This document shows, piece after piece, positions 1 through 64,000 of a stretch of DNA of 64,000 bases. The position numbers and the translations under genes were made by a program. Location: the NCBI RefSeq assembly GCF_900114605.1, contig NZ_FOTP01000009.1:62001-126000 (forward strand), in the 5' to 3' direction. Under the pieces are notes generated by a model. It worked only from the letters and a program-made list of their open reading frames with translations, made no database searches and was not told where the DNA came from. Source of the stretch: Bradyrhizobium sp. NFR13. Lineage in GTDB: Bacteria; Pseudomonadota; Alphaproteobacteria; Rhizobiales; Xanthobacteraceae. How positions within the stretch are numbered: the first letter of the stretch is position 1; each line of letters starts with the position of its first letter.

Positions 1-56
1 AGACTGTCGGCGGGATCGGTGAAGACGGGACTGGCGTCGGTCAGCGTAGGACTCAT
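1..56 (-). CDS. pqqE: PqqE, radical SAM PQQ synthase, N-terminal fragment (cut by window edge)
   Basis: Only the first 18 codons are inside the window (MSPTLTDASPVFTDPADS). The ATG at 54-56 overlaps the TGA of pqqD in an ATGA arrangement, so the two are translationally coupled. PqqE is the radical SAM enzyme that cross-links the Glu and Tyr of PqqA. The name rests on operon position, since no catalytic motif is visible in this fragment. Confidence 0.8.
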   Translation of the reverse strand, partial: MSPTLTDASPVFTDPADS

Positions 57-376
57 GATGTTTTCTCCCGCGCTTGCGTGAGAAAGCCCTTGTCGGCGAG
101 ATCCTGCAGCATGGCCATGACATCGGTGCCGATATCGTCGCGCGGCGCGGCGTATTTGGCCACCAGGAGATCGATGATATCGGCGACGCTCCGTTCGCCA
201 TCGCAAAGCTGCAGGATCTCGACGGCGATATCGTCGGGCGCCAGCACGCGCTCCGGCGCCAGGATCACCCAGCGCTGCCGCGTCTCGTCGAACTTCAGCC
301 TGGCGTGGCGCGGCAAGACCGGCTTGCTGTCCTCGCTGACGCTGATCCGACGATTGCTGCGCAACTCCGACATCAT
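53..376 (-). CDS. pqqD: PqqD, PqqA-binding peptide chaperone
   Basis: A 107-residue protein with the PqqD fold. After a charged N-terminal extension comes PRHARLKFDETRQRWVILAP, then the winged-helix-like part ending in DLADKGFLTQ. PqqD binds the PqqA precursor peptide and presents it to PqqE. It starts six bases after the pqqC stop and ends inside the pqqE start. Two adjacent ATG codons (376 and 373) are possible starts. The length is slightly above the usual 90 or so residues, mainly at the N terminus. Confidence 0.93.
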   Translation of the reverse strand: MMSELRSNRRISVSEDSKPVLPRHARLKFDETRQRWVILAPERVLAPDDIAVEILQLCDGERSVADIIDLLVAKYAAPRDDIGTDVMAMLQDLADKGFLTQAREKTS

Positions 377-382
377 CTGCCT

Positions 383-1189
383 CTATTTGGCCGGGACGAA
401 CGCGCCCGGCGGGATGTGGCCGTCGACATAGGCATGATACAGCGCATCGAGCTGCACCCACAACACATTGGTCTTGAAGATCAGCGCATTGGCGACCGCG
501 CGGCGCTCGGCCGGCGTGGTGGCGTGGTGTTTGACGTAATCCAGCGCAAAGCCGGCATCGCGCGGCGCCTGGGTCAGGCGGCGGCTGAAATAGCTCATGA
601 TGTCCGGATTGACGAAGTCATAGTGCTTCAGCATGCCAGAGATGCGCTCTTCATGCAGGTTGGGGGCGAACAGTTCCGTCAGCGACGAGGCGATGGCTTC
701 GAGCGGCGATCTGTCGCGCACGAAATGCACATAGGCCTCCACGGCAAAACGCGTCGCCGGCAGAATGCCTTCGGTGGATTCCACATAGGCTGAGTCGAGG
801 CCGAGCCCTTCGGTGAGCTTCAGCCAGCGCTCGATACCGCCTTCCGCGCCGGTATCACCGTCGTGATCCTCGATGCGGTGCCGCCATTCCAGCCGTGTCG
901 CACGGTCGCGGAAGCGCGAGATCACCACCGCGTCCTTGATGGGGATCGTGCTCTGATAGTAGTAGCGGTTCAGCGCCCAGGCCTGCACCTGGCCCTTGTT
1001 GAGCTTGCCGCCATGCAGAAGCTTATGGAACGGATGCAGGCTGTGATAGCGCGTTGCGCCGATATGGCGCAGCGTCTCTTCGAGCTGCGCGGCATTGTCC
1101 AGCGGCACCGCGGCTGAAATCGAATAGGCGGAAATGGCGCTGGCGCCGGCCGTGTTTGCAGCGATCGTGTTTGCACTTGGGGCATTCAC
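383..1189 (-). CDS. pqqC: PqqC, pyrroloquinoline-quinone synthase
   Basis: A 268-residue cofactor-independent oxidase that catalyses the last ring closure and eight-electron oxidation of PQQ formation. Family hallmarks are visible: HPFHKLLHGGKL, the aromatic stretch ALNRYYYQS, the acidic/His helix IEDHDGD, and FKTNVLWVQLDALYHAY at the C terminus. The start is GTG at 1189, which overlaps the TGA of pqqB (GTGA), so coupling is likely. The first 25 or so residues (NAPSANTIAANTAGASA) are low-complexity and longer than in most PqqC. Confidence 0.95.
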   Translation of the reverse strand: MNAPSANTIAANTAGASAISAYSISAAVPLDNAAQLEETLRHIGATRYHSLHPFHKLLHGGKLNKGQVQAWALNRYYYQSTIPIKDAVVISRFRDRATRLEWRHRIEDHDGDTGAEGGIERWLKLTEGLGLDSAYVESTEGILPATRFAVEAYVHFVRDRSPLEAIASSLTELFAPNLHEERISGMLKHYDFVNPDIMSYFSRRLTQAPRDAGFALDYVKHHATTPAERRAVANALIFKTNVLWVQLDALYHAYVDGHIPPGAFVPAK

Positions 1190-2115
1190 AGCGTGATCTC
1201 CATGCCATTGCCGGGGATTTGCCAGCCGGCGGTGGTCAATGCGGCGCGCTCGGTGGAATCATGCAGCAGCGCCGGGTTCGAATTGTTGATGTGCAAAAAG
1301 AACTTTCTGGCGATGCCGGCATCGGCCAGTTCGCTGATCGCGCCATCCGCGCCGGACATCGACAGATGCCCCATACTCTGGCCGGTCTTCTGGCCCAGTC
1401 CCGCGGCGATCAACTCGTCGTCGCGCCAGACGGTGCCGTCGAAGAACACCAGCGGCGCGCCTGTTATGCGTGCCTTCAGTTCGGGCGTCACCCGTGCGCA
1501 GGCAGCGATGAAATAGAAATGCTTGCCGCTCGCCTTCTCGGCGATGCGAAGTCCCAGCGTATCACCGTCGCCATCCTCGCCAGCCGGGTGCACCTGGCCC
1601 TCAAGATACCACGCGCTCTTGCCGGGGACGGTGAAGGGCAGCACTTCCAAGCCTGACGGCGCGGCATCCTGCAGCTTCGGTTCGAAAGACGTATCGATCT
1701 CGATGGCTTCGCGGTGCACGTTCTTGTCCGAGAGCACGTTGAAGATGCTGTTCGCTTTCAGGATCGCCAGCACACGCCGATGCGCATAAATTGTAAATGG
1801 CGAACCTTCGCGCATTGACAAGAGCCCGGCCACCGCATCGACCTCGCCATTGGTGAGGATCACGCCGGCAATGGGCGAGTGACGGAGGCTGCCTTCACGG
1901 GGATGAAGCTGCGACGTATCGGTCACCTGCTGCCGCAGATCGGGCGAGGCGTTGATCAGAAACCAGTTGGCGTTGTCGGCAGACACCGCAATCGAGGCCT
2001 GGCCGCTGCGCAGGTCAGGTCGCTCGCTGCGCGCCGCACGACAAATCCGGCATCCGCAATTCCATTGCGGTACACCACCGCCGGCCGCGGCTCCAAGAAC
2101 GACAACACGCAACAT
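1186..2115 (-). CDS. pqqB: PqqB, metallo-beta-lactamase-fold PQQ biosynthesis protein
   Basis: A 309-residue protein starting MLRVVVLGAAAGGGVPQWNC, the classic PqqB N terminus with a zinc-binding CGC motif just after it. PqqB acts in the tyrosine hydroxylation steps of PQQ assembly. I chose the ATG at 2115 over an in-frame ATG 24 bases upstream because family members begin at this methionine. It lies about 100 bases downstream of pqqA, separated by a terminator-like hairpin. Confidence 0.95.
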   Translation of the reverse strand: MLRVVVLGAAAGGGVPQWNCGCRICRAARSERPDLRSGQASIAVSADNANWFLINASPDLRQQVTDTSQLHPREGSLRHSPIAGVILTNGEVDAVAGLLSMREGSPFTIYAHRRVLAILKANSIFNVLSDKNVHREAIEIDTSFEPKLQDAAPSGLEVLPFTVPGKSAWYLEGQVHPAGEDGDGDTLGLRIAEKASGKHFYFIAACARVTPELKARITGAPLVFFDGTVWRDDELIAAGLGQKTGQSMGHLSMSGADGAISELADAGIARKFFLHINNSNPALLHDSTERAALTTAGWQIPGNGMEITL

Positions 2116-2147
2116 GAGATCGCCCTGAATCCCGGCCAATTCGCGTC

Positions 2148-2191
2148 TCGTAAAAAAGACACGGGGCGCCCGTCGTCGACGAAGGCGCCCC
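2148..2191 (-). terminator. Attenuator-like hairpin between pqqA and pqqB
   Basis: On the minus strand, 26 bases after the pqqA stop, an 8-bp perfect GC stem (2184-2191 with 2163-2170, GGGGCGCC/GGCGCCCC) encloses a 13-base loop. It is followed within five bases by a run of six T. This is a near-canonical intrinsic terminator placed inside the operon, so it would give more pqqA message than pqqBCDE message. Confidence 0.6.
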
Positions 2192-2216
2192 TAAAAACTT
2201 AGCTTGAGCTCAAGTC

Positions 2217-2297
2217 TTACTTGCGCGCTGCGCAGGCGTACATGTTGATTTCCATGCCGACTGCGACTTCGACGATCTTGGGTGCTTTCCAGGCCAT
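2217..2297 (-). CDS. pqqA: PqqA, PQQ precursor peptide (26 aa)
   Basis: A 26-codon gene encoding MAWKAPKIVEV followed by AVGMEINMYACAARK. It carries the invariant Glu16 and Tyr20 in E-I-N-M-Y, the two residues joined to make PQQ. A strong ribosome site (GGGAGA, six to seven bases before ATG) precedes it. It is the first gene of the pqq operon and is followed by a hairpin with a T run. Confidence 0.96.
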   Translation of the reverse strand: MAWKAPKIVEVAVGMEINMYACAARK

Positions 2298-2579
2298 ATG
2301 TCTCTCCCGCTTCACTGCAGTCAGGTACTGCATAACCACAACTCTATTCCCTGCTTAAAGGTTCGCCAAGAACTTCGTCATCACAATGTGAGGTGGTAAG
2401 GGTAAAGTCCGCGTGCAGCGCACAATCGATTGCGATGCAGCATTGCAAAGGCGAGAACGTTCCCTAGATTGCGAAGGCCTTCGATTGCGACGCATCAATT
2501 CACGCTCAGCCCGCCGGGATATTCGCGTCGCCTGAGGTTGTCCGCGCCAGCGCCAAAATTCAGTGCCAAGAGAATTGCC
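2298..2579. other. Intergenic region between divergent pqqA and the DUF6894 gene
   Basis: It must hold the promoters for pqqA (leftward) and for the small DUF6894 gene (rightward). I do not see a convincing -35/-10 pair or a palindromic operator, and no reading frame in it looks coding. Confidence 0.4.
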
Positions 2580-2837
2580 ATGCCGCTTTATTTCTTCAAT
2601 ACCCGCATCAATGACGAGCTGGTGGTCGATCCGGAAGGCGAGGAGCTGCGCGATCCCGATCACGCCTGGGAAGTGGCGCGGTCGATGATCCTGCAATTGC
2701 TGCGCTCCGAAGGGACGCCGAGCGATCTGCTCAATGCGGTGCTGGAAGTCACGGACAAGGACGGCGAGATCGTGCTCGAATTTCCGTTCACCGAAGCGCT
2801 GCTCGACGCCACGGATGAAACCGCGACGCGGCATTGA
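2580..2837 (+). CDS. DUF6894-type small protein
   Basis: An 85-residue acidic protein beginning MPLYFFNTRINDELVVDPEG, a pattern typical of the short DUF6894 family (YFxxxxxxxxxxDxxGxELxD), which is multicopy in Bradyrhizobium and Methylobacterium. Its function is unknown. The ATG at 2580 follows an AAGAGAA ribosome site. An upstream in-frame ATG at 2430 would add 50 residues unlike the family, so I rejected it. Confidence 0.75.
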   Translation: MPLYFFNTRINDELVVDPEGEELRDPDHAWEVARSMILQLLRSEGTPSDLLNAVLEVTDKDGEIVLEFPFTEALLDATDETATRH

Positions 2838-2850
2838 CGAGGTCTCAGGC

Positions 2851-2949
2851 GTAGGATGGGTAGAGCGTCTTCGCGAAACCCATAATGACGGCGCTTTCGG
2901 TCGATGGGTTTCACTCCGGCGCTCGGCGCCTTCGCTCTACCCATCCTAC
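2851..2949. repeat. Dispersed inverted repeat, 16-bp perfect arms (GTAGGATGGGTAGAGC)
   Basis: Arms at 2851-2866 and 2934-2949 are exact inverse complements. The interior is also partly self-complementary around GAAACCCAT/ATGGGTTTC (near 2873-2882 and 2903-2911). It resembles the GTAGGRTGGG...CCYACCCTAC family of palindromic intergenic repeats seen in many proteobacteria. It is not a simple terminator because of its length. Confidence 0.75.
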
Positions 2950-3105
2950 AACTTATTGCGGGAATCCGCGCAGGCTTGCTCGCGCGTGATGTTTTGATTG
3001 CGCAGCGACGTAAAAATATCCAACAGTGCGATCCGGAAAGCCTCGGGGGCGGCGCATCTCATGTGCTGCAAGCAGAGAAGGCTTCCGTAAAATGGGGAGA
3101 GATCC

Positions 3106-4482
3106 ATGAGTGTGTACACGTCTGCACGTCGGGCCTTGCTGGCCGGTGCGTTCATCGGCGTCTTTGCAAGCGGCGCTTTTGCCCAGCAGTCCGATACGTC
3201 ACCCGCAACACCGGCCCCTGCCGTTACGCCGAGCGCAGCGCCTGCTGCTCCCGCAGCGGCTCCTGCTCCGGCACCGGCCGCACCACAGGCCGCCGCTCCG
3301 GCACCCGCAGCACCAGCCGTTGCCGCAGCGCCTGCGCTGCCGCCCGGCTCGCCGCTGATCGGCCGTCCCGATGGTGCTGCCGCAGCCAAGCTCGCGCCCG
3401 TTGCGCCGCCGCCGATTCCGTCCGCCGCCGACAAGCTGCCGACCGCGAAGCTGAAGCTGCCGCCGGGCTTCAACATCGAGGTCTATGCTGCCGGCATGGC
3501 CAATGCGCGCTCGATGCGCGAAGGCGACAAGGGCACGGTCTTTGTTGGCTCGCGTCTGGTCGACAAGGTCTATGCGGTCATCAACAATGACGGCAAGCGC
3601 CAGGTGAAGGTGCTGGCCTCCGGCCTCTATCGCCCGAATGGTCTCGCCTTCAAGGACGGCACGCTCTACATCGCCGAACTGTCGAAGATCTCGAAGATCG
3701 AGAAGGTGGAAGACAATCTCGAAAATCCACCGAAGCCGGTGATGATCTATGACAACCTGCCGAAGGACGAAGCCCATGGCTGGAAGTTCATCGGCATCGG
3801 CCCTGACAACAAGCTCTATGTGCCGATCGGCCAGCCCGGCAACAACGTGCTGCATGACGAGGCCCATGGCCAGATCCGCCGCATGAATCTCGATGGCACC
3901 GGCGCCGAAATCTATGTGAAGGGCGTCCGCAACACGGTCGGCTTCGACTGGAATCCGACCACCAAACAGATGTACTTCACCGACAACGGCCGCGACTGGG
4001 TGTCGGAGGCGGTGCCGGAGGACGAACTCAACCGCGTCACCAAGGCGGGTGAAGATTTCGGCGCGCCATATTGCCTGCAAGGCAACATCCTCGATCCGGA
4101 ATTCGGCTGGGGCAAGTCCTGCGCCGACTACACTGCGCCGGTCGGCCTGCTCGGTGCGCATACGGCGGCATTGGGCATGCGCTTCTACACCGGCAAGATG
4201 TTCCCGGCGGCTTACAAGGACGCGATCTTCATCGCGCGCCATGGTTCTTGGAACAAGACGCAGAAGCTCGGCGGTGACGTCGTTGTCGCGAAGCTGAACA
4301 AGGACGGCACGGTGAAATCCGTCGAGCCGTTTCTCACCGGCTTCATCGAGGACAACAAATATGTCGGCCGCCCGGTGGATGTGTTGCAGATGAAGGACGG
4401 ATCGCTGCTGGTCTCCGACGACTGGAACGGCGCGATCTATCGCATCACCTATGGCAAGCAGAAGGTGGCAGGGGCGAAATAG
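3106..4482 (+). CDS. PQQ-dependent sorbosone/aldose dehydrogenase-like protein, secreted
   Basis: A 458-residue protein with a signal peptide (about 1-26, ending SGAFA), an Ala/Pro-rich linker (about 30-105), then a six-bladed beta-propeller of the L-sorbosone/soluble glucose dehydrogenase family. Recognisable blocks are LPPGFNIEVYA, RPNGLAFKDGTLYIAE, IGPDNKLYVPIGQPGNN, NGRDW and IARHGSWNK. Such enzymes bind PQQ and calcium and oxidise sugars or aldehydes in the periplasm. A ribosome site GGGGAGA precedes ATG 3106. Its position beside the pqq operon and before a cytochrome c suggests a periplasmic PQQ-to-cytochrome electron path. The substrate is unknown. Confidence 0.85.
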   Translation: MSVYTSARRALLAGAFIGVFASGAFAQQSDTSPATPAPAVTPSAAPAAPAAAPAPAPAAPQAAAPAPAAPAVAAAPALPPGSPLIGRPDGAAAAKLAPVAPPPIPSAADKLPTAKLKLPPGFNIEVYAAGMANARSMREGDKGTVFVGSRLVDKVYAVINNDGKRQVKVLASGLYRPNGLAFKDGTLYIAELSKISKIEKVEDNLENPPKPVMIYDNLPKDEAHGWKFIGIGPDNKLYVPIGQPGNNVLHDEAHGQIRRMNLDGTGAEIYVKGVRNTVGFDWNPTTKQMYFTDNGRDWVSEAVPEDELNRVTKAGEDFGAPYCLQGNILDPEFGWGKSCADYTAPVGLLGAHTAALGMRFYTGKMFPAAYKDAIFIARHGSWNKTQKLGGDVVVAKLNKDGTVKSVEPFLTGFIEDNKYVGRPVDVLQMKDGSLLVSDDWNGAIYRITYGKQKVAGAK

Positions 4483-4491
4483 CCACACACT

Positions 4492-4636
4492 GTCATTCCG
4501 GGGCACGCGCGCATCTTCGCGCGCGTGAACCTCAGCCGCTCCAGTTGGAGTGGCGGGGAATCTGGAAGTAGTTAAACACATCGAGATTCCGGGCTCGGTC
4601 CCGTCGCCTCTGGCGCCGGTCCCGCCCCGGAATGAC
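4492..4636. repeat. GTCATTCCGGGGC-type dispersed inverted repeat, copy 1
   Basis: Begins GTCATTCCGGGGC and ends GCCCCGGAATGAC in inverse orientation, with internal partial pairing (GAATCTGG/GAGATTCCGGG and a CGCGCGC block). The same ends recur at 5279, 5351-5496 and 10903-11037 in this window. Confidence 0.8.
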
Positions 4637-4668
4637 GAGTTTGAAATCAAGTCGAAAGAAGCAACCCG

Positions 4669-5253
4669 ATGCGCCCCCTTGCCATCATCGTGTTATCGCT
4701 TGCCCTCATCTCTCCATTGTCAGCAGAATCCATCACCGAACGTGCCGCGCCATGCCTCGCCTGCCATGGCGAGAAGGGCGTCTCCGAAACCGAGAAGGTG
4801 CCGTCGCTGGGCGCGCAGCAGCCGGCCTATTCGCTGATCCAGCTCTATATGTTTCGCGAGAAGCTCCGTGTCGCCGAGCCGATGAACGACATGGCCAAGG
4901 AGCTCACAGACGACGACCTGCGCCTGTTCTCGGACTATCTGGCGACGCTGCCGAAGCCTGTCGCGCTCGAAGCGGGCGATCCCCAAGGGATCGCTAGCGA
5001 TCCTGCACGCATGCAGGCGGCGAAGGCACTGACGTCGCAATTCCGCTGCGATAGCTGCCACAACGCGGATTTCTCCGGCCGCGACAACATTCCGCGCATC
5101 GCCAATCAGCGCGAGGATTATCTCGCCAAGACCATGCGCGAATACAAGGACAATTCCCGACACGGCTACGACGCGACAATGGCCGATGTGATGCAGTCGA
5201 TCTCCGAAGCGCAGATCGTGGAGCTGGCTTATTTTCTCGCAAGGGTGAAGTGA
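4669..5253 (+). CDS. Periplasmic dihaem cytochrome c
   Basis: A 194-residue protein with a cleavable signal peptide (1-19) and two haem c motifs, CLACH at 29-33 and CDSCH at 127-131, forming two class I cytochrome c domains in tandem. Met72 or Met75 could be an axial ligand of the first haem and a Met in the ATMADVM stretch that of the second. It follows the PQQ dehydrogenase on the same strand and is a candidate electron acceptor for it. The ribosome site (GAAAGAAG) is weak and a dispersed repeat fills the gap between the two genes, so cotranscription is uncertain. Confidence 0.88.
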
Positions 5254-6141
5254 CGTCGCGCGGGCTCACCCGCGCGACGTCATTCCGGGGCAGGCCGGCT
5301 GCACAGCGGACCGGAATGAGCCCGGAATCCCGACATGTTCAGCTCCCACTGTCATGCCGGGGCGCGGCTGGCACTTGCCGGACGCGAACCTCAGCCATTC
5401 CACTTGGAATGGTGGGGAATCTCGGAGTGTTTTGCGCTGAACATGCTGGGATTCCGGGTTCGCGTCCGGCAAGAGCCGGCCACGCCCCGGAATGACGAGT
5501 GTGGGGCGGCGAGCCAGCACCTAACATTTTTTCCTATTTCTTATTGACAATATCCCGCCATGGATTATTTTCCCCTTCGTCCGGCCCCGATGAGAGGGGC
5601 GAGCGCGATCGTCACGTTCGCGGGGCTGGATGCGGTGGACGCCGGAGATGCGGCGTTACGCGGTTCACGGGTGACGTCTGTCTTCGGGCAGGACGGATCT
5701 GCGCCAGCACTGCCACTGGCAAGGAGACGGCCGATCTTGGGATGGAAAGACTCCCTGGACAGTGTGACGGACGACCAAGTCAAAACGCGTTCGGCTTACT
5801 CGCTTGAGGCTACCCTGTCCCTCCGCCCTGGGACATTAATTTTGGTGATGGGACCGTTCGCCATGGCAGATGTGCAGGCAACCGAAAAAACACCGTATGC
5901 GGAACGTCGGGCACTTGCTCGGCGCCTCCGAAAGTCCTGATGCACTCTAGATTGCGGAAGACCGCATTCGCATCAGGCCCAAGGGTGCAACGGGCACCCG
6001 GCGTTCCGCACGCCCTCTCGATTGAGGGTGGGAAGGAATGCTCATAGCTCGGACGCTTCGGCGCCGCGAGACTGCGAAATCGTGCCTGATTGGCAATCTC
6101 CGGCCGCCTGCGTTAACAAGCGACAAGCAATGGAGCACTGC
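5254..6141. other. Long gene-poor region made of repeats
   Basis: Nearly 900 bases without a convincing gene. The first part (5279-5496) is repeat copies. The part from about 5500 to 6030 shows GC-rich, compositionally mixed DNA with a small open frame at 5560-5940 that lacks a ribosome site and recognisable features. I read it as a decayed or repeated intergenic element. Confidence 0.5.
5279..5496. repeat. GTCATTCCGGGGC-type dispersed repeat, copies 2 and 3
   Basis: A truncated copy starts with GTCATTCCGGGGC at 5279. A full copy runs from GTCATGCCGGGGCG at 5351 to CGCCCCGGAATGAC ending at 5496, with an inner pair CTTGCCGGACGCGAAC / GTTCGCGTCCGGCAAG. The composite structure indicates insertion of one element next to another. 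Confidence 0.8.
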
Positions 6142-7545
6142 ATGAACGATCTCTGGCGCCTGTCGGCAACTGACCTCTCCGCACTCATTCGCGACCGCAA
6201 GGTGTCCGCCAAGGAGGCGACGGTGGCTGGCCTCGCACGGCTCGATGCTGTGAACCCTGCCATCAATGCCGTGGTCGACCATCGACCCAATGAGGCGCTG
6301 GCACGGGCGGATGCGGTCGATGCGGCGATTGCGCGCGGCGACGATGTCGGCCCGCTCGGCGGCGTGCCCATCACCGTCAAAGTGAATATCGACTACGCGA
6401 CCTATCCGACATCGAATGGCGTGAAGATCCAGAACGAGATCATCGCCAAGACCAACAGCCCGGTGATCGACAATCTGCTGAAGGCTGGCGCCGTCATCAT
6501 CGGCCGCACCAATTGCCCGGCATTTTCCTATCGCTGGTTCACCACCAATCAGCTCTATGGTGATACCAAAAACCCGCGCGATCCCTCGCTGACGCCGGGC
6601 GGATCATCAGGCGGCGCAGGCAGCGCGGTCGCCGCCGGCATCGGTCATATCGCTCATGGTACCGATATCGCGGGCTCGATTCGCTATCCCGCTTATGCCT
6701 GCGGCGTGCACGGGTTGCGTCCCACGCTCGGCCGCATCGCGGCTTACAATCAGGCGCTGCCCGAGCGCATCATTTCCGGCCAGATCACCGCGGTGTCCGG
6801 CCCGCTGGCGCGCACCATCAACGATGTCCGTCTTGGCCTCGCCGCGATGTCGCAGCCCGACGCGCGCGATCCCTGGTGGGTGCCGGCGCCGCTCGAAGGA
6901 CCGACGCGCGAGAAGCGTGCCGCCATGTGCTTACGGCCCGACGGGCTCGCCATCACTGCCGATGTGGAGGCCGCCGTGCGCGATGCCGGCAAGCGGCTGG
7001 AGCGGGCAGGGTGGATCGTCGAGGAAGTCGGGAACACGCCGGCGCTGCGCGAGGCCGCGGCCTTGCAGACGCAGATCTGGTTCGGCGACGGCTATCAGGG
7101 CATGCTGGACGCGGCCGAACGCGAGGGCGATCCTGCAGCACTCGTCTGTCTGCGCGGGCAGAAGGACAAGCTCAAGGACTTCGACAACGGCGGGTTGTCA
7201 CGGGCGCTGGTGCGCCGCTCCACCTTCGTGCGCGACTGGGAGCTATTCCTGCAGACCTACAGCGTGGTGCTGATGCCGATGTCCGGCGAACTGCCGTTCC
7301 CCGATCATCTGGACATGCAGGGTCAGGAATCGTTTGATCGGGTCTGGGCCGCGCAGATGCCACAAATTGGAATTCCCTTCATGGGCCTGCCGGCGCTGAG
7401 TGTCGCCACGGGCCTCGTCGGCCGCGCGCCGACCGGCGTGCAGGTGGTCGCCGGCCGCTACCGCGAGGATCTGTGTCTGCTGGCCGGCGAAGCCATCGAG
7501 GCTGGCGGTACCCCGCCGATGCCTTGCGATCCTGTTCCGGCCTGA
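6142..7545 (+). CDS. Amidase, amidase-signature family
   Basis: A 467-residue hydrolase with the Ser-cis-Ser-Lys triad of the amidase signature family: Lys80 in GGVPITVKVNID, Ser155/156 in the TPGGSSGGAGSAVAAG loop, and nucleophile Ser179 in GTDIAGSIR. Family members hydrolyse carboxamides, and the substrate cannot be told from sequence. I chose ATG 6142 (GGAG seven bases upstream) over in-frame ATGs at 6130 and 6022. A glutathione peroxidase gene follows 15 bases later. A methionine or alanine replaces the usual Gly in GTDxGGS (here GTDIAGS), a common natural variation. Confidence 0.9.
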   Translation: MNDLWRLSATDLSALIRDRKVSAKEATVAGLARLDAVNPAINAVVDHRPNEALARADAVDAAIARGDDVGPLGGVPITVKVNIDYATYPTSNGVKIQNEIIAKTNSPVIDNLLKAGAVIIGRTNCPAFSYRWFTTNQLYGDTKNPRDPSLTPGGSSGGAGSAVAAGIGHIAHGTDIAGSIRYPAYACGVHGLRPTLGRIAAYNQALPERIISGQITAVSGPLARTINDVRLGLAAMSQPDARDPWWVPAPLEGPTREKRAAMCLRPDGLAITADVEAAVRDAGKRLERAGWIVEEVGNTPALREAAALQTQIWFGDGYQGMLDAAEREGDPAALVCLRGQKDKLKDFDNGGLSRALVRRSTFVRDWELFLQTYSVVLMPMSGELPFPDHLDMQGQESFDRVWAAQMPQIGIPFMGLPALSVATGLVGRAPTGVQVVAGRYREDLCLLAGEAIEAGGTPPMPCDPVPA

Positions 7546-7560
7546 GAAGGGATCAGTGCG

Positions 7561-8037
7561 ATGACCGGCATCTCCGATTTCTCTGCAAACGCGCTGTCGG
7601 GTGAACCGGTCGCGCTGAAGCAGTTCGAAGGAAAGGTGCTGCTGATCGTCAATACCGCCAGCGCCTGTGGTTTCACGCCGCAATATGCGGGTCTGGAGAA
7701 GCTGCAGCAGGATTTTGCGCCGCGCGGATTTTCCGTCCTGGGCTTTCCCTGCAACCAGTTCGGCGCTCAGGAGCCCGGCGACGCCAAAGCGATCGCAAGC
7801 TTCTGCGAGGCCAATTACCACGTCACCTTCCCATTGTTTGAGAAGATCGACGTGAATGGTACCCACGCGCATCCATTGTATAATTACCTGAAATCTGAAA
7901 AGTCCGGATTGCTGGGTGCGGGGATCAAATGGAATTTCACCAAATTCCTGGTCGACCGGGCCGGCAAGGTCGTCGAGCGTTTTGCGCCGACGACCAAACC
8001 TGAATCACTGCGAGAGAAAATCGAGGCGCTGCTATGA
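7561..8037 (+). CDS. Glutathione peroxidase family protein (Cys type)
   Basis: A 158-residue thiol peroxidase. The catalytic tetrad is visible: Cys36 in NTASACGFTPQY, the Gln of FPCNQFGAQEPG, and the Trp and Asn of KWNFTKFL. It reduces hydroperoxides in the cytoplasm. Most bacterial members use thioredoxin rather than glutathione. It overlaps the next gene by an ATGA, so the two form an operon. Confidence 0.93.
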   Translation: MTGISDFSANALSGEPVALKQFEGKVLLIVNTASACGFTPQYAGLEKLQQDFAPRGFSVLGFPCNQFGAQEPGDAKAIASFCEANYHVTFPLFEKIDVNGTHAHPLYNYLKSEKSGLLGAGIKWNFTKFLVDRAGKVVERFAPTTKPESLREKIEALL

Positions 8038-8291
8038 CCGACAACACCAACGCATCAGCCGATCAGTTGCCTGATCGCCTGTCCACCGATCCGCGAAGCC
8101 CGTTCTACAATGCCGAAGTGCTGCAGCGCGATGTCGGCATTCGCTTCAAGGGCGCCGAGAAGACCAATGTCGAGGAATATTGCGTCAGTGAGGGCTGGAT
8201 CAGGGTGCCCGCAGGTGCAGCAAAGGACCGGTATGGCAATCCGCTGCTGATCAAGCTGTCGGGCCCGGTGGAGCCGTATTTCCGCGACTAG
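8034..8291 (+). CDS. DUF3297 family protein
   Basis: An 85-residue protein with the family pattern LPDRLSTDPRSPFY and GIRFKGAEKTNVEEYC..GWIRV. Proteins of this family are widespread in proteobacteria and have no assigned function. The start codon overlaps the stop of the peroxidase gene, pointing to co-expression. Confidence 0.85.
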   Translation: MTDNTNASADQLPDRLSTDPRSPFYNAEVLQRDVGIRFKGAEKTNVEEYCVSEGWIRVPAGAAKDRYGNPLLIKLSGPVEPYFRD

Positions 8292-8309
8292 ACGCACCAA
8301 AGCGCCGAA

Positions 8310-8349
8310 AGCCCTGCTGCGGGAAACTGACCTGTTCGCAGCAGGGGCT
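8310..8349. terminator. Possible hairpin after the DUF3297 gene
   Basis: AGCCCTGCTGCG (8310-8321) pairs with CGCAGCAGGGGCT (8337-8349) with one bulged base, 19 bases after the stop codon. There is no clear T run, so it could be a Rho-independent terminator of weak type or simply an RNA-stabilising hairpin. Confidence 0.4.
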
Positions 8350-8378
8350 GACTAGCAAAAAGGCGTTGCCCGCATAAA

Positions 8379-8392
8379 TTTGAAGCTTAAAG
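8379..8392 (-). promoter_or_regulatory. Shared 14-bp operator, copy 1 (upstream of the ABC importer)
   Basis: Reads CTTTAAGCTTCAAA on the minus strand, matching YTTTARGTTTAAAA at 11 of 14 positions. It lies 96 bases before the chosen start of the ABC ATPase. One of eight similar sites in the window. Confidence 0.5.
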
Positions 8393-8488
8393 TAATTGCA
8401 GTTTCCGGCTACGCTGCGTCCGTCAGCATGATGGACACAGTCGGGCCGTCGTGATTGCAATGCGTGCATGGCAAATGAAGGACCGGGA

Positions 8489-9331
8489 ATGCAGGTGGTG
8501 TCGCTACGTTCGGACGCTCACGCCGAGTCGGAACCTTTATCCGGCCGCAAACCCGCTTCAGCGATGATCGAGATTGATCACGTCTCGCAGCGCTTCCAGA
8601 CTTCCGGCAAGCAAAGCCATCTGGCGCTGTCGGATATCAACCTCACCATCGAAGACGGCGCCTTCGTATCGATCCTCGGACCCTCGGGCTGCGGCAAGTC
8701 GACCTTGCTCTATATCGTCGGTGGCTTCGTGCAACCGACCGATGGCGTTGCCAAGGTGAAGGGCAAAGCGATCACGGGACCGGGTCCGGACCGCGGTCCG
8801 GTGTTTCAGGAATTCGCGCTGTTCCCGTGGAAGAACGTGCTCGGCAATGTCATGTATGGCATGCGCCAGCAGGGCATGAAGAAGTCCGAGGCAGACGCGC
8901 GCGGCCGCAAGCTGCTCGAAATGGTCGGCCTCAAGGGCTACGAGAATTTCTATCCGAAAGAACTCTCGGGCGGCATGAAGCAGCGCGTCGCGATCGCGCG
9001 CACGCTGGCCTACGATCCCGCCGTGCTGCTGATGGACGAGCCGTTCGGCGCGCTCGATGCGCATACCCGCACGCGGCTGCAGAACGACCTGCTCGACATC
9101 TGGGATACGCAGCGCAAGACGGTGTTGTTCGTCACCCATTCGGTCGAGGAAGCCGTCTATCTCTCCGACAAGGTGATCGTGATGTCGCGCTCGCCGGGCA
9201 GCATCAAGGAAATCGTCGATATCGATCTGCCGCGGCCGCGCAAGCGCGCCGATCTGCTGCTCGACGCACGTTTCCAGAAATACATCGTCGATATCGAGAA
9301 GATGATCGACGACGGCAAGGACCATCTGTGA
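8489..9331 (+). CDS. ABC transporter ATPase, nitrate/sulfonate/taurine importer type
   Basis: A 280-residue ATPase with Walker A GPSGCGKST, Q-loop FQEFALFPW, signature LSGGMKQR, Walker B VLLMDEPFGALD and H-loop VTHS. It powers a NrtD/SsuB/TauB-type importer. I chose ATG 8489 because AAGGA sits six bases upstream, while the ATG at 8468 has no ribosome site. The next permease gene starts on its stop codon (TGATG). No substrate-binding protein gene is next to it. A shared operator lies upstream, which ties this transporter to the aromatic acid island. Confidence 0.9.
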   Translation: MQVVSLRSDAHAESEPLSGRKPASAMIEIDHVSQRFQTSGKQSHLALSDINLTIEDGAFVSILGPSGCGKSTLLYIVGGFVQPTDGVAKVKGKAITGPGPDRGPVFQEFALFPWKNVLGNVMYGMRQQGMKKSEADARGRKLLEMVGLKGYENFYPKELSGGMKQRVAIARTLAYDPAVLLMDEPFGALDAHTRTRLQNDLLDIWDTQRKTVLFVTHSVEEAVYLSDKVIVMSRSPGSIKEIVDIDLPRPRKRADLLLDARFQKYIVDIEKMIDDGKDHL

Positions 9332-10113
9332 TGACCGTGCGCGGGGTGCTCAAGACACTTTCGCCATTGTTCGCCTGTATCGGGTTGCTGTGTGTCTGGC
9401 AGATCGCCTCGCTGCGGCTGGATACCGAGAGCTTTCCGACGGCACTGGAGTCGATCAAGGCGATTCCGTCGATCCTCGGGGACAAGGGATCGCTGCTGAA
9501 CATTCTCGATTCCATCCGCCGGATGACCATCGGGCTCGTGCTCGCGGTGATGTTTGCGATCCCGCTCGGTTTGCTGATGGGGCGCATCAAGGCTGTCGCG
9601 GCCTTCTTCAATCCGCTGATGATGATCATCTATCCCGTGCCAAAAGCAGCGCTGATGCCCATCATCATGCTGTGGATGGGCGTTGGCGACGTCTCCAAGA
9701 TTCTTGTCATCTTCCTCGGCGTCAGCCTGCCGATCATCTATCACGCCTTCCAGGGCTCCAAAGCCGTCGAAGAAAAGATGCTGTGGTCCGGTGCGGCGAT
9801 GGGCATGTCCGCGCCGATGCGCATGCTCCGCATCGTGTTGCCCGCAGCGCTGCCTGAAATTCTCACGGGCTGCCGCACCGGTCTCGTGCTGGCGCTGATC
9901 ACCATGATCACCTCCGAGATGATCGCGCGCCAGTCCGGCGCGGGCAACATCCTGTTCAATTCGCTCGACATGGCGCAATACGACACGGTGTTCGCGATGA
10001 TCCTGATCATCGGCGCCATGGGCATCATCTTCGATGCGGCCTTCGAGAAGCTTCGGCTGTCGCTGGTGCGCTGGTCGCAGCCGCGCGACGACATGCCTCT
10101 CAGCTTTACGTGA
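9331..10113 (+). CDS. ABC transporter permease 1, nitrate/sulfonate type
   Basis: A 260-residue protein with about six membrane helices and the EAA loop that contacts the ATPase (EKMLWSGAAMGMSAPMRM ... LPAALPEILTG). The ATG at 9331 overlaps the ATPase stop codon. It is paralogous in layout to the next permease, so the transporter probably uses a heterodimeric channel. Confidence 0.88.
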   Translation: MTVRGVLKTLSPLFACIGLLCVWQIASLRLDTESFPTALESIKAIPSILGDKGSLLNILDSIRRMTIGLVLAVMFAIPLGLLMGRIKAVAAFFNPLMMIIYPVPKAALMPIIMLWMGVGDVSKILVIFLGVSLPIIYHAFQGSKAVEEKMLWSGAAMGMSAPMRMLRIVLPAALPEILTGCRTGLVLALITMITSEMIARQSGAGNILFNSLDMAQYDTVFAMILIIGAMGIIFDAAFEKLRLSLVRWSQPRDDMPLSFT

Positions 10114-10120
10114 GCGCAAC

Positions 10121-10885
10121 ATGAACCAGGAACGCATCAATTCGGTTCTGCTGGGCATCACGCCGATCGTGCTGTTCATCGCGCTGTGGCAGTCGCTGAT
10201 CTCGTTCGGCTTCGCGCCGACGAGCTTGTTGCCGCCGCCGGGCGCGGTGTTCGGAAAGCTGGCGAAGGACTTCTTCAACGGCGACTTTCTGCACGATATC
10301 GCCGCGACGCTGATCCGTCTGTTCGCCGGCTTCGGCATTGCCGTGGTCGTCGGCGTGTTCATCGGTCTTGCTGCAGCAGTGAGCCCGGCAGTCAATGCCG
10401 TCGTCAAGCCGCTGGTGCGCGTGCTGGCGCCGATCCCGAAGATCGCGCTCTATCCCGCGCTGCTGCTGATCCTCGGCTTCGACCATGCGTCGAAGATCAC
10501 GCTGGTCACCGCCGACGCGCTGTTTCCGATCCTGCTCTCGACCTACTACGGCGCGTCGATGGTCGAGCAGAAGCTGATCTGGTCGGCGATGGCCGCTGGT
10601 ACGCCGCGCTGGCAGATCCTGTTCAAGGTCGTGCTGCCGGCCGCAATGCCGTCGATCCTCACCGGCTGCCGCATCGGCCTCGTGATCTCCTGCATCGTTG
10701 TGTTCCTCGCCGAGATGATCACCTCAACCGATGGCCTAGGTCACATGCTGGTGCAGGCCGCGCGCACGTTCCAGACCGTGGACATGTTCGTGCCGCTGAT
10801 CATGATCTCGATGCTCGGTCTGATCCTGAACAGCCTGCTACACTGGCTGCGCAGCTATCTGCTGAGGGGCTTCCCGGAGGTGTAA
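10121..10885 (+). CDS. ABC transporter permease 2, nitrate/sulfonate type
   Basis: A 254-residue membrane protein with the EAA loop EQKLIWSAMAAGTPRWQ ... LPAAMPSILTG and LLPPPGAVF near the N terminus, as in SsuC/TauC. It starts seven bases after permease 1. An upstream in-frame ATG would overlap permease 1 and is unlike the family. A dispersed repeat follows directly, and no binding protein gene is present. Confidence 0.88.
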   Translation: MNQERINSVLLGITPIVLFIALWQSLISFGFAPTSLLPPPGAVFGKLAKDFFNGDFLHDIAATLIRLFAGFGIAVVVGVFIGLAAAVSPAVNAVVKPLVRVLAPIPKIALYPALLLILGFDHASKITLVTADALFPILLSTYYGASMVEQKLIWSAMAAGTPRWQILFKVVLPAAMPSILTGCRIGLVISCIVVFLAEMITSTDGLGHMLVQAARTFQTVDMFVPLIMISMLGLILNSLLHWLRSYLLRGFPEV

Positions 10886-10902
10886 CTCCGTCCCTCTCGG
10901 TC

Positions 10903-11037
10903 GTCATTCCGGGGCGTGGCCGGCACTTGCCGGACACGAACCCGGAATCTTGAGATGGCTTGGCTCCCGAAGAATCCCATATCGAGATTCCTGGCTCCGT
11001 CCTGCCGCCAGCGGCGTCAGTCCGTCCCCGGAATGAC
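10903..11037. repeat. GTCATTCCGGGGC-type dispersed inverted repeat, copy 4
   Basis: Starts GTCATTCCGGGGCG and ends GTCCCCGGAATGAC in inverse orientation, between the convergent ABC permease and dehydrogenase genes. It fills almost the whole gap and may serve as a bidirectional terminator structure. Confidence 0.8.
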
Positions 11038-11048
11038 GAGCTAAGTCG

Positions 11049-12032
11049 TCAAAGCACCGGCGGCTTCTGCAACTGGAAATGCTTCAGCAAATCCACGAAC
11101 GCCGACAACCGTCCCTCGCGATAGGCATCGACATCGAGACCTTCGTAGTTGAGAAAGCCTTCGCCTGTCCGCAACCCGATCTTTCCTTCAGCCATGTTAC
11201 GGCCGATGATCTCGGGAGCCGCGTAACGGTCGTTGTTCAGCGCGCCGGTAAGATATTTGCTGGCGTAATGGAGAATATCGCCGCCGCCCCAGTCGATGAA
11301 TTCGAGCAGGCCCAACACTGCGAAGCGGAAACCGAAACCATATTTGATAGCCTTGTCGAGATCTTCCGGCGAGGCGACGCCTTCCTCGACCATCCGCGCG
11401 GCTTCGTTCATCGCCAGCGCCTGGATGCGCGGCACGATATAGCCGGGCGAGGCCGAGCACACGACAGGCACCTTGCCGATTCCTTCGAGCAGCTCCTTCA
11501 CACGCGCGGTGATCGCTGGATCTGTCTTGGCGCCGGGCGAGACTTCGACCAGCGGCACGAGATAGGCGGGGTTCAGCCAGTGCGCATTGAGAAAGCGCTC
11601 GGGATGCTCGACCGCGCTTGAAATATCATCGACGAGAATGGTGGACGTCGTCGATGCGATGATCGGCGTGGGGCCCGCGAGCTGCGAAGCGCGCGCCAGC
11701 GCCTCGCGCTTCTGCTCAAGCACCTCCGGCACGCCTTCGAAGATGATCGCCGAGCTGCTCAGCGCGGCGCCGGCACCTGATTCCCGCACAACACTGACGC
11801 GTGAGACCAGCGTCTCGATATCGGTCTCTTTCAAAAGGTCGAACCGCGCCATGCTGGCAAAAGTCTTGCGGATCTCGCCGAGCGCCTCAAGCTCCAGTGC
11901 CTTGAACTTGTCCGCGTCGCGCGCCTTGAAGTCGACAATCGCGACATTGTGGCCGGCATACGCAAAGGCGACAGCGATGCCGCGGCCCATGCGGCCTGCG
12001 CCGAGACACGCGATGGCAGGACGGGCGCTCAT
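11049..12032 (-). CDS. 3-hydroxyacyl-CoA dehydrogenase
   Basis: A 327-residue NAD-dependent dehydrogenase. The N-terminal Rossmann motif is CLGAGRMGRGIA. The catalytic His is in LNAHWLNPAYLVPLVEV and the catalytic Glu downstream of ASTTST. The C-terminal dimerisation domain contains SPGYIVPRIQA and the GEGF region. It would oxidise a 3-hydroxyacyl-CoA in a beta-oxidation-like route. Its ATG overlaps the stop of the octopine-dehydrogenase-like gene (ATGA). It is the last gene of a five-gene operon transcribed from 16768. Confidence 0.92.
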   Translation of the reverse strand: MSARPAIACLGAGRMGRGIAVAFAYAGHNVAIVDFKARDADKFKALELEALGEIRKTFASMARFDLLKETDIETLVSRVSVVRESGAGAALSSSAIIFEGVPEVLEQKREALARASQLAGPTPIIASTTSTILVDDISSAVEHPERFLNAHWLNPAYLVPLVEVSPGAKTDPAITARVKELLEGIGKVPVVCSASPGYIVPRIQALAMNEAARMVEEGVASPEDLDKAIKYGFGFRFAVLGLLEFIDWGGGDILHYASKYLTGALNNDRYAAPEIIGRNMAEGKIGLRTGEGFLNYEGLDVDAYREGRLSAFVDLLKHFQLQKPPVL

Positions 12033-13123
12033 GCGGCAAAGCCTTCGCGCAGCAACTTCTGCAGCCCGGCCTGATTGAGGTCGCCGAAGCCGAGGCTTGC
12101 GAGCGTACGGCCGCCCTGCAGAAAATTCTCGCCGCAGATCGCGCCGCCGATGGCGAGGAACGCCTTGACCAGCGGAGTCTCGACACCGGCGAGCCTTGCG
12201 CAGGACAGGAAGAACGACAGGCCGGTCCGCAGGTCTTCGCGCATGTAGCGATGCTCGGTGAGCACGATATGTTCGCGCCAGTCGCCGCTATCGGTCAGGC
12301 GATCATGTGAACCACGGCCATACATCCACTCCTCGCCTTCCTTGGCGTAGTGCTGCACCAGCGGAAAATGCGATGGGCCATAGCCGAAGGCCTCGCGGAT
12401 CGCGATGCGTTCGGCATCGAGCTGGTCGGTGACGCGGCGGATCGACACCTGCGTGCCTTCCTTGTGGATGTCCCAGGTCGGGAAGTGCTCAAGAGGTCCG
12501 GCATTCATCACGATCAGCGGCGGATGGATGATCGGCCCGGCATTCATCAGCGCACCGGACAGCGCATCACCGCAGGGTTCGATCACACCGGGGAAGGCCT
12601 TGTCGATCACCTTGCAGGCGTAGTCGGACATCGACAGCGGGAATACGCCAGTCGGCAGACGTTTGGCGCGGATGGTGATGGCGACCTCGAACGGACCGTG
12701 CTTGCGCGCAAGCCAGGGCAGCGTGCCGGTCTCAGCGAAAGCAACCTTGGCCTTGTTGCCGGCATCATGCGCAGCCTTGGCGAAGATCATCGAGCCGAAG
12801 GTCGCAGGTGGCAGATAGACCACCTGGCCATCCTTGAGCTGCGGCGCGATTCGTTTGGCGATATCAGGCTGGGCAAAGGCAGGCGCCGGGCATAGGATCA
12901 GTTCGACGTCCTTGATGGCTTCGGCGATATCGGTCGTGACCAGTGTCAGCTGCGTGTCGTGCGTGCCCTGCGCATTCTTGACCTTGATGCGCGAGCCGGC
13001 CTTCTTGTGTTCGGCCATAGCTTCGGCATCGCGGCGCCACAGGCGGACGTCATGGCCCTGCAGTGCGAAATCACCGGCGGCTGCGAACGAACCGTTGCCG
13101 CCACCCAATACTGCGATCTTCAA
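12029..13123 (-). CDS. NAD/NADP octopine/nopaline dehydrogenase family protein
   Basis: A 364-residue protein with an N-terminal dinucleotide fold (VLGGGNGSFAAAGDFALQGH) and an octopine-dehydrogenase C-terminal domain containing the His motif GPIIHPPLIVMNAG. Known members make or cleave opine-type N-(carboxyalkyl) amino acids or oxidise 2-hydroxy acids. The start is TTG at 13123 with GGAGAG five bases upstream, and it overlaps the stop of the ligase gene (TTGA). A much longer frame with an upstream start would overlap the ligase gene by over 200 bases and is spurious. Its position among acyl-CoA genes is unusual, and its substrate is unknown. Confidence 0.82.
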   Translation of the reverse strand: MKIAVLGGGNGSFAAAGDFALQGHDVRLWRRDAEAMAEHKKAGSRIKVKNAQGTHDTQLTLVTTDIAEAIKDVELILCPAPAFAQPDIAKRIAPQLKDGQVVYLPPATFGSMIFAKAAHDAGNKAKVAFAETGTLPWLARKHGPFEVAITIRAKRLPTGVFPLSMSDYACKVIDKAFPGVIEPCGDALSGALMNAGPIIHPPLIVMNAGPLEHFPTWDIHKEGTQVSIRRVTDQLDAERIAIREAFGYGPSHFPLVQHYAKEGEEWMYGRGSHDRLTDSGDWREHIVLTEHRYMREDLRTGLSFFLSCARLAGVETPLVKAFLAIGGAICGENFLQGGRTLASLGFGDLNQAGLQKLLREGFAA

Positions 13124-14658
13124 TTGGTCTCTCCGTCGCTCGGCGTTGCCGCCTGAACCTGCTTCAGTTTGAAATGCTGCACCTTGCCGAGCGCGGTGCG
13201 CGGCAGGTCTGTGACGAACACGATGTCGCGCGGCTGCTTGTAGCGCGCGAGCTGCGTCAGAACATGGGCCTTCAACGCCTCGGCCGTTACGCTGCAATTC
13301 GGCCGCAGCAGGACATAGGCAACCGGCACTTCCTGCCATTTAGGATCGGGCACGCCGACGACGCCGCAATCGGCGACATCGGGATGTTCGAGCAGCACGC
13401 GCTCGACTTCGGCGGGATAGACGTTCTCGCCGCCGGAAATGATCATGTTCTTCTTGCGGTCATGGACCCAGAAGTAACCGTCATCGTCGCGCGTGCCGAT
13501 ATCGCCGGTGCGATACCAGCCGTCATGCAGTGCCTCGCGCGTTGCGGCCTCGTTGCCCCAGTATTCATAGAACACGTTCGGGCCTCGCACGGCGATCTCG
13601 CCGGTCGCTTGGGCCGGCAGCTCGTTGCCGTTGTCATCGATGATCATGGCTTCGCAGCACAGGCCGGGCAAACCCGTCGATCCCGTGCGCGACAGGTCGC
13701 CGCCGAGCCGCGTATAGACCGCGATCGGGCAGGTCTCGGTCGAGCCATAGACCTGCAGCACGGGAATGCCGCGCGTCGTCAGGCGTTCGATCAGATGCGG
13801 CGGTACGATGCTGGAGCCAGTGGATACGGCTTTCAGACAGGACACGTCGGTCTCGGCCCAGCCGGGATGCTCGCTCATCGCCTGGATGAGCGCGGGCACC
13901 CAGACGGTCAGGCTCGGTCGCTCCTGCGCGATTGCAGCCAGCGTTGAGTCCGGTGTGAAACGGGCATGGATCGTCACGGTGGCGCCATGATGCAGCGCCG
14001 GCGTGGTCTGGATATTGAGGCCGCCGACATGGAAGAATGGCAGCACGGTCAGCACGTGATCGTCTGACGTGAGGCCGTGCATGTGCTGGCTCATCACGCC
14101 GTTCCACAGCAACGCTTCCTGGCGCAGCACGGCGCCTTTAGGGCGACCTGTAGTACCCGACGTGTAGACGATCAGTAGCGGGCAGGAGAGGTCGGTATGC
14201 GGATTGCGGCCGTCGCCGGACGCTCGCGTCAGCAGATCGTCGAATGTCTGGCCGGGTGAGGGTGGCGTGAAATCGAGCGCGATCACGCGCGTATCCGGCA
14301 ATTCCTTCGCAAGCGACGGCAGGATCGCTGCAAAGCCTTCCTCAAGCACCAGCACCTTTACCGAAGCATCGGACAGAATGAACAATTGCTCGGCGACCGC
14401 GAGGCGCCAGTTCAGTGGCACCAGGATCGCGCCGAGGCGGGCGCAGGCATAGAGCAGAACCAGATAATCGGGCCGGTTCATGCTCAGGATCGCGACGCGA
14501 TCACCGCGACCGACGCCGCATTCCGCCTTCAGCGCCTTCGCCGTTGCCTCGATCCGCGCGTTGAACGCGACATAGCTGAATGTCTTGCCCTCGAAATGAA
14601 TCGCGGGCTTGTCCGGTGTGAACGCGGCATTGCGTGCGATGAGGCTGGAGAGGTCCAC
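13120..14658 (-). CDS. Acyl-CoA synthetase (AMP-forming ligase)
   Basis: A 512-residue ANL-superfamily ligase. Motifs are the P-loop YTSGTTGRPKGA, the adenylate-binding YGSTETCP, GWYRTGDIG, the hinge DRKKNMIISGGENVYP and the C-terminal catalytic Lys in PRTALGKVQ. It activates a carboxylic acid to its CoA thioester. It is distinct from the benzoate-CoA-ligase-type enzyme at 34391, so the island has two acid-activating enzymes. It ends within the start of the octopine-dehydrogenase-like gene and begins two bases after the acyl-CoA dehydrogenase stop. Confidence 0.92.
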   Translation of the reverse strand: MDLSSLIARNAAFTPDKPAIHFEGKTFSYVAFNARIEATAKALKAECGVGRGDRVAILSMNRPDYLVLLYACARLGAILVPLNWRLAVAEQLFILSDASVKVLVLEEGFAAILPSLAKELPDTRVIALDFTPPSPGQTFDDLLTRASGDGRNPHTDLSCPLLIVYTSGTTGRPKGAVLRQEALLWNGVMSQHMHGLTSDDHVLTVLPFFHVGGLNIQTTPALHHGATVTIHARFTPDSTLAAIAQERPSLTVWVPALIQAMSEHPGWAETDVSCLKAVSTGSSIVPPHLIERLTTRGIPVLQVYGSTETCPIAVYTRLGGDLSRTGSTGLPGLCCEAMIIDDNGNELPAQATGEIAVRGPNVFYEYWGNEAATREALHDGWYRTGDIGTRDDDGYFWVHDRKKNMIISGGENVYPAEVERVLLEHPDVADCGVVGVPDPKWQEVPVAYVLLRPNCSVTAEALKAHVLTQLARYKQPRDIVFVTDLPRTALGKVQHFKLKQVQAATPSDGETN

Positions 14659-14660
14659 GA

Positions 14661-15944
14661 TTACTCGTCTTTCTCGCCGGCCTCGTAGAGTGCCTCGCGA
14701 CCGATACGGTCGAGGCAGAGTTCGGCGGTCCAGGGCAGCATCAGCGCGCCGCAGCGGCTGTCGCGATAGATGCGCTCCAGTGGCAGCGATTTCAACATCG
14801 ACTGGCCGCCGCAGGTGCGGATCGCCAGTGCGGCGAGTTCGTTGGCGCCTTCCATCACGGTGTATTGGGAGGCGTAGGCGCGCAGCACCTGTTCCTTGCT
14901 GGGATTGGCGCAGGCTTCAGTTACAGCCTGGAACCAGGTGTTCTTGATCTGCTCCAGCTTGACCTGCATCTGCGCTACGGCGATCTGCTTGGTCGGATAC
15001 ATGCGGCGCTTCACTGGCGGCATGCCTGGAATTTCGCCGCGGAGATACTTCACGGTGAAATCGTAGGAGGCCTGAGCCAGACCGACATAAGTTGGCGACA
15101 GCGTCATGAACATGTGCGGCCAGCGCATCGCGGCCTGGAAATAGACGCCGCGCGGCATCAGCGCTGCATCTTCCGGAACGAACACATCCTTGAAGATCAG
15201 CGTGCGCGAGACGGTGCCGCGCATGCCGAGCGGATCCCAGTCGCCGACGACCGAGACGCCTTCGGACTTGGCGGAGATGGCCAGATACAGCGTGTTGCGG
15301 CGCGAAGCCTTTTCGCCTTCGACGGTCTCGGTGCAGAGCACGCCGTAATAGTCGGCGGAGCCTGACAGCGAGGCAAAGATCTTCTTGCCGTTGACGATCC
15401 AGCCGCCTTCGACCGGCTTGGCCTCGGTGCCGAATGCGACGCCGCCAGCGGCTGCTGCGCCGCCTTCGGAGAAGGGCTGCGCATAGATCGCGCCGTCTTC
15501 GAGGATGCGCTTGTAATGCACGGCGCGGCGGCGCTCGTGATCGGCGCGCATCTGCTCATCCATGTCGAGGTCATCGGCGAGCGGGCCGGACCACAGCGTC
15601 GAGCAGACATGCATGTTCCAGGTCAGCGCGGTCGCGCCGCAATAGCGGCCGATCTCGGCTGCGGCCAGAGAGTAGGTCTGGTAGTTCGCGCCCGAACCAC
15701 CATTGGCCTTCGGGATCGAAATGCCGAGCAGGCCGGCCTTGTGCATGTCCTTGTAGTTTTCCATCGGGAAAATCGCTTCCCGATCCCACTTCGCTGCACG
15801 CGGTGCAAAATTCGCCTGCGCCAGTTCACGCGCCTTGGTGATCAGCCCGGCCTGCTCGTCATCGAGACGATAGGCCTTCGGATCGAACATCGGCTTGTCG
15901 AGGACGATACCGTCGAGATCGGCTTTACTGGCAGGCGCGTTCAT
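14661..15944 (-). CDS. Acyl-CoA dehydrogenase family flavoprotein, atypical C terminus
   Basis: A 427-residue acyl-CoA dehydrogenase-like protein with the three-domain layout: N-terminal helices to about 150, a beta domain with GGWIVNGKKIFASLSGSADY, and a C-terminal helical domain with IRTCGGQSML. At the position where short/medium-chain enzymes have IYEGT, this protein reads RIYRDSRCGALMLPWTAE, so the standard catalytic Glu is absent there. It may use a Glu elsewhere, as isovaleryl-CoA dehydrogenase does, or perform another flavin reaction. Its start overlaps the hydrolase stop. Confidence 0.85.
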   Translation of the reverse strand: MNAPASKADLDGIVLDKPMFDPKAYRLDDEQAGLITKARELAQANFAPRAAKWDREAIFPMENYKDMHKAGLLGISIPKANGGSGANYQTYSLAAAEIGRYCGATALTWNMHVCSTLWSGPLADDLDMDEQMRADHERRRAVHYKRILEDGAIYAQPFSEGGAAAAGGVAFGTEAKPVEGGWIVNGKKIFASLSGSADYYGVLCTETVEGEKASRRNTLYLAISAKSEGVSVVGDWDPLGMRGTVSRTLIFKDVFVPEDAALMPRGVYFQAAMRWPHMFMTLSPTYVGLAQASYDFTVKYLRGEIPGMPPVKRRMYPTKQIAVAQMQVKLEQIKNTWFQAVTEACANPSKEQVLRAYASQYTVMEGANELAALAIRTCGGQSMLKSLPLERIYRDSRCGALMLPWTAELCLDRIGREALYEAGEKDE

Positions 15945-16768
15945 GAGGAGGACCCCGAGAGGTTGTGGCTCGTCTTCAGAAAGTCGGCGAGCACTTCGTT
16001 GAATTCATGCGGGCGCTCGAAGCTGGCGAGATGGCCGACGCCTTCGAGTTCGACGTAAGTCGCGCCGGGCACGAGACCGGCCATCTTGGCCATTGTTTTC
16101 GCGGGCGCGTTGTTGTCTTTTGATCCAGATAGGACTAAAGTCGGTATTTTGATATTTGTGATGTTCTTGCGCAGGTCGAAGCCGATCATCGCCTTCATCG
16201 AGGCACGATAGGTGTCGGGCTTTACGGACGCCATGCAGTCCTGTGCCAGCGCAATGCCGGCAGGATCGGCATCGTCGCCGATCAGGCCTGCAACCAGTTT
16301 CGGCGCCATCGACACCATGGTCTCGCCGCGGTCGAGCGGACCGAGCCGGGCATCGATGAAATTCTTCTGCCACTCGCCATCGGAGCTGCCGAAGCCAGAG
16401 GTGGTTTGCGCCAACACCACGGCGCCGGGAAGGTGAGGGTCCGTCGTCAGCAGTTGCTGCACGATCATGCCGCCGATGGAGTGGCCGACCAGCACAGGCT
16501 TCCTGGCGCCGATCTGCCCGAGGAAATCCTTCAGGGCTTCAGCGAAGGCCGGAATGCTGGGAACCTCAAGCTGCCTTGAACCGCCATAGCCCGGCGAGTC
16601 CCAGCCAATGGCATAGTAGCGGTCGCCGAACGCCTCGAGTTGGTTACGCCAGCCGCGGCCCGCGCCGCCGATCCCGTGCAGAAACACCAGCGGTGTCGCT
16701 GTGGGGGAGCCTTTGGCTTCAAAGCCGAAGCGGCCGTCCTTCGTCGTCAGGGCTGCAGAATTTGGCAC
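15941..16768 (-). CDS. Alpha/beta hydrolase
   Basis: A 275-residue hydrolase with the oxyanion motif FLHGIGG, nucleophile elbow VGHSIGGM and C-terminal His in EGVGHLASFE, similar in form to ring-cleavage or enol-lactone hydrolases such as PcaD/MhpC. I chose GTG 16768 because AGGAGG lies seven bases upstream. An ATG at 16810 lacks such a site and adds residues not typical of the fold. It is the first gene of the five-gene operon, with a shared operator 67 bases upstream. Confidence 0.85.
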   Translation of the reverse strand: MPNSAALTTKDGRFGFEAKGSPTATPLVFLHGIGGAGRGWRNQLEAFGDRYYAIGWDSPGYGGSRQLEVPSIPAFAEALKDFLGQIGARKPVLVGHSIGGMIVQQLLTTDPHLPGAVVLAQTTSGFGSSDGEWQKNFIDARLGPLDRGETMVSMAPKLVAGLIGDDADPAGIALAQDCMASVKPDTYRASMKAMIGFDLRKNITNIKIPTLVLSGSKDNNAPAKTMAKMAGLVPGATYVELEGVGHLASFERPHEFNEVLADFLKTSHNLSGSSS

Positions 16769-16835
16769 GCATAGGCCTCCTGTGCTGTCGGACAAGGGTG
16801 ATCCTAGCATGTCCGAGATATATGAAAAGCGATAG

Positions 16836-16849
16836 TTTTAGACTTAAAG
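16836..16849 (-). promoter_or_regulatory. Shared 14-bp operator, copy 2 (hydrolase operon)
   Basis: CTTTAAGTCTAAAA on the minus strand, 67 bases before GTG 16768. It differs from copy 8 only in the first base. Confidence 0.65.
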
Positions 16850-16971
16850 GTTTGTGGATTGCCTCATCCGGAGGCACGGCCGCCTGGGCAGGTCGTACCT
16901 GTGATCGACAAGCGATGCACCTCCGGCTTGGCGATGTTGTGATGATAGGCAATCTCTCTTGTCCGAAATTT

Positions 16972-16985
16972 CTTTAGGTTTAAAA
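16972..16985 (+). promoter_or_regulatory. Shared 14-bp operator, copy 3, over the -10 of the 17021 gene
   Basis: CTTTAGGTTTAAAA. A promoter TTGTCC (16959-16964), 16 bases, TAAAAC (16981-16986) can be read, with the operator covering the -10 box. A GGAGG ribosome site and ATG 17021 follow. Copies 6 and 8 share this geometry. Confidence 0.7.
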
Positions 16986-17020
16986 CAATATCGATTGCCG
17001 ACGCATCCAGGGAGGAAGCC

Positions 17021-18193
17021 ATGTCCGATCAGTCATTTTTGTCCTGGCCGTTTTTCGAGAACCATCATCGTGAACTCGCCACGGGTCTGTCGCGCTGGGC
17101 AAAGGCCACGCTGCCGGGTCTGGTCGATCATCATGACGTCGATGGCTCCTGCAAGCGTCTGGTGAAGGCGCTCGGCGATGGCGGATGGTTGCGCGCGGCA
17201 GTGCCGGCGAGCCATGGCGGAATGTTTCCGACCTTCGACGTGCGCTCGCTATGTCTGATCCGCGAAACGCTGGCCTATGAGACCGGTCTCGCAGACTTTG
17301 CGTTTGCGATGCAGGGACTGGGCACCGGCCCGATCAGCCTGTTCGGTTCGGAAGCGTTGAAGTCGCGCTATCTGCCGCGTGTCGGCAGCGGTGAGGCGAT
17401 TGCTGCTTTCGCATTGTCGGAGCCTGATGCAGGGTCGGACGTTGCGGCGATGACGACGACCGCAGTACCCGATGGTCCGGATCATGTGCGCATCAATGGT
17501 CTCAAGACCTGGATCTCCAATGGCGGTATTGCCGACCAGTATGTGGTGTTCCTGCGCACCGGCGAATCCGGCGCGCGCGGCATCAGCGCCTTTGTGGTCG
17601 ATGCGGACACGCCGGGTTTCACGATTGCAGAGCGGATCGATGTGATCGCGCCGCATCCGCTGGCTACGCTGAAATTCGAGGATTGCCGCGTGCCTCTGGC
17701 GAACCGTATCGGCAAGGATGGTGAGGGCTTCAAGGTCGCGATGGCGACGCTCGACGTGTTTCGCTCGACCGTCGGTGCTGCCGCGCTCGGCCTCGCACGA
17801 CGCGCGCTCGATGAAGCGCTGCATCGCTCGGTCACGCGAAAAATGTTTGGCCATACGCTGGGCGATCTTCAGCTGACGCAGGCTGGCCTCGCCGAGATGG
17901 CGACCTCGATCGATGCATCTGCATTGCTGGTCTATCGCTCGGCCTGGACCAAGGATCAGGGCGCGGCGCGCATCACACGCGAAGCCGCCATGGCCAAGAT
18001 GTTCGCGACCGAAGCGGCACAGACCGTCATCGACCGCGCAGTGCAGATCTTCGGCGGTCTCGGCGTGCAGTCGGGCGTCAAGGTCGAGGAACTCTATCGC
18101 GAGATTCGCGCGCTGCGCATCTATGAAGGCGCAACCGAAGTTCAGAAGGTCATCATCGGTCGCGAGCTGATCAAGGCGGCGCAGACCAATTGA
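17021..18193 (+). CDS. Acyl-CoA dehydrogenase
   Basis: A 390-residue flavoprotein with all the usual signatures: [17 protein letters not shown], the second signature [11 protein letters not shown], and the catalytic Glu369 in [11 protein letters not shown]. It would introduce a double bond next to the CoA thioester of a pathway intermediate. It is transcribed divergently from the 16768 operon, from a promoter that carries the shared operator. A hairpin follows its stop. Confidence 0.93.
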
Positions 18194-18200
18194 GCGGAAA

Positions 18201-18224
18201 AGGCGAGCCGATTACGGCTCGCCT
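18201..18224. terminator. Bidirectional terminator between convergent genes
   Basis: Perfect 9-bp stem AGGCGAGCC/GGCTCGCCT with a six-base loop, between the stops of the acyl-CoA dehydrogenase (+) and the flavoprotein monooxygenase (-). On the minus strand a TTTT run follows the stem. Confidence 0.75.
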
Positions 18225-18230
18225 GATACC

Positions 18231-19733
18231 TCACGCGACTGTCGCCTCCGCTTTGTAGTTCGGAGCCGACGCAAGAAACCGCGCATAGGCGTCCGCATCC
18301 GGCGGCGTGAACTTCTCCACCAGCGCGCTGCGCCGTTTGCTGGTGGCGCCCATGTCGTCGAGCAGTTCGTCGAAATGCTTGAAGTGATAGGGCGCCACAC
18401 ACAGTCCGCCATAGACACCGGCGGCCGGACGCTCAACGCGCTTGAAATGCAGCATCTCGTCCATGTTCCGATGCATCTCGGCTGCCGTCGGCTGCTTCGC
18501 CAGCTTGCCGTCGGCATAGCGCACCAGCCAGTTGGCGGCCATTTCCGCCGTCAGCACCGAGCAGAAGCTGGAATTGAAACCGACAAATCCCATGTCCGGC
18601 AAATCCGGATTGGCGATGACGCGATACAGCCGATACTGACCGTCATCCTGGACGAGTTTGTCGCGATATTGCTGCGGCAGGAATGGCACGCCGAGTGTGA
18701 AGCCGATTGCCAGCACAGCAACGTCAGCTTCGACGCGCTGGCCGCCTGACATCACGATGGTCTTGCCGTCATAGTGATCGAAGGTGCCACGGACCGCCTT
18801 GATGCGTCCATCAGCGACCATCGGGAAGAAGTTCGGCGTGGCGATCGGCACCGAGCAGTTGATGCCGTCCTCGATGCGGCCTTCAGGTACCATGTTGCAT
18901 TTCTTCAGCTTCAGCTGGGTCTTCAGCATGGCCTCGAGCCCGCGCCAGTTGGCCCAGATGAAGGGTTTGGCGATGGCGTGATTGAGCCGCGAGAGCGCAG
19001 TCAGGCCCCAGCCCCGAAACATCTCCTCCTGCGCACGGATATAGAGGATGCGCTTGAAGTTGATCAGGCCGCCGATGAAATAGGGAATGCGCCAGACCGG
19101 CTCGCGATAGACGAAGGTAACGGCGCTGGCGCCGGCATTGACCGAATGCACGGCGATATCAGTGGCCGATTTCGAGCCGCCGAGCACGACGACCTTCTTG
19201 CCTTTGACGGCGGATGAATCCGTGTGCTCGGCCGAATGCAGGATGACACCGCCGGCGGCCTTGAACTTGTCTTCGCCGGGATGATGCAGCTCCTTGCGCT
19301 CGTTGAATTGTCCGGTGCAGACCGCGACGAAATCAAATGTTTCCTGCGCGGTGTTGCCAGCCGCATCGCGTATCTCAAGCGTCCAGCCGGGCAGGCCATC
19401 GTCGCGGCGTTTCATGTTCACGACGGTTGTGTTGAAGCGCATCAGCGGGATCAGATTATAGTCGCGTGCATAGTCTGTGAGATAGGCATGGACCTGTGGT
19501 CCCTTCGGCCATTCCGGATAGCTCGCCGGCATCGGCTTGCCGGTGAAGCGATAGAGTTCCTTGGGGCTTTGGGTCTGCACCTCCGGATAAGAGCGGGCGG
19601 GCTCCCATACGCCGCCGAGATCGCCACTGCGCTCCAGCACCGTGACCTTGTGCCCGCGTGCTGCGAAGGATTTCGCGGCGGCAAGGCCCGCAATGCCGGC
19701 GCCGATGACGCAAACATTCTTCTGTTTGACCAT
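18231..19733 (-). CDS. Flavin-containing monooxygenase (FMO / Baeyer-Villiger type)
   Basis: A 500-residue class B flavoprotein. It has the FAD motif VIGAGIAGLAAAKSF with LERSGDLGGVW, and a second NADPH-binding motif VVVLGGSKSATDIA. The stretch FKAAGGVILHSAEH precedes that second motif, where the FMO fingerprint is expected. It would insert one oxygen atom at N, S or a ketone. The ATG at 19733 has AGGAG seven bases upstream, and an in-frame ATG at 19784 is less likely. It lies downstream of the cupin gene on the same strand, 116 bases apart. Confidence 0.87.
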   Translation of the reverse strand: MVKQKNVCVIGAGIAGLAAAKSFAARGHKVTVLERSGDLGGVWEPARSYPEVQTQSPKELYRFTGKPMPASYPEWPKGPQVHAYLTDYARDYNLIPLMRFNTTVVNMKRRDDGLPGWTLEIRDAAGNTAQETFDFVAVCTGQFNERKELHHPGEDKFKAAGGVILHSAEHTDSSAVKGKKVVVLGGSKSATDIAVHSVNAGASAVTFVYREPVWRIPYFIGGLINFKRILYIRAQEEMFRGWGLTALSRLNHAIAKPFIWANWRGLEAMLKTQLKLKKCNMVPEGRIEDGINCSVPIATPNFFPMVADGRIKAVRGTFDHYDGKTIVMSGGQRVEADVAVLAIGFTLGVPFLPQQYRDKLVQDDGQYRLYRVIANPDLPDMGFVGFNSSFCSVLTAEMAANWLVRYADGKLAKQPTAAEMHRNMDEMLHFKRVERPAAGVYGGLCVAPYHFKHFDELLDDMGATSKRRSALVEKFTPPDADAYARFLASAPNYKAEATVA

Positions 19734-19849
19734 GGCTCGTCTCCTGTCTGAATGCAGTGCTGTATGGCGTGCGTGCGGGCTCATACGCGCAGACGGGTGT
19801 CTGCGCGGAACGTCCGCGATACGTGAAGATGAAGTTCGGTGGGCGAGGC

Positions 19850-20299
19850 CTAGTCGTTGGCTTCCGGCGGCAGGAAGTTTACTTCGTGCTCGGCAGAGAC
19901 GCGGACGATTGCTTCAATGTCGCTCATATTGTGCAATTGCTTGAACAGGGCTTCGAGCTTCTGTGTCGGTGAGACCCAGAACAGCGCGCGAGCCGGTTTG
20001 TCCGACTTGTTGAAATAGCCATGCGGAATGCCGCGGGGCAGACGGACGAGGTCGCCGGCATGGGCGCGGACCCACTGACCGTCCAGCTTGAGGTCGAGCA
20101 CGCCTTCCTGCACCAGGATGAACTCTTCCTGGGTCGGATGGATATGCACCGGCACGAACTGGCCGGGATCGCTGTTGGTCTCGAAGGCAAAGGTGGAGTC
20201 GGTCACGGCCTTCGGGAAATAGACCTGTCCAAGGATATTCCACGTGGTGCCGTTATATCCCGTGCCGTTCTGGGTGATGCCTTTTTCAAGTGCCGCCAT
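19850..20299 (-). CDS. Small cupin-domain protein, paralogue 1
   Basis: A 149-residue single-domain cupin. Metal ligands are in VHIHPTQEEF (His-x-His, Glu) and IPHGYFN (His). It shares long stretches with the cupin at 27406, including GDLVRLPRGIPHG, FNKSDKPA.ALFWVSP and VNFLPP, so the two are paralogues. The ATG at 20299 follows AGGA, and an upstream start at 20386 has no ribosome site. The reaction is not known. Cupins can be isomerases, dioxygenases or sensors. Confidence 0.8.
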   Translation of the reverse strand: MAALEKGITQNGTGYNGTTWNILGQVYFPKAVTDSTFAFETNSDPGQFVPVHIHPTQEEFILVQEGVLDLKLDGQWVRAHAGDLVRLPRGIPHGYFNKSDKPARALFWVSPTQKLEALFKQLHNMSDIEAIVRVSAEHEVNFLPPEAND

Positions 20300-20536
20300 G
20301 GTCCTGCTCCCTCGGGTTTCACGTCTGCAAGGATGCTGCGTGACCTCGGGGCCTGTCTCTAGCCGTTGAACGAATCCGCTATCCAAACGACGAAATAATT
20401 ACCGGCGCAGGCGAGGGCGCGCGGCCACGCTGCGCTGCACACTCATCTTTGGAAGACGCCGGCCTGCGCATTCGTTGTGCAGCACGGCAATATTTGCGGC
20501 GCGGCGCCGACTATGCGGCGTGATGCGACATGGATA

Positions 20537-20550
20537 GTCTAGGTTTCAAA
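20537..20550 (+). promoter_or_regulatory. Shared 14-bp operator, copy 4 (degenerate), before the AraC gene
   Basis: GTCTAGGTTTCAAA, 19 bases before ATG 20570. It matches the consensus less well than the others. It lies in the divergent gap between the cupin gene and the AraC gene and could serve either. Confidence 0.4.
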
Positions 20551-20569
20551 TAACGCAGGCGATCGGACC

Positions 20570-21598
20570 ATGGTGTTGGACGCAGCCGTATCGAGGAATG
20601 CCCATCTGGCCTGCGCCGCAAGGCTTGCGGCGTTCTCTCGTGTTTTCACCAGGGATATCGACGAGGCGGCCGATTCGATCGGGCGCATCTTCTGCCCGCA
20701 TGCGCTTGATCCCTTACAGCGCTCCTGGCCCGATTTTCATGCGCTCCATAACTGTGCCGCGTTCGATGGCTTCTCCGTGAACTACGTCTCCTATGGTGGT
20801 TCGGTCGCGATCGATCCCGGCTGTCTCGATCGCTTCTTCCTGCTGCAGATCCCGATGCATGGCGGCGCCCGGATCAATACCGGCGGCCGGACGATCGAGG
20901 TGTCGGCAGGGCGTTCCGCATCCTTGCTGTCGCCGACCATGCCGACAAAGATGGTCTGGCAGGATGACTGCGCCAAGCTGATCCTGCTGGTTGAACGACG
21001 GCTCGTCGAGGAGCGCGCGGCCGCGCTGGCGGAGAGATCCCGAGTGGTCATCGAGTTTGATCCGGAGGTCGACCTCAATACGCCGTTCGGTCTCGCGATC
21101 CGGTCCCAGATCGAATACTTGGTCGATCTCGCGGAACATCGCGGACCGGGGCAGCAGGTTTCGCCTGTCATGGCGGCGACCCTGCGTGACTCCGTGATCG
21201 GACTTCTCCTTACAGGCCAGCGTCACAGCCTCACCGATACGATCGACCGCAGTCTTACGCGCCTTGGTCCGCTGCCATCAGTGCTGAGAAAGGCACGGGA
21301 CTATCTAGAGGTTCATGCCACTGAACCGCTCGATCTCGATCGGCTCGCGCGCGCAGCTGGCATCGGGATACGTTCGCTGCAGCTCGGCTTCCAGAAGCAT
21401 TTCGGCATGTCGATTTCCGATGCGCTGCTCGATATCCGGCTGACGCATTTGAATGCACGATTGCTGCGGGCTGCGCCGGGCGAGCGGGTCATCGATATGG
21501 CCTTCGATCTCGGCTTTACCCATCCGAGCCGGATGGCCAGCTTCTACCGTGCCCGTTACGGCGAGAGCCCATCGGATACGCTCCGCCGCAGCCGCTAG
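20570..21598 (+). CDS. AraC-family transcriptional regulator
   Basis: A 342-residue regulator with an N-terminal sensor domain of the AraC_binding_2 type (GARINTGGRTIEVSAGRSA...) and a C-terminal double helix-turn-helix: LDRLARAAGIGIRSLQLGFQ and VIDMAFDLGFTHPSRMASFY. Such regulators often activate aromatic catabolism. It is embedded in the aromatic acid island, directly upstream of the SDR/hydratase genes, so a local activator role is likely. The ligand is unknown. Confidence 0.9.
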   Translation: MVLDAAVSRNAHLACAARLAAFSRVFTRDIDEAADSIGRIFCPHALDPLQRSWPDFHALHNCAAFDGFSVNYVSYGGSVAIDPGCLDRFFLLQIPMHGGARINTGGRTIEVSAGRSASLLSPTMPTKMVWQDDCAKLILLVERRLVEERAAALAERSRVVIEFDPEVDLNTPFGLAIRSQIEYLVDLAEHRGPGQQVSPVMAATLRDSVIGLLLTGQRHSLTDTIDRSLTRLGPLPSVLRKARDYLEVHATEPLDLDRLARAAGIGIRSLQLGFQKHFGMSISDALLDIRLTHLNARLLRAAPGERVIDMAFDLGFTHPSRMASFYRARYGESPSDTLRRSR

Positions 21599-21627
21599 CG
21601 GCATGGTCTGCCTGTTTCTTGCAAAAG

Positions 21628-21641
21628 CTTGAAGTATAAAA
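21628..21641 (+). promoter_or_regulatory. Shared 14-bp operator, copy 5 (SDR/hydratase unit)
   Basis: CTTGAAGTATAAAA followed by TAATAT, 43 bases before ATG 21685. A TAAAAT box overlaps its right half, as in copies 6 and 8, but the -35 is poor. Confidence 0.55.
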
Positions 21642-21684
21642 TAATATCCAGGCCGGCTCATGGAGAGCCTGCGGAAGGTGACGC

Positions 21685-22446
21685 ATGTCCGGACTGTCTC
21701 GCTCCTCCCACGCTTTGGTGACCGGCGGCGGCCGCGGCATCGGCCGCGCCATCGCAGCCTCGCTCGTGCAGACCGGCGCGATCGTCACCATCATGGGGCG
21801 TAATCTCACCGTGCTGAACGAGGTCGTTGGGGCGGGCGACGCGCATTATGCTGTTGCTGCCGATGTGTCCGATCAGACCGCGCTGAATGCCGCGATTGCG
21901 GATGCCGCGAAACGTCAGCCGATCGACATTCTGGTCGCCAACGCGGGTGCCGCGGAATCCGCGCCTTTCGTGAAATCAGATGCCGCGCTGTTCCAGCGCA
22001 TGATGGACGTCAATTTCATGGGCGTCGTCTATGCGACGCAGGCTGTGCTGCCCGAGATGGTCAAGCGCAAGAGTGGCCGCATCGTTGCGGTTGCTTCGAC
22101 GGCTGGCCTCAAGGGCTATGGTTATGTGAGTGCCTATAGCGCTGCGAAGCACGCCGTTATCGGTCTGGTACGTTCGGTGGCGCTGGAAGTCGCGAAAAGC
22201 GGTGTCACTGTGAATGCTGTGTGCCCAGGCTTTACCGAGACTGATCTGCTCGAAGGCAGCATCGACAACATCATGAGCAAGACTGGCCGTACGCGCGAAC
22301 AAGCTGTTGCCGAATTGGCGAAGCATAATCCGCAGGGCCGCCTGGTGACGCCCGGCGAAGTCGCCGACGCGGTGCTGTGGCTGTGCGGCACTGGCGCCAG
22401 TTCCATCACCGGCCAGAGCATCGCCGTCGCCGGCGGCGAAGTCTGA
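21685..22446 (+). CDS. Short-chain dehydrogenase/reductase
   Basis: A 253-residue SDR with the cofactor motif [15 protein letters not shown] at the fourth strand, catalytic Ser before GLKGYG, and Tyr/Lys in [10 protein letters not shown]. It resembles 3-hydroxyacyl-CoA and acetoacetyl-CoA reductase-type enzymes and could oxidise a ring hydroxyl or 3-hydroxyacyl intermediate. The hydratase gene follows after 44 bases and is probably cotranscribed. Confidence 0.92.
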
Positions 22447-22490
22447 TCGAACCGCAACAACAAGAACCGAACAAATTACCGGGAGCCAAT

Positions 22491-23342
22491 ATGTCAGTCA
22501 TGGTCAAGAACAAGGTCGCCAATCCCGTCACGCTGCCGCTGGCCGAGTTCAAGCCTGAGCACTTCCTGCTGGCCGTGTCAGATGGCATCGCGACGGTGAC
22601 GCTGAACAGGCCGGAGCGCAAAAATCCGCTGACCTTCCAGAGCTACCGTGAGCTGACGGATTTCTTCCGCGCCTGTGCGATGGATGATGAGGTCAAGGTT
22701 GTGGTCGTCACCGGCGCCGGTGGCAATTTCTCGTCGGGTGGCGACGTGTTCGAGATCATCGGTCCCCTGATCGAAATGAACACCAAGGATCTCACCGCCT
22801 TCACGCGCATGACCGGCGATCTGGTCAAGGCGATGCGCGCCTGCCCGCAGCCGATTATCGCCGCGGTAGAGGGCATCTGTGCTGGCGCCGGCGCGATCAT
22901 GGCGATGGCCTCCGACATGCGTCTGGCGGCGACGGGCACCAAGGTCGGTTTCCTGTTCAACAAGGTGGGGCTGGCCGGCTGCGACATGGGTGCCTGCGCG
23001 ATTCTGCCGCGCATCATTGGCCAGTCCCGCGCGTCGGAGCTGCTTTATACCGGCCGCTTCATGAGCGCCGAGGAGGGCGAGCGCTGGGGCTTCTTCAGCC
23101 GCATCGTCGCACCGGCGGAGGTGCTGAGCGAGGCGCAGACACTGGCCACGCAGATTTCCGAAGGGCCGACCTATGCCAACACCATGACCAAACGCATGCT
23201 GTCGATGGAATGGGCGATGTCGGTGGAAGAAGCGATCGAAGCTGAGGCGGTGGCGCAGGCGCTGTGCATGACCACCGAGGATTTTGCCCGGGCGTTCCAT
23301 GCCTTCGCGAACAAGCAGAAGCCGAAGTTTGAGGGGAATTGA
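22491..23342 (+). CDS. Enoyl-CoA hydratase/isomerase family protein
   Basis: A 283-residue crotonase-fold protein. The oxyanion hole is in [16 protein letters not shown] and [18 protein letters not shown]. In place of the two catalytic Glu of canonical hydratases there are [16 protein letters not shown] residues, so it may be a ring hydrolase or isomerase of the same fold. Ribosome site GGGAG precedes ATG 22491, and upstream in-frame starts lie inside the SDR gene. Confidence 0.88.
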
Positions 23343-23354
23343 GACACACGTACC

Positions 23355-23439
23355 GTCATGCCCGGGCTTGACCCGGGCATCCATCTTTGGCGGCAATGCG
23401 GGTGGTAAGATGGATGGCCGGGTCAGGCCCGGCCATGAC
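23355..23439. repeat. GTCATGCCCGGG-type inverted repeat, copy 5
   Basis: Runs from GTCATGCCCGGGCTTGACC to GGCCGGGTCAGGCCCGGCCATGAC, with an inner ATCCATCTT/AAGATGGAT pair. It is a long hairpin between the hydratase gene and the monooxygenase/reductase gene and may separate their transcripts. Confidence 0.8.
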
Positions 23440-23559
23440 AAAGTTTCAACAAGTCGCCTCGCGCGGGCGCGAGCAATTTCAAGATGCATCGCGCCGATTG
23501 ATAATTTGATGTGCATCAAAGCTGGCGAATTGCCGGTTTGTCAGGCTTGCCAGGAATTG

Positions 23560-23573
23560 TTTTAGGTTTAAAA
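23560..23573 (+). promoter_or_regulatory. Shared 14-bp operator, copy 6, over the -10 of the 23607 gene
   Basis: TTTTAGGTTTAAAA. Promoter TTGCCA (23547-23552), 16 bases, TAAAAT (23569-23574) with the operator covering spacer and -10. This also argues that translation starts at 23607 and not at 23511. Confidence 0.75.
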
Positions 23574-23606
23574 TATCTCCATCCAGGCACGACTGCGGAG
23601 GCTGTC

Positions 23607-25958
23607 ATGAAGATCGCGATTATCGGTGGCGGGCCGGCGGGCCTCTATTCTGCGATCCTGCTGAAGAAGCAGCGGCCGCAGGCAGAGATCACGGTCTATG
23701 AGCGCAACCGGCCCGACGACACCTTCGGCTTCGGTGTGGTGTTCTCCGACGCCACCCTCGATAATTTCGAGAAATACGATCTTCCCAGCTATCAGCGCAT
23801 CACCCAGGAATTCGCTTACTGGGACGATATCGCCGTGCACTTCCGCGGCACAGTCCACCGCGTCGGCGGCAACGGCTTCTGCGGCTGTTCGCGCCGCACG
23901 CTGCTGATGATCCTGCAGGACCGGGCCCGCGAACTCGGCGTCCATCTGCTGTTCGAGGTCGATATTACCGACGAAGCGCGTTTCGCCGATGCCGATCTGA
24001 TCGTACTGGCTGACGGCATCAACAGCCACTTCCGTAACAAGTATATCGAGCACTTCGCGCCCGAGGTGGATTTGCGCTCGAACAAGTTCACCTGGATGGG
24101 TTCGACCAAGCCGCTCGATGCCTTCACCTTCCTGTTCCAGGAAACCGAGTGGGGTCCGTTCATCGCCCACGCCTATCAGTATGAGGCTGGCCGTTCGACC
24201 TGGATCTTCGAAACCGATCCTGAAACTTTCAAGCGCGCCGGCCTGGAAGGCCTCGGCGAGCAGGAATCCGCCGATCGGATGCATGAGATCTTCAAGTGGT
24301 TCCTCGGCGACCACAAGCTGCTGATCAACCGTTCGATGTGGCGCAACTTCCCGATGATCCGCAACAAGCGCTGGGTCAAGGACAACATGGTGCTGCTCGG
24401 TGACGCCAAGGCGACGGCACATTTTTCCATCGGTTCGGGCACCAAGCTGGCGATGGAAGATGCCATCGCGCTGCATGATGCGATGGCGAAGGCGCCCACT
24501 GTCGAGGCCGGGTTGCACGATTACGAACACGGTCGCCGTGAGGAGGTCGAGAAGATCCAGCATTCAGCCGACGTCTCGCTGGTCTGGTTCGAGCATGTCG
24601 ACCGGTTCTGGGATTTCGACCCCGTGCAGTTCGCCTTCGGCGTCATGACCCGCGCAAAGGCGATCACTTACGATAATCTGACGCTGCGTGCGCCGGACTT
24701 CGTCAAGGAAGTCGACAAGTCGTTCGCGCAGAAAGTGTGCGCGCAGGGCTTCGACGTCGATGTCGATAAGCCGGAAGTGCCGATGTTCCAGCCGTTCAAG
24801 ATGCGGGATATGGTGCTTGCCAATCGCGCCGTAGTGTCGCCGATGTGTATGTATTCGGCGGAAGAGGGCGTGCCGAACGATTTCCATCTGGTGCATTACG
24901 GCTCGCGTGCCATTGGCGGCGCAGGTCTCGTCTTCACCGAAATGGTCTGCGTCGGCCGCGACGCGCGCATCACGCCCGGCTGCGCAGGTCTCTGGACCGA
25001 CGAGCAGGAAGCGCAGTGGAAGCGCATCGTCGATTTTGTGCACAGCACGTCGGCTGCGAAGATCTGTCTGCAGCTCGGCCATGCCGGCCGCAAGGGCGCG
25101 ACCAAGCTGATGTGGGACGGCATGGACCGTCCGCTCGCCGATGGCGCGTGGGACATCGTCTCGGCGTCGCCGCTGGCTTACTATCCGGATAGTCAGGTGC
25201 CCGCGGAAATCGATCGCACCGGTATGGACCGCGTCAAGGCGGAGTTCGTGGCCGCCACGATCCGCGGTGAGCGCTGTGGCTTCGACATGCTCGAGATGCA
25301 TACGGCGCACGGCTATCTACTGGCGAGCTTCCTGTCGCCGCTGACCAACAAGCGCACCGATGACTATGGCGGCTCCCTTGAGAACCGTCTGCGCTTCCCG
25401 CTCGAAGTATTCACGGCAATGCGTGAGGCGTGGCCGGCGCACAAGCCGATGTCGGTTCGTTTCTCGGCAACCGATTGGGCCGAGGGCGGCAACACTGGCG
25501 ACGATGCCGTGCAGATCGCCCGCGCCTTCGCCGAAGCTGGCGTGGACCTCGCAGACATCTCGACGGGGCAAACCGTCAAGGAGTCGCGTCCGATCTACGG
25601 CCGCATGTTCCAGACGCCGTTCTCGGATCAGGTCCGTAACGAGGCCCGCGTCGCAACCATGTGCGTCGGCAACATTACGTCCGCCGATCAGGTCAACACG
25701 ATCCTGGCTGCCGGCCGTGCGGATCTCGTCGCGCTCGGCCGTCCGCATCTGACCGACCCGTCCTTCACCATCAAGGCGGCGGCCTGGTATGGTGCAAAGG
25801 ATGCCTATTGCCCGCCACAATATATGCCCGGCAAGGATCAGATTTTCCGCAACAGCGTCAGGGATAAGCAGGATTTCGAAGACCTGAAAATTAAGGCTAA
25901 GCCGAAGACCCGCGCCGAGATGCGCGCGGAGGCGGCAAAGCCACTTGCAGCTGAATGA
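23607..25958 (+). CDS. Fused flavin monooxygenase / old yellow enzyme, 2-aminobenzoyl-CoA monooxygenase/reductase type
   Basis: A 783-residue two-domain flavoprotein. The N-terminal half (about 1-370) is a class A FAD monooxygenase with [20 protein letters not shown] and [19 protein letters not shown]. The C-terminal half (about 395-783) is a TIM-barrel NADH:flavin reductase of the old yellow enzyme family with [21 protein letters not shown] and [12 protein letters not shown]. The same fusion is known from 2-aminobenzoyl-CoA monooxygenase/reductase of Azoarcus evansii, and databases also name it bifunctional salicylyl-CoA 5-hydroxylase/oxidoreductase. It would hydroxylate and then reduce the aromatic CoA ester, destroying aromaticity without ring-cleaving dioxygenases. 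GGAGG precedes ATG 23607. The exact substrate is inferred. Confidence 0.87.
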
Positions 25959-26016
25959 CTGGGCATGCGAGTTTAGCGGCTAAATTCTGGGCGTTGCGTC
26001 AAGTGGAGTTGGGCTG

Positions 26017-27267
26017 ATGAAAGCAATCATCGTGGGTGGCGGCGTTGGCGGTTTGACCACCGCCTTGATGCTGCGGGCGCGGGGCATCAATTGCGAGCTC
26101 TACGAGCAGGGTGACACTATCCGCGAACTCGGCGTTGGCATCAACACGCTGCCGCACGCGATCCGCGAGCTTACTGGTCTTGGCCTGCTTGATCGGCTCG
26201 ATGCGGTCGCGATCCGCACCGACGAGCTGCATTATCTCAATCGTCACGGCCAGGAAGTCTGGCGCGAGCAGCGCGGTTATGGCGCTGGTCATGACGTGCC
26301 GCAATTCTCGATCCACCGTGGGCGTCTGCAGACCGTGATCCATCGCGCGGTTGAGGAACGGCTCGGCGCGGAGGCGATCCACACCGGTCGTCGACTGGGT
26401 CACTTCACGCAGGACGAAGGCGGCGTCACTGCCTATTTCTTCGATCGCAACAACAATCACGTCGAGACCGCGCGTGGCGATATCCTGATCGGCGCCGACG
26501 GCATTCACTCCAAGGTCCGCAGCACGCTATTCCCGAACGAAGGACATCCGGTCTGGAACGGCCTGATGCTGTGGCGTGGCGCGCGCGACTGGCCGGCTTT
26601 CCTCACCGGCAATTCGATGATCGTTGCTGGCGGTCTCCACGCGAAGGTCGTGGTCTATCCAATTGCCGAAGGTGAGACTGCGGGCAACCGGCTGACCAAC
26701 TGGGCCGTGCTGGTGAAGACCGGCGAGGGTGGCACGCTGCCTCCGCGCCGCGAGGACTGGTCACGTCCTGGCAAGCGCGACGAATTGATGCCGCATGTGG
26801 CGCGTTTCAATGTGCCTCATATCGACGTGCCGGCGCTGATCACGGCGACGCCGGAATTCTGGGAATATCCCTGCTGCGACCGCGACCCGCTGCCGTACTG
26901 GTCGGGCGGCCGCGTCACGCTGCTCGGTGACGCAGCGCATCCGATGTATCCGGTTGGCTCGAATGGTGCCTCGCAGGCAATCCTTGATGCGCGTGCGCTG
27001 GCCGACTCGCTGGCTCATGCCGAGCATCCGCGCCAGGCGTTGATGGCCTATGAGCGCAAGCGCCTGCCGATGACTGCAGAGATCGTGCGCTCCAACCGCC
27101 GTGGCGGCCCGGAGGGCGTCATCGATGCCGTGGAGCAGATCGCGCCGGACGGGTTCGACAATGTCGAGAACGTGCTGAGCTACGCGCAGCGCGAAGCCAT
27201 CGTGAAGGGTTATGCGCACAAGGCCGGCTTTGCTGCGCAGCCGGGGCTTGCGGTGGTGAACGGGTAA
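26017..27267 (+). CDS. FAD-dependent aromatic monooxygenase, UbiH/salicylate hydroxylase-like
   Basis: A 416-residue class A flavoprotein with IVGGGVGGLTTALML at the N terminus, GADGIHSKVRS in the middle and LLGDAAHPMYPVGSNGAS near 300, as in salicylate or 3-hydroxybenzoate hydroxylases. It follows the 23607 gene on the same strand by 58 bases and may be cotranscribed. It could hydroxylate a free aromatic acid to feed the CoA pathway. The substrate cannot be read from sequence. Confidence 0.88.
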   Translation: MKAIIVGGGVGGLTTALMLRARGINCELYEQGDTIRELGVGINTLPHAIRELTGLGLLDRLDAVAIRTDELHYLNRHGQEVWREQRGYGAGHDVPQFSIHRGRLQTVIHRAVEERLGAEAIHTGRRLGHFTQDEGGVTAYFFDRNNNHVETARGDILIGADGIHSKVRSTLFPNEGHPVWNGLMLWRGARDWPAFLTGNSMIVAGGLHAKVVVYPIAEGETAGNRLTNWAVLVKTGEGGTLPPRREDWSRPGKRDELMPHVARFNVPHIDVPALITATPEFWEYPCCDRDPLPYWSGGRVTLLGDAAHPMYPVGSNGASQAILDARALADSLAHAEHPRQALMAYERKRLPMTAEIVRSNRRGGPEGVIDAVEQIAPDGFDNVENVLSYAQREAIVKGYAHKAGFAAQPGLAVVNG

Positions 27268-27300
27268 GTTCGTTCGCCACAAATCAGATCGCTAATGTTT

Positions 27301-27380
27301 GTCATGCCCCGGGCTTGTCCCGGGCATCCACGTTTTCAGAGGTCCAAGACGTAGATGGCCGGGACAAGCCCGGCCATCAC
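27301..27380. repeat. GTCATGCCCCGGG-type inverted repeat, copy 6
   Basis: GTCATGCCCCGGGCTTGTCC pairs with GGGACAAGCCCGGCCAT in inverse orientation, with an inner ATCCACG/GTAGAT pair. It sits between the convergent monooxygenase and cupin genes and could act as a bidirectional terminator. Confidence 0.75.
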
Positions 27381-27405
27381 GTCGACTGTCATAAGTGTTC
27401 GAGCC

Positions 27406-27861
27406 TCACGCCCCCGGAGGCGGCGGCAGGAAGTGGATGTTGTATTCGGCGGCGAGCGCCACCACGTCCTCGGGCTTCTGCTCTTTCATGTTGTGGATCG
27501 CCCAGAACAGGTCATAGAGCCGGCGGCTCGGCGAAACCCAGAACAGCACCTTGGCGTTCTGGTCCGACTTGTTGAAGATGCCGTGCGGAATGCCGCGCTG
27601 CAGGCGCACCAGATCGCCCGGCGTGGCCGAGGTCTCGGAACCACCGAGGAAGAAGTCGAGTTTGCCTTCGAGGATGTAGAGATACTCATCCTGATCGGGA
27701 TGGATGTGCGGCGGCACGAAGGTGCCGGGCGGGAAGGTAGCGTGCCACGAGAACGAATCCTCGGTGCAGTTCTTCGGCACATAGGTCTGGCCGAGGATGC
27801 TCCAGGTGATGCCCTGCATGCCTTCATTGGCACGCGTGATGCCGGCGATCTCGGTTTTCAT
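27406..27861 (-). CDS. Small cupin-domain protein, paralogue 2
   Basis: A 151-residue cupin with ligands in PHIHPDQDEY and IPHGIFN, strongly similar to the one at 19850. Ribosome site GGAAGG precedes ATG 27861. It lies 61 bases downstream of the LivF-like gene on the same strand, so it is probably the last gene of the transporter operon. Linking a cupin to aromatic-acid uptake twice in the same island suggests a pathway role, for example tautomerisation or oxidation of the dearomatised intermediate. That is a guess. Confidence 0.8.
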   Translation of the reverse strand: MKTEIAGITRANEGMQGITWSILGQTYVPKNCTEDSFSWHATFPPGTFVPPHIHPDQDEYLYILEGKLDFFLGGSETSATPGDLVRLQRGIPHGIFNKSDQNAKVLFWVSPSRRLYDLFWAIHNMKEQKPEDVVALAAEYNIHFLPPPPGA

Positions 27862-27922
27862 TGGGTTGTCCTTCCTTGGGTCACGCATTACGACGCGTCG
27901 GGTGGTACTTGAAAACAGTTGA

Positions 27923-28621
27923 TCAAACGTGGAGGAAACGGTCCTTCACGGTGGAGTCGCTCTTCAGTTGCTCGGATGTACCCGTCCACACGACGCGGCC
28001 TTTCTCGATCACCACATGGCGATCGGCGAAGCCTGCCAGCGCATCGACATTCTTGTCGATGACCAGAATGGACTGATGCTCGGCCTTGAGTTTCTTCAGG
28101 CAGTTCCAGATTTCGAGACGGATGAGCGGTGCGAGGCCTTCGGTGGCTTCATCGAGAATGAGCAGCTTAGGATTGGTCATCAGCGCGCGGCCAACGGCCA
28201 GCATCTGCTGCTCGCCGCCGGACAACTGTGTGCCGAGATTGCTGCGGCGTTCCTTGAGACGCGGAAACAGCTCGTAGATCTTGTCCAGCGTCCAGCGCGC
28301 CGGCGGATGGCGCACGGCGGCGGTGGCAACCAGGTTTTCTTCCACCGTCAGCGTGGGGAAGATCTGGCGGCCTTCGGGCACCAGACCGATGCCTGCCTGG
28401 GCGATGCGGTAGGACGGCAGCCCGGCCATAGGTTTGTCGTCGAATGTGACGGTGCCGCCGGTTGGATGGATCAGGCCCATGATGGCGTTGATGGTCGTCG
28501 TCTTGCCCATGCCGTTACGGCCGAGCAGGGTCACGACTTCACCGGCATTGATGGTCAGAGAGATGTCGAACAGTACTTTCGCCGCACCATAGGCGGCTTG
28601 CAGGTTGGATACGGCGAGCAT
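27923..28621 (-). CDS. Branched-chain-amino-acid-type ABC transporter ATPase (LivF-like)
   Basis: A 232-residue ATPase with Walker A LLGRNGMGKTTT, signature LSGGEQQ, Walker B LLILDEATEGLAP and switch His replaced by VIDKN (Asn), common in LivF proteins. It overlaps the stop of the LivG-like gene by one base. It belongs to a five-gene Liv operon whose binding protein gene is at 32565. In aromatic degraders such transporters import benzoate- or aminobenzoate-like acids, but the substrate here is not proven. Confidence 0.92.
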   Translation of the reverse strand: MLAVSNLQAAYGAAKVLFDISLTINAGEVVTLLGRNGMGKTTTINAIMGLIHPTGGTVTFDDKPMAGLPSYRIAQAGIGLVPEGRQIFPTLTVEENLVATAAVRHPPARWTLDKIYELFPRLKERRSNLGTQLSGGEQQMLAVGRALMTNPKLLILDEATEGLAPLIRLEIWNCLKKLKAEHQSILVIDKNVDALAGFADRHVVIEKGRVVWTGTSEQLKSDSTVKDRFLHV

Positions 28622-29373
28622 CAGGCAGCCTCCTCGCCGAGATAGGCGGCGCGCACTTCCGCATTGTCACGAATGTTCTGCGGCGATCCGCAGGCGATGA
28701 TGCGGCCATAGACCAGCACCGACACGCGATCGGCCAGCGCGAACACAGCATCCATATCGTGTTCGATCAGGATGATCGGCAATTCCTTGCGCAGCTCCTG
28801 CAGGATGTTGATCAACCGCTGCGATTCATCGCGACTGGTGCCGGCGAGCGGTTCGTCGAGCAGCAGGAGCTTGGGTTTCGCGGCGAGCGCAATGGCGATT
28901 TCGAGCTGGCGCTTCTCGCCATGCGACATCTGCCCGGCCGGAATATGAGCGCGAGCGCCCAGCCCGAAGCGCGTCAGAAGGCCCATGGCGATGTCGTTGA
29001 GCTCGGGCTCCTCGGCGGCATTGCCAAGGAAGCGGAAGCTCGATCCGGCACGGGCCTGTGCCGCAAGCGCGACGTTCTCCAGTGCCGAGAAACGCGGCAG
29101 GATCGAGGTGATCTGGAACGACCGCACGAGGCCGCGCTGCGCGCGGGCGGCCATCGACAAGTCGGTGATGTCGTGGTCGTCGAACAGGATCTGTCCGCTG
29201 TCGGGTCGAGCGTGGCCCGAGATCTGGTGGATCAGCGTCGTCTTGCCGGCGCCGTTCGGGCCAATGATGGCGTGCAACTCGCCGGGCTCGACCGTGAATG
29301 ATACGTCGTCGGTGACGCGCAGCGCACCGTAGTTTTTGGTGAGGTTCTGCAGCTGCAAGAGGGCGGTGCTCAT
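28621..29373 (-). CDS. Branched-chain-amino-acid-type ABC transporter ATPase (LivG-like)
   Basis: A 250-residue ATPase with Walker A IIGPNGAGKTTL, signature MSHGEKRQLE, Walker B LLLLDEPLAGTS and H-loop LIEHDMDAVF. It overlaps the permease stop on one side and the LivF-like start on the other, so all are translationally coupled. Confidence 0.93.
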   Translation of the reverse strand: MSTALLQLQNLTKNYGALRVTDDVSFTVEPGELHAIIGPNGAGKTTLIHQISGHARPDSGQILFDDHDITDLSMAARAQRGLVRSFQITSILPRFSALENVALAAQARAGSSFRFLGNAAEEPELNDIAMGLLTRFGLGARAHIPAGQMSHGEKRQLEIAIALAAKPKLLLLDEPLAGTSRDESQRLINILQELRKELPIILIEHDMDAVFALADRVSVLVYGRIIACGSPQNIRDNAEVRAAYLGEEAA

Positions 29374-30353
29374 GGCTTGCCTCCGAACAGGCCGTTGATG
29401 CCGCCGCGAACGAACAGCACGACGAGGATCAGGATCGGGCCGAAGATCATCGCCCAGTTCTCGGTGTAGTGCGACAGGATATCAGCGAGCAGCGTAAACG
29501 CCGCCGCGCCGAGGATCGCGCCATGCAGCGAGCCAAGGCCGCCGAGCACCAGCACAAAGATCAGTTCGCCAGAGCGCTGCCACGCAGTATAGGCCGGGCT
29601 GACGAATTCGGTCTGGTTAGCGAGCAGAAAGCCCGACCCGCCTGCGATCAGGCCGGCGATGACATAGGCGGTGAGTTGGTAGCGATACGGCGCAAAGCCG
29701 ATCGCCTCCATGCGCACCGGGTTCTCGCGGATGCCACGCAGCACGCGGCCGAAGCGCGAGGCGACGATGGCGCGCAGCAGCAGATAAGCGCCGAGCAGCG
29801 TGCCGAAGGTGACGTAATACATCGCGAGATCGTTCTTCATGAACTTCAGGCTGAAGAACGTGCTGCGCGCGGCAAGCGTCAATCCGTCGTCGCCGCCATA
29901 GGCGGCGAGCGAGGTGGTCAGGAAGAACAGCATCTGGCCGAAGGCCAGCGTGATCATGATGAAGTAAACGCCTTTGGTGCGCAGCGAGATCGCGCCGGTA
30001 AAAAGCGCAAATATCAGCGACGTCGCCAGCGCAACGGCGAGCTGGACAAAGCCATCGGTAATGCCGTGGCTCGCCAGAATGGCGACGCTATAGGCACCGA
30101 GACCGACGAATGCGGCGTGGCCGAACGAGATCATCGCGCCATAGCCGATCAGGAGATCAAGTGACATGGCGCCGAGCGCCAGGATCATGATGCGGGTCAC
30201 GACCGCAAGGACATAGCTCTGCGGTCCGAGCAGAAGGGCCAACGGCACCAGCGCGAAAGCTGCAAAGATGATCACCGGCAGGATCCGCGTGCGCCTGGCT
30301 CTGGTTGGCGTCGCGAGGGCCGGGGCGGCGTCGAGATCGACAAGATTGTTCAT
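29370..30353 (-). CDS. Branched-chain-amino-acid-type ABC permease (LivM-like)
   Basis: A 327-residue membrane protein with about eight to ten helices and the LivM signature GYGAMISFGHAAFVGLGAYS. The conserved loop VSPAYTAWQRSGELIF and LGGLGSLHGAILGA follow. It forms the channel with the LivH-like protein encoded 12 bases upstream on the same strand. Confidence 0.93.
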   Translation of the reverse strand: MNNLVDLDAAPALATPTRARRTRILPVIIFAAFALVPLALLLGPQSYVLAVVTRIMILALGAMSLDLLIGYGAMISFGHAAFVGLGAYSVAILASHGITDGFVQLAVALATSLIFALFTGAISLRTKGVYFIMITLAFGQMLFFLTTSLAAYGGDDGLTLAARSTFFSLKFMKNDLAMYYVTFGTLLGAYLLLRAIVASRFGRVLRGIRENPVRMEAIGFAPYRYQLTAYVIAGLIAGGSGFLLANQTEFVSPAYTAWQRSGELIFVLVLGGLGSLHGAILGAAAFTLLADILSHYTENWAMIFGPILILVVLFVRGGINGLFGGKP

Positions 30354-30365
30354 GCTGCGCTCCCG

Positions 30366-31286
30366 TTACTTCTTGGCCGGGAACAGGCCGGACGGCCGGA
30401 AGAACAGCACGGCAGCCATCAGGATGTAGATCAGCATCGGCGCGATGGCTCGGCCGGTCTGGCTGGCCGCGGAAGGGTCGAGCAACGCGCGCAGCAAGGT
30501 CGGTGCAAAGAAGCGGCCGAGCGTATCCACGAGGCCGATCAGGAGCGCCGCGATGAAGGCGCCGCGGATCGAGCCGATGCCGCCGATCACAATGACCACG
30601 AAAGCGAGGATCAGCACATTGTCGCCCATGCCGGGTTCGACCGAGAGGATCGGTGCAATCATGGCGCCGGCGAAGCCGGCCAGCATCGCGCCGACGCCGA
30701 ACACGATAGTGAACAGCAGGCGGATATTGACGCCGAGCGCGGAGACTATCGGCGCATTGCTGGCGCCGGCACGGACCAGCATGCCGAGCTTGGTCTTGTT
30801 AACGACGAGATAGAGCGCGAGGCCGACAAGGAGACCCACGGCAATGATGATGAGACGCCAGACCGGATAGAGCAGGCCGTCGGTGATTTCGATTGCGCCC
30901 GACAGCGCATCCGGAATCGGCACGTTCAGCGGCGCCGCGCCCCAGACGAATTTGACGGCCTGATTGAGGAAGATGATGACGCCGAAGGTCGCCAGCACCT
31001 GATCGAGATGGTCACGATCGTAGAGATGCCGGAAGATCAGCAGCTCGAGCAGCAATCCGAATATCAGTGCAGCAGGCAGCGCGAGCGCTAGTCCGGTGAA
31101 AAAGCCCCCGGTCATGGCGGTGAAGGCGGCGACGAAATAGGCGCCGACCATATACTGCACGCCATGTGCAAGATTGATGAAGTCCATGACGCCGAACACC
31201 AGCGTCAGGCCGGCGGCGATCAGGAACAGGATCAATCCGAACTGCAGGCCGTTCAGGATCTGGACGAGGGCAAGCGTGAGGGTCAT
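30366..31286 (-). CDS. Branched-chain-amino-acid-type ABC permease (LivH-like)
   Basis: A 306-residue integral membrane protein starting MTLTLALVQILNGLQFGLIL with the LivH signature GVMDFINLAHGVQYMVGAY and VIVIGGIGSIRGAFIAALL. It is separated from the binding protein gene by about 100 bases containing a strong hairpin, which would lower permease expression relative to the binding protein. Confidence 0.93.
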   Translation of the reverse strand: MTLTLALVQILNGLQFGLILFLIAAGLTLVFGVMDFINLAHGVQYMVGAYFVAAFTAMTGGFFTGLALALPAALIFGLLLELLIFRHLYDRDHLDQVLATFGVIIFLNQAVKFVWGAAPLNVPIPDALSGAIEITDGLLYPVWRLIIIAVGLLVGLALYLVVNKTKLGMLVRAGASNAPIVSALGVNIRLLFTIVFGVGAMLAGFAGAMIAPILSVEPGMGDNVLILAFVVIVIGGIGSIRGAFIAALLIGLVDTLGRFFAPTLLRALLDPSAASQTGRAIAPMLIYILMAAVLFFRPSGLFPAKK

Positions 31287-31333
31287 CAGATAACTTGGTT
31301 TCTATACTGAGATAAAGCACGGGCAGATAAGAC

Positions 31334-31368
31334 ACCGGGCCGTCCCGCCTTCGCGGCGACGGCCCGGT
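31334..31368 (-). terminator. Intra-operon hairpin between binding protein and permease genes
   Basis: ACCGGGCCGTC (31334-31344) pairs perfectly with GACGGCCCGGT (31358-31368), and an inner CCGC/GCGG adds to the stem around a CTTC loop. There is no T run, so it fits an mRNA-stabilising or partly terminating hairpin that gives more binding protein than permease. Confidence 0.7.
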
Positions 31369-31389
31369 AATGAGTGATCGACTGCGAAA

Positions 31390-32565
31390 TTACTGCGCAG
31401 CGCAGTCCTTGGCGTAACGATCGGCGTAGTTGCTGAAAACCTTCTCGACGATCTCGGTCTGGAACTTGCCGTCGGCCCGCTTGGCGACCTTGGTCAAGTA
31501 GAAGTCCTGCACCGGATAGCCGTTGTTGCTGAGCTTGAAGCTGCCGCGGATCGATGGGAAGTCGGCTTTCTTCAGCGCCGCGATCACCTTCGTCTTGTCG
31601 GACATGTCGCCCTTCACGGCCGTGACGGCACTGTTGATCAGCAGAGCGGCGTCATAGGCCTGGAAAGCATAGGTCGCGGGCACGCTGTTATAGGCCTTCT
31701 CGTATTCCGCGACGAACTTCTTGTTTGCGGCATTGTCGAGATTCGGTGCCCAGTTGGAGCCACCGAACATGCCGATCGCCGCATCCTGCTGAGCCGGCAG
31801 CGTCGATTCATCGACGGTGAAGGTCGACAGGAACGGAATGCGGTCGAGCAGGCCGGCTTGCTTGTACTGCTTGACGAGGTTCACACCCATGCCGCCCGGC
31901 ATGAAGGTGAGCACGGCATCAGGCTTCATCGATGCAATCTTCGAGAGTTCGGCCTGGAAATCGAGTGTGCCGAGCGGGATGAAGGATTCTTCGACGATCT
32001 CGCCCTTGAAGTCCATCTTCACGCCGGCGACGAAGTCCTTGCCGGCCTGATAGTTCGGGGTCATCAGATAGATCTTCTTGTAGCCGCGCTTCTGGGCAAC
32101 GTTACCGAGGATCTGGTGGATCTGGTCGTTCTGATACGACGTCACATAGAAGTACGGATTGCACTCCTTGCCCGCGTAGCTCGACGGGCCGGCATTCGGC
32201 GAGATCAGGAAGGTCTTGTTCTCGGTCACCGGCTTATGGATCGCGCCCAGGATGTTGGAGAAGATCGGGCCGACTACGAAGTCGACTTTGTCGCGCTCCA
32301 GCAGACCCTTGACCTTGGTGACGGCGACGTCCGGCTTGAGTTCGTCATCGACGACGATGACTTCGACGTCCTTGCCGCCCATCTTGCCGCCGAGATCCTT
32401 GACGGCGAGGTTGAAGCCGTCGCGGGCCTGCTGTCCGAGCACGGCACCGGCGCCCGACAGCGACACGATCACGCCAACCTTGATCTTTTCCTGAGCCATG
32501 GCCGGGATGGCCGAAACGCTCATCATCAGGGTGGCCAGACCGGCCAATTTGAGAGACTGCTTCAT
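31390..32565 (-). CDS. Liv-type ABC transporter substrate-binding protein
   Basis: A 391-residue periplasmic protein with signal peptide MKQSLKLAGLATLMMSVSAI PAMA (about 24 residues) and the type I periplasmic-binding fold (KIKVGVIVSLSGAGAVLGQQ, then VDFVVGPIFSN). Family relatives bind aromatic acids or amino acids. The ATG at 32565 follows GGAGGAG. It is the first gene of the liv operon, with a shared operator 168 bases upstream. Confidence 0.93.
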   Translation of the reverse strand: MKQSLKLAGLATLMMSVSAIPAMAQEKIKVGVIVSLSGAGAVLGQQARDGFNLAVKDLGGKMGGKDVEVIVVDDELKPDVAVTKVKGLLERDKVDFVVGPIFSNILGAIHKPVTENKTFLISPNAGPSSYAGKECNPYFYVTSYQNDQIHQILGNVAQKRGYKKIYLMTPNYQAGKDFVAGVKMDFKGEIVEESFIPLGTLDFQAELSKIASMKPDAVLTFMPGGMGVNLVKQYKQAGLLDRIPFLSTFTVDESTLPAQQDAAIGMFGGSNWAPNLDNAANKKFVAEYEKAYNSVPATYAFQAYDAALLINSAVTAVKGDMSDKTKVIAALKKADFPSIRGSFKLSNNGYPVQDFYLTKVAKRADGKFQTEIVEKVFSNYADRYAKDCAAQ

Positions 32566-32904
32566 TAACTTCTCCTCCACTCGGCTGCGACAGGCAGCCG
32601 AAAAACGTGCCAACCCAGAATTCTGTTCTTTTGCCTAGATTATGCTCACCATGGGCGCAGCCGCAAGCAATGTAAGTGACTTCCAGGCGTCAGAAATCAG
32701 TCGAATGCGCTATGCAAACCGCAGGCCAATTTATTTGAACCTTAAAGAAATATTCAAAATCGTCGGCGGTCAAGGCTGCGGCGTTTTGGCTTGCGGTCGG
32801 ACGGAAATTCCTTGAAGGTCAAAGGATCGGTATGGGGCGGTACGAGATTGTGGATTGCCGGTCTCGCGGCCGCCGCGGGAGCTCCAAGCAGGTAAGATTG
32901 CATT
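32566..32904. other. Divergent control region of liv operon and marR
   Basis: 339 bases without a gene between the binding protein (-) and MarR (+) genes. It holds operator copy 7 at 32734-32747 in an AT-rich patch (about 32725-32765), a reasonable site for two divergent promoters. I see nothing coding. Confidence 0.6.
32734..32747 (-). promoter_or_regulatory. Shared 14-bp operator, copy 7 (liv operon / marR)
   Basis: CTTTAAGGTTCAAA on the minus strand, between the divergent liv and marR genes, 168 bases from the binding protein start and 157 from the MarR start. It allows joint repression of uptake and autoregulation of MarR. Confidence 0.6.
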
Positions 32905-33411
32905 ATGATTCTCGATTCCGAGACCAAGGCCGTCGAACTTCCCGATGATCACGGCGATGAGCTGCGCCTGTGGCTCCGGCTCCTGACCTGTACGACATTG
33001 ATTGAGGGTGAAGTCCGCAGCCGCTTGCGCGAGCGCTTTGATGTGACGCTCCCTCGTTTCGACCTGATGGCCCAGCTCGACAAGGTACCCGACGGTATGA
33101 CCCTGTCGGATGTCTCGAAGCGCATGATGGTCTCGAATGGCAACGTGACCGGCCTGGTCGAACGCCTCGTGGAATCCGGCCATGTTGATCGCCGCACCTC
33201 CGACACCGATCGCCGGGTGCAGGTGATACGGCTTACCAAACTGGGCCGCGCGGAGTTCCGCAAGATGGCCGAAGAACACGAGACATGGATCGCCGAAATC
33301 TTCACGGATCTGGCGCCGAAGGATGTTCGCGAATTAATGCGACTGCTCGCCAAGACCAAGGCTTCTGCGCAGAAGGCGGCGCAAAGGGTAGCAAACGGCA
33401 AAGCGCCGTAA
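32905..33411 (+). CDS. MarR-family transcriptional regulator
   Basis: A 168-residue winged-helix regulator. The DNA-binding part is TLSDVSKRMMVSNGNVTGLVERLV followed by the wing DTDRRVQVIRLT. MarR proteins bind palindromic AT-rich operators as dimers and are released by aromatic acids or their CoA esters (as known for BadR and CouR in Rhodopseudomonas palustris). Eight matching operators surround it, one of them in its own promoter region. It is cotranscribed with the hydrolase at 33422. It is the best candidate for master repressor of the island. Confidence 0.92.
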   Translation: MILDSETKAVELPDDHGDELRLWLRLLTCTTLIEGEVRSRLRERFDVTLPRFDLMAQLDKVPDGMTLSDVSKRMMVSNGNVTGLVERLVESGHVDRRTSDTDRRVQVIRLTKLGRAEFRKMAEEHETWIAEIFTDLAPKDVRELMRLLAKTKASAQKAAQRVANGKAP

Positions 33412-33421
33412 ACGCGACGCG

Positions 33422-34240
33422 GTGAGTGCAGTGATCGACCTCGAAGCCGAGTACAACAATCGCGCAAAGGTTCCGGAAAGCGCTGCGCTGATTGCCGGCT
33501 GGGCACAGGATGCCAAGGCCTATCGCGAGATTGTCCAAGGCAAGCGTGTCATTCGCTATGATGAAGGTGCACGCCACAGCATCGATTACTTTCCGGCCAG
33601 GGATGAAGGGCCGATCGTCGCCTTCATTCATGGTGGTTACTGGCAGGTGCTGGACAGCTCCTTCTTCAGCCATCTGGCGCGCGGGCTGAATAGCCATGGC
33701 ATCAGCGTGGCGATCCCCAGCTATGATTTGTGCCCGAACGTCTCGGTCGGTGATATCATTGTGCAGATGCGTGCGGCGACCCGCGAACTGGCGAAGCTCG
33801 GCCGGCCGCTCATTGTGTCGGGCCATTCGGCCGGCGGTCATCTCGCCGCCTGCATGCTGGCGACAGATTGGCGTGCGCTCGATCCCGCGCTGCCGCAGGA
33901 CCTGATTGTCGGCGCTTATGCGATCTCCGGCCTGTTCGATCTGCGGCCGCTGGTACCGACGTCCATCAACAATGCATTGCATTTGAACGATGCCGGCGCC
34001 CGTGAAGTCAGCCCGTTGTTCTGGCCAGCGCCTTCGTGCGGGTCTCTCGACGCGGTGGTTGGTGGTGATGAGGGGGTCGAATATTTGCGGCAGAGCCAAA
34101 GCATCGTCGACGCCTGGAGTGCCCATATTCCCACGCGCTTCGAGGCGCTTCCTGGCGCCAATCATTTTACCGCTGTCGCACCGCTAGCGGATCCGCAGTC
34201 CGCCATGGTGCTGCGGCTGAAGGCTCTGGCCACGCTTTAG
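33422..34240 (+). CDS. Alpha/beta hydrolase resembling arylformamidase (kynurenine formamidase)
   Basis: A 272-residue hydrolase with the HGG oxyanion motif AFIHGGYWQ, nucleophile elbow VSGHSAGGHLAA and C-terminal His in PGANHFTA. The HGGYWQ form is typical of arylformamidases that turn N-formylkynurenine into kynurenine, though many esterases of the family look alike. The start is GTG, 10 bases after the marR stop. Its position between the regulator and a 2-aminobenzoate-CoA-ligase-like gene fits removal of an N-formyl or ester group from an aromatic amine. Confidence 0.78.
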   Translation: MSAVIDLEAEYNNRAKVPESAALIAGWAQDAKAYREIVQGKRVIRYDEGARHSIDYFPARDEGPIVAFIHGGYWQVLDSSFFSHLARGLNSHGISVAIPSYDLCPNVSVGDIIVQMRAATRELAKLGRPLIVSGHSAGGHLAACMLATDWRALDPALPQDLIVGAYAISGLFDLRPLVPTSINNALHLNDAGAREVSPLFWPAPSCGSLDAVVGGDEGVEYLRQSQSIVDAWSAHIPTRFEALPGANHFTAVAPLADPQSAMVLRLKALATL

Positions 34241-34327
34241 GCTGACTTGCCTAAACAATCTGCGCAAATCGACGTCCGTCGCCGAAAATTTCGGCGTGCC
34301 GCAAGACTCCGCAGTTGCGGAAAACTG

Positions 34328-34341
34328 TTTTAAGTCTAAAA
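34328..34341 (+). promoter_or_regulatory. Shared 14-bp operator, copy 8, over the -10 of the CoA ligase
   Basis: TTTTAAGTCTAAAA, 49 bases before ATG 34391. Promoter TTGCGG (34315-34320), 16 bases, TAAAAT (34337-34342), with the operator over the -10 box exactly as in copy 6. Confidence 0.75.
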
Positions 34342-34390
34342 TGATATTTGGATGACGTTGCCGGGCATCTGACGTGACAGGAGCATTGCG

Positions 34391-36052
34391 ATGGCCGCTG
34401 ATACGCAGCTGACAAAGCCTTATACGGCGCATATCGATACGTTCGCGTGGGACAACATGCCACCCGCCGACCAGTTGCCGGAATTCACCTTCACGCGTCC
34501 CGAGTTTCACTATCCTGATCGTATCAACTGCGTGGTACCGTTTCTCGACCGCTGGGTGGAAGAGGGGCGGGGCGACGCGCCCTGCATGTTTGGTCCGAAC
34601 GAGAGCTACACTTATCGTGAGCTCTATGAGCTCGTGAACAAGATCAGCAATGTGCTGGTGAGCAAGCTTGGCCTCGTTCCCGGTGGCCGCGTGCTGTTGC
34701 GCTCCGCCAACAATCCGATGATGGTTGCGACCTATCTCGCCATCATCAAGGCCGGCGGCGTCTGCGTTGCCACGATGCCACTGCTGCGCGCCAAGGAATT
34801 GATCTATCCGATTCAGAAGGCCAAGATCTCGCTCGCTTTGTGCGATGGCAAGCTGTCCGATGAACTCGACAAGGCTGTCATCAGCGCTCCGGAGATGAAG
34901 CGCGTCGTCTACTGGGGAACCGGCAAGGACGACTCGCTGGAAGCGCTGATTGCCGATGCCAGCCCCGAATTCAAGGCGATCGATACGGCGTCCGACGACA
35001 TCTGCCTGATCGCCTTCACCTCGGGCACAACGGGCGATCCCAAGGGCACGATGCATTTTCACCGCGATATGCTCGCGGTGTGCGACGGTTTCGCCCGTAA
35101 TGTGCTGCGTGCTTCGCACGATGATCGATTCATCGGCTCGGCGCCGCTCGCTTTCACCTTCGGCTTCGGTGGCGTGCTGTTCCCTCTGCATATCGGCGCA
35201 TCCTTCGTCGTGCCGGAAAGGGCCGGGCCGGACGACCTCCCGCTGGAGATCGCCAAGCACAAGGTCACGGTCTGCTTCACTGCTCCGACGGCCTATCGCG
35301 CCATCCTTGGCAAGATCGACCGGTATGATCTGTCATCGCTGCGCAAATGCGTGTCGGCTGGAGAGACGCTGCCCAAGGGCACATACGATGCATGGCTGAA
35401 GGCCACGGGCATCAAGCTGATGGACGGCATCGGCGGCACTGAGATGCTGCACATCTTCATCTGCGCCATTGAGGAAGAAATCCGGCCCGGCTCCACCGGG
35501 AAGCCAGTGCCGGGCTATGAGGCCAAGATCGTCGATGACAACGGCAATGACGTTCCGCCCGGGACCATGGGCCGTCTTGCGGTGCGCGGCCCGACCGGCT
35601 GCAAGTACATGTCCGACCCGCGCCAGACCAAATATGTCCAGAACGGCTGGAACCTGACCGGCGACACGTTCGTGATGGATGAAGACGGTTACTTCTGGTA
35701 CCAGTCCCGCTCCGACGACATGATCGTCTCGTCCGGTTACAATATCGCCGGACCGGATGTCGAAGCTGCCCTGCTGACGCACGAAGCCGTCGTCGAGGCC
35801 GGTGTCGTCGGTTGCCCGGATGCGGATCGCGGCATGATCGTGAAGGCCTATGTCGTTCTTGCGCCGGGCGTTGTTGGCAGTGATGCGCTGGTGAGCGAGT
35901 TGCAGAATCACGTGAAACGCGAGATCGCACCGTTCAAATATCCACGTGCGATCGAGTTTGTGCAGCAGTTGCCGAAGACGCAGACTGGCAAGCTGCAGCG
36001 CTTTGCGCTGCGTAAGCTGGCTGCGGAGACTGCATCCGTCGCCGCGGCGTGA
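34391..36052 (+). CDS. 2-aminobenzoate/benzoate-CoA ligase-type enzyme
   Basis: A 553-residue ANL ligase of the benzoate-CoA ligase group. Motifs are IAFTSGTTGDPKGTMHFH, the aromatic-pocket region PLAFTFGFGGVLFPL, GIGGTEMLHIF, the hinge SRSDDMIVSSGYNIAGPDVE and Lys in LPKTQTGKLQR. It converts an aromatic acid to its CoA ester, which is the entry step for the fused monooxygenase at 23607. The N-terminal TAHIDTFAWDNMPP extension is shared with 2-aminobenzoate-CoA ligases as I know them. Ribosome site AGGAGC precedes ATG. A RidA gene follows after 32 bases. Confidence 0.88.
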   Translation: MAADTQLTKPYTAHIDTFAWDNMPPADQLPEFTFTRPEFHYPDRINCVVPFLDRWVEEGRGDAPCMFGPNESYTYRELYELVNKISNVLVSKLGLVPGGRVLLRSANNPMMVATYLAIIKAGGVCVATMPLLRAKELIYPIQKAKISLALCDGKLSDELDKAVISAPEMKRVVYWGTGKDDSLEALIADASPEFKAIDTASDDICLIAFTSGTTGDPKGTMHFHRDMLAVCDGFARNVLRASHDDRFIGSAPLAFTFGFGGVLFPLHIGASFVVPERAGPDDLPLEIAKHKVTVCFTAPTAYRAILGKIDRYDLSSLRKCVSAGETLPKGTYDAWLKATGIKLMDGIGGTEMLHIFICAIEEEIRPGSTGKPVPGYEAKIVDDNGNDVPPGTMGRLAVRGPTGCKYMSDPRQTKYVQNGWNLTGDTFVMDEDGYFWYQSRSDDMIVSSGYNIAGPDVEAALLTHEAVVEAGVVGCPDADRGMIVKAYVVLAPGVVGSDALVSELQNHVKREIAPFKYPRAIEFVQQLPKTQTGKLQRFALRKLAAETASVAAA

Positions 36053-36084
36053 CATCGACAGATTGATTTGAGGAGTATTGCCCG

Positions 36085-36543
36085 GTGACTGCACCAAAGG
36101 GGCCGACATTGACGGTAGTGCCAGGCGCGAAGGCAGATAGTTCGCCATTAGGCGTGCGCGTGCTGCAGCCAAGCGGATGGCCGATGCCCAAGGGCTATGC
36201 CAACGGCATGACGGCCGATGGCCGCATCGTCGTCACCGGCGGCGTGATTGGCTGGGATGCCGAGGAGAAGCTGAAGCCGGATTTCGTGTCGCAGGTTCGT
36301 CAGGCGCTGCAGAATATTTCCGACATCCTCGCGGAAGGCGGCGCGAAGCCCGAGCATCTCGTGCGGCTGACTTGGTACGTCGTCGATATGGAAGAATATC
36401 TCGGCAATCTGAAAGCGCTCGGTCAGGCCTATCGCGAGATATTCGGTGCACATTATCCGGCCATGGCGCTGGTGCAGGTCGTGCGTTTGGTTGAACTTGC
36501 TGCGCGCGTCGAGATCGAGGCGACTGCGGTGGTGCCGCGTTAA
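36085..36543 (+). CDS. RidA/YjgF-family enamine/imine deaminase
   Basis: A 152-residue RidA-type protein: PKGYANGMTADGRIVVTGGV, then QALQNISDILAEGGAKPEHLVRLTWYV, and ARVEIEATAVVP at the end, including the conserved Arg (ARVEIE). RidA proteins hydrolyse enamines and imines to ketones and ammonia. The product of 2-aminobenzoyl-CoA monooxygenase/reductase is a cyclic enamine, so a RidA beside the ligase is chemically sensible for its deamination. The GTG at 36085 follows GAGGAG. Confidence 0.9.
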   Translation: MTAPKGPTLTVVPGAKADSSPLGVRVLQPSGWPMPKGYANGMTADGRIVVTGGVIGWDAEEKLKPDFVSQVRQALQNISDILAEGGAKPEHLVRLTWYVVDMEEYLGNLKALGQAYREIFGAHYPAMALVQVVRLVELAARVEIEATAVVPR

Positions 36544-36549
36544 GCGGCG

Positions 36550-37359
36550 CTACTTGGCCTCGATGAACTCTGTCGGGCTCTTGCCCGTCACTTGCCGGAA
36601 CGCGTGCGAAAATGCCGAGAAACTGGCATAGCCAAGATCGGCAGCAAGCTGTTTCACCGACGCGTTGCGGTTCATCGACAGTCGTTCGATCGCTTCTGCG
36701 ATTCGCGCGCGTTGACACCAGCTCTTGAAGCTCAATTGCGTCTCTGCCGAAAAAAGTCGCGATAGTGTACGTGCAGATGTGCCGACGGTGCGCGCCAATG
36801 TCTCTATCTCGTAAGTCTGTGTCGGATTGGCCAGCACCATCTCTGCCGCACGTCGGCAGCGCGGCTCTTGCGGCAGCGGCATGAACGTCGCGGGATCGCC
36901 TGCCTGATGCAGTTCCAGCATCGCAATCTCGATCAATAGCTGATTGCGCGCGACGTCATCGCGCCCATCGAATAGCGCCAGGATCGACTCGTGCAACAGG
37001 CGCGAGACGCGAACCACGAACTCCGCTGCGAGATCGCCATTGCGTCGATCCGGCGCCAGCCAATCGACGTTGAAATACAGTGAACGCATCTCGATGTCGG
37101 CCAGCACGTCGATGGCATGGGGTAGGTGGGCCGGCACCCAGACGGCGCGGTCCGGTGGCACCAGCCAGCGGCCCTTTGGAGTCGTGACCTGCATTGTGCC
37201 CGCAGCGGCGAACACGAGTTGCGCCTCGCGATGGGCATGGGTGTCCAGCCGGATGCCCTTGCGGTAACGCGTCGCCAGGATGTGGACGCCGTCGATCGCG
37301 GAACGCCGGCGTTCGGACAAGTCCAGGATTGGCGGTTCGGCGACATTCATTGGCAACAT
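36550..37359 (-). CDS. AraC-family transcriptional regulator with cupin sensor domain
   Basis: A 269-residue regulator with an N-terminal cupin (DTHAHREAQLVFAAAGTMQV) and a C-terminal AraC helix-turn-helix (IETLARTVGTSARTLSRLFS, then KQLAADLGYASFSAFSHAFR). It is divergent from the MFS gene at 37414, which it probably controls. The start could be the ATG at 37359 or at 37350. Confidence 0.9.
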   Translation of the reverse strand: MLPMNVAEPPILDLSERRRSAIDGVHILATRYRKGIRLDTHAHREAQLVFAAAGTMQVTTPKGRWLVPPDRAVWVPAHLPHAIDVLADIEMRSLYFNVDWLAPDRRNGDLAAEFVVRVSRLLHESILALFDGRDDVARNQLLIEIAMLELHQAGDPATFMPLPQEPRCRRAAEMVLANPTQTYEIETLARTVGTSARTLSRLFSAETQLSFKSWCQRARIAEAIERLSMNRNASVKQLAADLGYASFSAFSHAFRQVTGKSPTEFIEAK

Positions 37360-37413
37360 CCCGTTAGAGCAAGCTCATATAACGGCATTCCAAGGTTGCC
37401 AAGGAATCGATTC

Positions 37414-38592
37414 ATGAACGTCCCGAGCCGGGTCATCACTCTCGTCAATGTCGCCCATTTCATCGACCATTATGCGATGCTTATCTTTGCGGCGGCGGTG
37501 CTCGTAATGGGCCCGGCCATGGGCAAGACCTATACGGAGCTGCTGCCCTATGCGACGCCGGGCTTCATGGCATTTGGCGCCGGCTCGCTGGTGACCGGCT
37601 GGCTCGGCGACCGCTGGAGCCGTCGCCACATGATGGTGATTTTCTTCTATGGCATCGGCCTGTCGATGATGGCTGTCGGTCTGGTGCAGACGCCGCTGCA
37701 GCTCGGTGCGGCGCTGTTCTCGGTCGGCCTGTTCGCGTCGATCTATCATCCGGTTGGTACCGCGATGATCGTCTCCTATGCCGACAAGCTCGGCAGCGCG
37801 ATGGGCATCAATGGCGTGTTCGGCAATTTCGGCGTGGCATCTTCCGCACTGATCACCGGCGTGCTCGGTCAGTTCCTCGGCTGGCGCTGGGCGTTCATCA
37901 TTCCCGGTCTCGTCACTGTTGCAATTGGTGTTGTCTTCATGCGTGAGGTCGCGCATGAAGATCGCTCGGGATTCAAACAGGCCGCCGCGCAAGCGCGCGT
38001 CGCGAAGTCCGACATGTGGCGTGTGATCCTCGCACTGTTGGTCACAGTGGTCGCGATCTCCACCGTGTTCAACGCCATCACCGTCGCGCTGCCAAAACTG
38101 TTTGCCGAGCGCCTGTCCGACATGACGAACAGCCCGGCGTTGCTTGGCATCATTGCCGCCTCCGTTTACGTCTTCGGGGCAGCAACTCAGTACAACATCG
38201 GAAAGCTGATTGATAAGCACTCGCTGAAGGCGGTGAGCGTTCCGTTGTCGCTGGTGCTTGCGCCGTTCCTGTATTTCGCCGCGTCGCAATCGAACGTCTC
38301 ACTGATTGTCGTCGCGATCGGAATCATCATTGGTCTGTTCGGGCAGATCACTGTTAATGAGGCGATCGTCGGCAAGTATACAAGCGAGGAATGGCGTTCA
38401 CGCGCCTATGCCGTGCGCTACTTCGTCGGCTTCACCGCGGCGGGAGCCTCGGTCGGGCTTGTCGCTTGGTTGTACGAGCAGGGTGGCTTCATCATGATGT
38501 TGCACGCCTTTGCCGCCTTGTCGGCCCTGGTGATCGTCGCTGCATTGATCTTGCCGCGGGAGTTGCCGCCAGCAAAAACGCCTGTGGCGTAA
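37414..38592 (+). CDS. MFS transporter, fosmidomycin-resistance-like group
   Basis: A 392-residue protein with 12 predicted membrane helices and the MFS motif GWLGDRWSRRHMM after helix 2. The pattern ASIYHPVGTAMI near helix 4 is typical of the Fsr branch. The chosen start, ATG 37414, has AAGGAA upstream. Its likely regulator is the divergent AraC gene. The substrate is unknown. Confidence 0.87.
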   Translation: MNVPSRVITLVNVAHFIDHYAMLIFAAAVLVMGPAMGKTYTELLPYATPGFMAFGAGSLVTGWLGDRWSRRHMMVIFFYGIGLSMMAVGLVQTPLQLGAALFSVGLFASIYHPVGTAMIVSYADKLGSAMGINGVFGNFGVASSALITGVLGQFLGWRWAFIIPGLVTVAIGVVFMREVAHEDRSGFKQAAAQARVAKSDMWRVILALLVTVVAISTVFNAITVALPKLFAERLSDMTNSPALLGIIAASVYVFGAATQYNIGKLIDKHSLKAVSVPLSLVLAPFLYFAASQSNVSLIVVAIGIIIGLFGQITVNEAIVGKYTSEEWRSRAYAVRYFVGFTAAGASVGLVAWLYEQGGFIMMLHAFAALSALVIVAALILPRELPPAKTPVA

Positions 38593-38820
38593 AACTTCTC
38601 GCTTTACGCTGGCGAGCAGCACGGGACCGGTCTAGTTAGGCGGGGACAATGCCATTCGCCTCCCGAATGGCGGTTGGCGAAAGTGGCATTTCGCGCACAT
38701 CAGCATCGCGATCACAGATTTCCGAATGGCCTCGGGAATAGTCTGGTGTATGCGGTGTTGCGTGATGGGGCGCTGCTTTTCTGACCGTGATGACCGAGAC
38801 GCGAGCCGCCGTGAACCGTT

Positions 38821-39933
38821 TTGCTGGATACGTCCGTGGACTTTGAAGCGCTCGTCGATGAAATTTATGAAGCCGGGATTGTGCCGGAGCGTTGGCCACA
38901 GGTGTTCGACCGGCTTGCGGAGATTGCCGACGCGGAAGGTTCGCTGATTTTTGCGGTGGCGCCGGGCACGCCACGCTGGATGTCATCGGAAAAGATTCGC
39001 GAACGAATTGATCGCTGGACGAAGGGGCCCTTCGCTCACAACAACCCGCGCGCTCAGCGATTGATCCCGAACACCGAGCCGCGATTTTTGACCGATCTCG
39101 ATCGTTTCACGCTGGAAGAGCTCGATAATGAGAGCTTTTATCGGGATTTGCTGCGGCCCGGGGGGCTGGGATGGTGCGTTGGCACTTCGATCAGATCGCC
39201 GTCAGGAGACATGCTCGTTCTGTCGGTTGAGAAGGCGTTTGCGAAGGGGCCGGTTCCTCGGGCAATTGCGGAGCAATTCGACCAGCTTCGCCCGCATCTG
39301 GCGCGGGCTGCCGTGTTGGCCGGGCGCCTCGGTTTCGAACGCTCACGCACCGCTGTTGCAACGCTGGAGATGATCGGGCTGCCCGCTGCAGCGCTAACGC
39401 AGACGGGACGGGTGGTCGCAACCAATCCTGGTTTCCTTGCCAGCACGGCTACGGTCAGCGTGGGCGCGCAGGACCAGGTGCAATTCAGCTCTCCGACCGC
39501 CAACACGCTGTTCCTGGAGGCGCTCGCCAAGCCCGTATCTCTGGCTAAGACGGGCCGGTCCATTCCCATTGCAGGCGTCGACGAGAGCCCGCCTTTGATC
39601 GCGCATGTGCTGCCGCTCCGTCTGGCTGGCCTCGATGTTTTTGCGGGCGCTGTCTCGATCCTGTTCCTGACGCCGATTACCCAGCAGCGCAGCCCGGGTC
39701 CGAAGCTTCTGCAGGCTCTGTTCGATTTGACGCCGGCCGAAGCGCGGATCACCAGCCTTCTGATCGATGGCAACTCTGTCGACTCCATCTCGAAAATGCA
39801 GAGCGTCAGCCTGAATACCGTGCGGACCCAGCTGAAATCCGTCTTCATGAAAACTGGCGTCGATCGGCAGGTGGATCTGGTTCGGCTTCTGGGCCAGCCG
39901 CGAGTTCAATTGATCCCGGACCGGGACGCCTGA
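38821..39933 (+). CDS. LuxR-type helix-turn-helix regulator
   Basis: A 370-residue regulator whose C terminus (about 295-365) is a LuxR-type DNA-binding domain: DLTPAEARITSLLIDGNSVD, then SLNTVRTQLKSVFMKTGV. The N-terminal 280 residues match no sensor domain I recognise. The start is uncertain: TTG at 38821 or GTG at 38836, both with weak ribosome sites. No cognate autoinducer synthase gene is nearby. Confidence 0.82.
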   Translation: MLDTSVDFEALVDEIYEAGIVPERWPQVFDRLAEIADAEGSLIFAVAPGTPRWMSSEKIRERIDRWTKGPFAHNNPRAQRLIPNTEPRFLTDLDRFTLEELDNESFYRDLLRPGGLGWCVGTSIRSPSGDMLVLSVEKAFAKGPVPRAIAEQFDQLRPHLARAAVLAGRLGFERSRTAVATLEMIGLPAAALTQTGRVVATNPGFLASTATVSVGAQDQVQFSSPTANTLFLEALAKPVSLAKTGRSIPIAGVDESPPLIAHVLPLRLAGLDVFAGAVSILFLTPITQQRSPGPKLLQALFDLTPAEARITSLLIDGNSVDSISKMQSVSLNTVRTQLKSVFMKTGVDRQVDLVRLLGQPRVQLIPDRDA

Positions 39934-39946
39934 AAAATCCACGAAA

Positions 39947-39970
39947 AAGGCCGGCACGATGGCCGGCCTT
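39947..39970 (-). terminator. Terminator downstream of phaZ (minus strand), shared with the LuxR gene
   Basis: Perfect 9-bp stem AAGGCCGGC/GCCGGCCTT with a six-base loop, followed on the minus strand by a TTTTT run. It lies 14 bases after the LuxR stop on the plus strand and about 190 bases beyond the phaZ stop on the minus strand. Confidence 0.65.
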
Positions 39971-40110
39971 GATGCGTAGTATGCCCGGTGAAAAATCGTG
40001 CAGTCGTCAATACACGGTCCGCCGAGGCGGTAATAAGAAACCGCTGTCATGCTGCTGCCGCGGCCGCTAAACGATTCCCCGGTATCGACGTAGGTTATTC
40101 CTGCGACATC

Positions 40111-40134
40111 CGCTTCACCAATTTGGGTGAAGCG
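40111..40134 (-). terminator. Possible hairpin near the phaZ stop
   Basis: CGCTTCACC and GGGTGAAGCG form a 9-bp stem about 30 bases downstream of the phaZ stop on the minus strand. There is no T run. Confidence 0.3.
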
Positions 40135-40162
40135 CCCGACTATTTGTATACAACGCAGGGTT

Positions 40163-41386
40163 TCAGGAATTCACGTGAACAAAATCACGTAACAGCGGGT
40201 AGATCTCGTTGTTCCAGCGGCGTCCGCTAAAGACGCCGTAATGGCCGACACCGGCCTGCATGTGATGGACTTTGCGGTAGGCCCGCACGCCGGTGCATAG
40301 ATCCTGGGCTGCCAAAGTCTGGCCGATCGAGCAGATATCATCCTTCTCGCCCTCGACCGTCATCAGCCCCATGCGCTTGATCGAGGCGCAGTTCACGGTC
40401 CGGCCTTTGTAGGTCAGCTTGCCCTGCGGCAACAGGTGCTCCTGGAATACGTCGCGGATGGTATCGATATAGAACTCTCCGGGTAGATCCATCACAGCGA
40501 AATATTCGTCGTAGAACGTCTTGATGACTTCCGCCTTCTCGGTCTCGCCCTTGGCGAGATGATTGGCGAGATCGACATGCGACTTGATGTGCCGCTCGAG
40601 ATTCATCGAGACGAATGCAGTCAACTGAATGAAGCCGGGATAGACTTGCCGGAACGCGCCTTTGCACTGGAACGGCACGTAGTTGATCATGTTGTCTTCG
40701 AACCACTTCAACGATTTGCTCTTGGCGAACTCGTTGACCTTGGTCGGCTGAATGCGCGTATCGATCGGGCCCGCCATGAGCGTCAGGCTTGCCGGGCGCG
40801 CGGGGTGATTGTCTTCCGACATGATAGCTGCCGCGGCCAGTGCCGACACGGACGGCTGGCAGATCGCGACCATGTGCGAACGCGGTCCAAGCTCATTCAT
40901 GAATGTGATCAGATGCTCGGTATATTCGTCGAGGCCGAACTTGCCCTGATTGAGCGGTATGTCGCGCGGATTGTGCCAGTCTGTGATATAGACGTCATGA
41001 TCCTGCAGCAGGGTCTTCACGGTGCCGCGCAGCAGCGTCGCGAAGTGGCCGGACATCGGCGCCACCAGCAGCATGCGCGGTTGCTCCGGCGCATTCTCTT
41101 TCTTGAAGTGTAGCAGAGATCCGAACGGCGTCTTGAAAGTGACTTCTTCCGTCACCTCATGCTCGTCGTTGCCGACCATTACCTTGCCGATATCGAATTC
41201 CGGCCGATGATAGGTGAGGGCGGAGCGCGAAATCAGCTCAAGCGCAGCCGCAAGGCGGCCGAACAGTTTTTCGGACGTGCCGGCCGGGACGAGATTGAGG
41301 TATTTCAATGCGGCAGACGCACCGGTGCGCCAAGGTGCTGTCAGATCCATGTGATTCTGGTAGGCCTGATACATCATTGACATCAT
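40163..41386 (-). CDS. phaZ: Intracellular polyhydroxyalkanoate depolymerase PhaZ
   Basis: A 407-residue enzyme of the intracellular nPHB depolymerase family starting MMSMMYQAYQNHMDLTAPWR. The nucleophile is Cys176 in MVAICQPSVSA, and the C-terminal His lies in VGHYGVFSGRRW. It degrades stored polyhydroxybutyrate granules. Several Met codons at the start (41386, 41383, 41377, 41374) leave the exact N terminus open. It stands alone, with no phasin or synthase gene nearby. Confidence 0.93.
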   Translation of the reverse strand: MMSMMYQAYQNHMDLTAPWRTGASAALKYLNLVPAGTSEKLFGRLAAALELISRSALTYHRPEFDIGKVMVGNDEHEVTEEVTFKTPFGSLLHFKKENAPEQPRMLLVAPMSGHFATLLRGTVKTLLQDHDVYITDWHNPRDIPLNQGKFGLDEYTEHLITFMNELGPRSHMVAICQPSVSALAAAAIMSEDNHPARPASLTLMAGPIDTRIQPTKVNEFAKSKSLKWFEDNMINYVPFQCKGAFRQVYPGFIQLTAFVSMNLERHIKSHVDLANHLAKGETEKAEVIKTFYDEYFAVMDLPGEFYIDTIRDVFQEHLLPQGKLTYKGRTVNCASIKRMGLMTVEGEKDDICSIGQTLAAQDLCTGVRAYRKVHHMQAGVGHYGVFSGRRWNNEIYPLLRDFVHVNS

Positions 41387-41566
41387 CCGGAGCTATCCCT
41401 GCTTCGTTGCTATGCAATATTGAAGCCAGAGAAGAGTCAATTCGTCTGGAAAACTGGCACGTGGTTTGCTGAACAAAATTAAAGCAGCACAAGCAACGGG
41501 CAGCCGGGACCCGGTTACCCCGAGGGCTGATGGGCTGCCTTGGGTTCGGGCGTAAGGGGATAAGTC

Positions 41567-42220
41567 ATGGCCAACGCGACACTCACCATCAGCAGCAAGA
41601 ACTATTCGTCGTGGTCATTGCGAGGGTGGCTGCTGACAAAATTCTCGGGTCTTGAGTTCGACGAAGTCGTTACAGCGCCGGACGATGCCTCTGCCAGGGC
41701 CGAGATCCTGTTGCTGTCCTCGTCGATCCTGGTGCCCTGCCTGCGCCATGAGGGGGCGGTGGTCTGGGATACGCTGGCCATCGCCGAATATCTCAACGAG
41801 ATCATGCCGGAAGCAATGCTATTGCCGGCGGACCGCATCCAACGGGCGCATTGCCGCTCGATTTGCGGTGAAATTCATTCCGGCTTCACGACATTGCGGG
41901 CATCGCTGCCGGTCAACATCAAGGGGCATTTTCCCAACTTCAAGGTCTGGTCGCGGGCACAGGCCGACATCGATCGCATCTGCACGATCTGGCGTGAGTG
42001 CCTGTCGAAGTCGGGCGGACCGTTCCTGTTCGGCACCCGCAGCATGGCCGACGCCATGTATGCGCCGGTGGTGACGCGCTTCGCGACCTACGACGTCAAG
42101 CTCGATCCGCAGCTATCAGCCTATGCCAGCACGGTCATGAACCTGCCCGAAATGCAGGAATGGATTGCTGCAGCAAAGCAGGAGCCTGCCGACATCGAAG
42201 AGCTCGAGGTCGAGTACTGA
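41567..42220 (+). CDS. Glutathione S-transferase family protein
   Basis: A 217-residue GST-like protein with a thioredoxin-fold N-terminal domain, ISSKNYSSWSLRGWLLTKFS, and the conserved site SSSILVPCLRHEGAVVWDTLAI, where a Pro before Cys and the WDT sequence mark the glutathione site. The helical C-terminal domain follows. It resembles the group of GSTs related to YfcF. Its role is unknown, and no operon partner is evident. Confidence 0.87.
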   Translation: MANATLTISSKNYSSWSLRGWLLTKFSGLEFDEVVTAPDDASARAEILLLSSSILVPCLRHEGAVVWDTLAIAEYLNEIMPEAMLLPADRIQRAHCRSICGEIHSGFTTLRASLPVNIKGHFPNFKVWSRAQADIDRICTIWRECLSKSGGPFLFGTRSMADAMYAPVVTRFATYDVKLDPQLSAYASTVMNLPEMQEWIAAAKQEPADIEELEVEY

Positions 42221-42493
42221 TTGATAGTTCGGCAACGCTACGCCGGCTCACGGATCAGGCAGGGCCTGCTCAACTTGTATCCAGAAATTGTAGCGCTCGC
42301 CGGGGATTGGCGGCGGTTTGGCCGCCAGATCACCTGCCAACGAGCGCGATTGGTATCAAAACGCCTTTGACGTCAGCTGGCGCGATTTTCGCATAGCAGC
42401 AATTTCTCGCGAGCCGCATTGCGTTGGCTGCCGATCGATTGCACGCCAATCACAGTTCGGTCCCCGGGTGTTTTGAACACGTTGGAGGATCCC

Positions 42494-43633
42494 ATGAATG
42501 TACATGCTGCGATCGATCTCAAATGGCCTGGGCTTAAGCACCCGAACGGCGATCCTCTTCGCCTGAATCATGGGGACTTCGTAGCGATCGATCGCCACAA
42601 GGATACGACATACGAGGCGACCTATCGCCCGCAGGCACTCTATAGCCGCGCGAATGAAGGCTTTCACGCCAATAACGAAACTTTCCTGCTCCATGAAGTC
42701 GCGACCAATCTGCCGATCTATCGCGAAGACACCGGCCCCACCGATTTCCATCTTCACCTTCCACCGGGCGGATTCCAGCTCGTGCTGGTCACGTCGGGGA
42801 TGTTCACCTTCGACTACGATGGCCGCGTGTACTATGTCGGTCCAGGCGCAGTAATGCTGCAAAGCGCGATCGTGCATCGCCAGCTGTTTTATACTTGGTC
42901 AGGTCTGTCCACCGAGGAGAACCTGAAGACGCCGCAGACGGTGGTGCCCGATGCGTTGTCCATGGGCTACTCCGGCAAGTTTCTCGAAGCCTTCGTGACC
43001 GATCCGACGACCTTCCCGAACCCGACAATCGTCGGTCCGGACCAGATCAACGAAGCCGAGACGCCTCGTGTGGCCTGGACCCACGCGCTGCATGACCGCC
43101 CGGGCGACGCGGGCTTTTGGCTTCAGGATCCGCTGGCGCTGGATGCACTCTTCAAGCCGCTGACTGACAGTGTCGTCAAATCGACCATGCCCGTTTACGT
43201 GCGTGACATCGGAATCGAGATTCCGAGTGGTCATCTTGTCACCGGTCACATCATCGCAACCGATCCGCATGGCAAGTCGCTTTTGCCGAAGAGTTCTTCG
43301 GCAGCCGTGGATGCCGCCTCTTTCGCGAAGGGAGAGGTTGTCATCTATCGCGTCATTCGCGGCACGGCCGAGTTCAGGGACAGTGCGGGAAAGACGTTCG
43401 AACTTGCGGCCGGTGATGTCGTGACCGCAGGCAAGAATTCGACCAGCCTCATCGGGATGGGCGAAAATACGCAGGTCCTCCGGCTTGGACTGCTGAAAGG
43501 TATGGAGCAGCTTCGAAGCTGGACGCCGACGCAACGTGACGAAATCGATGGCCTGGCGGCCAAGATCATCACACAGAAGGACATTCGCCCCTTGCGGACC
43601 GAAGGCAAGCCGGTCGGGTATCTGTACGAGTAA
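42494..43633 (+). CDS. Uncharacterised bicupin-like protein
   Basis: A 379-residue protein with two cupin-like regions: DFHLHLPPGGFQLVLVTSGM at about 87 and VIYRVIRGTAEFRDSAGK with FELAAGDVV near 290. The classical metal ligands HxH(x)nE are only partly present in the first and absent in the second. It may be a non-metal cupin or a homogentisate/gentisate dioxygenase-like fold. Ribosome site GGAGG precedes ATG 42494. I do not recognise a function. Confidence 0.55.
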   Translation: MNVHAAIDLKWPGLKHPNGDPLRLNHGDFVAIDRHKDTTYEATYRPQALYSRANEGFHANNETFLLHEVATNLPIYREDTGPTDFHLHLPPGGFQLVLVTSGMFTFDYDGRVYYVGPGAVMLQSAIVHRQLFYTWSGLSTEENLKTPQTVVPDALSMGYSGKFLEAFVTDPTTFPNPTIVGPDQINEAETPRVAWTHALHDRPGDAGFWLQDPLALDALFKPLTDSVVKSTMPVYVRDIGIEIPSGHLVTGHIIATDPHGKSLLPKSSSAAVDAASFAKGEVVIYRVIRGTAEFRDSAGKTFELAAGDVVTAGKNSTSLIGMGENTQVLRLGLLKGMEQLRSWTPTQRDEIDGLAAKIITQKDIRPLRTEGKPVGYLYE

Positions 43634-43671
43634 GCCCGTCGTCCGGGAGCCCTAAAGCAGGCAGACGGCCA

Positions 43672-43881
43672 TCACGCTGTACGTGGCAGTCGCCATCCGA
43701 CCACGCGTGCCTCGACCATGCTGCCCGTCTCGGCATTGCGCCATTCGCCATCTGTGAAGACGCAAGGGAAGGGCAGTTGATAGGTGCCGCTGTGGTCCTC
43801 GCACAACACTTGCACCGCCTGATCAGGCTCAGGATCACCCTGGCCGTCGAATTCGGCCAGCCGTCGTTCACGCGTCGCCAT
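43672..43881 (-). CDS. Small hypothetical protein (69 aa)
   Basis: A 69-residue protein, MATRERRLAEFDGQGDPEPD at its start and GSMVEARVVGWRLPR at its end, with a good GGAG ribosome site seven bases before ATG. It contains a zinc-ribbon-like sparse Cys pair (VLCEDHS, PFPCVF) and is soluble. Similar short proteins are common in Bradyrhizobium. Its function is unknown. A much longer minus-strand frame covering it reads through from 44169 without a ribosome site and is spurious. Confidence 0.6.
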   Translation of the reverse strand: MATRERRLAEFDGQGDPEPDQAVQVLCEDHSGTYQLPFPCVFTDGEWRNAETGSMVEARVVGWRLPRTA

Positions 43882-43999
43882 GAGGTGCTCCGGTCCAAGG
43901 AACGGCCGGACATCTTCTTCGTTCCCATCACACCTGGTTGACAGCCGGGCGCCAGCACCGCTTGGTCTTGGCGGCATGACGGACATGATGGGGAAAACG

Positions 44000-44380
44000 A
44001 TGCGCGGCCGAACAATCCTTGCGATGACTTTGCTGACCATTTTGGGCGCCGCCAAGGCGCAGGCGCAGGATGTGCCGGGAATCGAGATCTGCACGGTCGA
44101 AAAAACCATGGAGCGCCGCACCAGCTGCCTGCAAAGCAACGTCAATTTCCTGCAGCAGACGCTGGGCAAGCTGCGGCTGGATCAGCAACAGCGGCTGGAT
44201 GCGGCCAATAGGCAGATCGAAGAGCTGAAGGCGACAGTTGCCGCTCTGCGGAAGATGGTGGAGGAGTTGCAGGCGGCGCAGAAGAAGCCGGCGCCGGCTG
44301 CGAAGGACACTCCGGCTGCCGCAAAAGACGCGCCGGCGGCCAAGGATGCGCCAGCGCCAGCCAAGGATGCGGCGAAGTAG
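44000..44380 (+). CDS. Secreted Ala/Pro/Lys-rich coiled-coil protein
   Basis: A 126-residue protein with a signal peptide (MRGRTILAMTLLTILGAAKAQA), a coiled-coil region (LRLDQQQRLDAANRQIEELK) and a C-terminal tail of AAKDAPA-type repeats. I chose ATG 44000 because GGGGAAAACG lies just upstream. ATGs at 43976 to 43988 would extend the N terminus. It has two Cys, in EICTVEK and TSCLQS. The function is unknown, and it may be cell-envelope associated. Confidence 0.65.
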   Translation: MRGRTILAMTLLTILGAAKAQAQDVPGIEICTVEKTMERRTSCLQSNVNFLQQTLGKLRLDQQQRLDAANRQIEELKATVAALRKMVEELQAAQKKPAPAAKDTPAAAKDAPAAKDAPAPAKDAAK

Positions 44381-44392
44381 GGCGGTCCCGTC

Positions 44393-45610
44393 CTATTCGC
44401 TGCTCAGCACGGGTCCGAACAGTTCCCAGCGTTCGCCCTTGAAGCGCATCATCTGCAATTGCTGCAGCGGGCTGTAATCGGTGGGGCTGGTCTTGACGCG
44501 GGTACCGGGCAGGAAGATGCCGACCTCATAATCGAGGCTGGTGGCCTGCTTCATCACATTCTCCCGCGTGAGCGTGTCGCCGCAACGTTCCAGGATATGT
44601 GCCAGCGTCCGCGCGATGCCGAAGCCGTACAGCGTGTAGATGTCGTTCTTGTCGCCGTCGGGATAGTATTTGTCCATGAAGGCGAGCCATTCCTTGATGG
44701 TCGGATCGTCCTTCCACTGCGGATCGGTGGGATCCTTCATGTAAGCTGCGCTGATCACGCCCTGCGCATTGTCGAAGCCGGCCGGTTTGATCACCGAACC
44801 GACCGACTGCGAGACATTCACCAGCATCTGCACCGGCTTCCAGTTCAGCTCGGCAACCTTCTTGATCGCCTGTGCAGCGAATTTCGGCGAGGCGATGTTC
44901 AGGAACACATCGGGGTTGGCAGTCCTGATCTGCACGATCTGCGAATCCACGGTCGGCGAGCTGGTCTCGAAGCTCGCCTGCACGGTGATCATCTTGTCGG
45001 CCTTGTCGCCGAGCCCCTCACGTACGCCGCTGAAATAGTCCTTTCCCATGTCGTCGTTCTGGAACAGCACGCCGATCCTGGCATCGGGATGGTTCTTCAG
45101 TATCCATGCGGCCCAGATGCGCCCTTCATTGTGGTAGCTGGGCGACCAGCCCATGGTCCATGGGAAGTGCTTTGGGTCGGCCCATTTCGACGCGCCTGAT
45201 GACACGAACAGATGCGGCACCTTCCTGATGTTCATGTATTTCTGGATGGCAGAATTGGTCGCCGTCCCCAGTGGATTGAACAGCAGCAGCACTTCGTCGC
45301 TCTCGACCAGCTTGCGCGCCTGTTCCACCGTCTTCGGCGGCGAGTAGGCATCGTCATAGCTGATGAAATTGATCTTGCGGCCGTTGATGCCGCCCTGATC
45401 GTTCAGCATCTTGAAATAGGCCGCTTCGGATTTTCCGATCGAGGCATAGGACGATGCCGGCCCGCTATAGGGCATGATGTTGCCCACCTTGATCTCGGTA
45501 TCACTGGCGCCCGGATCGTATTTTTTCTGCGCGTGAGATGGCGTAGCAATCGAGCCGAATATGAGCGCGGAAAGTGCGAGAGTCATCCCGCGGGGCAATG
45601 TCCTGAGCAT
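44393..45610 (-). CDS. Liv-type ABC transporter substrate-binding protein, paralogue A
   Basis: A 405-residue periplasmic binding protein with signal peptide ending SHA-QKKYDPG and a type I binding fold (EIKVGNIMPYSGPASSYASI, MNIRKVPHLFVSSGA, FPWTMGW). It is a close paralogue of the gene at 45785, with nearly identical motifs. AGAGGAAACG precedes the ATG. No permease or ATPase gene lies nearby, so it may share a transporter encoded elsewhere. Confidence 0.92.
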   Translation of the reverse strand: MLRTLPRGMTLALSALIFGSIATPSHAQKKYDPGASDTEIKVGNIMPYSGPASSYASIGKSEAAYFKMLNDQGGINGRKINFISYDDAYSPPKTVEQARKLVESDEVLLLFNPLGTATNSAIQKYMNIRKVPHLFVSSGASKWADPKHFPWTMGWSPSYHNEGRIWAAWILKNHPDARIGVLFQNDDMGKDYFSGVREGLGDKADKMITVQASFETSSPTVDSQIVQIRTANPDVFLNIASPKFAAQAIKKVAELNWKPVQMLVNVSQSVGSVIKPAGFDNAQGVISAAYMKDPTDPQWKDDPTIKEWLAFMDKYYPDGDKNDIYTLYGFGIARTLAHILERCGDTLTRENVMKQATSLDYEVGIFLPGTRVKTSPTDYSPLQQLQMMRFKGERWELFGPVLSSE

Positions 45611-45784
45611 CGTTTCCTCTGACGTTATTTCTTTCCGCGGCGCGGTCCATCTGAGTGGATCATCGATCGCTGCAGCTTGCGTCGAGTATGCACGATTGAG
45701 GAGAGGGGGCCAGCAACGAGAGCGCGTGGCTCCGCACGCGTGCGTCCCCTCTGGCTCAGGAGAGGGGGCGCCGGAGCGTATCGC

Positions 45785-47011
45785 TTACGAGTTTTTCTCG
45801 CCGGACATCAGCGGTCCGAACAGCTCCCAGCTTTCGCCCTTGAACCGCTGCATCTGCAGCTGCTCCAGCGGGCTGAAGTCGGTCGGGCTGGTCTTGATCT
45901 TGGTGCCCGGCAGATAGATGCCGATCTCCATGTTCAGGCTCGCCGCTTGCTTCATGATGTTTTCGCGAGTGAGGTCGTCGCCGCATTGCTTGAGCACCTG
46001 GACGATGCCCTGCGAGACGCCGTAGCCGAACACGGTGGCGCCGTCTTCCTTGTCGCCTTCGGGATAGTACTTGTCCATGAAGGCCGACCACTCCAGCATG
46101 CCGGGATCATTCTTCCATGTCGGATCCTTGGGATCCTTCATATAGGCCGCGCTGAGCACGTCCTGCGAGTTGGCATAGCCCGCGGGCTTCATCACGCTGC
46201 CGACAGATGCCGAGACATTGGTGACGATATGAACGGGCTTCCAGCCCATTTCGCCGACCTTCTTGATCGCCTGGGCAGCGAATTTTGGCGTGGCGATGTT
46301 GATGAAGACATCCGGATTGGCCGCCTTGATCTGCACGATCTGGGAATCCACCGTCGGTGAGGCCGTCTCGTAGGGCACCTCAGAGACGATGTAGTCCTTG
46401 GCCTTGTCGCCGAAGCCCTCACGCAGTCCGATGATGTAATCCTTGCCGAAGTCGTCATTGGCATAGAGCACGCCGACTTTCTTGCCGGGATGATTCGTCA
46501 TGATGTATTGCGCGTAGATGCGTGCCTCGGCCTGGTAGCTCGGCTGCCAGCCCATCGTCCATGGGAAGTTCTTCGGATCGGCCCATTTCGCGGCGCCCGT
46601 CGAGACGAACAGCTGCGGCACCTTCTTGGTGTTCATGTATTTCTGGATCGCCGTGTTTCCCGGCGTGCCCAGCGGGTTCATGATGAACAGCACTTCGTCA
46701 TTCTCGACCAGCTTGCGCGCTTGCTCCACCGTCTTGGGTGGGCTGTAACCGTCGTCATAGCTGATGAAGTTGATCTTGCGGCCATTGATGCCGCCCTTCT
46801 CGTTGATCATCTTGAAATAGGCGGCCTCGGTCTTTCCGATGGTCGCATAGGAGGAAGCCGGGCCGCTATACGGCATGATGTTGCCGATCTTGATCTCGGT
46901 ATCGGTGGCACCGGTGTCGTATTTCTTCTGGGCGTGGCTTGCAGTGGACGTAAGCGCGACGACAACGCTGGCGAGCAAAGTCGCTCGTAAAACCTTCCAG
47001 TCATGCTGCAT
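45785..47011 (-). CDS. Liv-type ABC transporter substrate-binding protein, paralogue B
   Basis: A 408-residue binding protein with signal peptide (MQHDWKVLRATLLASVVVAL ... SHA) and motifs EIKIGNIMPYSGPASSYATI and MNTKKVPQLFVSTGAAKWAD, closely matching paralogue A. The ATG at 47011 follows GGAGGAC, and a far upstream in-frame ATG is unlikely. Tandem duplication with divergence is the simplest explanation. Confidence 0.92.
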   Translation of the reverse strand: MQHDWKVLRATLLASVVVALTSTASHAQKKYDTGATDTEIKIGNIMPYSGPASSYATIGKTEAAYFKMINEKGGINGRKINFISYDDGYSPPKTVEQARKLVENDEVLFIMNPLGTPGNTAIQKYMNTKKVPQLFVSTGAAKWADPKNFPWTMGWQPSYQAEARIYAQYIMTNHPGKKVGVLYANDDFGKDYIIGLREGFGDKAKDYIVSEVPYETASPTVDSQIVQIKAANPDVFINIATPKFAAQAIKKVGEMGWKPVHIVTNVSASVGSVMKPAGYANSQDVLSAAYMKDPKDPTWKNDPGMLEWSAFMDKYYPEGDKEDGATVFGYGVSQGIVQVLKQCGDDLTRENIMKQAASLNMEIGIYLPGTKIKTSPTDFSPLEQLQMQRFKGESWELFGPLMSGEKNS

Positions 47012-47183
47012 GGTCAAGTGTCCTCCCTGTGTGGTTCGATCAACCGCATCGGCCCCGTCTACGCAGGTTTTGTGATGCGGCTCGAATGCGGGAGTATGCA
47101 CCAAGCCCTGAAGTTGGAAAGCTGACTCAGTCAGCAAAGCGTGACGCGGCGCACAACGCTGCATCGATGTTTGTGCGTTGCGC

Positions 47184-48011
47184 TCAGTTGCCGGTGAATT
47201 TGGCCGGGCGCTTCTCGAGAAACGACGCCATGCCTTCGCGAAAATCCGCTGTGCGAAACAGTGGCAGCAACTGCAGGAACACGTGATGGACGTGGTCGCC
47301 AAAACTCTCCGACAGACCCGAACGCATCATGCGCTTGGCCGCCTGAACTGCAAGCGGCGCATTGGCGGCGATCTCGGCAGCGACAGCATTGGCCCGCGTC
47401 ATCAATTCGGCATCATCAACCACCTCGTTGGTGAGGCCCATCTCCAGGCTCTCGCGCGCGGACAACGTGCGGCCGGTGAAGATCAGCTCGGCGGCCTTCG
47501 CCCAGCCGATCATGCGCGGCAGAAACCAGGTGCCGCCGGATTCAGGCACCAAGCCCCGTTTCACGAAGGCCGCGGCGAACTTCGCGCTTTCCGCCATGAT
47601 GCGGATGTCGCAGCCGAGCGCGATGTCCATGCCATAGCCGGCAGCGGCGCCATTCATGGCGCAGATTGTCGGCTTCTCCATGTTGAACATCACGATCGGA
47701 GGCGCAGTCTTGAGATCGAGCGTGGTACGGCTGTTGTTGGCGTCGTTAGCGGAGCCGATGCCAGTGCCCTTGGTGGCGCTGGCCATGTCGAGCCCGGCAC
47801 AGAAGGCGCGGCCGGTGGCCGTCAGGATGATCACGCGCACGTCGGGGTCGGCATCGGCTTTCAGAAACATCTCGCTGAGCTGCGAGAGCATCTCGCGGGA
47901 GATCGTGTTCAACCGTTGTGGGCGATTGAGCGTGACGCTCGCGATGCCATCGGCGACAGAGTAGAGCACTTCGTCACCGGTTTCAGGTGCAACTGCGGTG
48001 TTGATCGGCAT
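47184..48011 (-). CDS. Enoyl-CoA hydratase
   Basis: A 275-residue crotonase with the oxyanion hole GRAFCAGLDM and MNGAAAGYGMDIALGCDIR, and a Glu in RGLVPESGGTWFLPR in the position of a catalytic Glu. It could hydrate enoyl-CoA or isomerise a double bond. The start ATG at 48011 has AGGGAAG upstream. It lies upstream on the same strand as the binding protein genes, but is probably separately expressed. Confidence 0.92.
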   Translation of the reverse strand: MPINTAVAPETGDEVLYSVADGIASVTLNRPQRLNTISREMLSQLSEMFLKADADPDVRVIILTATGRAFCAGLDMASATKGTGIGSANDANNSRTTLDLKTAPPIVMFNMEKPTICAMNGAAAGYGMDIALGCDIRIMAESAKFAAAFVKRGLVPESGGTWFLPRMIGWAKAAELIFTGRTLSARESLEMGLTNEVVDDAELMTRANAVAAEIAANAPLAVQAAKRMMRSGLSESFGDHVHHVFLQLLPLFRTADFREGMASFLEKRPAKFTGN

Positions 48012-48189
48012 CGGGCTTCCCTGGGCTTTTGTGTTTCGTTGGTCGCAGCTAAAGCCGAATGGAAATTCCACGCAAGTGGCCATGCATTTGCGCGGCTTGG
48101 CAGCGGCGGACATGTTTGCTCTACTTCGGCCACGCTGCGTCACGCGCCCAAGGTGCGATAACAAACCAAGAAAATGTCAGGGAGTTTCC

Positions 48190-49125
48190 ATGTCCAGCCC
48201 CAACATCCGCGTCCTTGCCACCGATCTCGCATTCCCCGAAGGCCCGGTGGTGATGCCGGACGGGTCTGTCGTCCTGGTCGAGATCCGCGCGCAGCAGTTG
48301 ACGCGAGTCTGGCCCGATGGCCGCAAGGAAGTGGTCGCGAGAATCCCGGGTGGCCCGAACGGCGCAGCGCTCGGCCCTGACGGCAAGATGTACATCACCA
48401 ACAATGGCGGCTTTAGCTGGGTGCCATCGCGCGGCATGCTGATGCCGCACGCGCCCGAACCGCATGAATATATCGGCGGCTCGATCCAGCGGGTCGATCT
48501 CGCGAACGGCAAGATCGAGACCTTGTTCACCAAATGCGGTGAGCACAACCTCAAAGGTCCGAACGATCTTGTGTTCGACAAGCAGGGCGGGCTGTGGTTC
48601 AGCGAACTCGGCAAGCGGCGCGCGCGGGACATGGATGTCGGGGGCGCTTATTACATCAAGCCCGGTATGACGGAGATCACCGAGCAGGTGATCGGTGTAC
48701 TGCCAGCCAACGGCATCGGCCTCTCGCCCGACGAGAAGACCATGTATATCGCTGAGACCCCAACCGGACGCCTGTGGGCCTATGACATCGGTGCGCCCGG
48801 TGAGGTGAAGCCCGCTGATGTGATCTATCGCGGCGAGCGCGGTCGACCCATCGCGGGACTTGGCGGCTATCAGATGTTCGATTCTCTCGCGGTCGAAGCC
48901 TCCGGCAATGTCTGCGTCGCAACGCTGGTCAGCGGCTGCATCTCGGTGATTGCGCCGGATGGAAAATTGGTAGAACAGATATCCACTGGCGACCGCGTCA
49001 CCACGAATATCGCATTCGGCGGCCCCGAGCTGAAGACGGCCTATATCACGCTGTCAGGCAGGGGCGAGCTGATCGCAATGGACTGGCCGCGCGGTGGCTT
49101 GCCGCTGAATTTTCTCAACAAGTAG
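48190..49125 (+). CDS. SMP-30/gluconolactonase/LRE family protein
   Basis: A 311-residue six-bladed propeller of the SMP-30 lactonase family. Metal-site residues fit: Glu in AFPEGPVVMPDG, Asn in KGPNDLVFD, Asn in PANGIGLSPDEKTMYIAET, and Asp in MFDSLAV. It hydrolyses lactones such as sugar lactones. The ATG at 48190 follows GGGAG. A GNAT gene is next and may be cotranscribed (15-base gap). Confidence 0.9.
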   Translation: MSSPNIRVLATDLAFPEGPVVMPDGSVVLVEIRAQQLTRVWPDGRKEVVARIPGGPNGAALGPDGKMYITNNGGFSWVPSRGMLMPHAPEPHEYIGGSIQRVDLANGKIETLFTKCGEHNLKGPNDLVFDKQGGLWFSELGKRRARDMDVGGAYYIKPGMTEITEQVIGVLPANGIGLSPDEKTMYIAETPTGRLWAYDIGAPGEVKPADVIYRGERGRPIAGLGGYQMFDSLAVEASGNVCVATLVSGCISVIAPDGKLVEQISTGDRVTTNIAFGGPELKTAYITLSGRGELIAMDWPRGGLPLNFLNK

Positions 49126-49140
49126 CACGAAGGATTATCG

Positions 49141-49734
49141 ATGCCGTGGCTTGAACCCGTTACGCTCAGTGGACCTCACGCCCGGCTTGAACCTCTCGCC
49201 AAGGAACACTGCGATGGCCTGATCGAGGCCGCCAAGTCAGGCGACCTCTCGAAGATCTGGTACACGGCGATCCCGACGCCCGAAAAGATGAGCGCCGAGA
49301 TCGAGCGTCGGCTTTCATTACAGGCGTCAGGCGCAATGCTGCCATTCACGGTGAAGGATGCCGACGGCAAGATCGCCGGCATGACGACCTATATGAATGT
49401 CGACGCCGCCAATCGCCGGGTCGAGATCGGTTCAACCTGGTATGGCAAATGGGTCCAGCGCACCGCGCTGAACACGCAGTGTAAGCTGCTGTTGCTCGGG
49501 CATGCGTTCGAGAAGCTGGATTGCATCGCGGTGGAATTCCGCACGCATTTCTTCAACCATCAGTCCCGTCGCGCCATCGAGCGTCTCGGCGCCAAGCAGG
49601 ACGGCATCCTGCGCAATCACCAGATCGCGCCGAATGGCACGCTGCGCGACACGGTTGTCTATAGCATCCTGCCCGGCGAATGGCCGACGGTGAAGGCGCA
49701 TCTGACCTATCAGCTGGACGAGAAGCCGCGCTGA
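49141..49734 (+). CDS. GNAT N-acetyltransferase, RimJ/RimL type
   Basis: A 197-residue acetyltransferase with the family pattern VEIGSTWYGKWVQRTALNTQ (acetyl-CoA site with LLLLGHAFEKLDC) and a C-terminal FNHQSRRAIERLGA. It would acetylate an amine or protein N terminus. The substrate is unknown. It starts 15 bases after the lactonase gene. Confidence 0.9.
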   Translation: MPWLEPVTLSGPHARLEPLAKEHCDGLIEAAKSGDLSKIWYTAIPTPEKMSAEIERRLSLQASGAMLPFTVKDADGKIAGMTTYMNVDAANRRVEIGSTWYGKWVQRTALNTQCKLLLLGHAFEKLDCIAVEFRTHFFNHQSRRAIERLGAKQDGILRNHQIAPNGTLRDTVVYSILPGEWPTVKAHLTYQLDEKPR

Positions 49735-49737
49735 TAA

Positions 49738-50340
49738 TCAGCTGGCGGTGCGTCGCTTGCGGGCAGGCGGATAAATCCGGTCAATCAGGCGATTGCAATA
49801 ATCGAGTGTCGGCATCTGGTCGCTGAACAGCGCGCGATAGATGATCGGCGCCACCACATGGTCGATCACCTCGTCGATGTCGAATGGAGTCTCGCCGCGC
49901 GCCTTGGCGCGTGCGTTGAGGGTGGTGAGATGATCGCAGGTGAAACCGGCACAAGCGCTGGGCAGTCCCTGGTTCAGTGCCGACAACACGTCGCGCATCA
50001 AAGCCTGGCCAACCGGAGACGACATCTCTTCGGCATATTGCTCGATGAAGGCGCGCAGATCGGTTTCGACCGCACCGGTATCGTCGGGATCTGCGATCGG
50101 CCGCAACCGCGCCACGGCGACATCCGCGAGCAGCGCGGATAGATCGCCCCAGCGTCGATAGATTGTCGACGGCGTCACGCCGGCCTCGGCCGCAATCTGC
50201 GGCACCGTGATCTGGTTTCGGGTGGAAAGAGCGCCCAATTTGCGGACAGCATCATGCACGGCGTTCTGAATACGCGCGCTGCGTCCACCAATCCGGACCC
50301 GTTCCTTCACCGTCACTTCGCTCTCTGGCAGTCCTGCCAT
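49738..50340 (-). CDS. TetR-family transcriptional regulator
   Basis: A 200-residue repressor with the N-terminal helix-turn-helix ITVPQIAAEAGVTPSTIYRR and a C-terminal ligand-binding domain. It is divergent from an MFS efflux gene at 50435 and the gap holds a palindrome that should be its operator. The start is ATG 50340, although TTG at 50346 is in frame. Confidence 0.9.
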   Translation of the reverse strand: MAGLPESEVTVKERVRIGGRSARIQNAVHDAVRKLGALSTRNQITVPQIAAEAGVTPSTIYRRWGDLSALLADVAVARLRPIADPDDTGAVETDLRAFIEQYAEEMSSPVGQALMRDVLSALNQGLPSACAGFTCDHLTTLNARAKARGETPFDIDEVIDHVVAPIIYRALFSDQMPTLDYCNRLIDRIYPPARKRRTAS

Positions 50341-50356
50341 GTGCAAAAATGAGATT

Positions 50357-50381
50357 CTTAACGCAAAATATTTGCATTAAG
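50357..50381. promoter_or_regulatory. Palindromic operator for the TetR regulator
   Basis: A 25-base near-perfect palindrome with 11-base arms CTTAACGCAAA and TTTGCATTAAG separated by ATA, with one mismatch. A possible -35 TTGCAT (50372-50377) of the MFS promoter overlaps the right arm, so binding would repress it. Confidence 0.75.
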
Positions 50382-50434
50382 GTCTCGGGCAACCTAGATG
50401 CCTAACGCAACTATTTAGCTTTTAGGAATGAGCT

Positions 50435-51658
50435 ATGCAAGGCAGCGCCGAAAAGACGTGTGTTTCCAATGCTCAAGCGTCACCTACCCGGGCCGGTTGG
50501 GTGTTGAAATCGTCGGCCATGACGGCATTCAGTTTCGTCGGGGCGGCACTGGTCGCGGCCAGCAGCAGCGCGGTGACGCCGCTGTACCGGCTCTACCAGC
50601 AATCGATGCATCTCTCGCCGCTGATGATCACGCTGGTGTTCGCGGTCTATGCGATCAGCCTGCTGGCCGCACTGCTGACCGTCGGCGGTCTGTCCGATTA
50701 TGTCGGACGCCGTCCGGTCATTTTCGGCGGTCTGCTGCTCAATGCCGTCGCGATGGTGCTGTTCTCCTATGCCAGCGATGTCGGGCAATTGATCCTCGCG
50801 CGTGCCGTGCAGGGGCTGTGCGTCGGCACGGCGACAACAGCATTGGGCGCTGCGATCCTCGATACCGATCGCAAGCGCGGGCCGCTCCTCAATAGCGTGA
50901 CCGCCTTTCTTGGTCTGATGGTCGGCGCACTCGGCGCAGCGGCGCTCGTCACCTTCGCACCCGATCCGCTGCATCTGGTCTATGAGGTTTTGTTCGCGCT
51001 GACGGCCGTGATGATTGTCCTGCTGTTCGTGATGCCGGAGACCGTGTCGCGTAAATCGGGTGCGCTGGTCTCGTTGCGACCGCACGTGCGCGTGCCCGCG
51101 CAATCGCGCGCCGCGCTGCTGCGCGTTGCGCCGGCCACCGTCGCGACATGGGCGTTGGGTGGCTTCTCCCTGTCCTTGATGCCCACGGTGGTGGCGACGA
51201 CGATGGGCGTCTCCGCGCCATGGGGCGGTGGTGTTGTTGTTGCCACGCTGATGTTGTCAGCTGCGCTCACTGTGGGCGCGCTCCGGCAACTGCCGGCGCG
51301 GCGGCTGCTGGTGATTGGCACGGCCGCACTGTCGCTGGGCGTCCTCGTCTCGCTGCTCGGCATCTGGCAGCACAGCGTTGCGATGCTGTTTGCCGGTTCG
51401 GTGATCGCAGGTTTCGGCTTCGGCGCGTCCTTCGCCGGCTCGCTGAGCACGCTGCTGCTGACCGCCGAGGCGCATCAGCGCGCCGGTTTGCTGGCGGCGT
51501 TCTATGTGTTGTCCTATCTGGCCTTCAGCCTGCCAGCACTCGCTGCAGGTGTGGCTGTGCCGTATGCCGGACTGGCCGTCGTGGCCTATGTCTATGGCGC
51601 CGTGGTCATCCTGCTCGCGATCATGTCGATGATTGCGTCGCTGCGCGATGAACGCTGA
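50435..51658 (+). CDS. MFS transporter (drug/metabolite efflux)
   Basis: A 407-residue 12-helix transporter with GLSDYVGRRPVI in the loop after helix 2 and VTPLYRLYQQSMHLSP early, typical of MFS proteins of the Bcr/arabinose-efflux type. AGGA precedes the ATG. The divergent TetR gene and the operator between them point to induction by the substrate. Confidence 0.88.
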   Translation: MQGSAEKTCVSNAQASPTRAGWVLKSSAMTAFSFVGAALVAASSSAVTPLYRLYQQSMHLSPLMITLVFAVYAISLLAALLTVGGLSDYVGRRPVIFGGLLLNAVAMVLFSYASDVGQLILARAVQGLCVGTATTALGAAILDTDRKRGPLLNSVTAFLGLMVGALGAAALVTFAPDPLHLVYEVLFALTAVMIVLLFVMPETVSRKSGALVSLRPHVRVPAQSRAALLRVAPATVATWALGGFSLSLMPTVVATTMGVSAPWGGGVVVATLMLSAALTVGALRQLPARRLLVIGTAALSLGVLVSLLGIWQHSVAMLFAGSVIAGFGFGASFAGSLSTLLLTAEAHQRAGLLAAFYVLSYLAFSLPALAAGVAVPYAGLAVVAYVYGAVVILLAIMSMIASLRDER

Positions 51659-51661
51659 CGG

Positions 51662-52639
51662 TCAGACAGCGTCCGGCTGATACAACGTATCCACCGTCAC
51701 CGTGCCGACGACGCGCGAGACGCAGGGACAAATCTTCGTGTTGCCGCTCTTCTGGTGATCGCTGAAGAACACGTCGCGATGATCGATTTCGCCGTCGATG
51801 GCGAGGACATCGATGGCGCAGACCCCGCATTCGCCGCGTTCGCAGTCCGACATCACCTCGAAGCCGGCGTCGTTGAGTGCTGCCAGCATCGAGCGGCTTT
51901 GCGGGACCACGATCTCGGCACCGCTGTCCTTCAGCCGGACGCGGAATTCCGTAGTTGGCAGGAGACCGCTGGAGCCGAATGTTTCATAGCGCAGATCAGC
52001 GGGCGCGCGCCCGGCAGCGTTCCATTCGCGCCGGGCTGCTTCCAGCATCCGCATCGGGCCGCAAAGGACGACGATGGCATCGTGAGGCAAGGCAGCGAAG
52101 GTCGCGGCGAAATCCATTCGTGCGCCTTCATGGCTCGCGTGCACCGTCAGGCGGTCGCCGAGCAGCGTCGATAGTTCATCGAGATAGGCGGCTTCGCTGC
52201 GGGCCTTCACTGCATAGTGCAGCTGCAGGTCGATGGCTTTGCTGTGGAGCGCTGCGGCAATGCCGGTGATCGGCGTGATGCCGATGCCGCCGGCGATCAG
52301 GCAGTATGTCCCACGATTCCAGTCGATGTCGTAGAGCGATGACGGGCTGGAGATCTCCAGCCGCGCGCCGACTTGCAGTGCCCACATGGCTTTGGAGCCG
52401 CCGCGGCTATCCGGTGCCAGCCGCACAGCGATACGCAGCAACTCGTTGCTGCGTTCTCCGACCAGCGAATAGGATCGCGTCTGTGGCTGGCCGTCGATCA
52501 GGAGGCTGATATTGATGTGGCTGCCGAGAGGGTAGGACGGCAGCGGTGTATCCGGCTTCAGCGTGATCTCGCGGATATTCGGCGCCACATTGCGCGTGGC
52601 CTCGACGCGGCATCCCATCCAGTGTTCTGCAAAACGCAT
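51662..52639 (-). CDS. vanB: PDR/VanB-family ferredoxin reductase (vanillate O-demethylase reductase)
   Basis: A 325-residue reductase with FMN-binding RSYSLVGERSN, the NAD site LIAGGIGITPITG, and a C-terminal plant-type [2Fe-2S] domain with Cys in DCERGECGVCAID and KICPC. It passes electrons from NADH to the VanA oxygenase encoded in the same operon. The three genes lie on one strand within a few bases of each other (vanA, gntR, vanB). Confidence 0.9.
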   Translation of the reverse strand: MRFAEHWMGCRVEATRNVAPNIREITLKPDTPLPSYPLGSHINISLLIDGQPQTRSYSLVGERSNELLRIAVRLAPDSRGGSKAMWALQVGARLEISSPSSLYDIDWNRGTYCLIAGGIGITPITGIAAALHSKAIDLQLHYAVKARSEAAYLDELSTLLGDRLTVHASHEGARMDFAATFAALPHDAIVVLCGPMRMLEAARREWNAAGRAPADLRYETFGSSGLLPTTEFRVRLKDSGAEIVVPQSRSMLAALNDAGFEVMSDCERGECGVCAIDVLAIDGEIDHRDVFFSDHQKSGNTKICPCVSRVVGTVTVDTLYQPDAV

Positions 52640-52651
52640 GAAGGATCTCCG

Positions 52652-53407
52652 TCAATCCGCCGGGGTGGAGGTCAGCAGTGCCAGCGCAGGCAGCAAATCG
52701 AGATGCGTGCGGTTGCGCAGTGCCAGCCGCAAATTGCGCACGGCGAGCCGCGCGTGTTCGCGCATGATCGCCTCGGCACGCGCACCTTCGCGGTTCTCGA
52801 TGGCGTCCACGACGACGCGGTGATGTTCCTGGCCGATCAGCAGGATGTTGTGCGCTTCCGGCAGCGCTGACTGCGCCATCACGAAGGCGCTGGGCGAGGC
52901 GAAGGGCATGGCCGAAACACGATCTATTTGCCGGATCACCGGGGCGCTGCCGGAAAGGTCGGTCAGCAGTGCGTGGAAGCGCGCATTCATTGTCACATAG
53001 GCCGAGAAGGCTTCGACCGAGATCGGATCCTGCCGCACCAACTGATCCAGATCAGCGAGACATTCTTTCAATGGTTCGAGATTGCGGGCGCTGGCGCCGC
53101 GCTCGGCAGCGAAGCGTGCGGCGAGGCCTTCCAATGTGCCGCGCAATTCGATCGAGTCGAGGATATCGCGCTCGGAAAACGCTTTCACCATGAAGCCGCC
53201 GGATGGGATCGCCTGCAGCAGGCCTTCATCCTCCAGCCGCACCAGTGCGAGGCGCACCGGCGTACGCGAGACGCCGGTGATGTCGACAGCCTGCAATTCG
53301 CTGATGCGCTCGCCCGGACGCAGCGTGCCGGACAGGATCATGTCGCGCAGTGCCAGCTGCGCACGGACGGTCTGCGAGACGGAGCGTTCGGTATCGCGTT
53401 CGCTCAT
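52652..53407 (-). CDS. GntR-family (FCD) regulator, VanR-like
   Basis: A 251-residue regulator with a GntR winged helix (LRPGERISELQAVDITGVSR, TPVRLALVRLEDEGLL) and an FCD ligand domain. It sits between vanA (4 bases upstream) and vanB (12 bases downstream), where it should regulate their expression. In other genera VanR is a divergently encoded relative, so this arrangement is a local feature. Confidence 0.9.
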   Translation of the reverse strand: MSERDTERSVSQTVRAQLALRDMILSGTLRPGERISELQAVDITGVSRTPVRLALVRLEDEGLLQAIPSGGFMVKAFSERDILDSIELRGTLEGLAARFAAERGASARNLEPLKECLADLDQLVRQDPISVEAFSAYVTMNARFHALLTDLSGSAPVIRQIDRVSAMPFASPSAFVMAQSALPEAHNILLIGQEHHRVVVDAIENREGARAEAIMREHARLAVRNLRLALRNRTHLDLLPALALLTSTPAD

Positions 53408-53411
53408 GGTC

Positions 53412-54461
53412 TCACTCCGCGGCCTGCAGTTTGGGCGGCGTGGTTTCCTTCGCCACCATGCGGTCGATCACTCGTCGGCACCACATGGCGCCGGCATCGA
53501 TGTTGAGGTTGTAGAACACGCGATCGGGGTTCTCGTTCATCGCCTTCTGCTGCGCTTCCAGAATGATCTCGTCCTCGCGGAAGATGCCGGACACGCCTTC
53601 GCGGATTTCCGTGGTGATCTTCTGCTCGGTGATGCGGTGGTTGCGCACAAAGGCCCAGAAATAGTGGCAGGTGGTCTCGGTTTCCGGCGTCATGGTGTTG
53701 AGCACGAAGCCATTGACGCCCTGCGAGCGATCGCCTTCCGGCGCGCCGGTGCCGGTGGGCGCCACGCCGACATCGATATTCACCGTGCTCGGCGCCTGAA
53801 AGTGGATGATTTGCCAGCGATCGACCGGCCCGGGTTTCCGCAACTGCGCGGCCCAGAATGGCGGCGCCTCGATGCCCTTCATCCAGCGCGTCACGGTCAC
53901 TGTCTTGTCGCCGTGCGTGACATCGAACGGCGCCTCGGCGACGTCGTCCTGGCCGATGCTGGAGCCATGCACGAAGGTCTCGTGGGTGAGATCCATCAGA
54001 TTATCGACCACGAGGCGATAGTCGCACTTCGCGTGAATCGTCTTGCCGTCGCCGGCCCATTGCGGATCATCATTCCAGTGCATGTCCGGCACCAAAGCGG
54101 GATCGGCCAGCGCCGGGTCGCCCATCCACAGCCAGATGAAGCGATGCCGTTCGACCACGGGATAGGAGCGCACGCAGGCCGAGGGATTGATGGTCTCCTG
54201 CGAGGGCATGAAAGTGCAGCGGCCCTGCGCGTTGTATTTCAGGCCGTGATAGCCGCAGACGACCGTGTCGCCCTCGAGGCGTCCCTTGGAGAGCGGCACC
54301 AATCGGTGCCAGCAGGCATCCTCCAGCGCGCTGACGCCGCCATCGGAGCGGCGGTAGATCACCACATGCTTGCCGCAGATCGTGCGCGGGAAAAGCTGGT
54401 GCTTGATGTCGGCATCCCAGGCGGCGGCGTACCAGGCGTTCAGCGGGAATGAAGCGGGCAT
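53412..54461 (-). CDS. vanA: Vanillate O-demethylase oxygenase subunit (Rieske)
   Basis: A 349-residue Rieske oxygenase. The cluster ligands are in CWHR and CGYHG (about residues 50 and 69), the mononuclear iron motif is NLMDLTHETFVHGSSIGQ, and the C terminus LNIDAGAMWCRRVIDRM closely matches VanA proteins. It demethylates vanillate to protocatechuate with VanB. GGAGG precedes ATG 54461. No protocatechuate gene is nearby. Confidence 0.92.
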   Translation of the reverse strand: MPASFPLNAWYAAAWDADIKHQLFPRTICGKHVVIYRRSDGGVSALEDACWHRLVPLSKGRLEGDTVVCGYHGLKYNAQGRCTFMPSQETINPSACVRSYPVVERHRFIWLWMGDPALADPALVPDMHWNDDPQWAGDGKTIHAKCDYRLVVDNLMDLTHETFVHGSSIGQDDVAEAPFDVTHGDKTVTVTRWMKGIEAPPFWAAQLRKPGPVDRWQIIHFQAPSTVNIDVGVAPTGTGAPEGDRSQGVNGFVLNTMTPETETTCHYFWAFVRNHRITEQKITTEIREGVSGIFREDEIILEAQQKAMNENPDRVFYNLNIDAGAMWCRRVIDRMVAKETTPPKLQAAE

Positions 54462-54496
54462 CGTGTTCCTCCATGGCGCAGTTCTTGAGTCCTGTC

Positions 54497-54641
54497 TGTA
54501 TACAGGAACGGCATTTGATGGGACGATACTCTAATAGAATGGGGATGAGAACTGATTTATGTATACTGAAATCGGCTAACGTTTGCAGAATAGGTATTAA
54601 AAAACCGCCCGTAAGGGCGGTTTTCCGTGAAGGCTGTATAC
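54497..54641. promoter_or_regulatory. Three TGTATAC motifs around the vanA promoter
   Basis: TGTATAC occurs at 54497-54503 (inside the 10-bp palindrome CTGTATACAG), 54560-54566 and 54635-54641. The first is 36 bases upstream of the vanA ATG on its promoter side. GntR/FCD operators often contain TGTxxACA, so these are candidate sites for the regulator encoded in the operon. Confidence 0.5.
54598..54624 (-). terminator. Intrinsic terminator of the MoxR gene
   Basis: A 10-bp perfect stem AAAACCGCCC/GGGCGGTTTT with a four-base loop, followed on the minus strand by TTTTTT. It lies downstream of the MoxR gene (minus) and in the vanA promoter region. Confidence 0.85.
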
Positions 54642-54653
54642 CTCGATGGTGGA

Positions 54654-55496
54654 TCAGACTTCCCGCCTGTTCAAAAACGCGAGCCGCTCGAACAGGTGCA
54701 CGTCCTGCTCGTTCTTCAACAGCGCGCCATGCAGCGGCGGGATCAGCTTGCGCGGGTCGCGCTCCCGCAGCATCTCCGGCGACATGTCCTCATTGACCAG
54801 CAGCTTCAGCCAGTCGAGCAGTTCCGATGTCGACGGCTTCTTCTTGAGGCCCGGCACGTCGCGCACCTCGAAGAAAATGCGCATCGCTTCGGCGACGAGG
54901 CGCTGCTTGATACCGGGGAAGTGGACCTCGACGATCTGGTGCATGGTGTCGATGTCGGGGAACTTGATGTAGTGGAAGAAGCAACGGCGCAGAAACGCGT
55001 CGGGCAATTCCTTCTCGTTGTTTGATGTGATCATCACGATCGGGCGCTTTGACGCCTTGATGGTCTCGCCGGTCTCGTAAACATGGAATTCCATGCGGTC
55101 GAGTTCGAGCAGAAGGTCGTTCGGGAATTCGATATCAGCCTTGTCGATTTCGTCGATCAGCAGCACCGGTCGTTCTGTGTGGGTGAAAGCTTCCCACAGC
55201 TTGCCGCGCTTGATGTAGTTGCCGATGTCCGAGACGCGGGGATCGCCGAGCTGGCTGTCGCGCAGGCGCGAGACTGCATCATATTCGTACAGGCCCTGCT
55301 GTGCCTTTGTGGTCGACTTGATGTGCCAGGTCAGTAGCGGTGAGCCCAGCGCCTTGGCGACTTCTTCGGCCAGTACGGTCTTTCCGGTGCCGGGCTCGCC
55401 CTTCACCAGCAGCGGGCGTTCGAGCACGATGGCGGCATTGACCGCAACCTTGAGATCGTCGGTCGCGACATAGTTTTCAGTGCCGGTAAATTTCAT
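54654..55496 (-). CDS. MoxR-type AAA+ ATPase
   Basis: A 280-residue AAA+ ATPase with Walker A LVKGEPGTGKTVL and Walker B VLLIDEIDKADIE. The sensor 1 motif MITSNNEKELPDAFLRRCFF includes the Arg finger, as in MoxR. MoxR proteins act with von Willebrand A proteins to assemble or activate metal enzymes. The VWA partner is encoded at 58267 on the opposite strand, 2.8 kb away. Confidence 0.92.
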   Translation of the reverse strand: MKFTGTENYVATDDLKVAVNAAIVLERPLLVKGEPGTGKTVLAEEVAKALGSPLLTWHIKSTTKAQQGLYEYDAVSRLRDSQLGDPRVSDIGNYIKRGKLWEAFTHTERPVLLIDEIDKADIEFPNDLLLELDRMEFHVYETGETIKASKRPIVMITSNNEKELPDAFLRRCFFHYIKFPDIDTMHQIVEVHFPGIKQRLVAEAMRIFFEVRDVPGLKKKPSTSELLDWLKLLVNEDMSPEMLRERDPRKLIPPLHGALLKNEQDVHLFERLAFLNRREV

Positions 55497-55586
55497 GGAG
55501 ACTTTGCCTTGTTCTTGTCGCGCGGACGCGCGCCGCCGAAATGATGGAAATCGCGGTAGGCGATCGCAGAGTGAGGGGATGCGACG

Positions 55587-55829
55587 TCAGCGCCGGATCA
55601 GCGACAGGATGACGAGCACGATCACCGCGCCGATGGTGGCGTTGACGATGTCGCGGATCGCCCCGACGCCAAGGCTCACACCCAGGCGTGGCAGCAGCCA
55701 GCCGGCGACCAGTGCGCCGATGATGCCGATCACGATATTGCCGAGCAGGCCGAAGCCGGCGCCACGAACGATCAGCCCGGCCAACCAGCCGGCAATGGCA
55801 CCGATCAGCAAGGCTGCGAGAATTCCCAT
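55587..55829 (-). CDS. GlsB/YeaQ/YmgE family stress-response membrane protein
   Basis: An 80-residue protein with three hydrophobic segments: MGILAALLIGAIAGWLAGLI, GFGLLGNIVIGIIGALVAGW and NATIGAVIVLVILSLI. The family (transglycosylase-associated) is membrane-bound and stress-induced, and its function is unclear. It precedes the MoxR gene on the minus strand but is separated by 90 bases. Confidence 0.88.
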   Translation of the reverse strand: MGILAALLIGAIAGWLAGLIVRGAGFGLLGNIVIGIIGALVAGWLLPRLGVSLGVGAIRDIVNATIGAVIVLVILSLIRR

Positions 55830-56047
55830 GGATCAATCCTTCGCGGGCGACACTGGGTGCCGCGCCATCCCCGTTATGATGTTAAGCCGCTGGCCGATTT
55901 GACCCGCCGGCACGTTTCCGGGCGAAGTTTAATTGAATTATTGGTCAGGTCCAGCCACCATTCGGGGCACTTTGCGGGACCTTTTGCGATGACGACGAAC
56001 ATATCATGGCGGGGAAGGGCCGGGTGGCCTGGGGGGCAATGGGCGGA

Positions 56048-57964
56048 TCAGCCGTTGTGCGAAAAGCCGGCGCTGAAATATTCGCGTTGCAGCGCCGAAT
56101 TGGCGACCACGCAATCGCGGCCACGTCGTTTGGCCTCGTAAAGCGCCAGATCGGCCTCACCGACCAAAACGGCTTCGTTCGAGGTGAGGCCGTTCCGGCT
56201 GGCGACGCCGACGCTGATCGACAGGTGGCCACGGGTTGATGCCCTATTTGGAATCTCCAGCGCCCTGACCCGAAGGCGCAGGGCTTCCGCGATTGTGATC
56301 GCATCGGCTTCGGATACGTCCGGCAAAACGATGGCAAATTCCTCGCCGCCATAGCGTGCGGACAATGCCGGCGTATTGATCGTGGCATCGGCGATGACGG
56401 ATGCGACGCGTTTCAGGCAGTCGTCGCCGGCCTGGTGGCCGTTGCTATCATTGTAGCCCTTGAAGTTGTCGACGTCGATCAACAGCATCGACATCTGTTC
56501 ATGTTGCTCATAGGCACGGCGCAGAAAGCTGTCGAAGGTGCGCCGGTTTGCCAGCCCTGTCAGCCCGTCAGTGGTTGCGAGTTCGGCAAGTTTGGAATTC
56601 AGCGCGGTCAGCTCGTCCTGCATGCTCTTGCGCAAGGTGACGTCGCGCAGCACGCCTACGATTTCGACCTTGTCGCGATCGATCTCACGGGTGGCCAGTT
56701 TGAAGTTTACTTCTACCCATGCCAGTGATTTGTCATCGCGATAAGTTCTAAAGATCACCGTACGGTTCGCTGTGAGATCTTTCAGTTGCGCGCTCGCCGC
56801 CTTCACAGCTTCGACATCATCCGGATGCACCAATTCGAAGCAGGAGCGCCCGAGCAGATTTTTTGGACTATGCCCCAAAACGAACTCGACCGAATGTGAG
56901 ACAAAGACGATGTTCCCGAAACGATCGAGCAGAATGATCACATCAGCGATGTTGTCGGCGAGCAGGCGATAGCGGGACTCGCGCTCGCGGAGCGCGTTTT
57001 CCATGTTGAGACGGAAGCGGAACTGGGTCGATAGCAGTGCGGCGAGCAGGATCACCGTGCAGAGCAGGACCGAAGCAACGATAACGTCGGATAGCAGATT
57101 GCTCTTCCACGTCGCCAGCACCTGATCCTCGGGAATCGCAACTGTGACGATCAGCGGATACTGGGTAGTTTGCTCGTAGCTGAAATACTTGGCGATACCG
57201 TCAAACGGCGAATCGATCTTGTAGAAGCCTGCCAGACTCTGTTTTAGACGGGTCTGAATGAGCTGAGTTCCGGAGAGGTCCTTCCCAACCTCCATCGATG
57301 GCCAGTGAATCAGCAGCGTGCCGTCGCTTCGGATCAGGCTGATGCCGCCGCTCTCGCCGATCTCGAACGTCTTGTAGAAATCGCTGAAGTACTGGTTGTC
57401 GATCGCACCCGTCAGCACACCTTTGAAGTTGCCATCGGGGCTGTCGATCCGCTTCGACAGGATGATTGACGGGCGGCCAGTTAGCCGCGACGTGATCGGG
57501 GCGTTGATCCTGATATTGGAGTCGGTGTGGTCGCGATGATAGATGAAATAGTCGCGGTCCGAATTATTGTGCGTTGGCGTTTCCGGCAACGAGGAATAAC
57601 GCCAATTGCCGAGCGTGTCGAATACGCCGATTTCCCGCAGCTGTGGCAGCGCATTCGCCGTATTGGCCAGAAACGTATTGAAGCGATCCGGTTGCGGGTT
57701 TTGGTATTTCAGTAGATCCGCCATCCCGCTCATGGCGATATCGATGGCTTGTATCGAGCGCGAAGCATGTTCGACCAGCGAATGTGCGAGGTTTCGACTG
57801 TCGGTCTCGCTTTGTGCCAGCACGGTTTGGCGGGCATCGAGCGCCTTCCAGACGACAAGCCCGAGCACGCACGCGCTCATCGCCAGCACGAACAGCGTGA
57901 CGATCACTCCTGGTGCGGAGAGTCGGCTCGGCGAACTGCTGGTCGGTGTCGTGGGTACGGTCAT
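56048..57964 (-). CDS. Membrane-bound diguanylate cyclase with Cache-like sensor and PAS domain
   Basis: A 638-residue protein. TM helix 1 lies near 20-40, then comes a periplasmic Cache-like domain (GNWRYSSLPETPTHNNSDRD, RLTGRPSIILSKRI). TM helix 2 is near 300-320, a PAS domain follows (ESRYRLLADNIADVIILLDR), then a GGDEF domain with RYGGEEFAIVLP and the preceding TDGLTGLANRRTFD. The GGEEF active-site form indicates c-di-GMP synthesis. It lies between genes of the MoxR/VWA pair but is unrelated to them by function. Confidence 0.92.
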   Translation of the reverse strand: MTVPTTPTSSSPSRLSAPGVIVTLFVLAMSACVLGLVVWKALDARQTVLAQSETDSRNLAHSLVEHASRSIQAIDIAMSGMADLLKYQNPQPDRFNTFLANTANALPQLREIGVFDTLGNWRYSSLPETPTHNNSDRDYFIYHRDHTDSNIRINAPITSRLTGRPSIILSKRIDSPDGNFKGVLTGAIDNQYFSDFYKTFEIGESGGISLIRSDGTLLIHWPSMEVGKDLSGTQLIQTRLKQSLAGFYKIDSPFDGIAKYFSYEQTTQYPLIVTVAIPEDQVLATWKSNLLSDVIVASVLLCTVILLAALLSTQFRFRLNMENALRERESRYRLLADNIADVIILLDRFGNIVFVSHSVEFVLGHSPKNLLGRSCFELVHPDDVEAVKAASAQLKDLTANRTVIFRTYRDDKSLAWVEVNFKLATREIDRDKVEIVGVLRDVTLRKSMQDELTALNSKLAELATTDGLTGLANRRTFDSFLRRAYEQHEQMSMLLIDVDNFKGYNDSNGHQAGDDCLKRVASVIADATINTPALSARYGGEEFAIVLPDVSEADAITIAEALRLRVRALEIPNRASTRGHLSISVGVASRNGLTSNEAVLVGEADLALYEAKRRGRDCVVANSALQREYFSAGFSHNG

Positions 57965-58266
57965 TCGATTCTATGTTGACTGCAAAACAGGCCATCACCA
58001 TGGCCGTCGTTGCTTTCACGATAGCTAAGAATGACTGCCGATGGCGTGAGACCGCGTTGCGTGGTTACTGACGCCGGAATTGTTGAAACAAATACCTGCA
58101 ATCTGAAAAACGATTGCTTCACCATGCCGCGGAGCGGAATTCGTCCCGGTTTGCTGACAAATCTCGCTTATTTCGGACGTGCGCTGCGATGGCGAGCCAC
58201 GGGCTGTGTAGGCTTCTACCGCATCCGGCCCTTGACGGGCGCGGGTGGTCGGGCAATCTGTCAATC
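57965..58266. other. Intergenic region between GGDEF and VWA genes
   Basis: About 300 bases between divergent genes, with the promoters of both. In-frame starts at 58114 exist for the VWA gene, but the sequence there does not resemble the family. I see no repeat or RNA gene. Confidence 0.4.
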
Positions 58267-59448
58267 ATGTTCTTGCAATTCTTCACATCGCTGCGCGATG
58301 CGCAGGTCCCGGTGACCCTGCGCGAATATCTCACGTTGATGGAGGCGCTCGACGCCGATCTCGCGGATCAGTCCGTGGAGAATTTCTATTATTTGTCCCG
58401 TGCAGCGCTGGTGAAGGACGAGCGCAATCTCGACAAGTTCGATCGGGTGTTCGGCACGGTCTTCAAGGGGCTTGAGAGCCTGCTCGACGCCATGGAGAAG
58501 GCGGAGATTCCCGCCGAGTGGCTGAAAAAGCTCGCCGAGAAATATCTGACCGAGGAAGAGAAGAAGCAGATCGAGGCCATGGGCTGGGACAAGCTCATGG
58601 AAACCCTGCGGAAGCGCCTCGAAGAGCAGAAGGAACGCCATCAGGGCGGCAATAAATGGATAGGCACCGCCGGGACCTCACCGTTTGGCGCCGAAGGCTA
58701 CAATCCCGAAGGCATCCGTATCGGCCAGGAAAAGAGCCGCCACCGGCGCGCGGTGAAGGTCTGGGACAAGCGCGAGTTCAAGGATCTCGACGGCAATGTC
58801 GAACTGGGAATCCGCAATATCAAGGTGGCGCTGCGCCGTCTGCGCAAGTTTGCCCGCACCGGTGCGCCGGATGAACTCGATCTCGACACCACCATTCGCG
58901 AGACCGCCAATCACGGTTATCTCGACGTCCATATGCGGCCGGAACGGCGCAACGCGGTCAAAGTATTGGTGTTCTTCGATATCGGCGGATCCATGGATTC
59001 GCATATCGAGCAGGTCGAAGAACTGTTTTCGGCCGCGAAGAGCGAATTCAAGCACATGGAGTATTTTTACTTCCACAACTGCCTTTATGAAGGCGTGTGG
59101 AAGCAGAACAAGCGCCGTTTCACGGACCGTACGCCGACCTGGGATGTGCTGCACAAATACGCCCACGACTACAAGGTCGTGTTTGTCGGCGACGCCTCGA
59201 TGTCGCCTTACGAGATCATGGTGCCCGGCGGTTCGGTTGAGCATGTGAACGAAGAGGCCGGCTCGGTCTGGCTGGAGCGCATCACGCAGACCTATCCAAA
59301 CGCGGTGTGGCTCAATCCAGTCGCCAAGCGGCACTGGGATTACTCGGAGTCCACGACCATCATTCGGCGGCTGTTCTCGGAACGGATGTATCCGCTCACG
59401 ATTGAAGGTCTCGAAGGTGCAATGAAGGAACTGGTGCGAAAAGCATGA
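58267..59448 (+). CDS. VWA domain protein (CoxE-like), partner of MoxR
   Basis: A 393-residue protein with an N-terminal helical part (MFLQFFTSLRDAQVPVTLRE) and a C-terminal von Willebrand A domain whose MIDAS motif is DIGGS at 238-242 with GDASMSPYEI downstream. The MIDAS binds metal and works with MoxR ATPases. It overlaps the rhodanese gene by an ATGA. The start is ATG 58267, since an upstream frame start at 58114 lacks similarity. Confidence 0.9.
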   Translation: MFLQFFTSLRDAQVPVTLREYLTLMEALDADLADQSVENFYYLSRAALVKDERNLDKFDRVFGTVFKGLESLLDAMEKAEIPAEWLKKLAEKYLTEEEKKQIEAMGWDKLMETLRKRLEEQKERHQGGNKWIGTAGTSPFGAEGYNPEGIRIGQEKSRHRRAVKVWDKREFKDLDGNVELGIRNIKVALRRLRKFARTGAPDELDLDTTIRETANHGYLDVHMRPERRNAVKVLVFFDIGGSMDSHIEQVEELFSAAKSEFKHMEYFYFHNCLYEGVWKQNKRRFTDRTPTWDVLHKYAHDYKVVFVGDASMSPYEIMVPGGSVEHVNEEAGSVWLERITQTYPNAVWLNPVAKRHWDYSESTTIIRRLFSERMYPLTIEGLEGAMKELVRKA

Positions 59449-59855
59449 CCCAAACGATTACCCGCGGCTACAAGGCGCTGCTCGATGAAGCCAACGCGCA
59501 GATCGAGACGATGAGCGTCGAAGACGTGATGAAGGCTGCGCAGAGCTCTGATGTCGTCATCGTCGATATCCGCGATCCCCGCGAGATCGAACGCGAAGGC
59601 AGGATCCCGGGCTCGTTCTCCTGCACCCGTGGCATGCTGGAATTCTGGATCGATCCGGAAAGTCCGTATGGCAAGCCGGTCTTCCAGGAAGACAAGAAAT
59701 TCATCTTCCATTGCGCCAGCGGCTGGCGCTCGGCGCTGGCGGCCAAGACCGCGGCCGATATGGGCCTGAAGCCGGTGGCGCATCTGGGCGGTGGCTTCAC
59801 CGCCTGGCGCAATGCGGGCGGTGTGGTCGAGAAGGTCGAGCCGAAGGCGAAGTAA
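59445..59855 (+). CDS. Rhodanese-domain protein
   Basis: A 136-residue single-domain rhodanese with catalytic Cys90 in FHCASGWRSA and the active loop DIRDPREIEREG. It transfers sulfane sulfur or acts as a phosphatase-like fold. It overlaps the VWA gene stop and is probably cotranscribed. Confidence 0.92.
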   Translation: MTQTITRGYKALLDEANAQIETMSVEDVMKAAQSSDVVIVDIRDPREIEREGRIPGSFSCTRGMLEFWIDPESPYGKPVFQEDKKFIFHCASGWRSALAAKTAADMGLKPVAHLGGGFTAWRNAGGVVEKVEPKAK

Positions 59856-59890
59856 TCGCGCTGCATCGTGATGAGCGCGTAACCCTCAAT

Positions 59891-59919
59891 CGTCGGCCCG
59901 GGGCAAGCCCGGCCATGAC
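59891..59919. repeat. Fragment of the dispersed GGGC-type repeat (copy 7)
   Basis: CGGCCCGGGGCAAGCCCGGCC followed by ATGAC, a partial arm of the same repeat family, in the gap before sseA. Confidence 0.6.
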
Positions 59920-59948
59920 GATCGTATTGAGCACCACAGGACAGTCCG

Positions 59949-60803
59949 ATGACCAGCACCGATCCTCTCGTCTCCACCGAATGGCTTGCCGCTCATCTCG
60001 GCGATCCCAAGGTCAAGGTCATCGACGCCTCATTCAAGATGCCCGGGGTGCTCCCGCTGCCGGTCGATGACTATCTCGCTGCGCATATTCCGGGCGCGGT
60101 GTTCTTCGATGTCGATGCAGTGTCAGATCATTCCGTTGATCTGCCTCATATGTATCCGGATGCTGACCAGTTCGCCCGAGATGTTGGTGCGCTCGGCATT
60201 TCCTCCGATGATACGGTTGTCGCCTATGATGCAGGCGGCTGGGTTGCGGCGCCGCGGGCGTGGTGGATGTTTCTCTCTTACGGCCATGCCAATGTGAAGG
60301 TGCTCGATGGCGGGCTGAAGAAGTGGAAGGCCGAAGGCCGCGCGACGGAAACCGGAAAGCCGTCACCGAAGCCTGGCACTTTCAGGGCCACGCTCGACAA
60401 GTCGTACGTCCGCAGCAAGGCGCAGGTGGTTGCCAATCTGGATTCGCGCAAAGAGCAATTGATCGACGCGCGCGCCGCCAATCGCTTCGAGGGAAGTGTC
60501 CCTGAACCGCGCGCGGGCATTCGCTCCGGTCACATCCCCGCCAGCCGCAACCTGCCTTACAACCTGTTGTTCGATGCTGCGACCGGCACGATGAAGCCGC
60601 TCGAAGAGTTGCGCCAAGCCTTCACCGGCACGGGGCTCGATCTCGACAAGCCTATCGTCACCACATGTGGCTCCGGCGTATCTGCGGCGGTGTTGACTTT
60701 GGCGCTTTATCGTCTCGGCGTGCGCGGTTCGGCGCTCTATGACGGCTCGTGGTCGGAATGGGGGCAGCCCGACGGTCCACCCGTCGCGACCGGGCCGGCG
60801 TAA
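59949..60803 (+). CDS. sseA: 3-Mercaptopyruvate sulfurtransferase
   Basis: A 284-residue two-domain rhodanese. The catalytic Cys240 sits in TTCGSGVSAAV, the loop type typical of mercaptopyruvate sulfurtransferases (CGSGV) rather than thiosulfate rhodaneses. The substrate region RAGIRSGHIPASRNLPY is conserved. It forms persulfide from 3-mercaptopyruvate. Confidence 0.93.
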   Translation: MTSTDPLVSTEWLAAHLGDPKVKVIDASFKMPGVLPLPVDDYLAAHIPGAVFFDVDAVSDHSVDLPHMYPDADQFARDVGALGISSDDTVVAYDAGGWVAAPRAWWMFLSYGHANVKVLDGGLKKWKAEGRATETGKPSPKPGTFRATLDKSYVRSKAQVVANLDSRKEQLIDARAANRFEGSVPEPRAGIRSGHIPASRNLPYNLLFDAATGTMKPLEELRQAFTGTGLDLDKPIVTTCGSGVSAAVLTLALYRLGVRGSALYDGSWSEWGQPDGPPVATGPA

Positions 60804-60815
60804 TCGGGATCAAGG

Positions 60816-61607
60816 TCAGCGCGCGACCGGCAATCCGAACGGGTCGGTCGGCTGTTGTGCAGCGGCAGCCATAGGCCTCGAGGCTACACGCCGCTTTTTG
60901 ACGGTGATGCGCTTCTTCACGACCTTCTTGGCGGGCTCTGCAGCAGGCTTGGCTTTCGGCAATGGTACCGACTCGGTATCGATGGGCGGTCCACCCAGCA
61001 TCGCAATCTTCGTCGAAGACAATTTTGCGTCGTCATCGGTGAGCGTCGCCGTCGGCTGTGGCCCTGCTGTAACCTCTGCTGCTGCGGCTGGCGCTGCAAC
61101 GGCGGCAGGCTCGGGAGGAGGAGCAGCGACTGGTTCGACGGAGGTCGCTGGTGCGGCGGCAACCGTCGTTAAAGGTTCCCGCTCTTCGATCTTCGTTGCT
61201 TCCGACTTCGCTGCAGCTTCGGGCGTCGGCGTCGCCGCAACCGGGGCGGTCATCTCGGCGGCCGGTGCCGCTTGCGTCGACAGGGGCGCAGTGGTCTCGG
61301 GCAGGGCGACCTTTTCCGGCTCAGCGGGAGCTGCGATGGGGGACACTTGTTCTGTCGTCGTTGTTACGGAGATCGCTGGCGGCGCGGCAGTCTCAGGGGC
61401 TGGTGCCTCGACGCGCAGCATGGCCAATGTCGGCGGAGCTTCGACCGGCTGCTGGGCAAAGACAGTCTGCGGCGGCGCGTATCTGGTCGGAATGGTCGCG
61501 AATTCTTGATGGGCAGAACGCAGCAGGGCTGCGGCACCGAGGCCGAAGACGACCAGCGACACTGTGAGCAGGATGGCTGCGAACAGAAATCGGAAACCCG
61601 GAAGCAT
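60816..61607 (-). CDS. Membrane-anchored Ala/Pro-rich protein
   Basis: A 263-residue protein with a single N-terminal membrane helix (FLFAAILLTVSLVVFGLGAA) and a long Ala/Pro/Glu-rich tail, ending in a basic patch (KKVVKKRITVKKRRVASR). No known domain. It may be a periplasm-facing anchor or a cell-envelope linker. It is convergent with sseA by 13 bases. Confidence in function is low, but the coding potential is good. Confidence 0.6.
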   Translation of the reverse strand: MLPGFRFLFAAILLTVSLVVFGLGAAALLRSAHQEFATIPTRYAPPQTVFAQQPVEAPPTLAMLRVEAPAPETAAPPAISVTTTTEQVSPIAAPAEPEKVALPETTAPLSTQAAPAAEMTAPVAATPTPEAAAKSEATKIEEREPLTTVAAAPATSVEPVAAPPPEPAAVAAPAAAAEVTAGPQPTATLTDDDAKLSSTKIAMLGGPPIDTESVPLPKAKPAAEPAKKVVKKRITVKKRRVASRPMAAAAQQPTDPFGLPVAR

Positions 61608-61965
61608 GAATGGCAGTTCCGCCTTCGGACAGATCGTGGAAGGCTTTCGAACGATGGGAACGCGGTGACAACACTGGAAGTGACCCGTACTGCAGCATCG
61701 GCTGCCGCCAAAGCGTCGCGAATCACGTCCATTTGAGGATAACGCACAGCCTCAGGAACCGTTTGTTAAAAAGTGGGATGCACAACAAATGGCATGTTTC
61801 CGGGCCGTGATTTCAACGGGGGTGAGGTAAGATAGCCACGCCGGCGTGCGATCTCGCGAATATGACCGAAATGGGAAGCTTTTTTCCAGAATTGTCTTGA
61901 ATGCGCCGCTATCCTGCGCGATCTGACGGCATGTTCCGGTTTTTGCTTGAGCTTATACAAGGGCA
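61608..61965. other. Gap between divergent membrane-anchored protein and L,D-transpeptidase
   Basis: 358 bases with no convincing gene. It must hold promoters for both divergent genes. An AT-rich stretch (TTGTTAAAAAGTGG near 61763) is a possible promoter area. I see no repeats. Confidence 0.4.
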
Positions 61966-63150
61966 ATGATGATCAAGCGTGTTTTGACGACATTGGCGAC
62001 CGTGGCACTCGGCAGCGTCGCGGGTCATTCGCTTGCGGTGGCGCAGGGCTATCCCGTGGGCACGCCAAGCGGCTATTCGATCCCGGCCGATCCCAACTAT
62101 CCCCCGGGCGGCTATCCGGCCAATTCGCGCGCCGATCGCGCGCTGGACGCCATGCCGGACTTTGACGCCCTTGATGAAGATGACGTGCCGCCCTCCCGCG
62201 GTGGCCGGCCGATGACGGGTCTGTCTGCCCCTGGCATTGCGCCTCAGGGCCCGGTGATGTCTCCGGATGATCCGCGCTACGGCCGTCCCGCTGGTGCTGC
62301 CCCGGTTTATTCCGACCGCGCCATGCCGCAGGGTCCGGTGATGTCACCTGACGATCCGCGTTATGGGCGCCCGATGGCGCCGCCGGCGGTGGTCTATTCG
62401 AATCGTGGCAATGGCGATGGCGCAATGCGTCCCCCGGAAGGGATGGGCGGGCAAGGCGCTCCTGTGACCGGCTCCCTTCAGGGGCAGGATCCGGGTCGTG
62501 GTGCCAATGGTGCCTCGGTGATGGTTGCCTCGCTGCCTCCGGAAGATCAGCCGGAAACCGGTCCTGCGCAGTTGCCGCCGCAGTTTCGCCGGCAGGAAGT
62601 AAGTTTCGTCACCAAGGAGCCCGCGGGCACCATCGTCGTCGATACGCCGAACTACTATTTGTACTATGTGCTCGGTAACAACCGCGCGATGCGCTATGGC
62701 GTCCGCGTCGGCCGCGACGGCTTCACCTGGAACGGTGTCCAGAAGATCACCCGCAAGGCGGAGTGGCCGGATTGGCATCCGCCGACCGAGATGATCGAGC
62801 GCCAGCCTTATCTGCCGCGCTTCATGGCCGGCGGCGAAGGCAATCCGCTCGGCGCCCGCGCGATGTATCTCGGCTCCACCGTGTATCGTATCCACGGCAC
62901 CAACCAGCCGTCGACCATTGGCAAATCGGTGTCCTCCGGCTGTTTCGGCATGCTGAACGACGACGTCTCGGATCTGTTCGAGCGCGTGAAGGTCGGTACC
63001 CGTGTGGTGGTAATGCCGGGCAAGGCTCCAGCGACGACCGCCTCCGCGCAGCCGGTGCCCGGCCCGAGCGCCAACGCTGCTCCAGCGCCGCTACCCGGTA
63101 CCCAGCCGACATCGGTTCAGCCGCTACCGGCCCCGGTCAGCATTCGTTGA
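61966..63150 (+). CDS. L,D-transpeptidase (YkuD family)
   Basis: A 394-residue secreted enzyme. Signal peptide about 1-27 (ending AVAQ), then a Pro-rich region, then a catalytic domain with YRIHGTNQPSTIGKSVSSGC and FGMLNDDVSDLFERVKVGT, where His and the Cys of SSGC are the active site. L,D-transpeptidases crosslink peptidoglycan 3-3 or attach lipoproteins. The N-terminal part has a direct repeat: QGPVMSPDDPRYGRP occurs twice. A tail rich in Ala/Pro follows the domain. Confidence 0.92.
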   Translation: MMIKRVLTTLATVALGSVAGHSLAVAQGYPVGTPSGYSIPADPNYPPGGYPANSRADRALDAMPDFDALDEDDVPPSRGGRPMTGLSAPGIAPQGPVMSPDDPRYGRPAGAAPVYSDRAMPQGPVMSPDDPRYGRPMAPPAVVYSNRGNGDGAMRPPEGMGGQGAPVTGSLQGQDPGRGANGASVMVASLPPEDQPETGPAQLPPQFRRQEVSFVTKEPAGTIVVDTPNYYLYYVLGNNRAMRYGVRVGRDGFTWNGVQKITRKAEWPDWHPPTEMIERQPYLPRFMAGGEGNPLGARAMYLGSTVYRIHGTNQPSTIGKSVSSGCFGMLNDDVSDLFERVKVGTRVVVMPGKAPATTASAQPVPGPSANAAPAPLPGTQPTSVQPLPAPVSIR

Positions 63151-63170
63151 TTTCTTTCAGCTGATTTCAG

Positions 63171-63208
63171 GAAAACGGGCGCTGTGTGATCACACAGCGC
63201 CCGTTTTC
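63171..63208. terminator. Bidirectional terminator, 38-bp perfect palindrome
   Basis: 19-base arms meet at a central GATC with no loop: GAAAACGGGCGCTGTGTGA and its exact inverse complement, ending TTTTC and TTTT. It lies between the stops of the transpeptidase (+) and the hydroxyacid dehydrogenase (-). Confidence 0.85.
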
Positions 63209-63230
63209 TTTTGCGCTATGAAAGCGTGCG

Positions 63231-64000
63231 TCAGTTGAGCTTGCGAACCGGTGCGCCATTCAACCAGCCATCGATGCCCTCGATCATCTCTGCATAGATG
63301 CGTTTGTAATTGTCAGCAGTGACGTAGCCGAGATGCGGCGTGATCACGACATTGTCGAGCTTGCGCAGTGGACTGTCGAGCGGCAGCGGTTCGTGGGAAT
63401 AGGTGTCGATGCCGGCGCCGGCAATTTTCCCGGCCTGCAAGGTCTCGAGCAGGGCGACTTCATCCACGATCGGGCCGCGTGCTGTGTTGATGAGATAGGC
63501 GGTTGGTTTCATGCGTGCGAGATCCGCCCCTGACACCAATCCGCGCGAACGATCACTCAACACGAGGTGGATCGTAATGATGTCGGCCTGGGCGAACAGT
63601 TCTTCCTTGGTCGCGTAGGTCACGCCGGCCTTTTCGCAGGCCTCGGGCGTCAGATTGGTGCTCCAGGCAATGGTCTTCATGCCCAGCGCGCGGCCGATGC
63701 CGGCGACCTGACTGCCGAGCTTGCCGAGGCCTATGATCCCAAGTGTCTTGCCTTCGATATCCTCGCCGATCGTGACCTGCCAGGGCATGCCCGCCTTCAT
63801 GCGCGCGTTTTCAAAACCGATCTTGCGGGTCAGTTCCAGCATCAGCCCGATGGTCAGGCCGGCCGTCGGATTACCCACCATCGCGGTACCGCAGACGGTG
63901 ACGTCATGAGCCTTGGCAGCCTCGAAATCGATGGCGGCATTGCGCATGCCTGAGGTGATCAGCAGCCTGAGTTTCGGCAGCGCCTCGAACACTGCGCGTG
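63231..64000 (-). CDS. D-2-hydroxyacid dehydrogenase family protein (N terminus beyond window)
   Basis: The C-terminal 250 or so residues of a NAD-dependent 2-hydroxyacid dehydrogenase. Cofactor motif GIIGLGKLGSQVAG, catalytic Arg in INTARGPIVDE, Glu after SHEPLP, and His in ITPHLGYV are present. The frame is open to the right edge, so the start lies outside. It would interconvert a 2-keto acid and a 2-hydroxy acid. Confidence 0.9.
   Translation of the reverse strand, partial: RAVFEALPKLRLLITSGMRNAAIDFEAAKAHDVTVCGTAMVGNPTAGLTIGLMLELTRKIGFENARMKAGMPWQVTIGEDIEGKTLGIIGLGKLGSQVAGIGRALGMKTIAWSTNLTPEACEKAGVTYATKEELFAQADIITIHLVLSDRSRGLVSGADLARMKPTAYLINTARGPIVDEVALLETLQAGKIAGAGIDTYSHEPLPLDSPLRKLDNVVITPHLGYVTADNYKRIYAEMIEGIDGWLNGAPVRKLN

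Follow-up and report, generated by a model that had tools for sequence, protein, structure and literature searches.

A near-palindromic operator outlines a probable MarR regulon for an island of Tardiphaga that most likely degrades anthranilate

Anthranilate arises when tryptophan and auxin are broken down, and a 2001 study of the abm genes of Azoarcus/Aromatoleum evansii reportedly described a 2-aminobenzoate-CoA ligase, a fused monooxygenase/reductase and beta-oxidation enzymes. The same cluster is said to hold genes for an ABC substrate-binding protein, a RidA-like "translation inhibitor" and a MarR-like regulator. Neither an operator nor a regulon for the abm pathway was found in the literature searched. 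The name abm is given to genes of the 2-aminobenzoyl-CoA pathway in PMC8879955. Among the MarR proteins that control aromatic pathways, CouR of Rhodococcus jostii and Rhodopseudomonas palustris and BadR of R. palustris are described as having CoA-thioester effectors (PMC4737184, PMC10458429), and the box described for Rhodococcus CouR, cATTGA-N5-TCAATg, lies over the -35 (PMC4737184). IadR and IacR (Variovorax, Bradyrhizobium, Pseudomonas) are described as MarR repressors in auxin catabolism, where the iad pathway ends in anthranilate (PMC9613470, PMC11630574).

The DNA analyzed here, a 64-kb stretch called the window, carries an island of comparable genes (Table 1). A sequence-only reading had proposed that a 14-bp operator recurs before eight transcription units of this island. 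All eight of the quoted strings are present where, and on the strands on which, they had been placed, and they are the eight top-scoring matches in the window of a matrix built from them. With each site left out in turn and both strands counted, the ranks run from 2 to 11, the site at 20537 being the weakest. The sequence YTTTARGTYTAAAA, allowing at most two mismatches, gives nine matches at seven places in the window, where 0.20 was expected and none of 100 shuffles gave at least nine. Because the flanks are conserved, the full operator is taken to be a near-palindrome of about 24 to 26 bp, AAtTA-YTTTARG-CYTAAAR-TAaTT, with consensus YTTTARGCYTAAAR plus AT-rich flanks, and the quoted 14-mers are its core. 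The near-palindromic form makes orientation meaningless, so that the remark that the sites point toward a gene is uninformative.

Table 1. Operators, promoters and genes of the island, in window coordinates. Promoter elements were read by eye.
Feature	Position	Strand	Remarks
Operator core	8379-8392		26-bp score 37.5, best in window; before ABC operon 8468-10885
Promoter at 8379 site	8366-8371 (TTGCCC)		TTGCCC-N16-TAAAGT
ABC transporter, nitrate/taurine/sulfonate type	8468-10885	+	Pfam; ATPase 8468-9331, permeases 9331-10113 and 10121-10885
Operon abh1-ACD2-CoA ligase 1-OctDH-HCDH	11049-16810	-	Pfam
3-Hydroxyacyl-CoA dehydrogenase (HCDH)	11049-12032	-	Pfam
Octopine-DH-like dehydrogenase (OctDH)	12029-13339 (ORF)	-	Pfam
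Acyl-CoA ligase 1	13120-14658	-	Pfam
ACD2, acyl-CoA dehydrogenase	14661-15944	-	Pfam
abh1, alpha/beta hydrolase	15941-16810	-	Pfam
Operator core	16836-16849		Score 21.0; before minus-strand abh1 operon
Promoter at 16972 site	16959-16964 (TTGTCC)		TTGTCC-N16-TAAAAC
Operator core	16972-16985		Score 33.1; before ACD1; kept in L047
ACD1, acyl-CoA dehydrogenase	17021-18193	+	
FMO gene	18231-19784	-	
Cupin gene	19850-20386	-	
Doubtful weak operator	20537-20550		Between AraC-family gene and cupin/FMO genes
AraC-family gene	20570-21598	+	
Promoter at 21628 site	21619-21624 (TTGCAA)		TTGCAA-N17-TAATAT
Operator core	21628-21641		Score 28.4; before SDR-ECH
SDR-ECH unit	21685-23342	+	Pfam; short-chain dehydrogenase 21685-22446, enoyl-CoA hydratase ORF 22377-23342
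Promoter at 23560 site	23547-23552 (TTGCCA)		TTGCCA-N16-TAAAAT
Operator core	23560-23573		Score 35.6; before monooxygenase/reductase operon
ACMR, fused FAD monooxygenase and old-yellow-enzyme reductase	23607-25958	+	PF01494 and PF00724
Second FAD monooxygenase	26017-27267	+	Pfam
Small protein	27355-27912	+	No Pfam match; same direction as second FAD monooxygenase
liv-type ABC transporter (branched-chain/aromatic-acid type)	27923-32613	-	Pfam; livF 27923-28621, livG 28621-29373, livM 29370-30353, livH 30366-31286, SBP 31390-32613
Sigma-54 -24/-12-like element	32713-32728	-	TGGC-N7-TTGC; transporter promoter, 5 bp from operator core
Operator core	32734-32747		Score 30.3; divergent SBP/marR region, adjoins sigma-54-like element
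Second, weaker operator	32811-32824		Score 11.2; nearer marR
MarR-family regulator, 168 aa (P0001)	32905-33411	+	PF12802
Alpha/beta hydrolase	33422-34240	+	Pfam; downstream of marR
Promoter at 34328 site	34315-34320 (TTGCGG)		TTGCGG-N16-TAAAAT
Operator core	34328-34341		Score 30.2; before CoA ligase 2-RidA
CoA ligase 2 (benzoate-CoA ligase family)	34391-36052	+	
RidA-type protein	36085-36543	+	Behind CoA ligase 2

Seven of the eight sites are firm, scoring 21.0 to 37.5 under a 26-bp model trained outside Tardiphaga, whereas the site before the AraC gene, at 20537, is doubtful, with a score of 10.9 and poor conservation. The closest relative (L046) retains it at 14.2, and in none of the eight relatives having that AraC gene do the 350 bp upstream of it contain a site at T>=16. 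The site at 32734, which had been assigned to the promoter region of marR itself, adjoins the divergent transporter promoter, but a weak ninth site at 32811, absent from the first list, lies nearer marR and is conserved (kept in L046, L047 and L049, stronger in L055); it probably serves marR autoregulation. No best NCBIfam match of the first ABC transporter attains its cut-off.

The palindromic core TTTARRYYTAAA occurs exactly at 7 places genome-wide, 4 of them inside the island, and with at most one mismatch at 20 places, 5 of them inside (binomial P of 1.1e-8 and 1.9e-8, respectively, for a 26-kb interval picked post hoc). A reversed-pattern control found 79 places in the whole genome, which indicates that the motif is concentrated in the island and not enriched genome-wide. 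For genome scans, a model was trained on 41 sites, each also entered as its reverse complement, to which the six loci recognized as Tardiphaga contributed nothing, with 150 of 194 first-look candidates scored. Applied to the 6.22-Mb genome of the window, this model from other genera found six places at E<=5, five inside the island and one before a distant gene for a ThDP enzyme, which is the concentration that the sequence-only reading had expected of a genome-wide scan. Five other Tardiphaga genomes gave 34 places at E<=2, with 28 of them no farther than 40 kb from marR, 3 at the gene for the ThDP enzyme and 3 in other positions. Both the ThDP gene and the first ABC operon are preceded by the operator in 12 of 12 Tardiphaga loci, the window's genome included (L252 to L263 for the ABC operon). 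In L294 to L296 a ThDP homologue stands divergent from ACMR with operators in between; the homologues of G005 and G042 have no operator. The ThDP enzyme is acetolactate-synthase-like.

Related islands were picked by their MarR and an ACMR above 60%, and were scored with the window-trained matrix. At least one operator was found in all 83, for a total of 273 sites, none inside tblastn-matched coding sequence; column-permuted matrices (n = 385) gave a median of 1 match and a 90th percentile of 7. The operators are kept before orthologous operon leaders, namely ACMR (74/83), SDR (58/69), abh1 (21/22), CoA ligase 2 (49/77) and, counted within 350 bp, SBP (51/57) and marR (44/83). They are missing before the internal genes ECH (0/72), RidA (0/73), FADmo (0/45) and livF, livG, livM and livH (0 of 24 to 25 each), an outcome that agrees with what had been predicted for orthologues. 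ACD1 has a site directly in front of it in just 4 of the 35 relatives. Three of the 120 loci in which MarR was matched (L063, L080 and L153) yield no site reaching T>=16; the 26-bp model does find one in L063.

At five of the seven firm promoters, as read by eye, the -35/-10 spacer holds the operator, which overlaps the -10 as well in four of them (ACMR, CoA ligase 2, ACD1 and the first ABC operon), a placement that indicates steric repression by an operator-bound protein. The transporter promoter is of another kind. A sigma-54-like element, fitting GG-N10-GC with TGGC and TTGC boxes at a conserved place, occurs in 54 of 75 distinct SBP upstream regions, always 4 to 5 bp from the operator, and is missing from the other 21; elsewhere the counts are ACMR (2/78), SDR (1/75), CoA ligase 2 (0/79), marR (0/112) and abh1 (0/29). 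Pfam scans of island proteins revealed no sigma-54 activator domain. A sigma-70-like element, seen by eye nearer SBP, would be left unblocked by the operator.

Operator and this MarR type co-occur in many relatives and in some more distant bacteria, as the computed comparisons show. In distant Pseudomonadota, the 400 bp before ACMR or SDR score at least 16 in 17 of 20 loci and at least 10 in 18 of 20, with the qualification that these loci vary in G+C from 0.44 to 0.71 and the shuffle control drew on a single stretch. In two genomes (G504 and G446) the operator is present at ACMR even though marR lies on a different contig. In L197 (G279) ACMR is without operator, and its MarR lies elsewhere, beside a good one. 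For L203, with a MarR of 42%, the 14-bp matrix finds nothing above 13 and the 26-bp model gives 21.8. Whole-genome scans gave no place at E<=2 in G437 and G511, a sole such place, not at ACMR, in G516, and one weak place in G485, a genome that yielded no MarR.

The MarR protein itself matches PF12802 at 48.6 bits against a cut-off of 27, its AlphaFold2 model has a mean pLDDT of 86.3, and its top Foldseek matches are the MarR-DNA complexes 8ylg and 6jbx; matches at E<=1e-20 occur in 102 of 198 family genomes. The concentration of genome matches in the island, the conserved leaders and the company of operator and MarR type together support the proposal of a MarR regulon for an aromatic acid pathway. 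These computed features (the operator, where it lies, how far it is conserved and how it accompanies the MarR type) make a good computational case, from which we infer MarR binding, the repressive sign, inducer, substrate and sigma-54 use. Very probably, the MarR encoded at 32905-33411 represses an aerobic CoA-dependent anthranilate pathway with a sigma-54-linked importer through this operator and is released by a CoA ester of the pathway. A dimeric repressor would, without substrate, sit on the 24- to 26-bp pseudo-palindrome, at five of the seven firm promoters in the -35/-10 spacer, so that RNA polymerase could not engage, and would leave the DNA once 2-aminobenzoyl-CoA, or a CoA intermediate formed after it, is present. 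The CoA ligase-RidA, monooxygenase/reductase and SDR-ECH units, the acyl-CoA dehydrogenases with the beta-oxidation operon, and both ABC importers would then be turned on, with marR itself switched through its weaker site and the lone ThDP-enzyme gene an additional target in trans. Since the operator stands beside a sigma-54-like promoter, full expression of the liv-type importer would need both repressor release and a sigma-54 activator, an input that would plausibly make the import of an aromatic that contains nitrogen depend on nitrogen status.

That the sites are AT-rich promoter sequence, for example extended -10 regions, alike by chance or through shared promoter constraint, is scarcely credible: they do lie in promoters, several over the -10, but the best genome-wide matches are the island sites, both palindrome arms are conserved with their flanks, and internal genes lack the operator. 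It is improbable, though less so, that the operator is bound by a different regulator, be it the AraC protein (20570) or the product of a gene elsewhere, with MarR merely a passenger of the cluster. An AraC gene is inside the island, MarR binding is a prediction from sequence, and G131 has operators (18.9, 15.0) between ACMR and the ThDP gene with no MarR found at E<=1e-15 in a genome 85% complete. Yet AraC was matched near its start in 8 of 83 islands, some stretches ending earlier, against 83 of 83 for the operator, which is moreover a symmetric palindrome of the type used by MarR dimers. Loci with this MarR type and without ACMR (L063 and the iad-like L079 and L084) have operators, and G485, the sole one of 20 distant genomes without such a MarR in stretch or genome, scores 0.3 before ACMR.

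MarR binding being preferred, its sign and the substrate can still be read otherwise. We judge it unlikely that MarR acts as activator or dual regulator at some sites, most of all at the sigma-54-like promoter of the transporter, where the operator core ends 4 to 5 bp upstream of the -24 element; BadR is indeed tabulated as repressor/activator (PMC10458429), but the placement over spacer and -10 elsewhere is that of a repressor, and an operator this near the -24 box should exclude sigma-54 polymerase too. As for substrate, anthranilate, degraded via the aerobic 2-aminobenzoyl-CoA (abm) pathway, is most likely, because the predicted gene content fits: a 4wv3-like ligase, the fusion enzyme and RidA. 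The chance that the same regulon serves salicylate or another 2-substituted benzoate is small, of the same order as that of an activator. It is raised by ACMR, which passes NCBIfam NF006101, named bifunctional salicylyl-CoA 5-hydroxylase/oxidoreductase, at 1121.1 against a cut-off of 1078, and lowered by CoA ligase 2, whose nearest solved structure is the anthranilate-CoA ligase 4wv3 (E of 3.4e-99, the next at 1.3e-78). In NCBIfam, among the best 25 of 97 matches, TIGR02262, the benzoate-CoA ligase family, is the one whose curated cut-off CoA ligase 2 attains. RidA proteins deaminate enamines and imines, and one is encoded behind this ligase, which also speaks against salicylate. So does the presence of the same MarR type in iad-like loci, given the iad end product described in PMC9613470.

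Read as a MarR-repressed anthranilate island, the locus would provide a widespread pathway with an operator, with a regulon and with an inducer that can be tested. The enzymes predicted to be co-regulated, which are candidates for what follows ACMR in the pathway, are RidA, SDR, the hydratase, two acyl-CoA dehydrogenases, the 3-hydroxyacyl-CoA dehydrogenase, the octopine-DH-like protein and the ThDP enzyme. Such loci are picked out by a single operator model in many Alphaproteobacteria and, with less certainty, among other Pseudomonadota, and the operator-promoter pairs could become parts of an anthraniloyl-CoA biosensor. More tentatively, and with somewhat more doubt than confidence, we suggest a Pseudomonadota-wide anthraniloyl-CoA regulon under one MarR, reaching in trans to a ThDP enzyme with a possible pathway step, its importer gated by aromatic and nitrogen. 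If so, that enzyme, whose gene in another genus is divergent from ACMR, may carry out ring opening or feed isatinate into anthranilate, and regulon membership would reveal unassigned pathway steps.

By sequence, the nearest solved relative of the MarR protein is 3boq, a MarR of Silicibacter pomeroyi (E of 2.3e-22; 1.7e-32 by profile). Close kinship to IadR/IacR was not found, 7kua, 7kfo and 7kym matching at 5.7e-7, 1.1e-5 and 8.4e-4, and the ligand of those regulators is free IAA, unlike the CoA ester proposed here. Nor is the operator, with its YTTTARGCYTAAAR consensus, the Rhodococcus CouR box as given in PMC4737184. CouR and BadR serve other pathways and are likened to this MarR by function: the operators precede CoA ligase and CoA-intermediate genes, as in CoA-thioester-responsive MarR regulators. 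The gene types of the Azoarcus/Aromatoleum evansii abm cluster, by description, are those of the Tardiphaga island, which is larger and has, in addition, AraC genes, a further ABC importer and a sigma-54-like promoter for its transporter.

All eight 14-bp strings that the sequence-only reading had proposed as one operator in front of eight transcription units were found in the window at their reported places, and a matrix built from them returned the same eight sites as its top-scoring matches, with the reverse strands of those sites next. The weakest of the eight scored 18.8 and the best match elsewhere in the window 10.8; nine matches with at most two mismatches to the operator pattern were observed, versus 0.20 expected. 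Taken together, 273 sites across 83 related islands (262 of them distinct, flanks included) give a near-palindromic operator whose AT flanks are conserved: A A t T A - Y T T T A R G - C Y T A A A R - T A a T T. A 26-bp matrix, made from 179 sites that all lie outside recognised loci of Tardiphaga, the genus assigned to this genome (six such loci were excluded), gave 21.0 to 37.5 for seven sites of the window, 11.2 for an added ninth site at 32811 and 10.9 for the site at 20537. In 200 first-order shuffles of a single 20-kb stretch, the best score per shuffle had a median of -3.3, a 95th percentile of 6.4 and a maximum of 12.2. Measured against these shuffle maxima, seven sites are firm and two, 32811 and 20537, are weak. 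The site at 32811 is supported by conservation near marR. The one at 20537, before the AraC gene, has no such support among eight relatives and was rejected as a firm member. Column-permuted matrices were a partly unsuitable control because swaps of near-equal columns still match (up to 236 versus 273), and for that reason their median and 90th percentile were reported. Site pairs spaced 15 bp apart, 13 in all, occur mainly at loci with MarR at 60 to 70% identity and suggest two dimers side by side; pairs of this kind lie near SDR/ACMR promoters in five loci (L057, L062, L066, L068 and L075).

The palindromic core TTTARRYYTAAA is found exactly at 7 places in the genome (6.22 Mb, 17 contigs, the window being C9:62001-126000), 4 of them in the island, and with at most one mismatch at 20 places, 5 of them in the island. 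The genome-wide motif scan that the initial reading had suggested bore out a concentration there. With a sequence-only model built from 41 of 104 listed sites, in both orientations and none from recognised Tardiphaga loci, scoring covered 150 of the 194 first-look candidates and six places emerged at E<=5: 8379, 23560, 16972, 32734 and 34328, all in the island, and one upstream of a lone ThDP-enzyme gene on contig C8. The sites at 21628 and 16836 fall under this cut-off and score 10.9 and 10.3 bits in a window-only scan. Five other Tardiphaga genomes yielded 34 places at E<=2, of which 28 lie at most 40 kb from marR, 3 at the ThDP gene and 3 elsewhere. Beyond the islands and the ThDP gene, sites resembling the operator were seen at G140:C1:4661746, G140:C1:5751936, G155:C1:2504180 and G504:C26:186680. 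An off-island match beside ACR_tran and SBD_N genes (L001) was set aside as patchy across relatives. An exact off-island match before an HlyD-type efflux gene (L002) recurs in 12 of 12 fetched loci (L228-L239; 11 genomes, this one included); it was rejected on nearly fixed flanks that differ from those of the operator (GATAmGCTTTAAGCCTAAAGCGyAt) and on 26-bp scores of 12.5 to 17.9, and is probably another regulator's site. The operator at the ThDP gene is present in all 12 fetched Tardiphaga loci, this genome's included, its letters varying while the palindrome is kept. In three genomes from another genus of the family (L294-L296), a ThDP homologue (51 to 52%) is divergent from ACMR, the fused FAD monooxygenase/old-yellow-enzyme reductase gene, with operators between them; homologues in two further genomes (G005 and G042) have no operator. 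Near the ThDP/ACMR pair of L294, L295 and L296 there is also an ABC ATPase gene, 42 to 46% identical to the window gene at 8468, echoing the first ABC operon of the island.

Among 198 genomes of the family, 102 have a MarR match at E<=1e-20. Conservation was assessed in 120 loci of at least 5000 bases (L046-L165), and the counts quoted are for the 83 with ACMR above 60% identity. Every one of these 83 islands has the operator at a matrix-score threshold (T) of at least 16, and none of the 273 sites lies inside tblastn-matched coding sequence; 34 of the remaining 37 loci have at least one site at T>=16, the exceptions being L063, L080 and L153. Conservation upstream of orthologues, named at the outset as a check on the operator, was evident for ACMR, SDR, SBP (the substrate-binding-protein gene of the liv-type transporter) and abh1 (see table). 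The shares are lower for marR, ACD1 and CoA ligase 2 because these genes sit within the SDR operon in many relatives. Of 589 relatives the best 80 were kept, and the named ones that carry one site or more include Tardiphaga, Bradyrhizobium, Microvirga, Caulobacter, Ensifer, Mesorhizobium, Aminobacter and Shinella. ACMR itself was matched at E<=1e-150 in 71 of 398 genomes of the phylum, and in 20 of those 71 the operator before ACMR or SDR scored at least 16 in 17 and at least 10 in 18.

Features and operator frequencies (site at most 350 bp upstream of the matched gene, 83-island set)
Feature	Location	Strand	Count or remark
ThDP-enzyme gene	G000:C8:606888-608618	minus	acetolactate-synthase-like, score far under any curated cut-off
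Operator before lone ThDP gene	G000:C8:608634-608657 (L264 about 9640)		
Sigma-54-like -24/-12 element, SBP promoter	32728-32713	minus	TGGC-N7-TTGC match
Operator upstream of ACMR			74/83
Operator upstream of SDR			58/69
Operator upstream of SBP			51/57
Operator upstream of abh1			21/22
Operator upstream of CoA ligase 2			49/77
Operator upstream of marR			44/83
Operator upstream of ACD1			4/35
Operator upstream of AraC			0/8
Operator upstream of FMO			0/8
Operator upstream of ECH			0/72
Operator upstream of RidA			0/73
Operator upstream of FADmo			0/45
Operator upstream of livF, livG			0/25 each
Operator upstream of livM, livH			0/24 each

The operator might follow either the MarR protein or one of the enzyme genes. 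Two of the 20 distant loci depart from the pattern: in genome G485 a MarR of this kind did not turn up at E<=1e-15, and genome G279 has its MarR at another place with a good operator beside it. Operator scans at E<=2 gave no place in two genomes (G001 and G022) that lack a MarR match at E<=1e-20, no place in two that have ACMR (G437 and G511), and one place, not at ACMR, in G516. Two loci with this MarR type (L079 and L084; 54 to 61% identical to the window protein) and without ACMR both have operators, and so does L063, where none reaches T>=16 with the window matrix. In two genomes with marR on a separate contig (G504 and G446), the operator is still at ACMR. Against a link with MarR stand G131, an 85% complete genome in which operators separate ACMR from the ThDP gene and a search for MarR came up empty, and L080 and L153, where MarR is matched but T>=16 is reached by no site. 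On balance, the operator tracks the MarR type more than any single enzyme gene. The gene set common to L079 and L084, which in L084 includes a ring-hydroxylating dioxygenase, a cyclase, an SDR, a thiolase-like protein and a TPP/DUF6537 pair, resembles, in our reading, iad auxin-degradation loci. Kinship of the window MarR with IadR was rejected on a weak match to solved structures.

Apart from the sigma-54 element, all promoter boxes were assigned by visual inspection, without a control. Those of ACMR, CoA ligase 2, ACD1 and the first ABC operon read TTGNNN-N16-TAAArY, where the operator takes up the spacer and extends over the -10 box; the SDR promoter reads TTGCAA-N17-TAATAT, with the operator within the spacer. 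At 16836 neither kind was assigned. An operator placed in this way would be expected to exclude polymerase. At SBP, 54 of 75 distinct upstream regions (repeated regions omitted) carry a TGGC-N7-TTGC element that starts 4 or 5 bp past the operator core, compared with 2/78, 1/75, 0/79, 0/112 and 0/29 at five other genes and a background of 0.0136 per 300 bp. The element is, by sequence, of the sigma-54 promoter type; the island proteins that were scanned with Pfam include none with a sigma-54 activator domain. The SBP promoter would then be a two-key promoter for uptake, combining the MarR operator with the sigma-54-like element. A second, sigma-70-like element is conserved closer to the SBP start (by eye), and basal uptake may therefore escape the repressor. 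TGGC-N7-TTGC elements also occur at 41455-41470 (plus) and 41413-41428 (minus), between a GST-like gene (41567, plus) and a PHB depolymerase gene (ending upstream at 41386, minus).

The anthranilate-CoA ligase 4wv3 is the nearest solved structure to CoA ligase 2, whose gene is followed by one for a RidA-type protein. The two halves of ACMR match FAD_binding_3 and Oxidored_FMN, and its NCBI family name is salicylyl-CoA 5-hydroxylase/oxidoreductase. Anthranilate is the likeliest predicted substrate. The computation strongly supports a regulon in which MarR binding, sign, ligand and substrate are predicted. In the literature searched, mostly non-subscription, we found no paper naming an operator for the anthranilate/2-aminobenzoyl-CoA pathway and none describing this operator, its reach, its sigma-54 pairing or the ThDP target, and passages from two comparative regulon studies contained no such regulon. 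The type of regulator is already known, and the abm cluster of Azoarcus reportedly includes a MarR-like gene.
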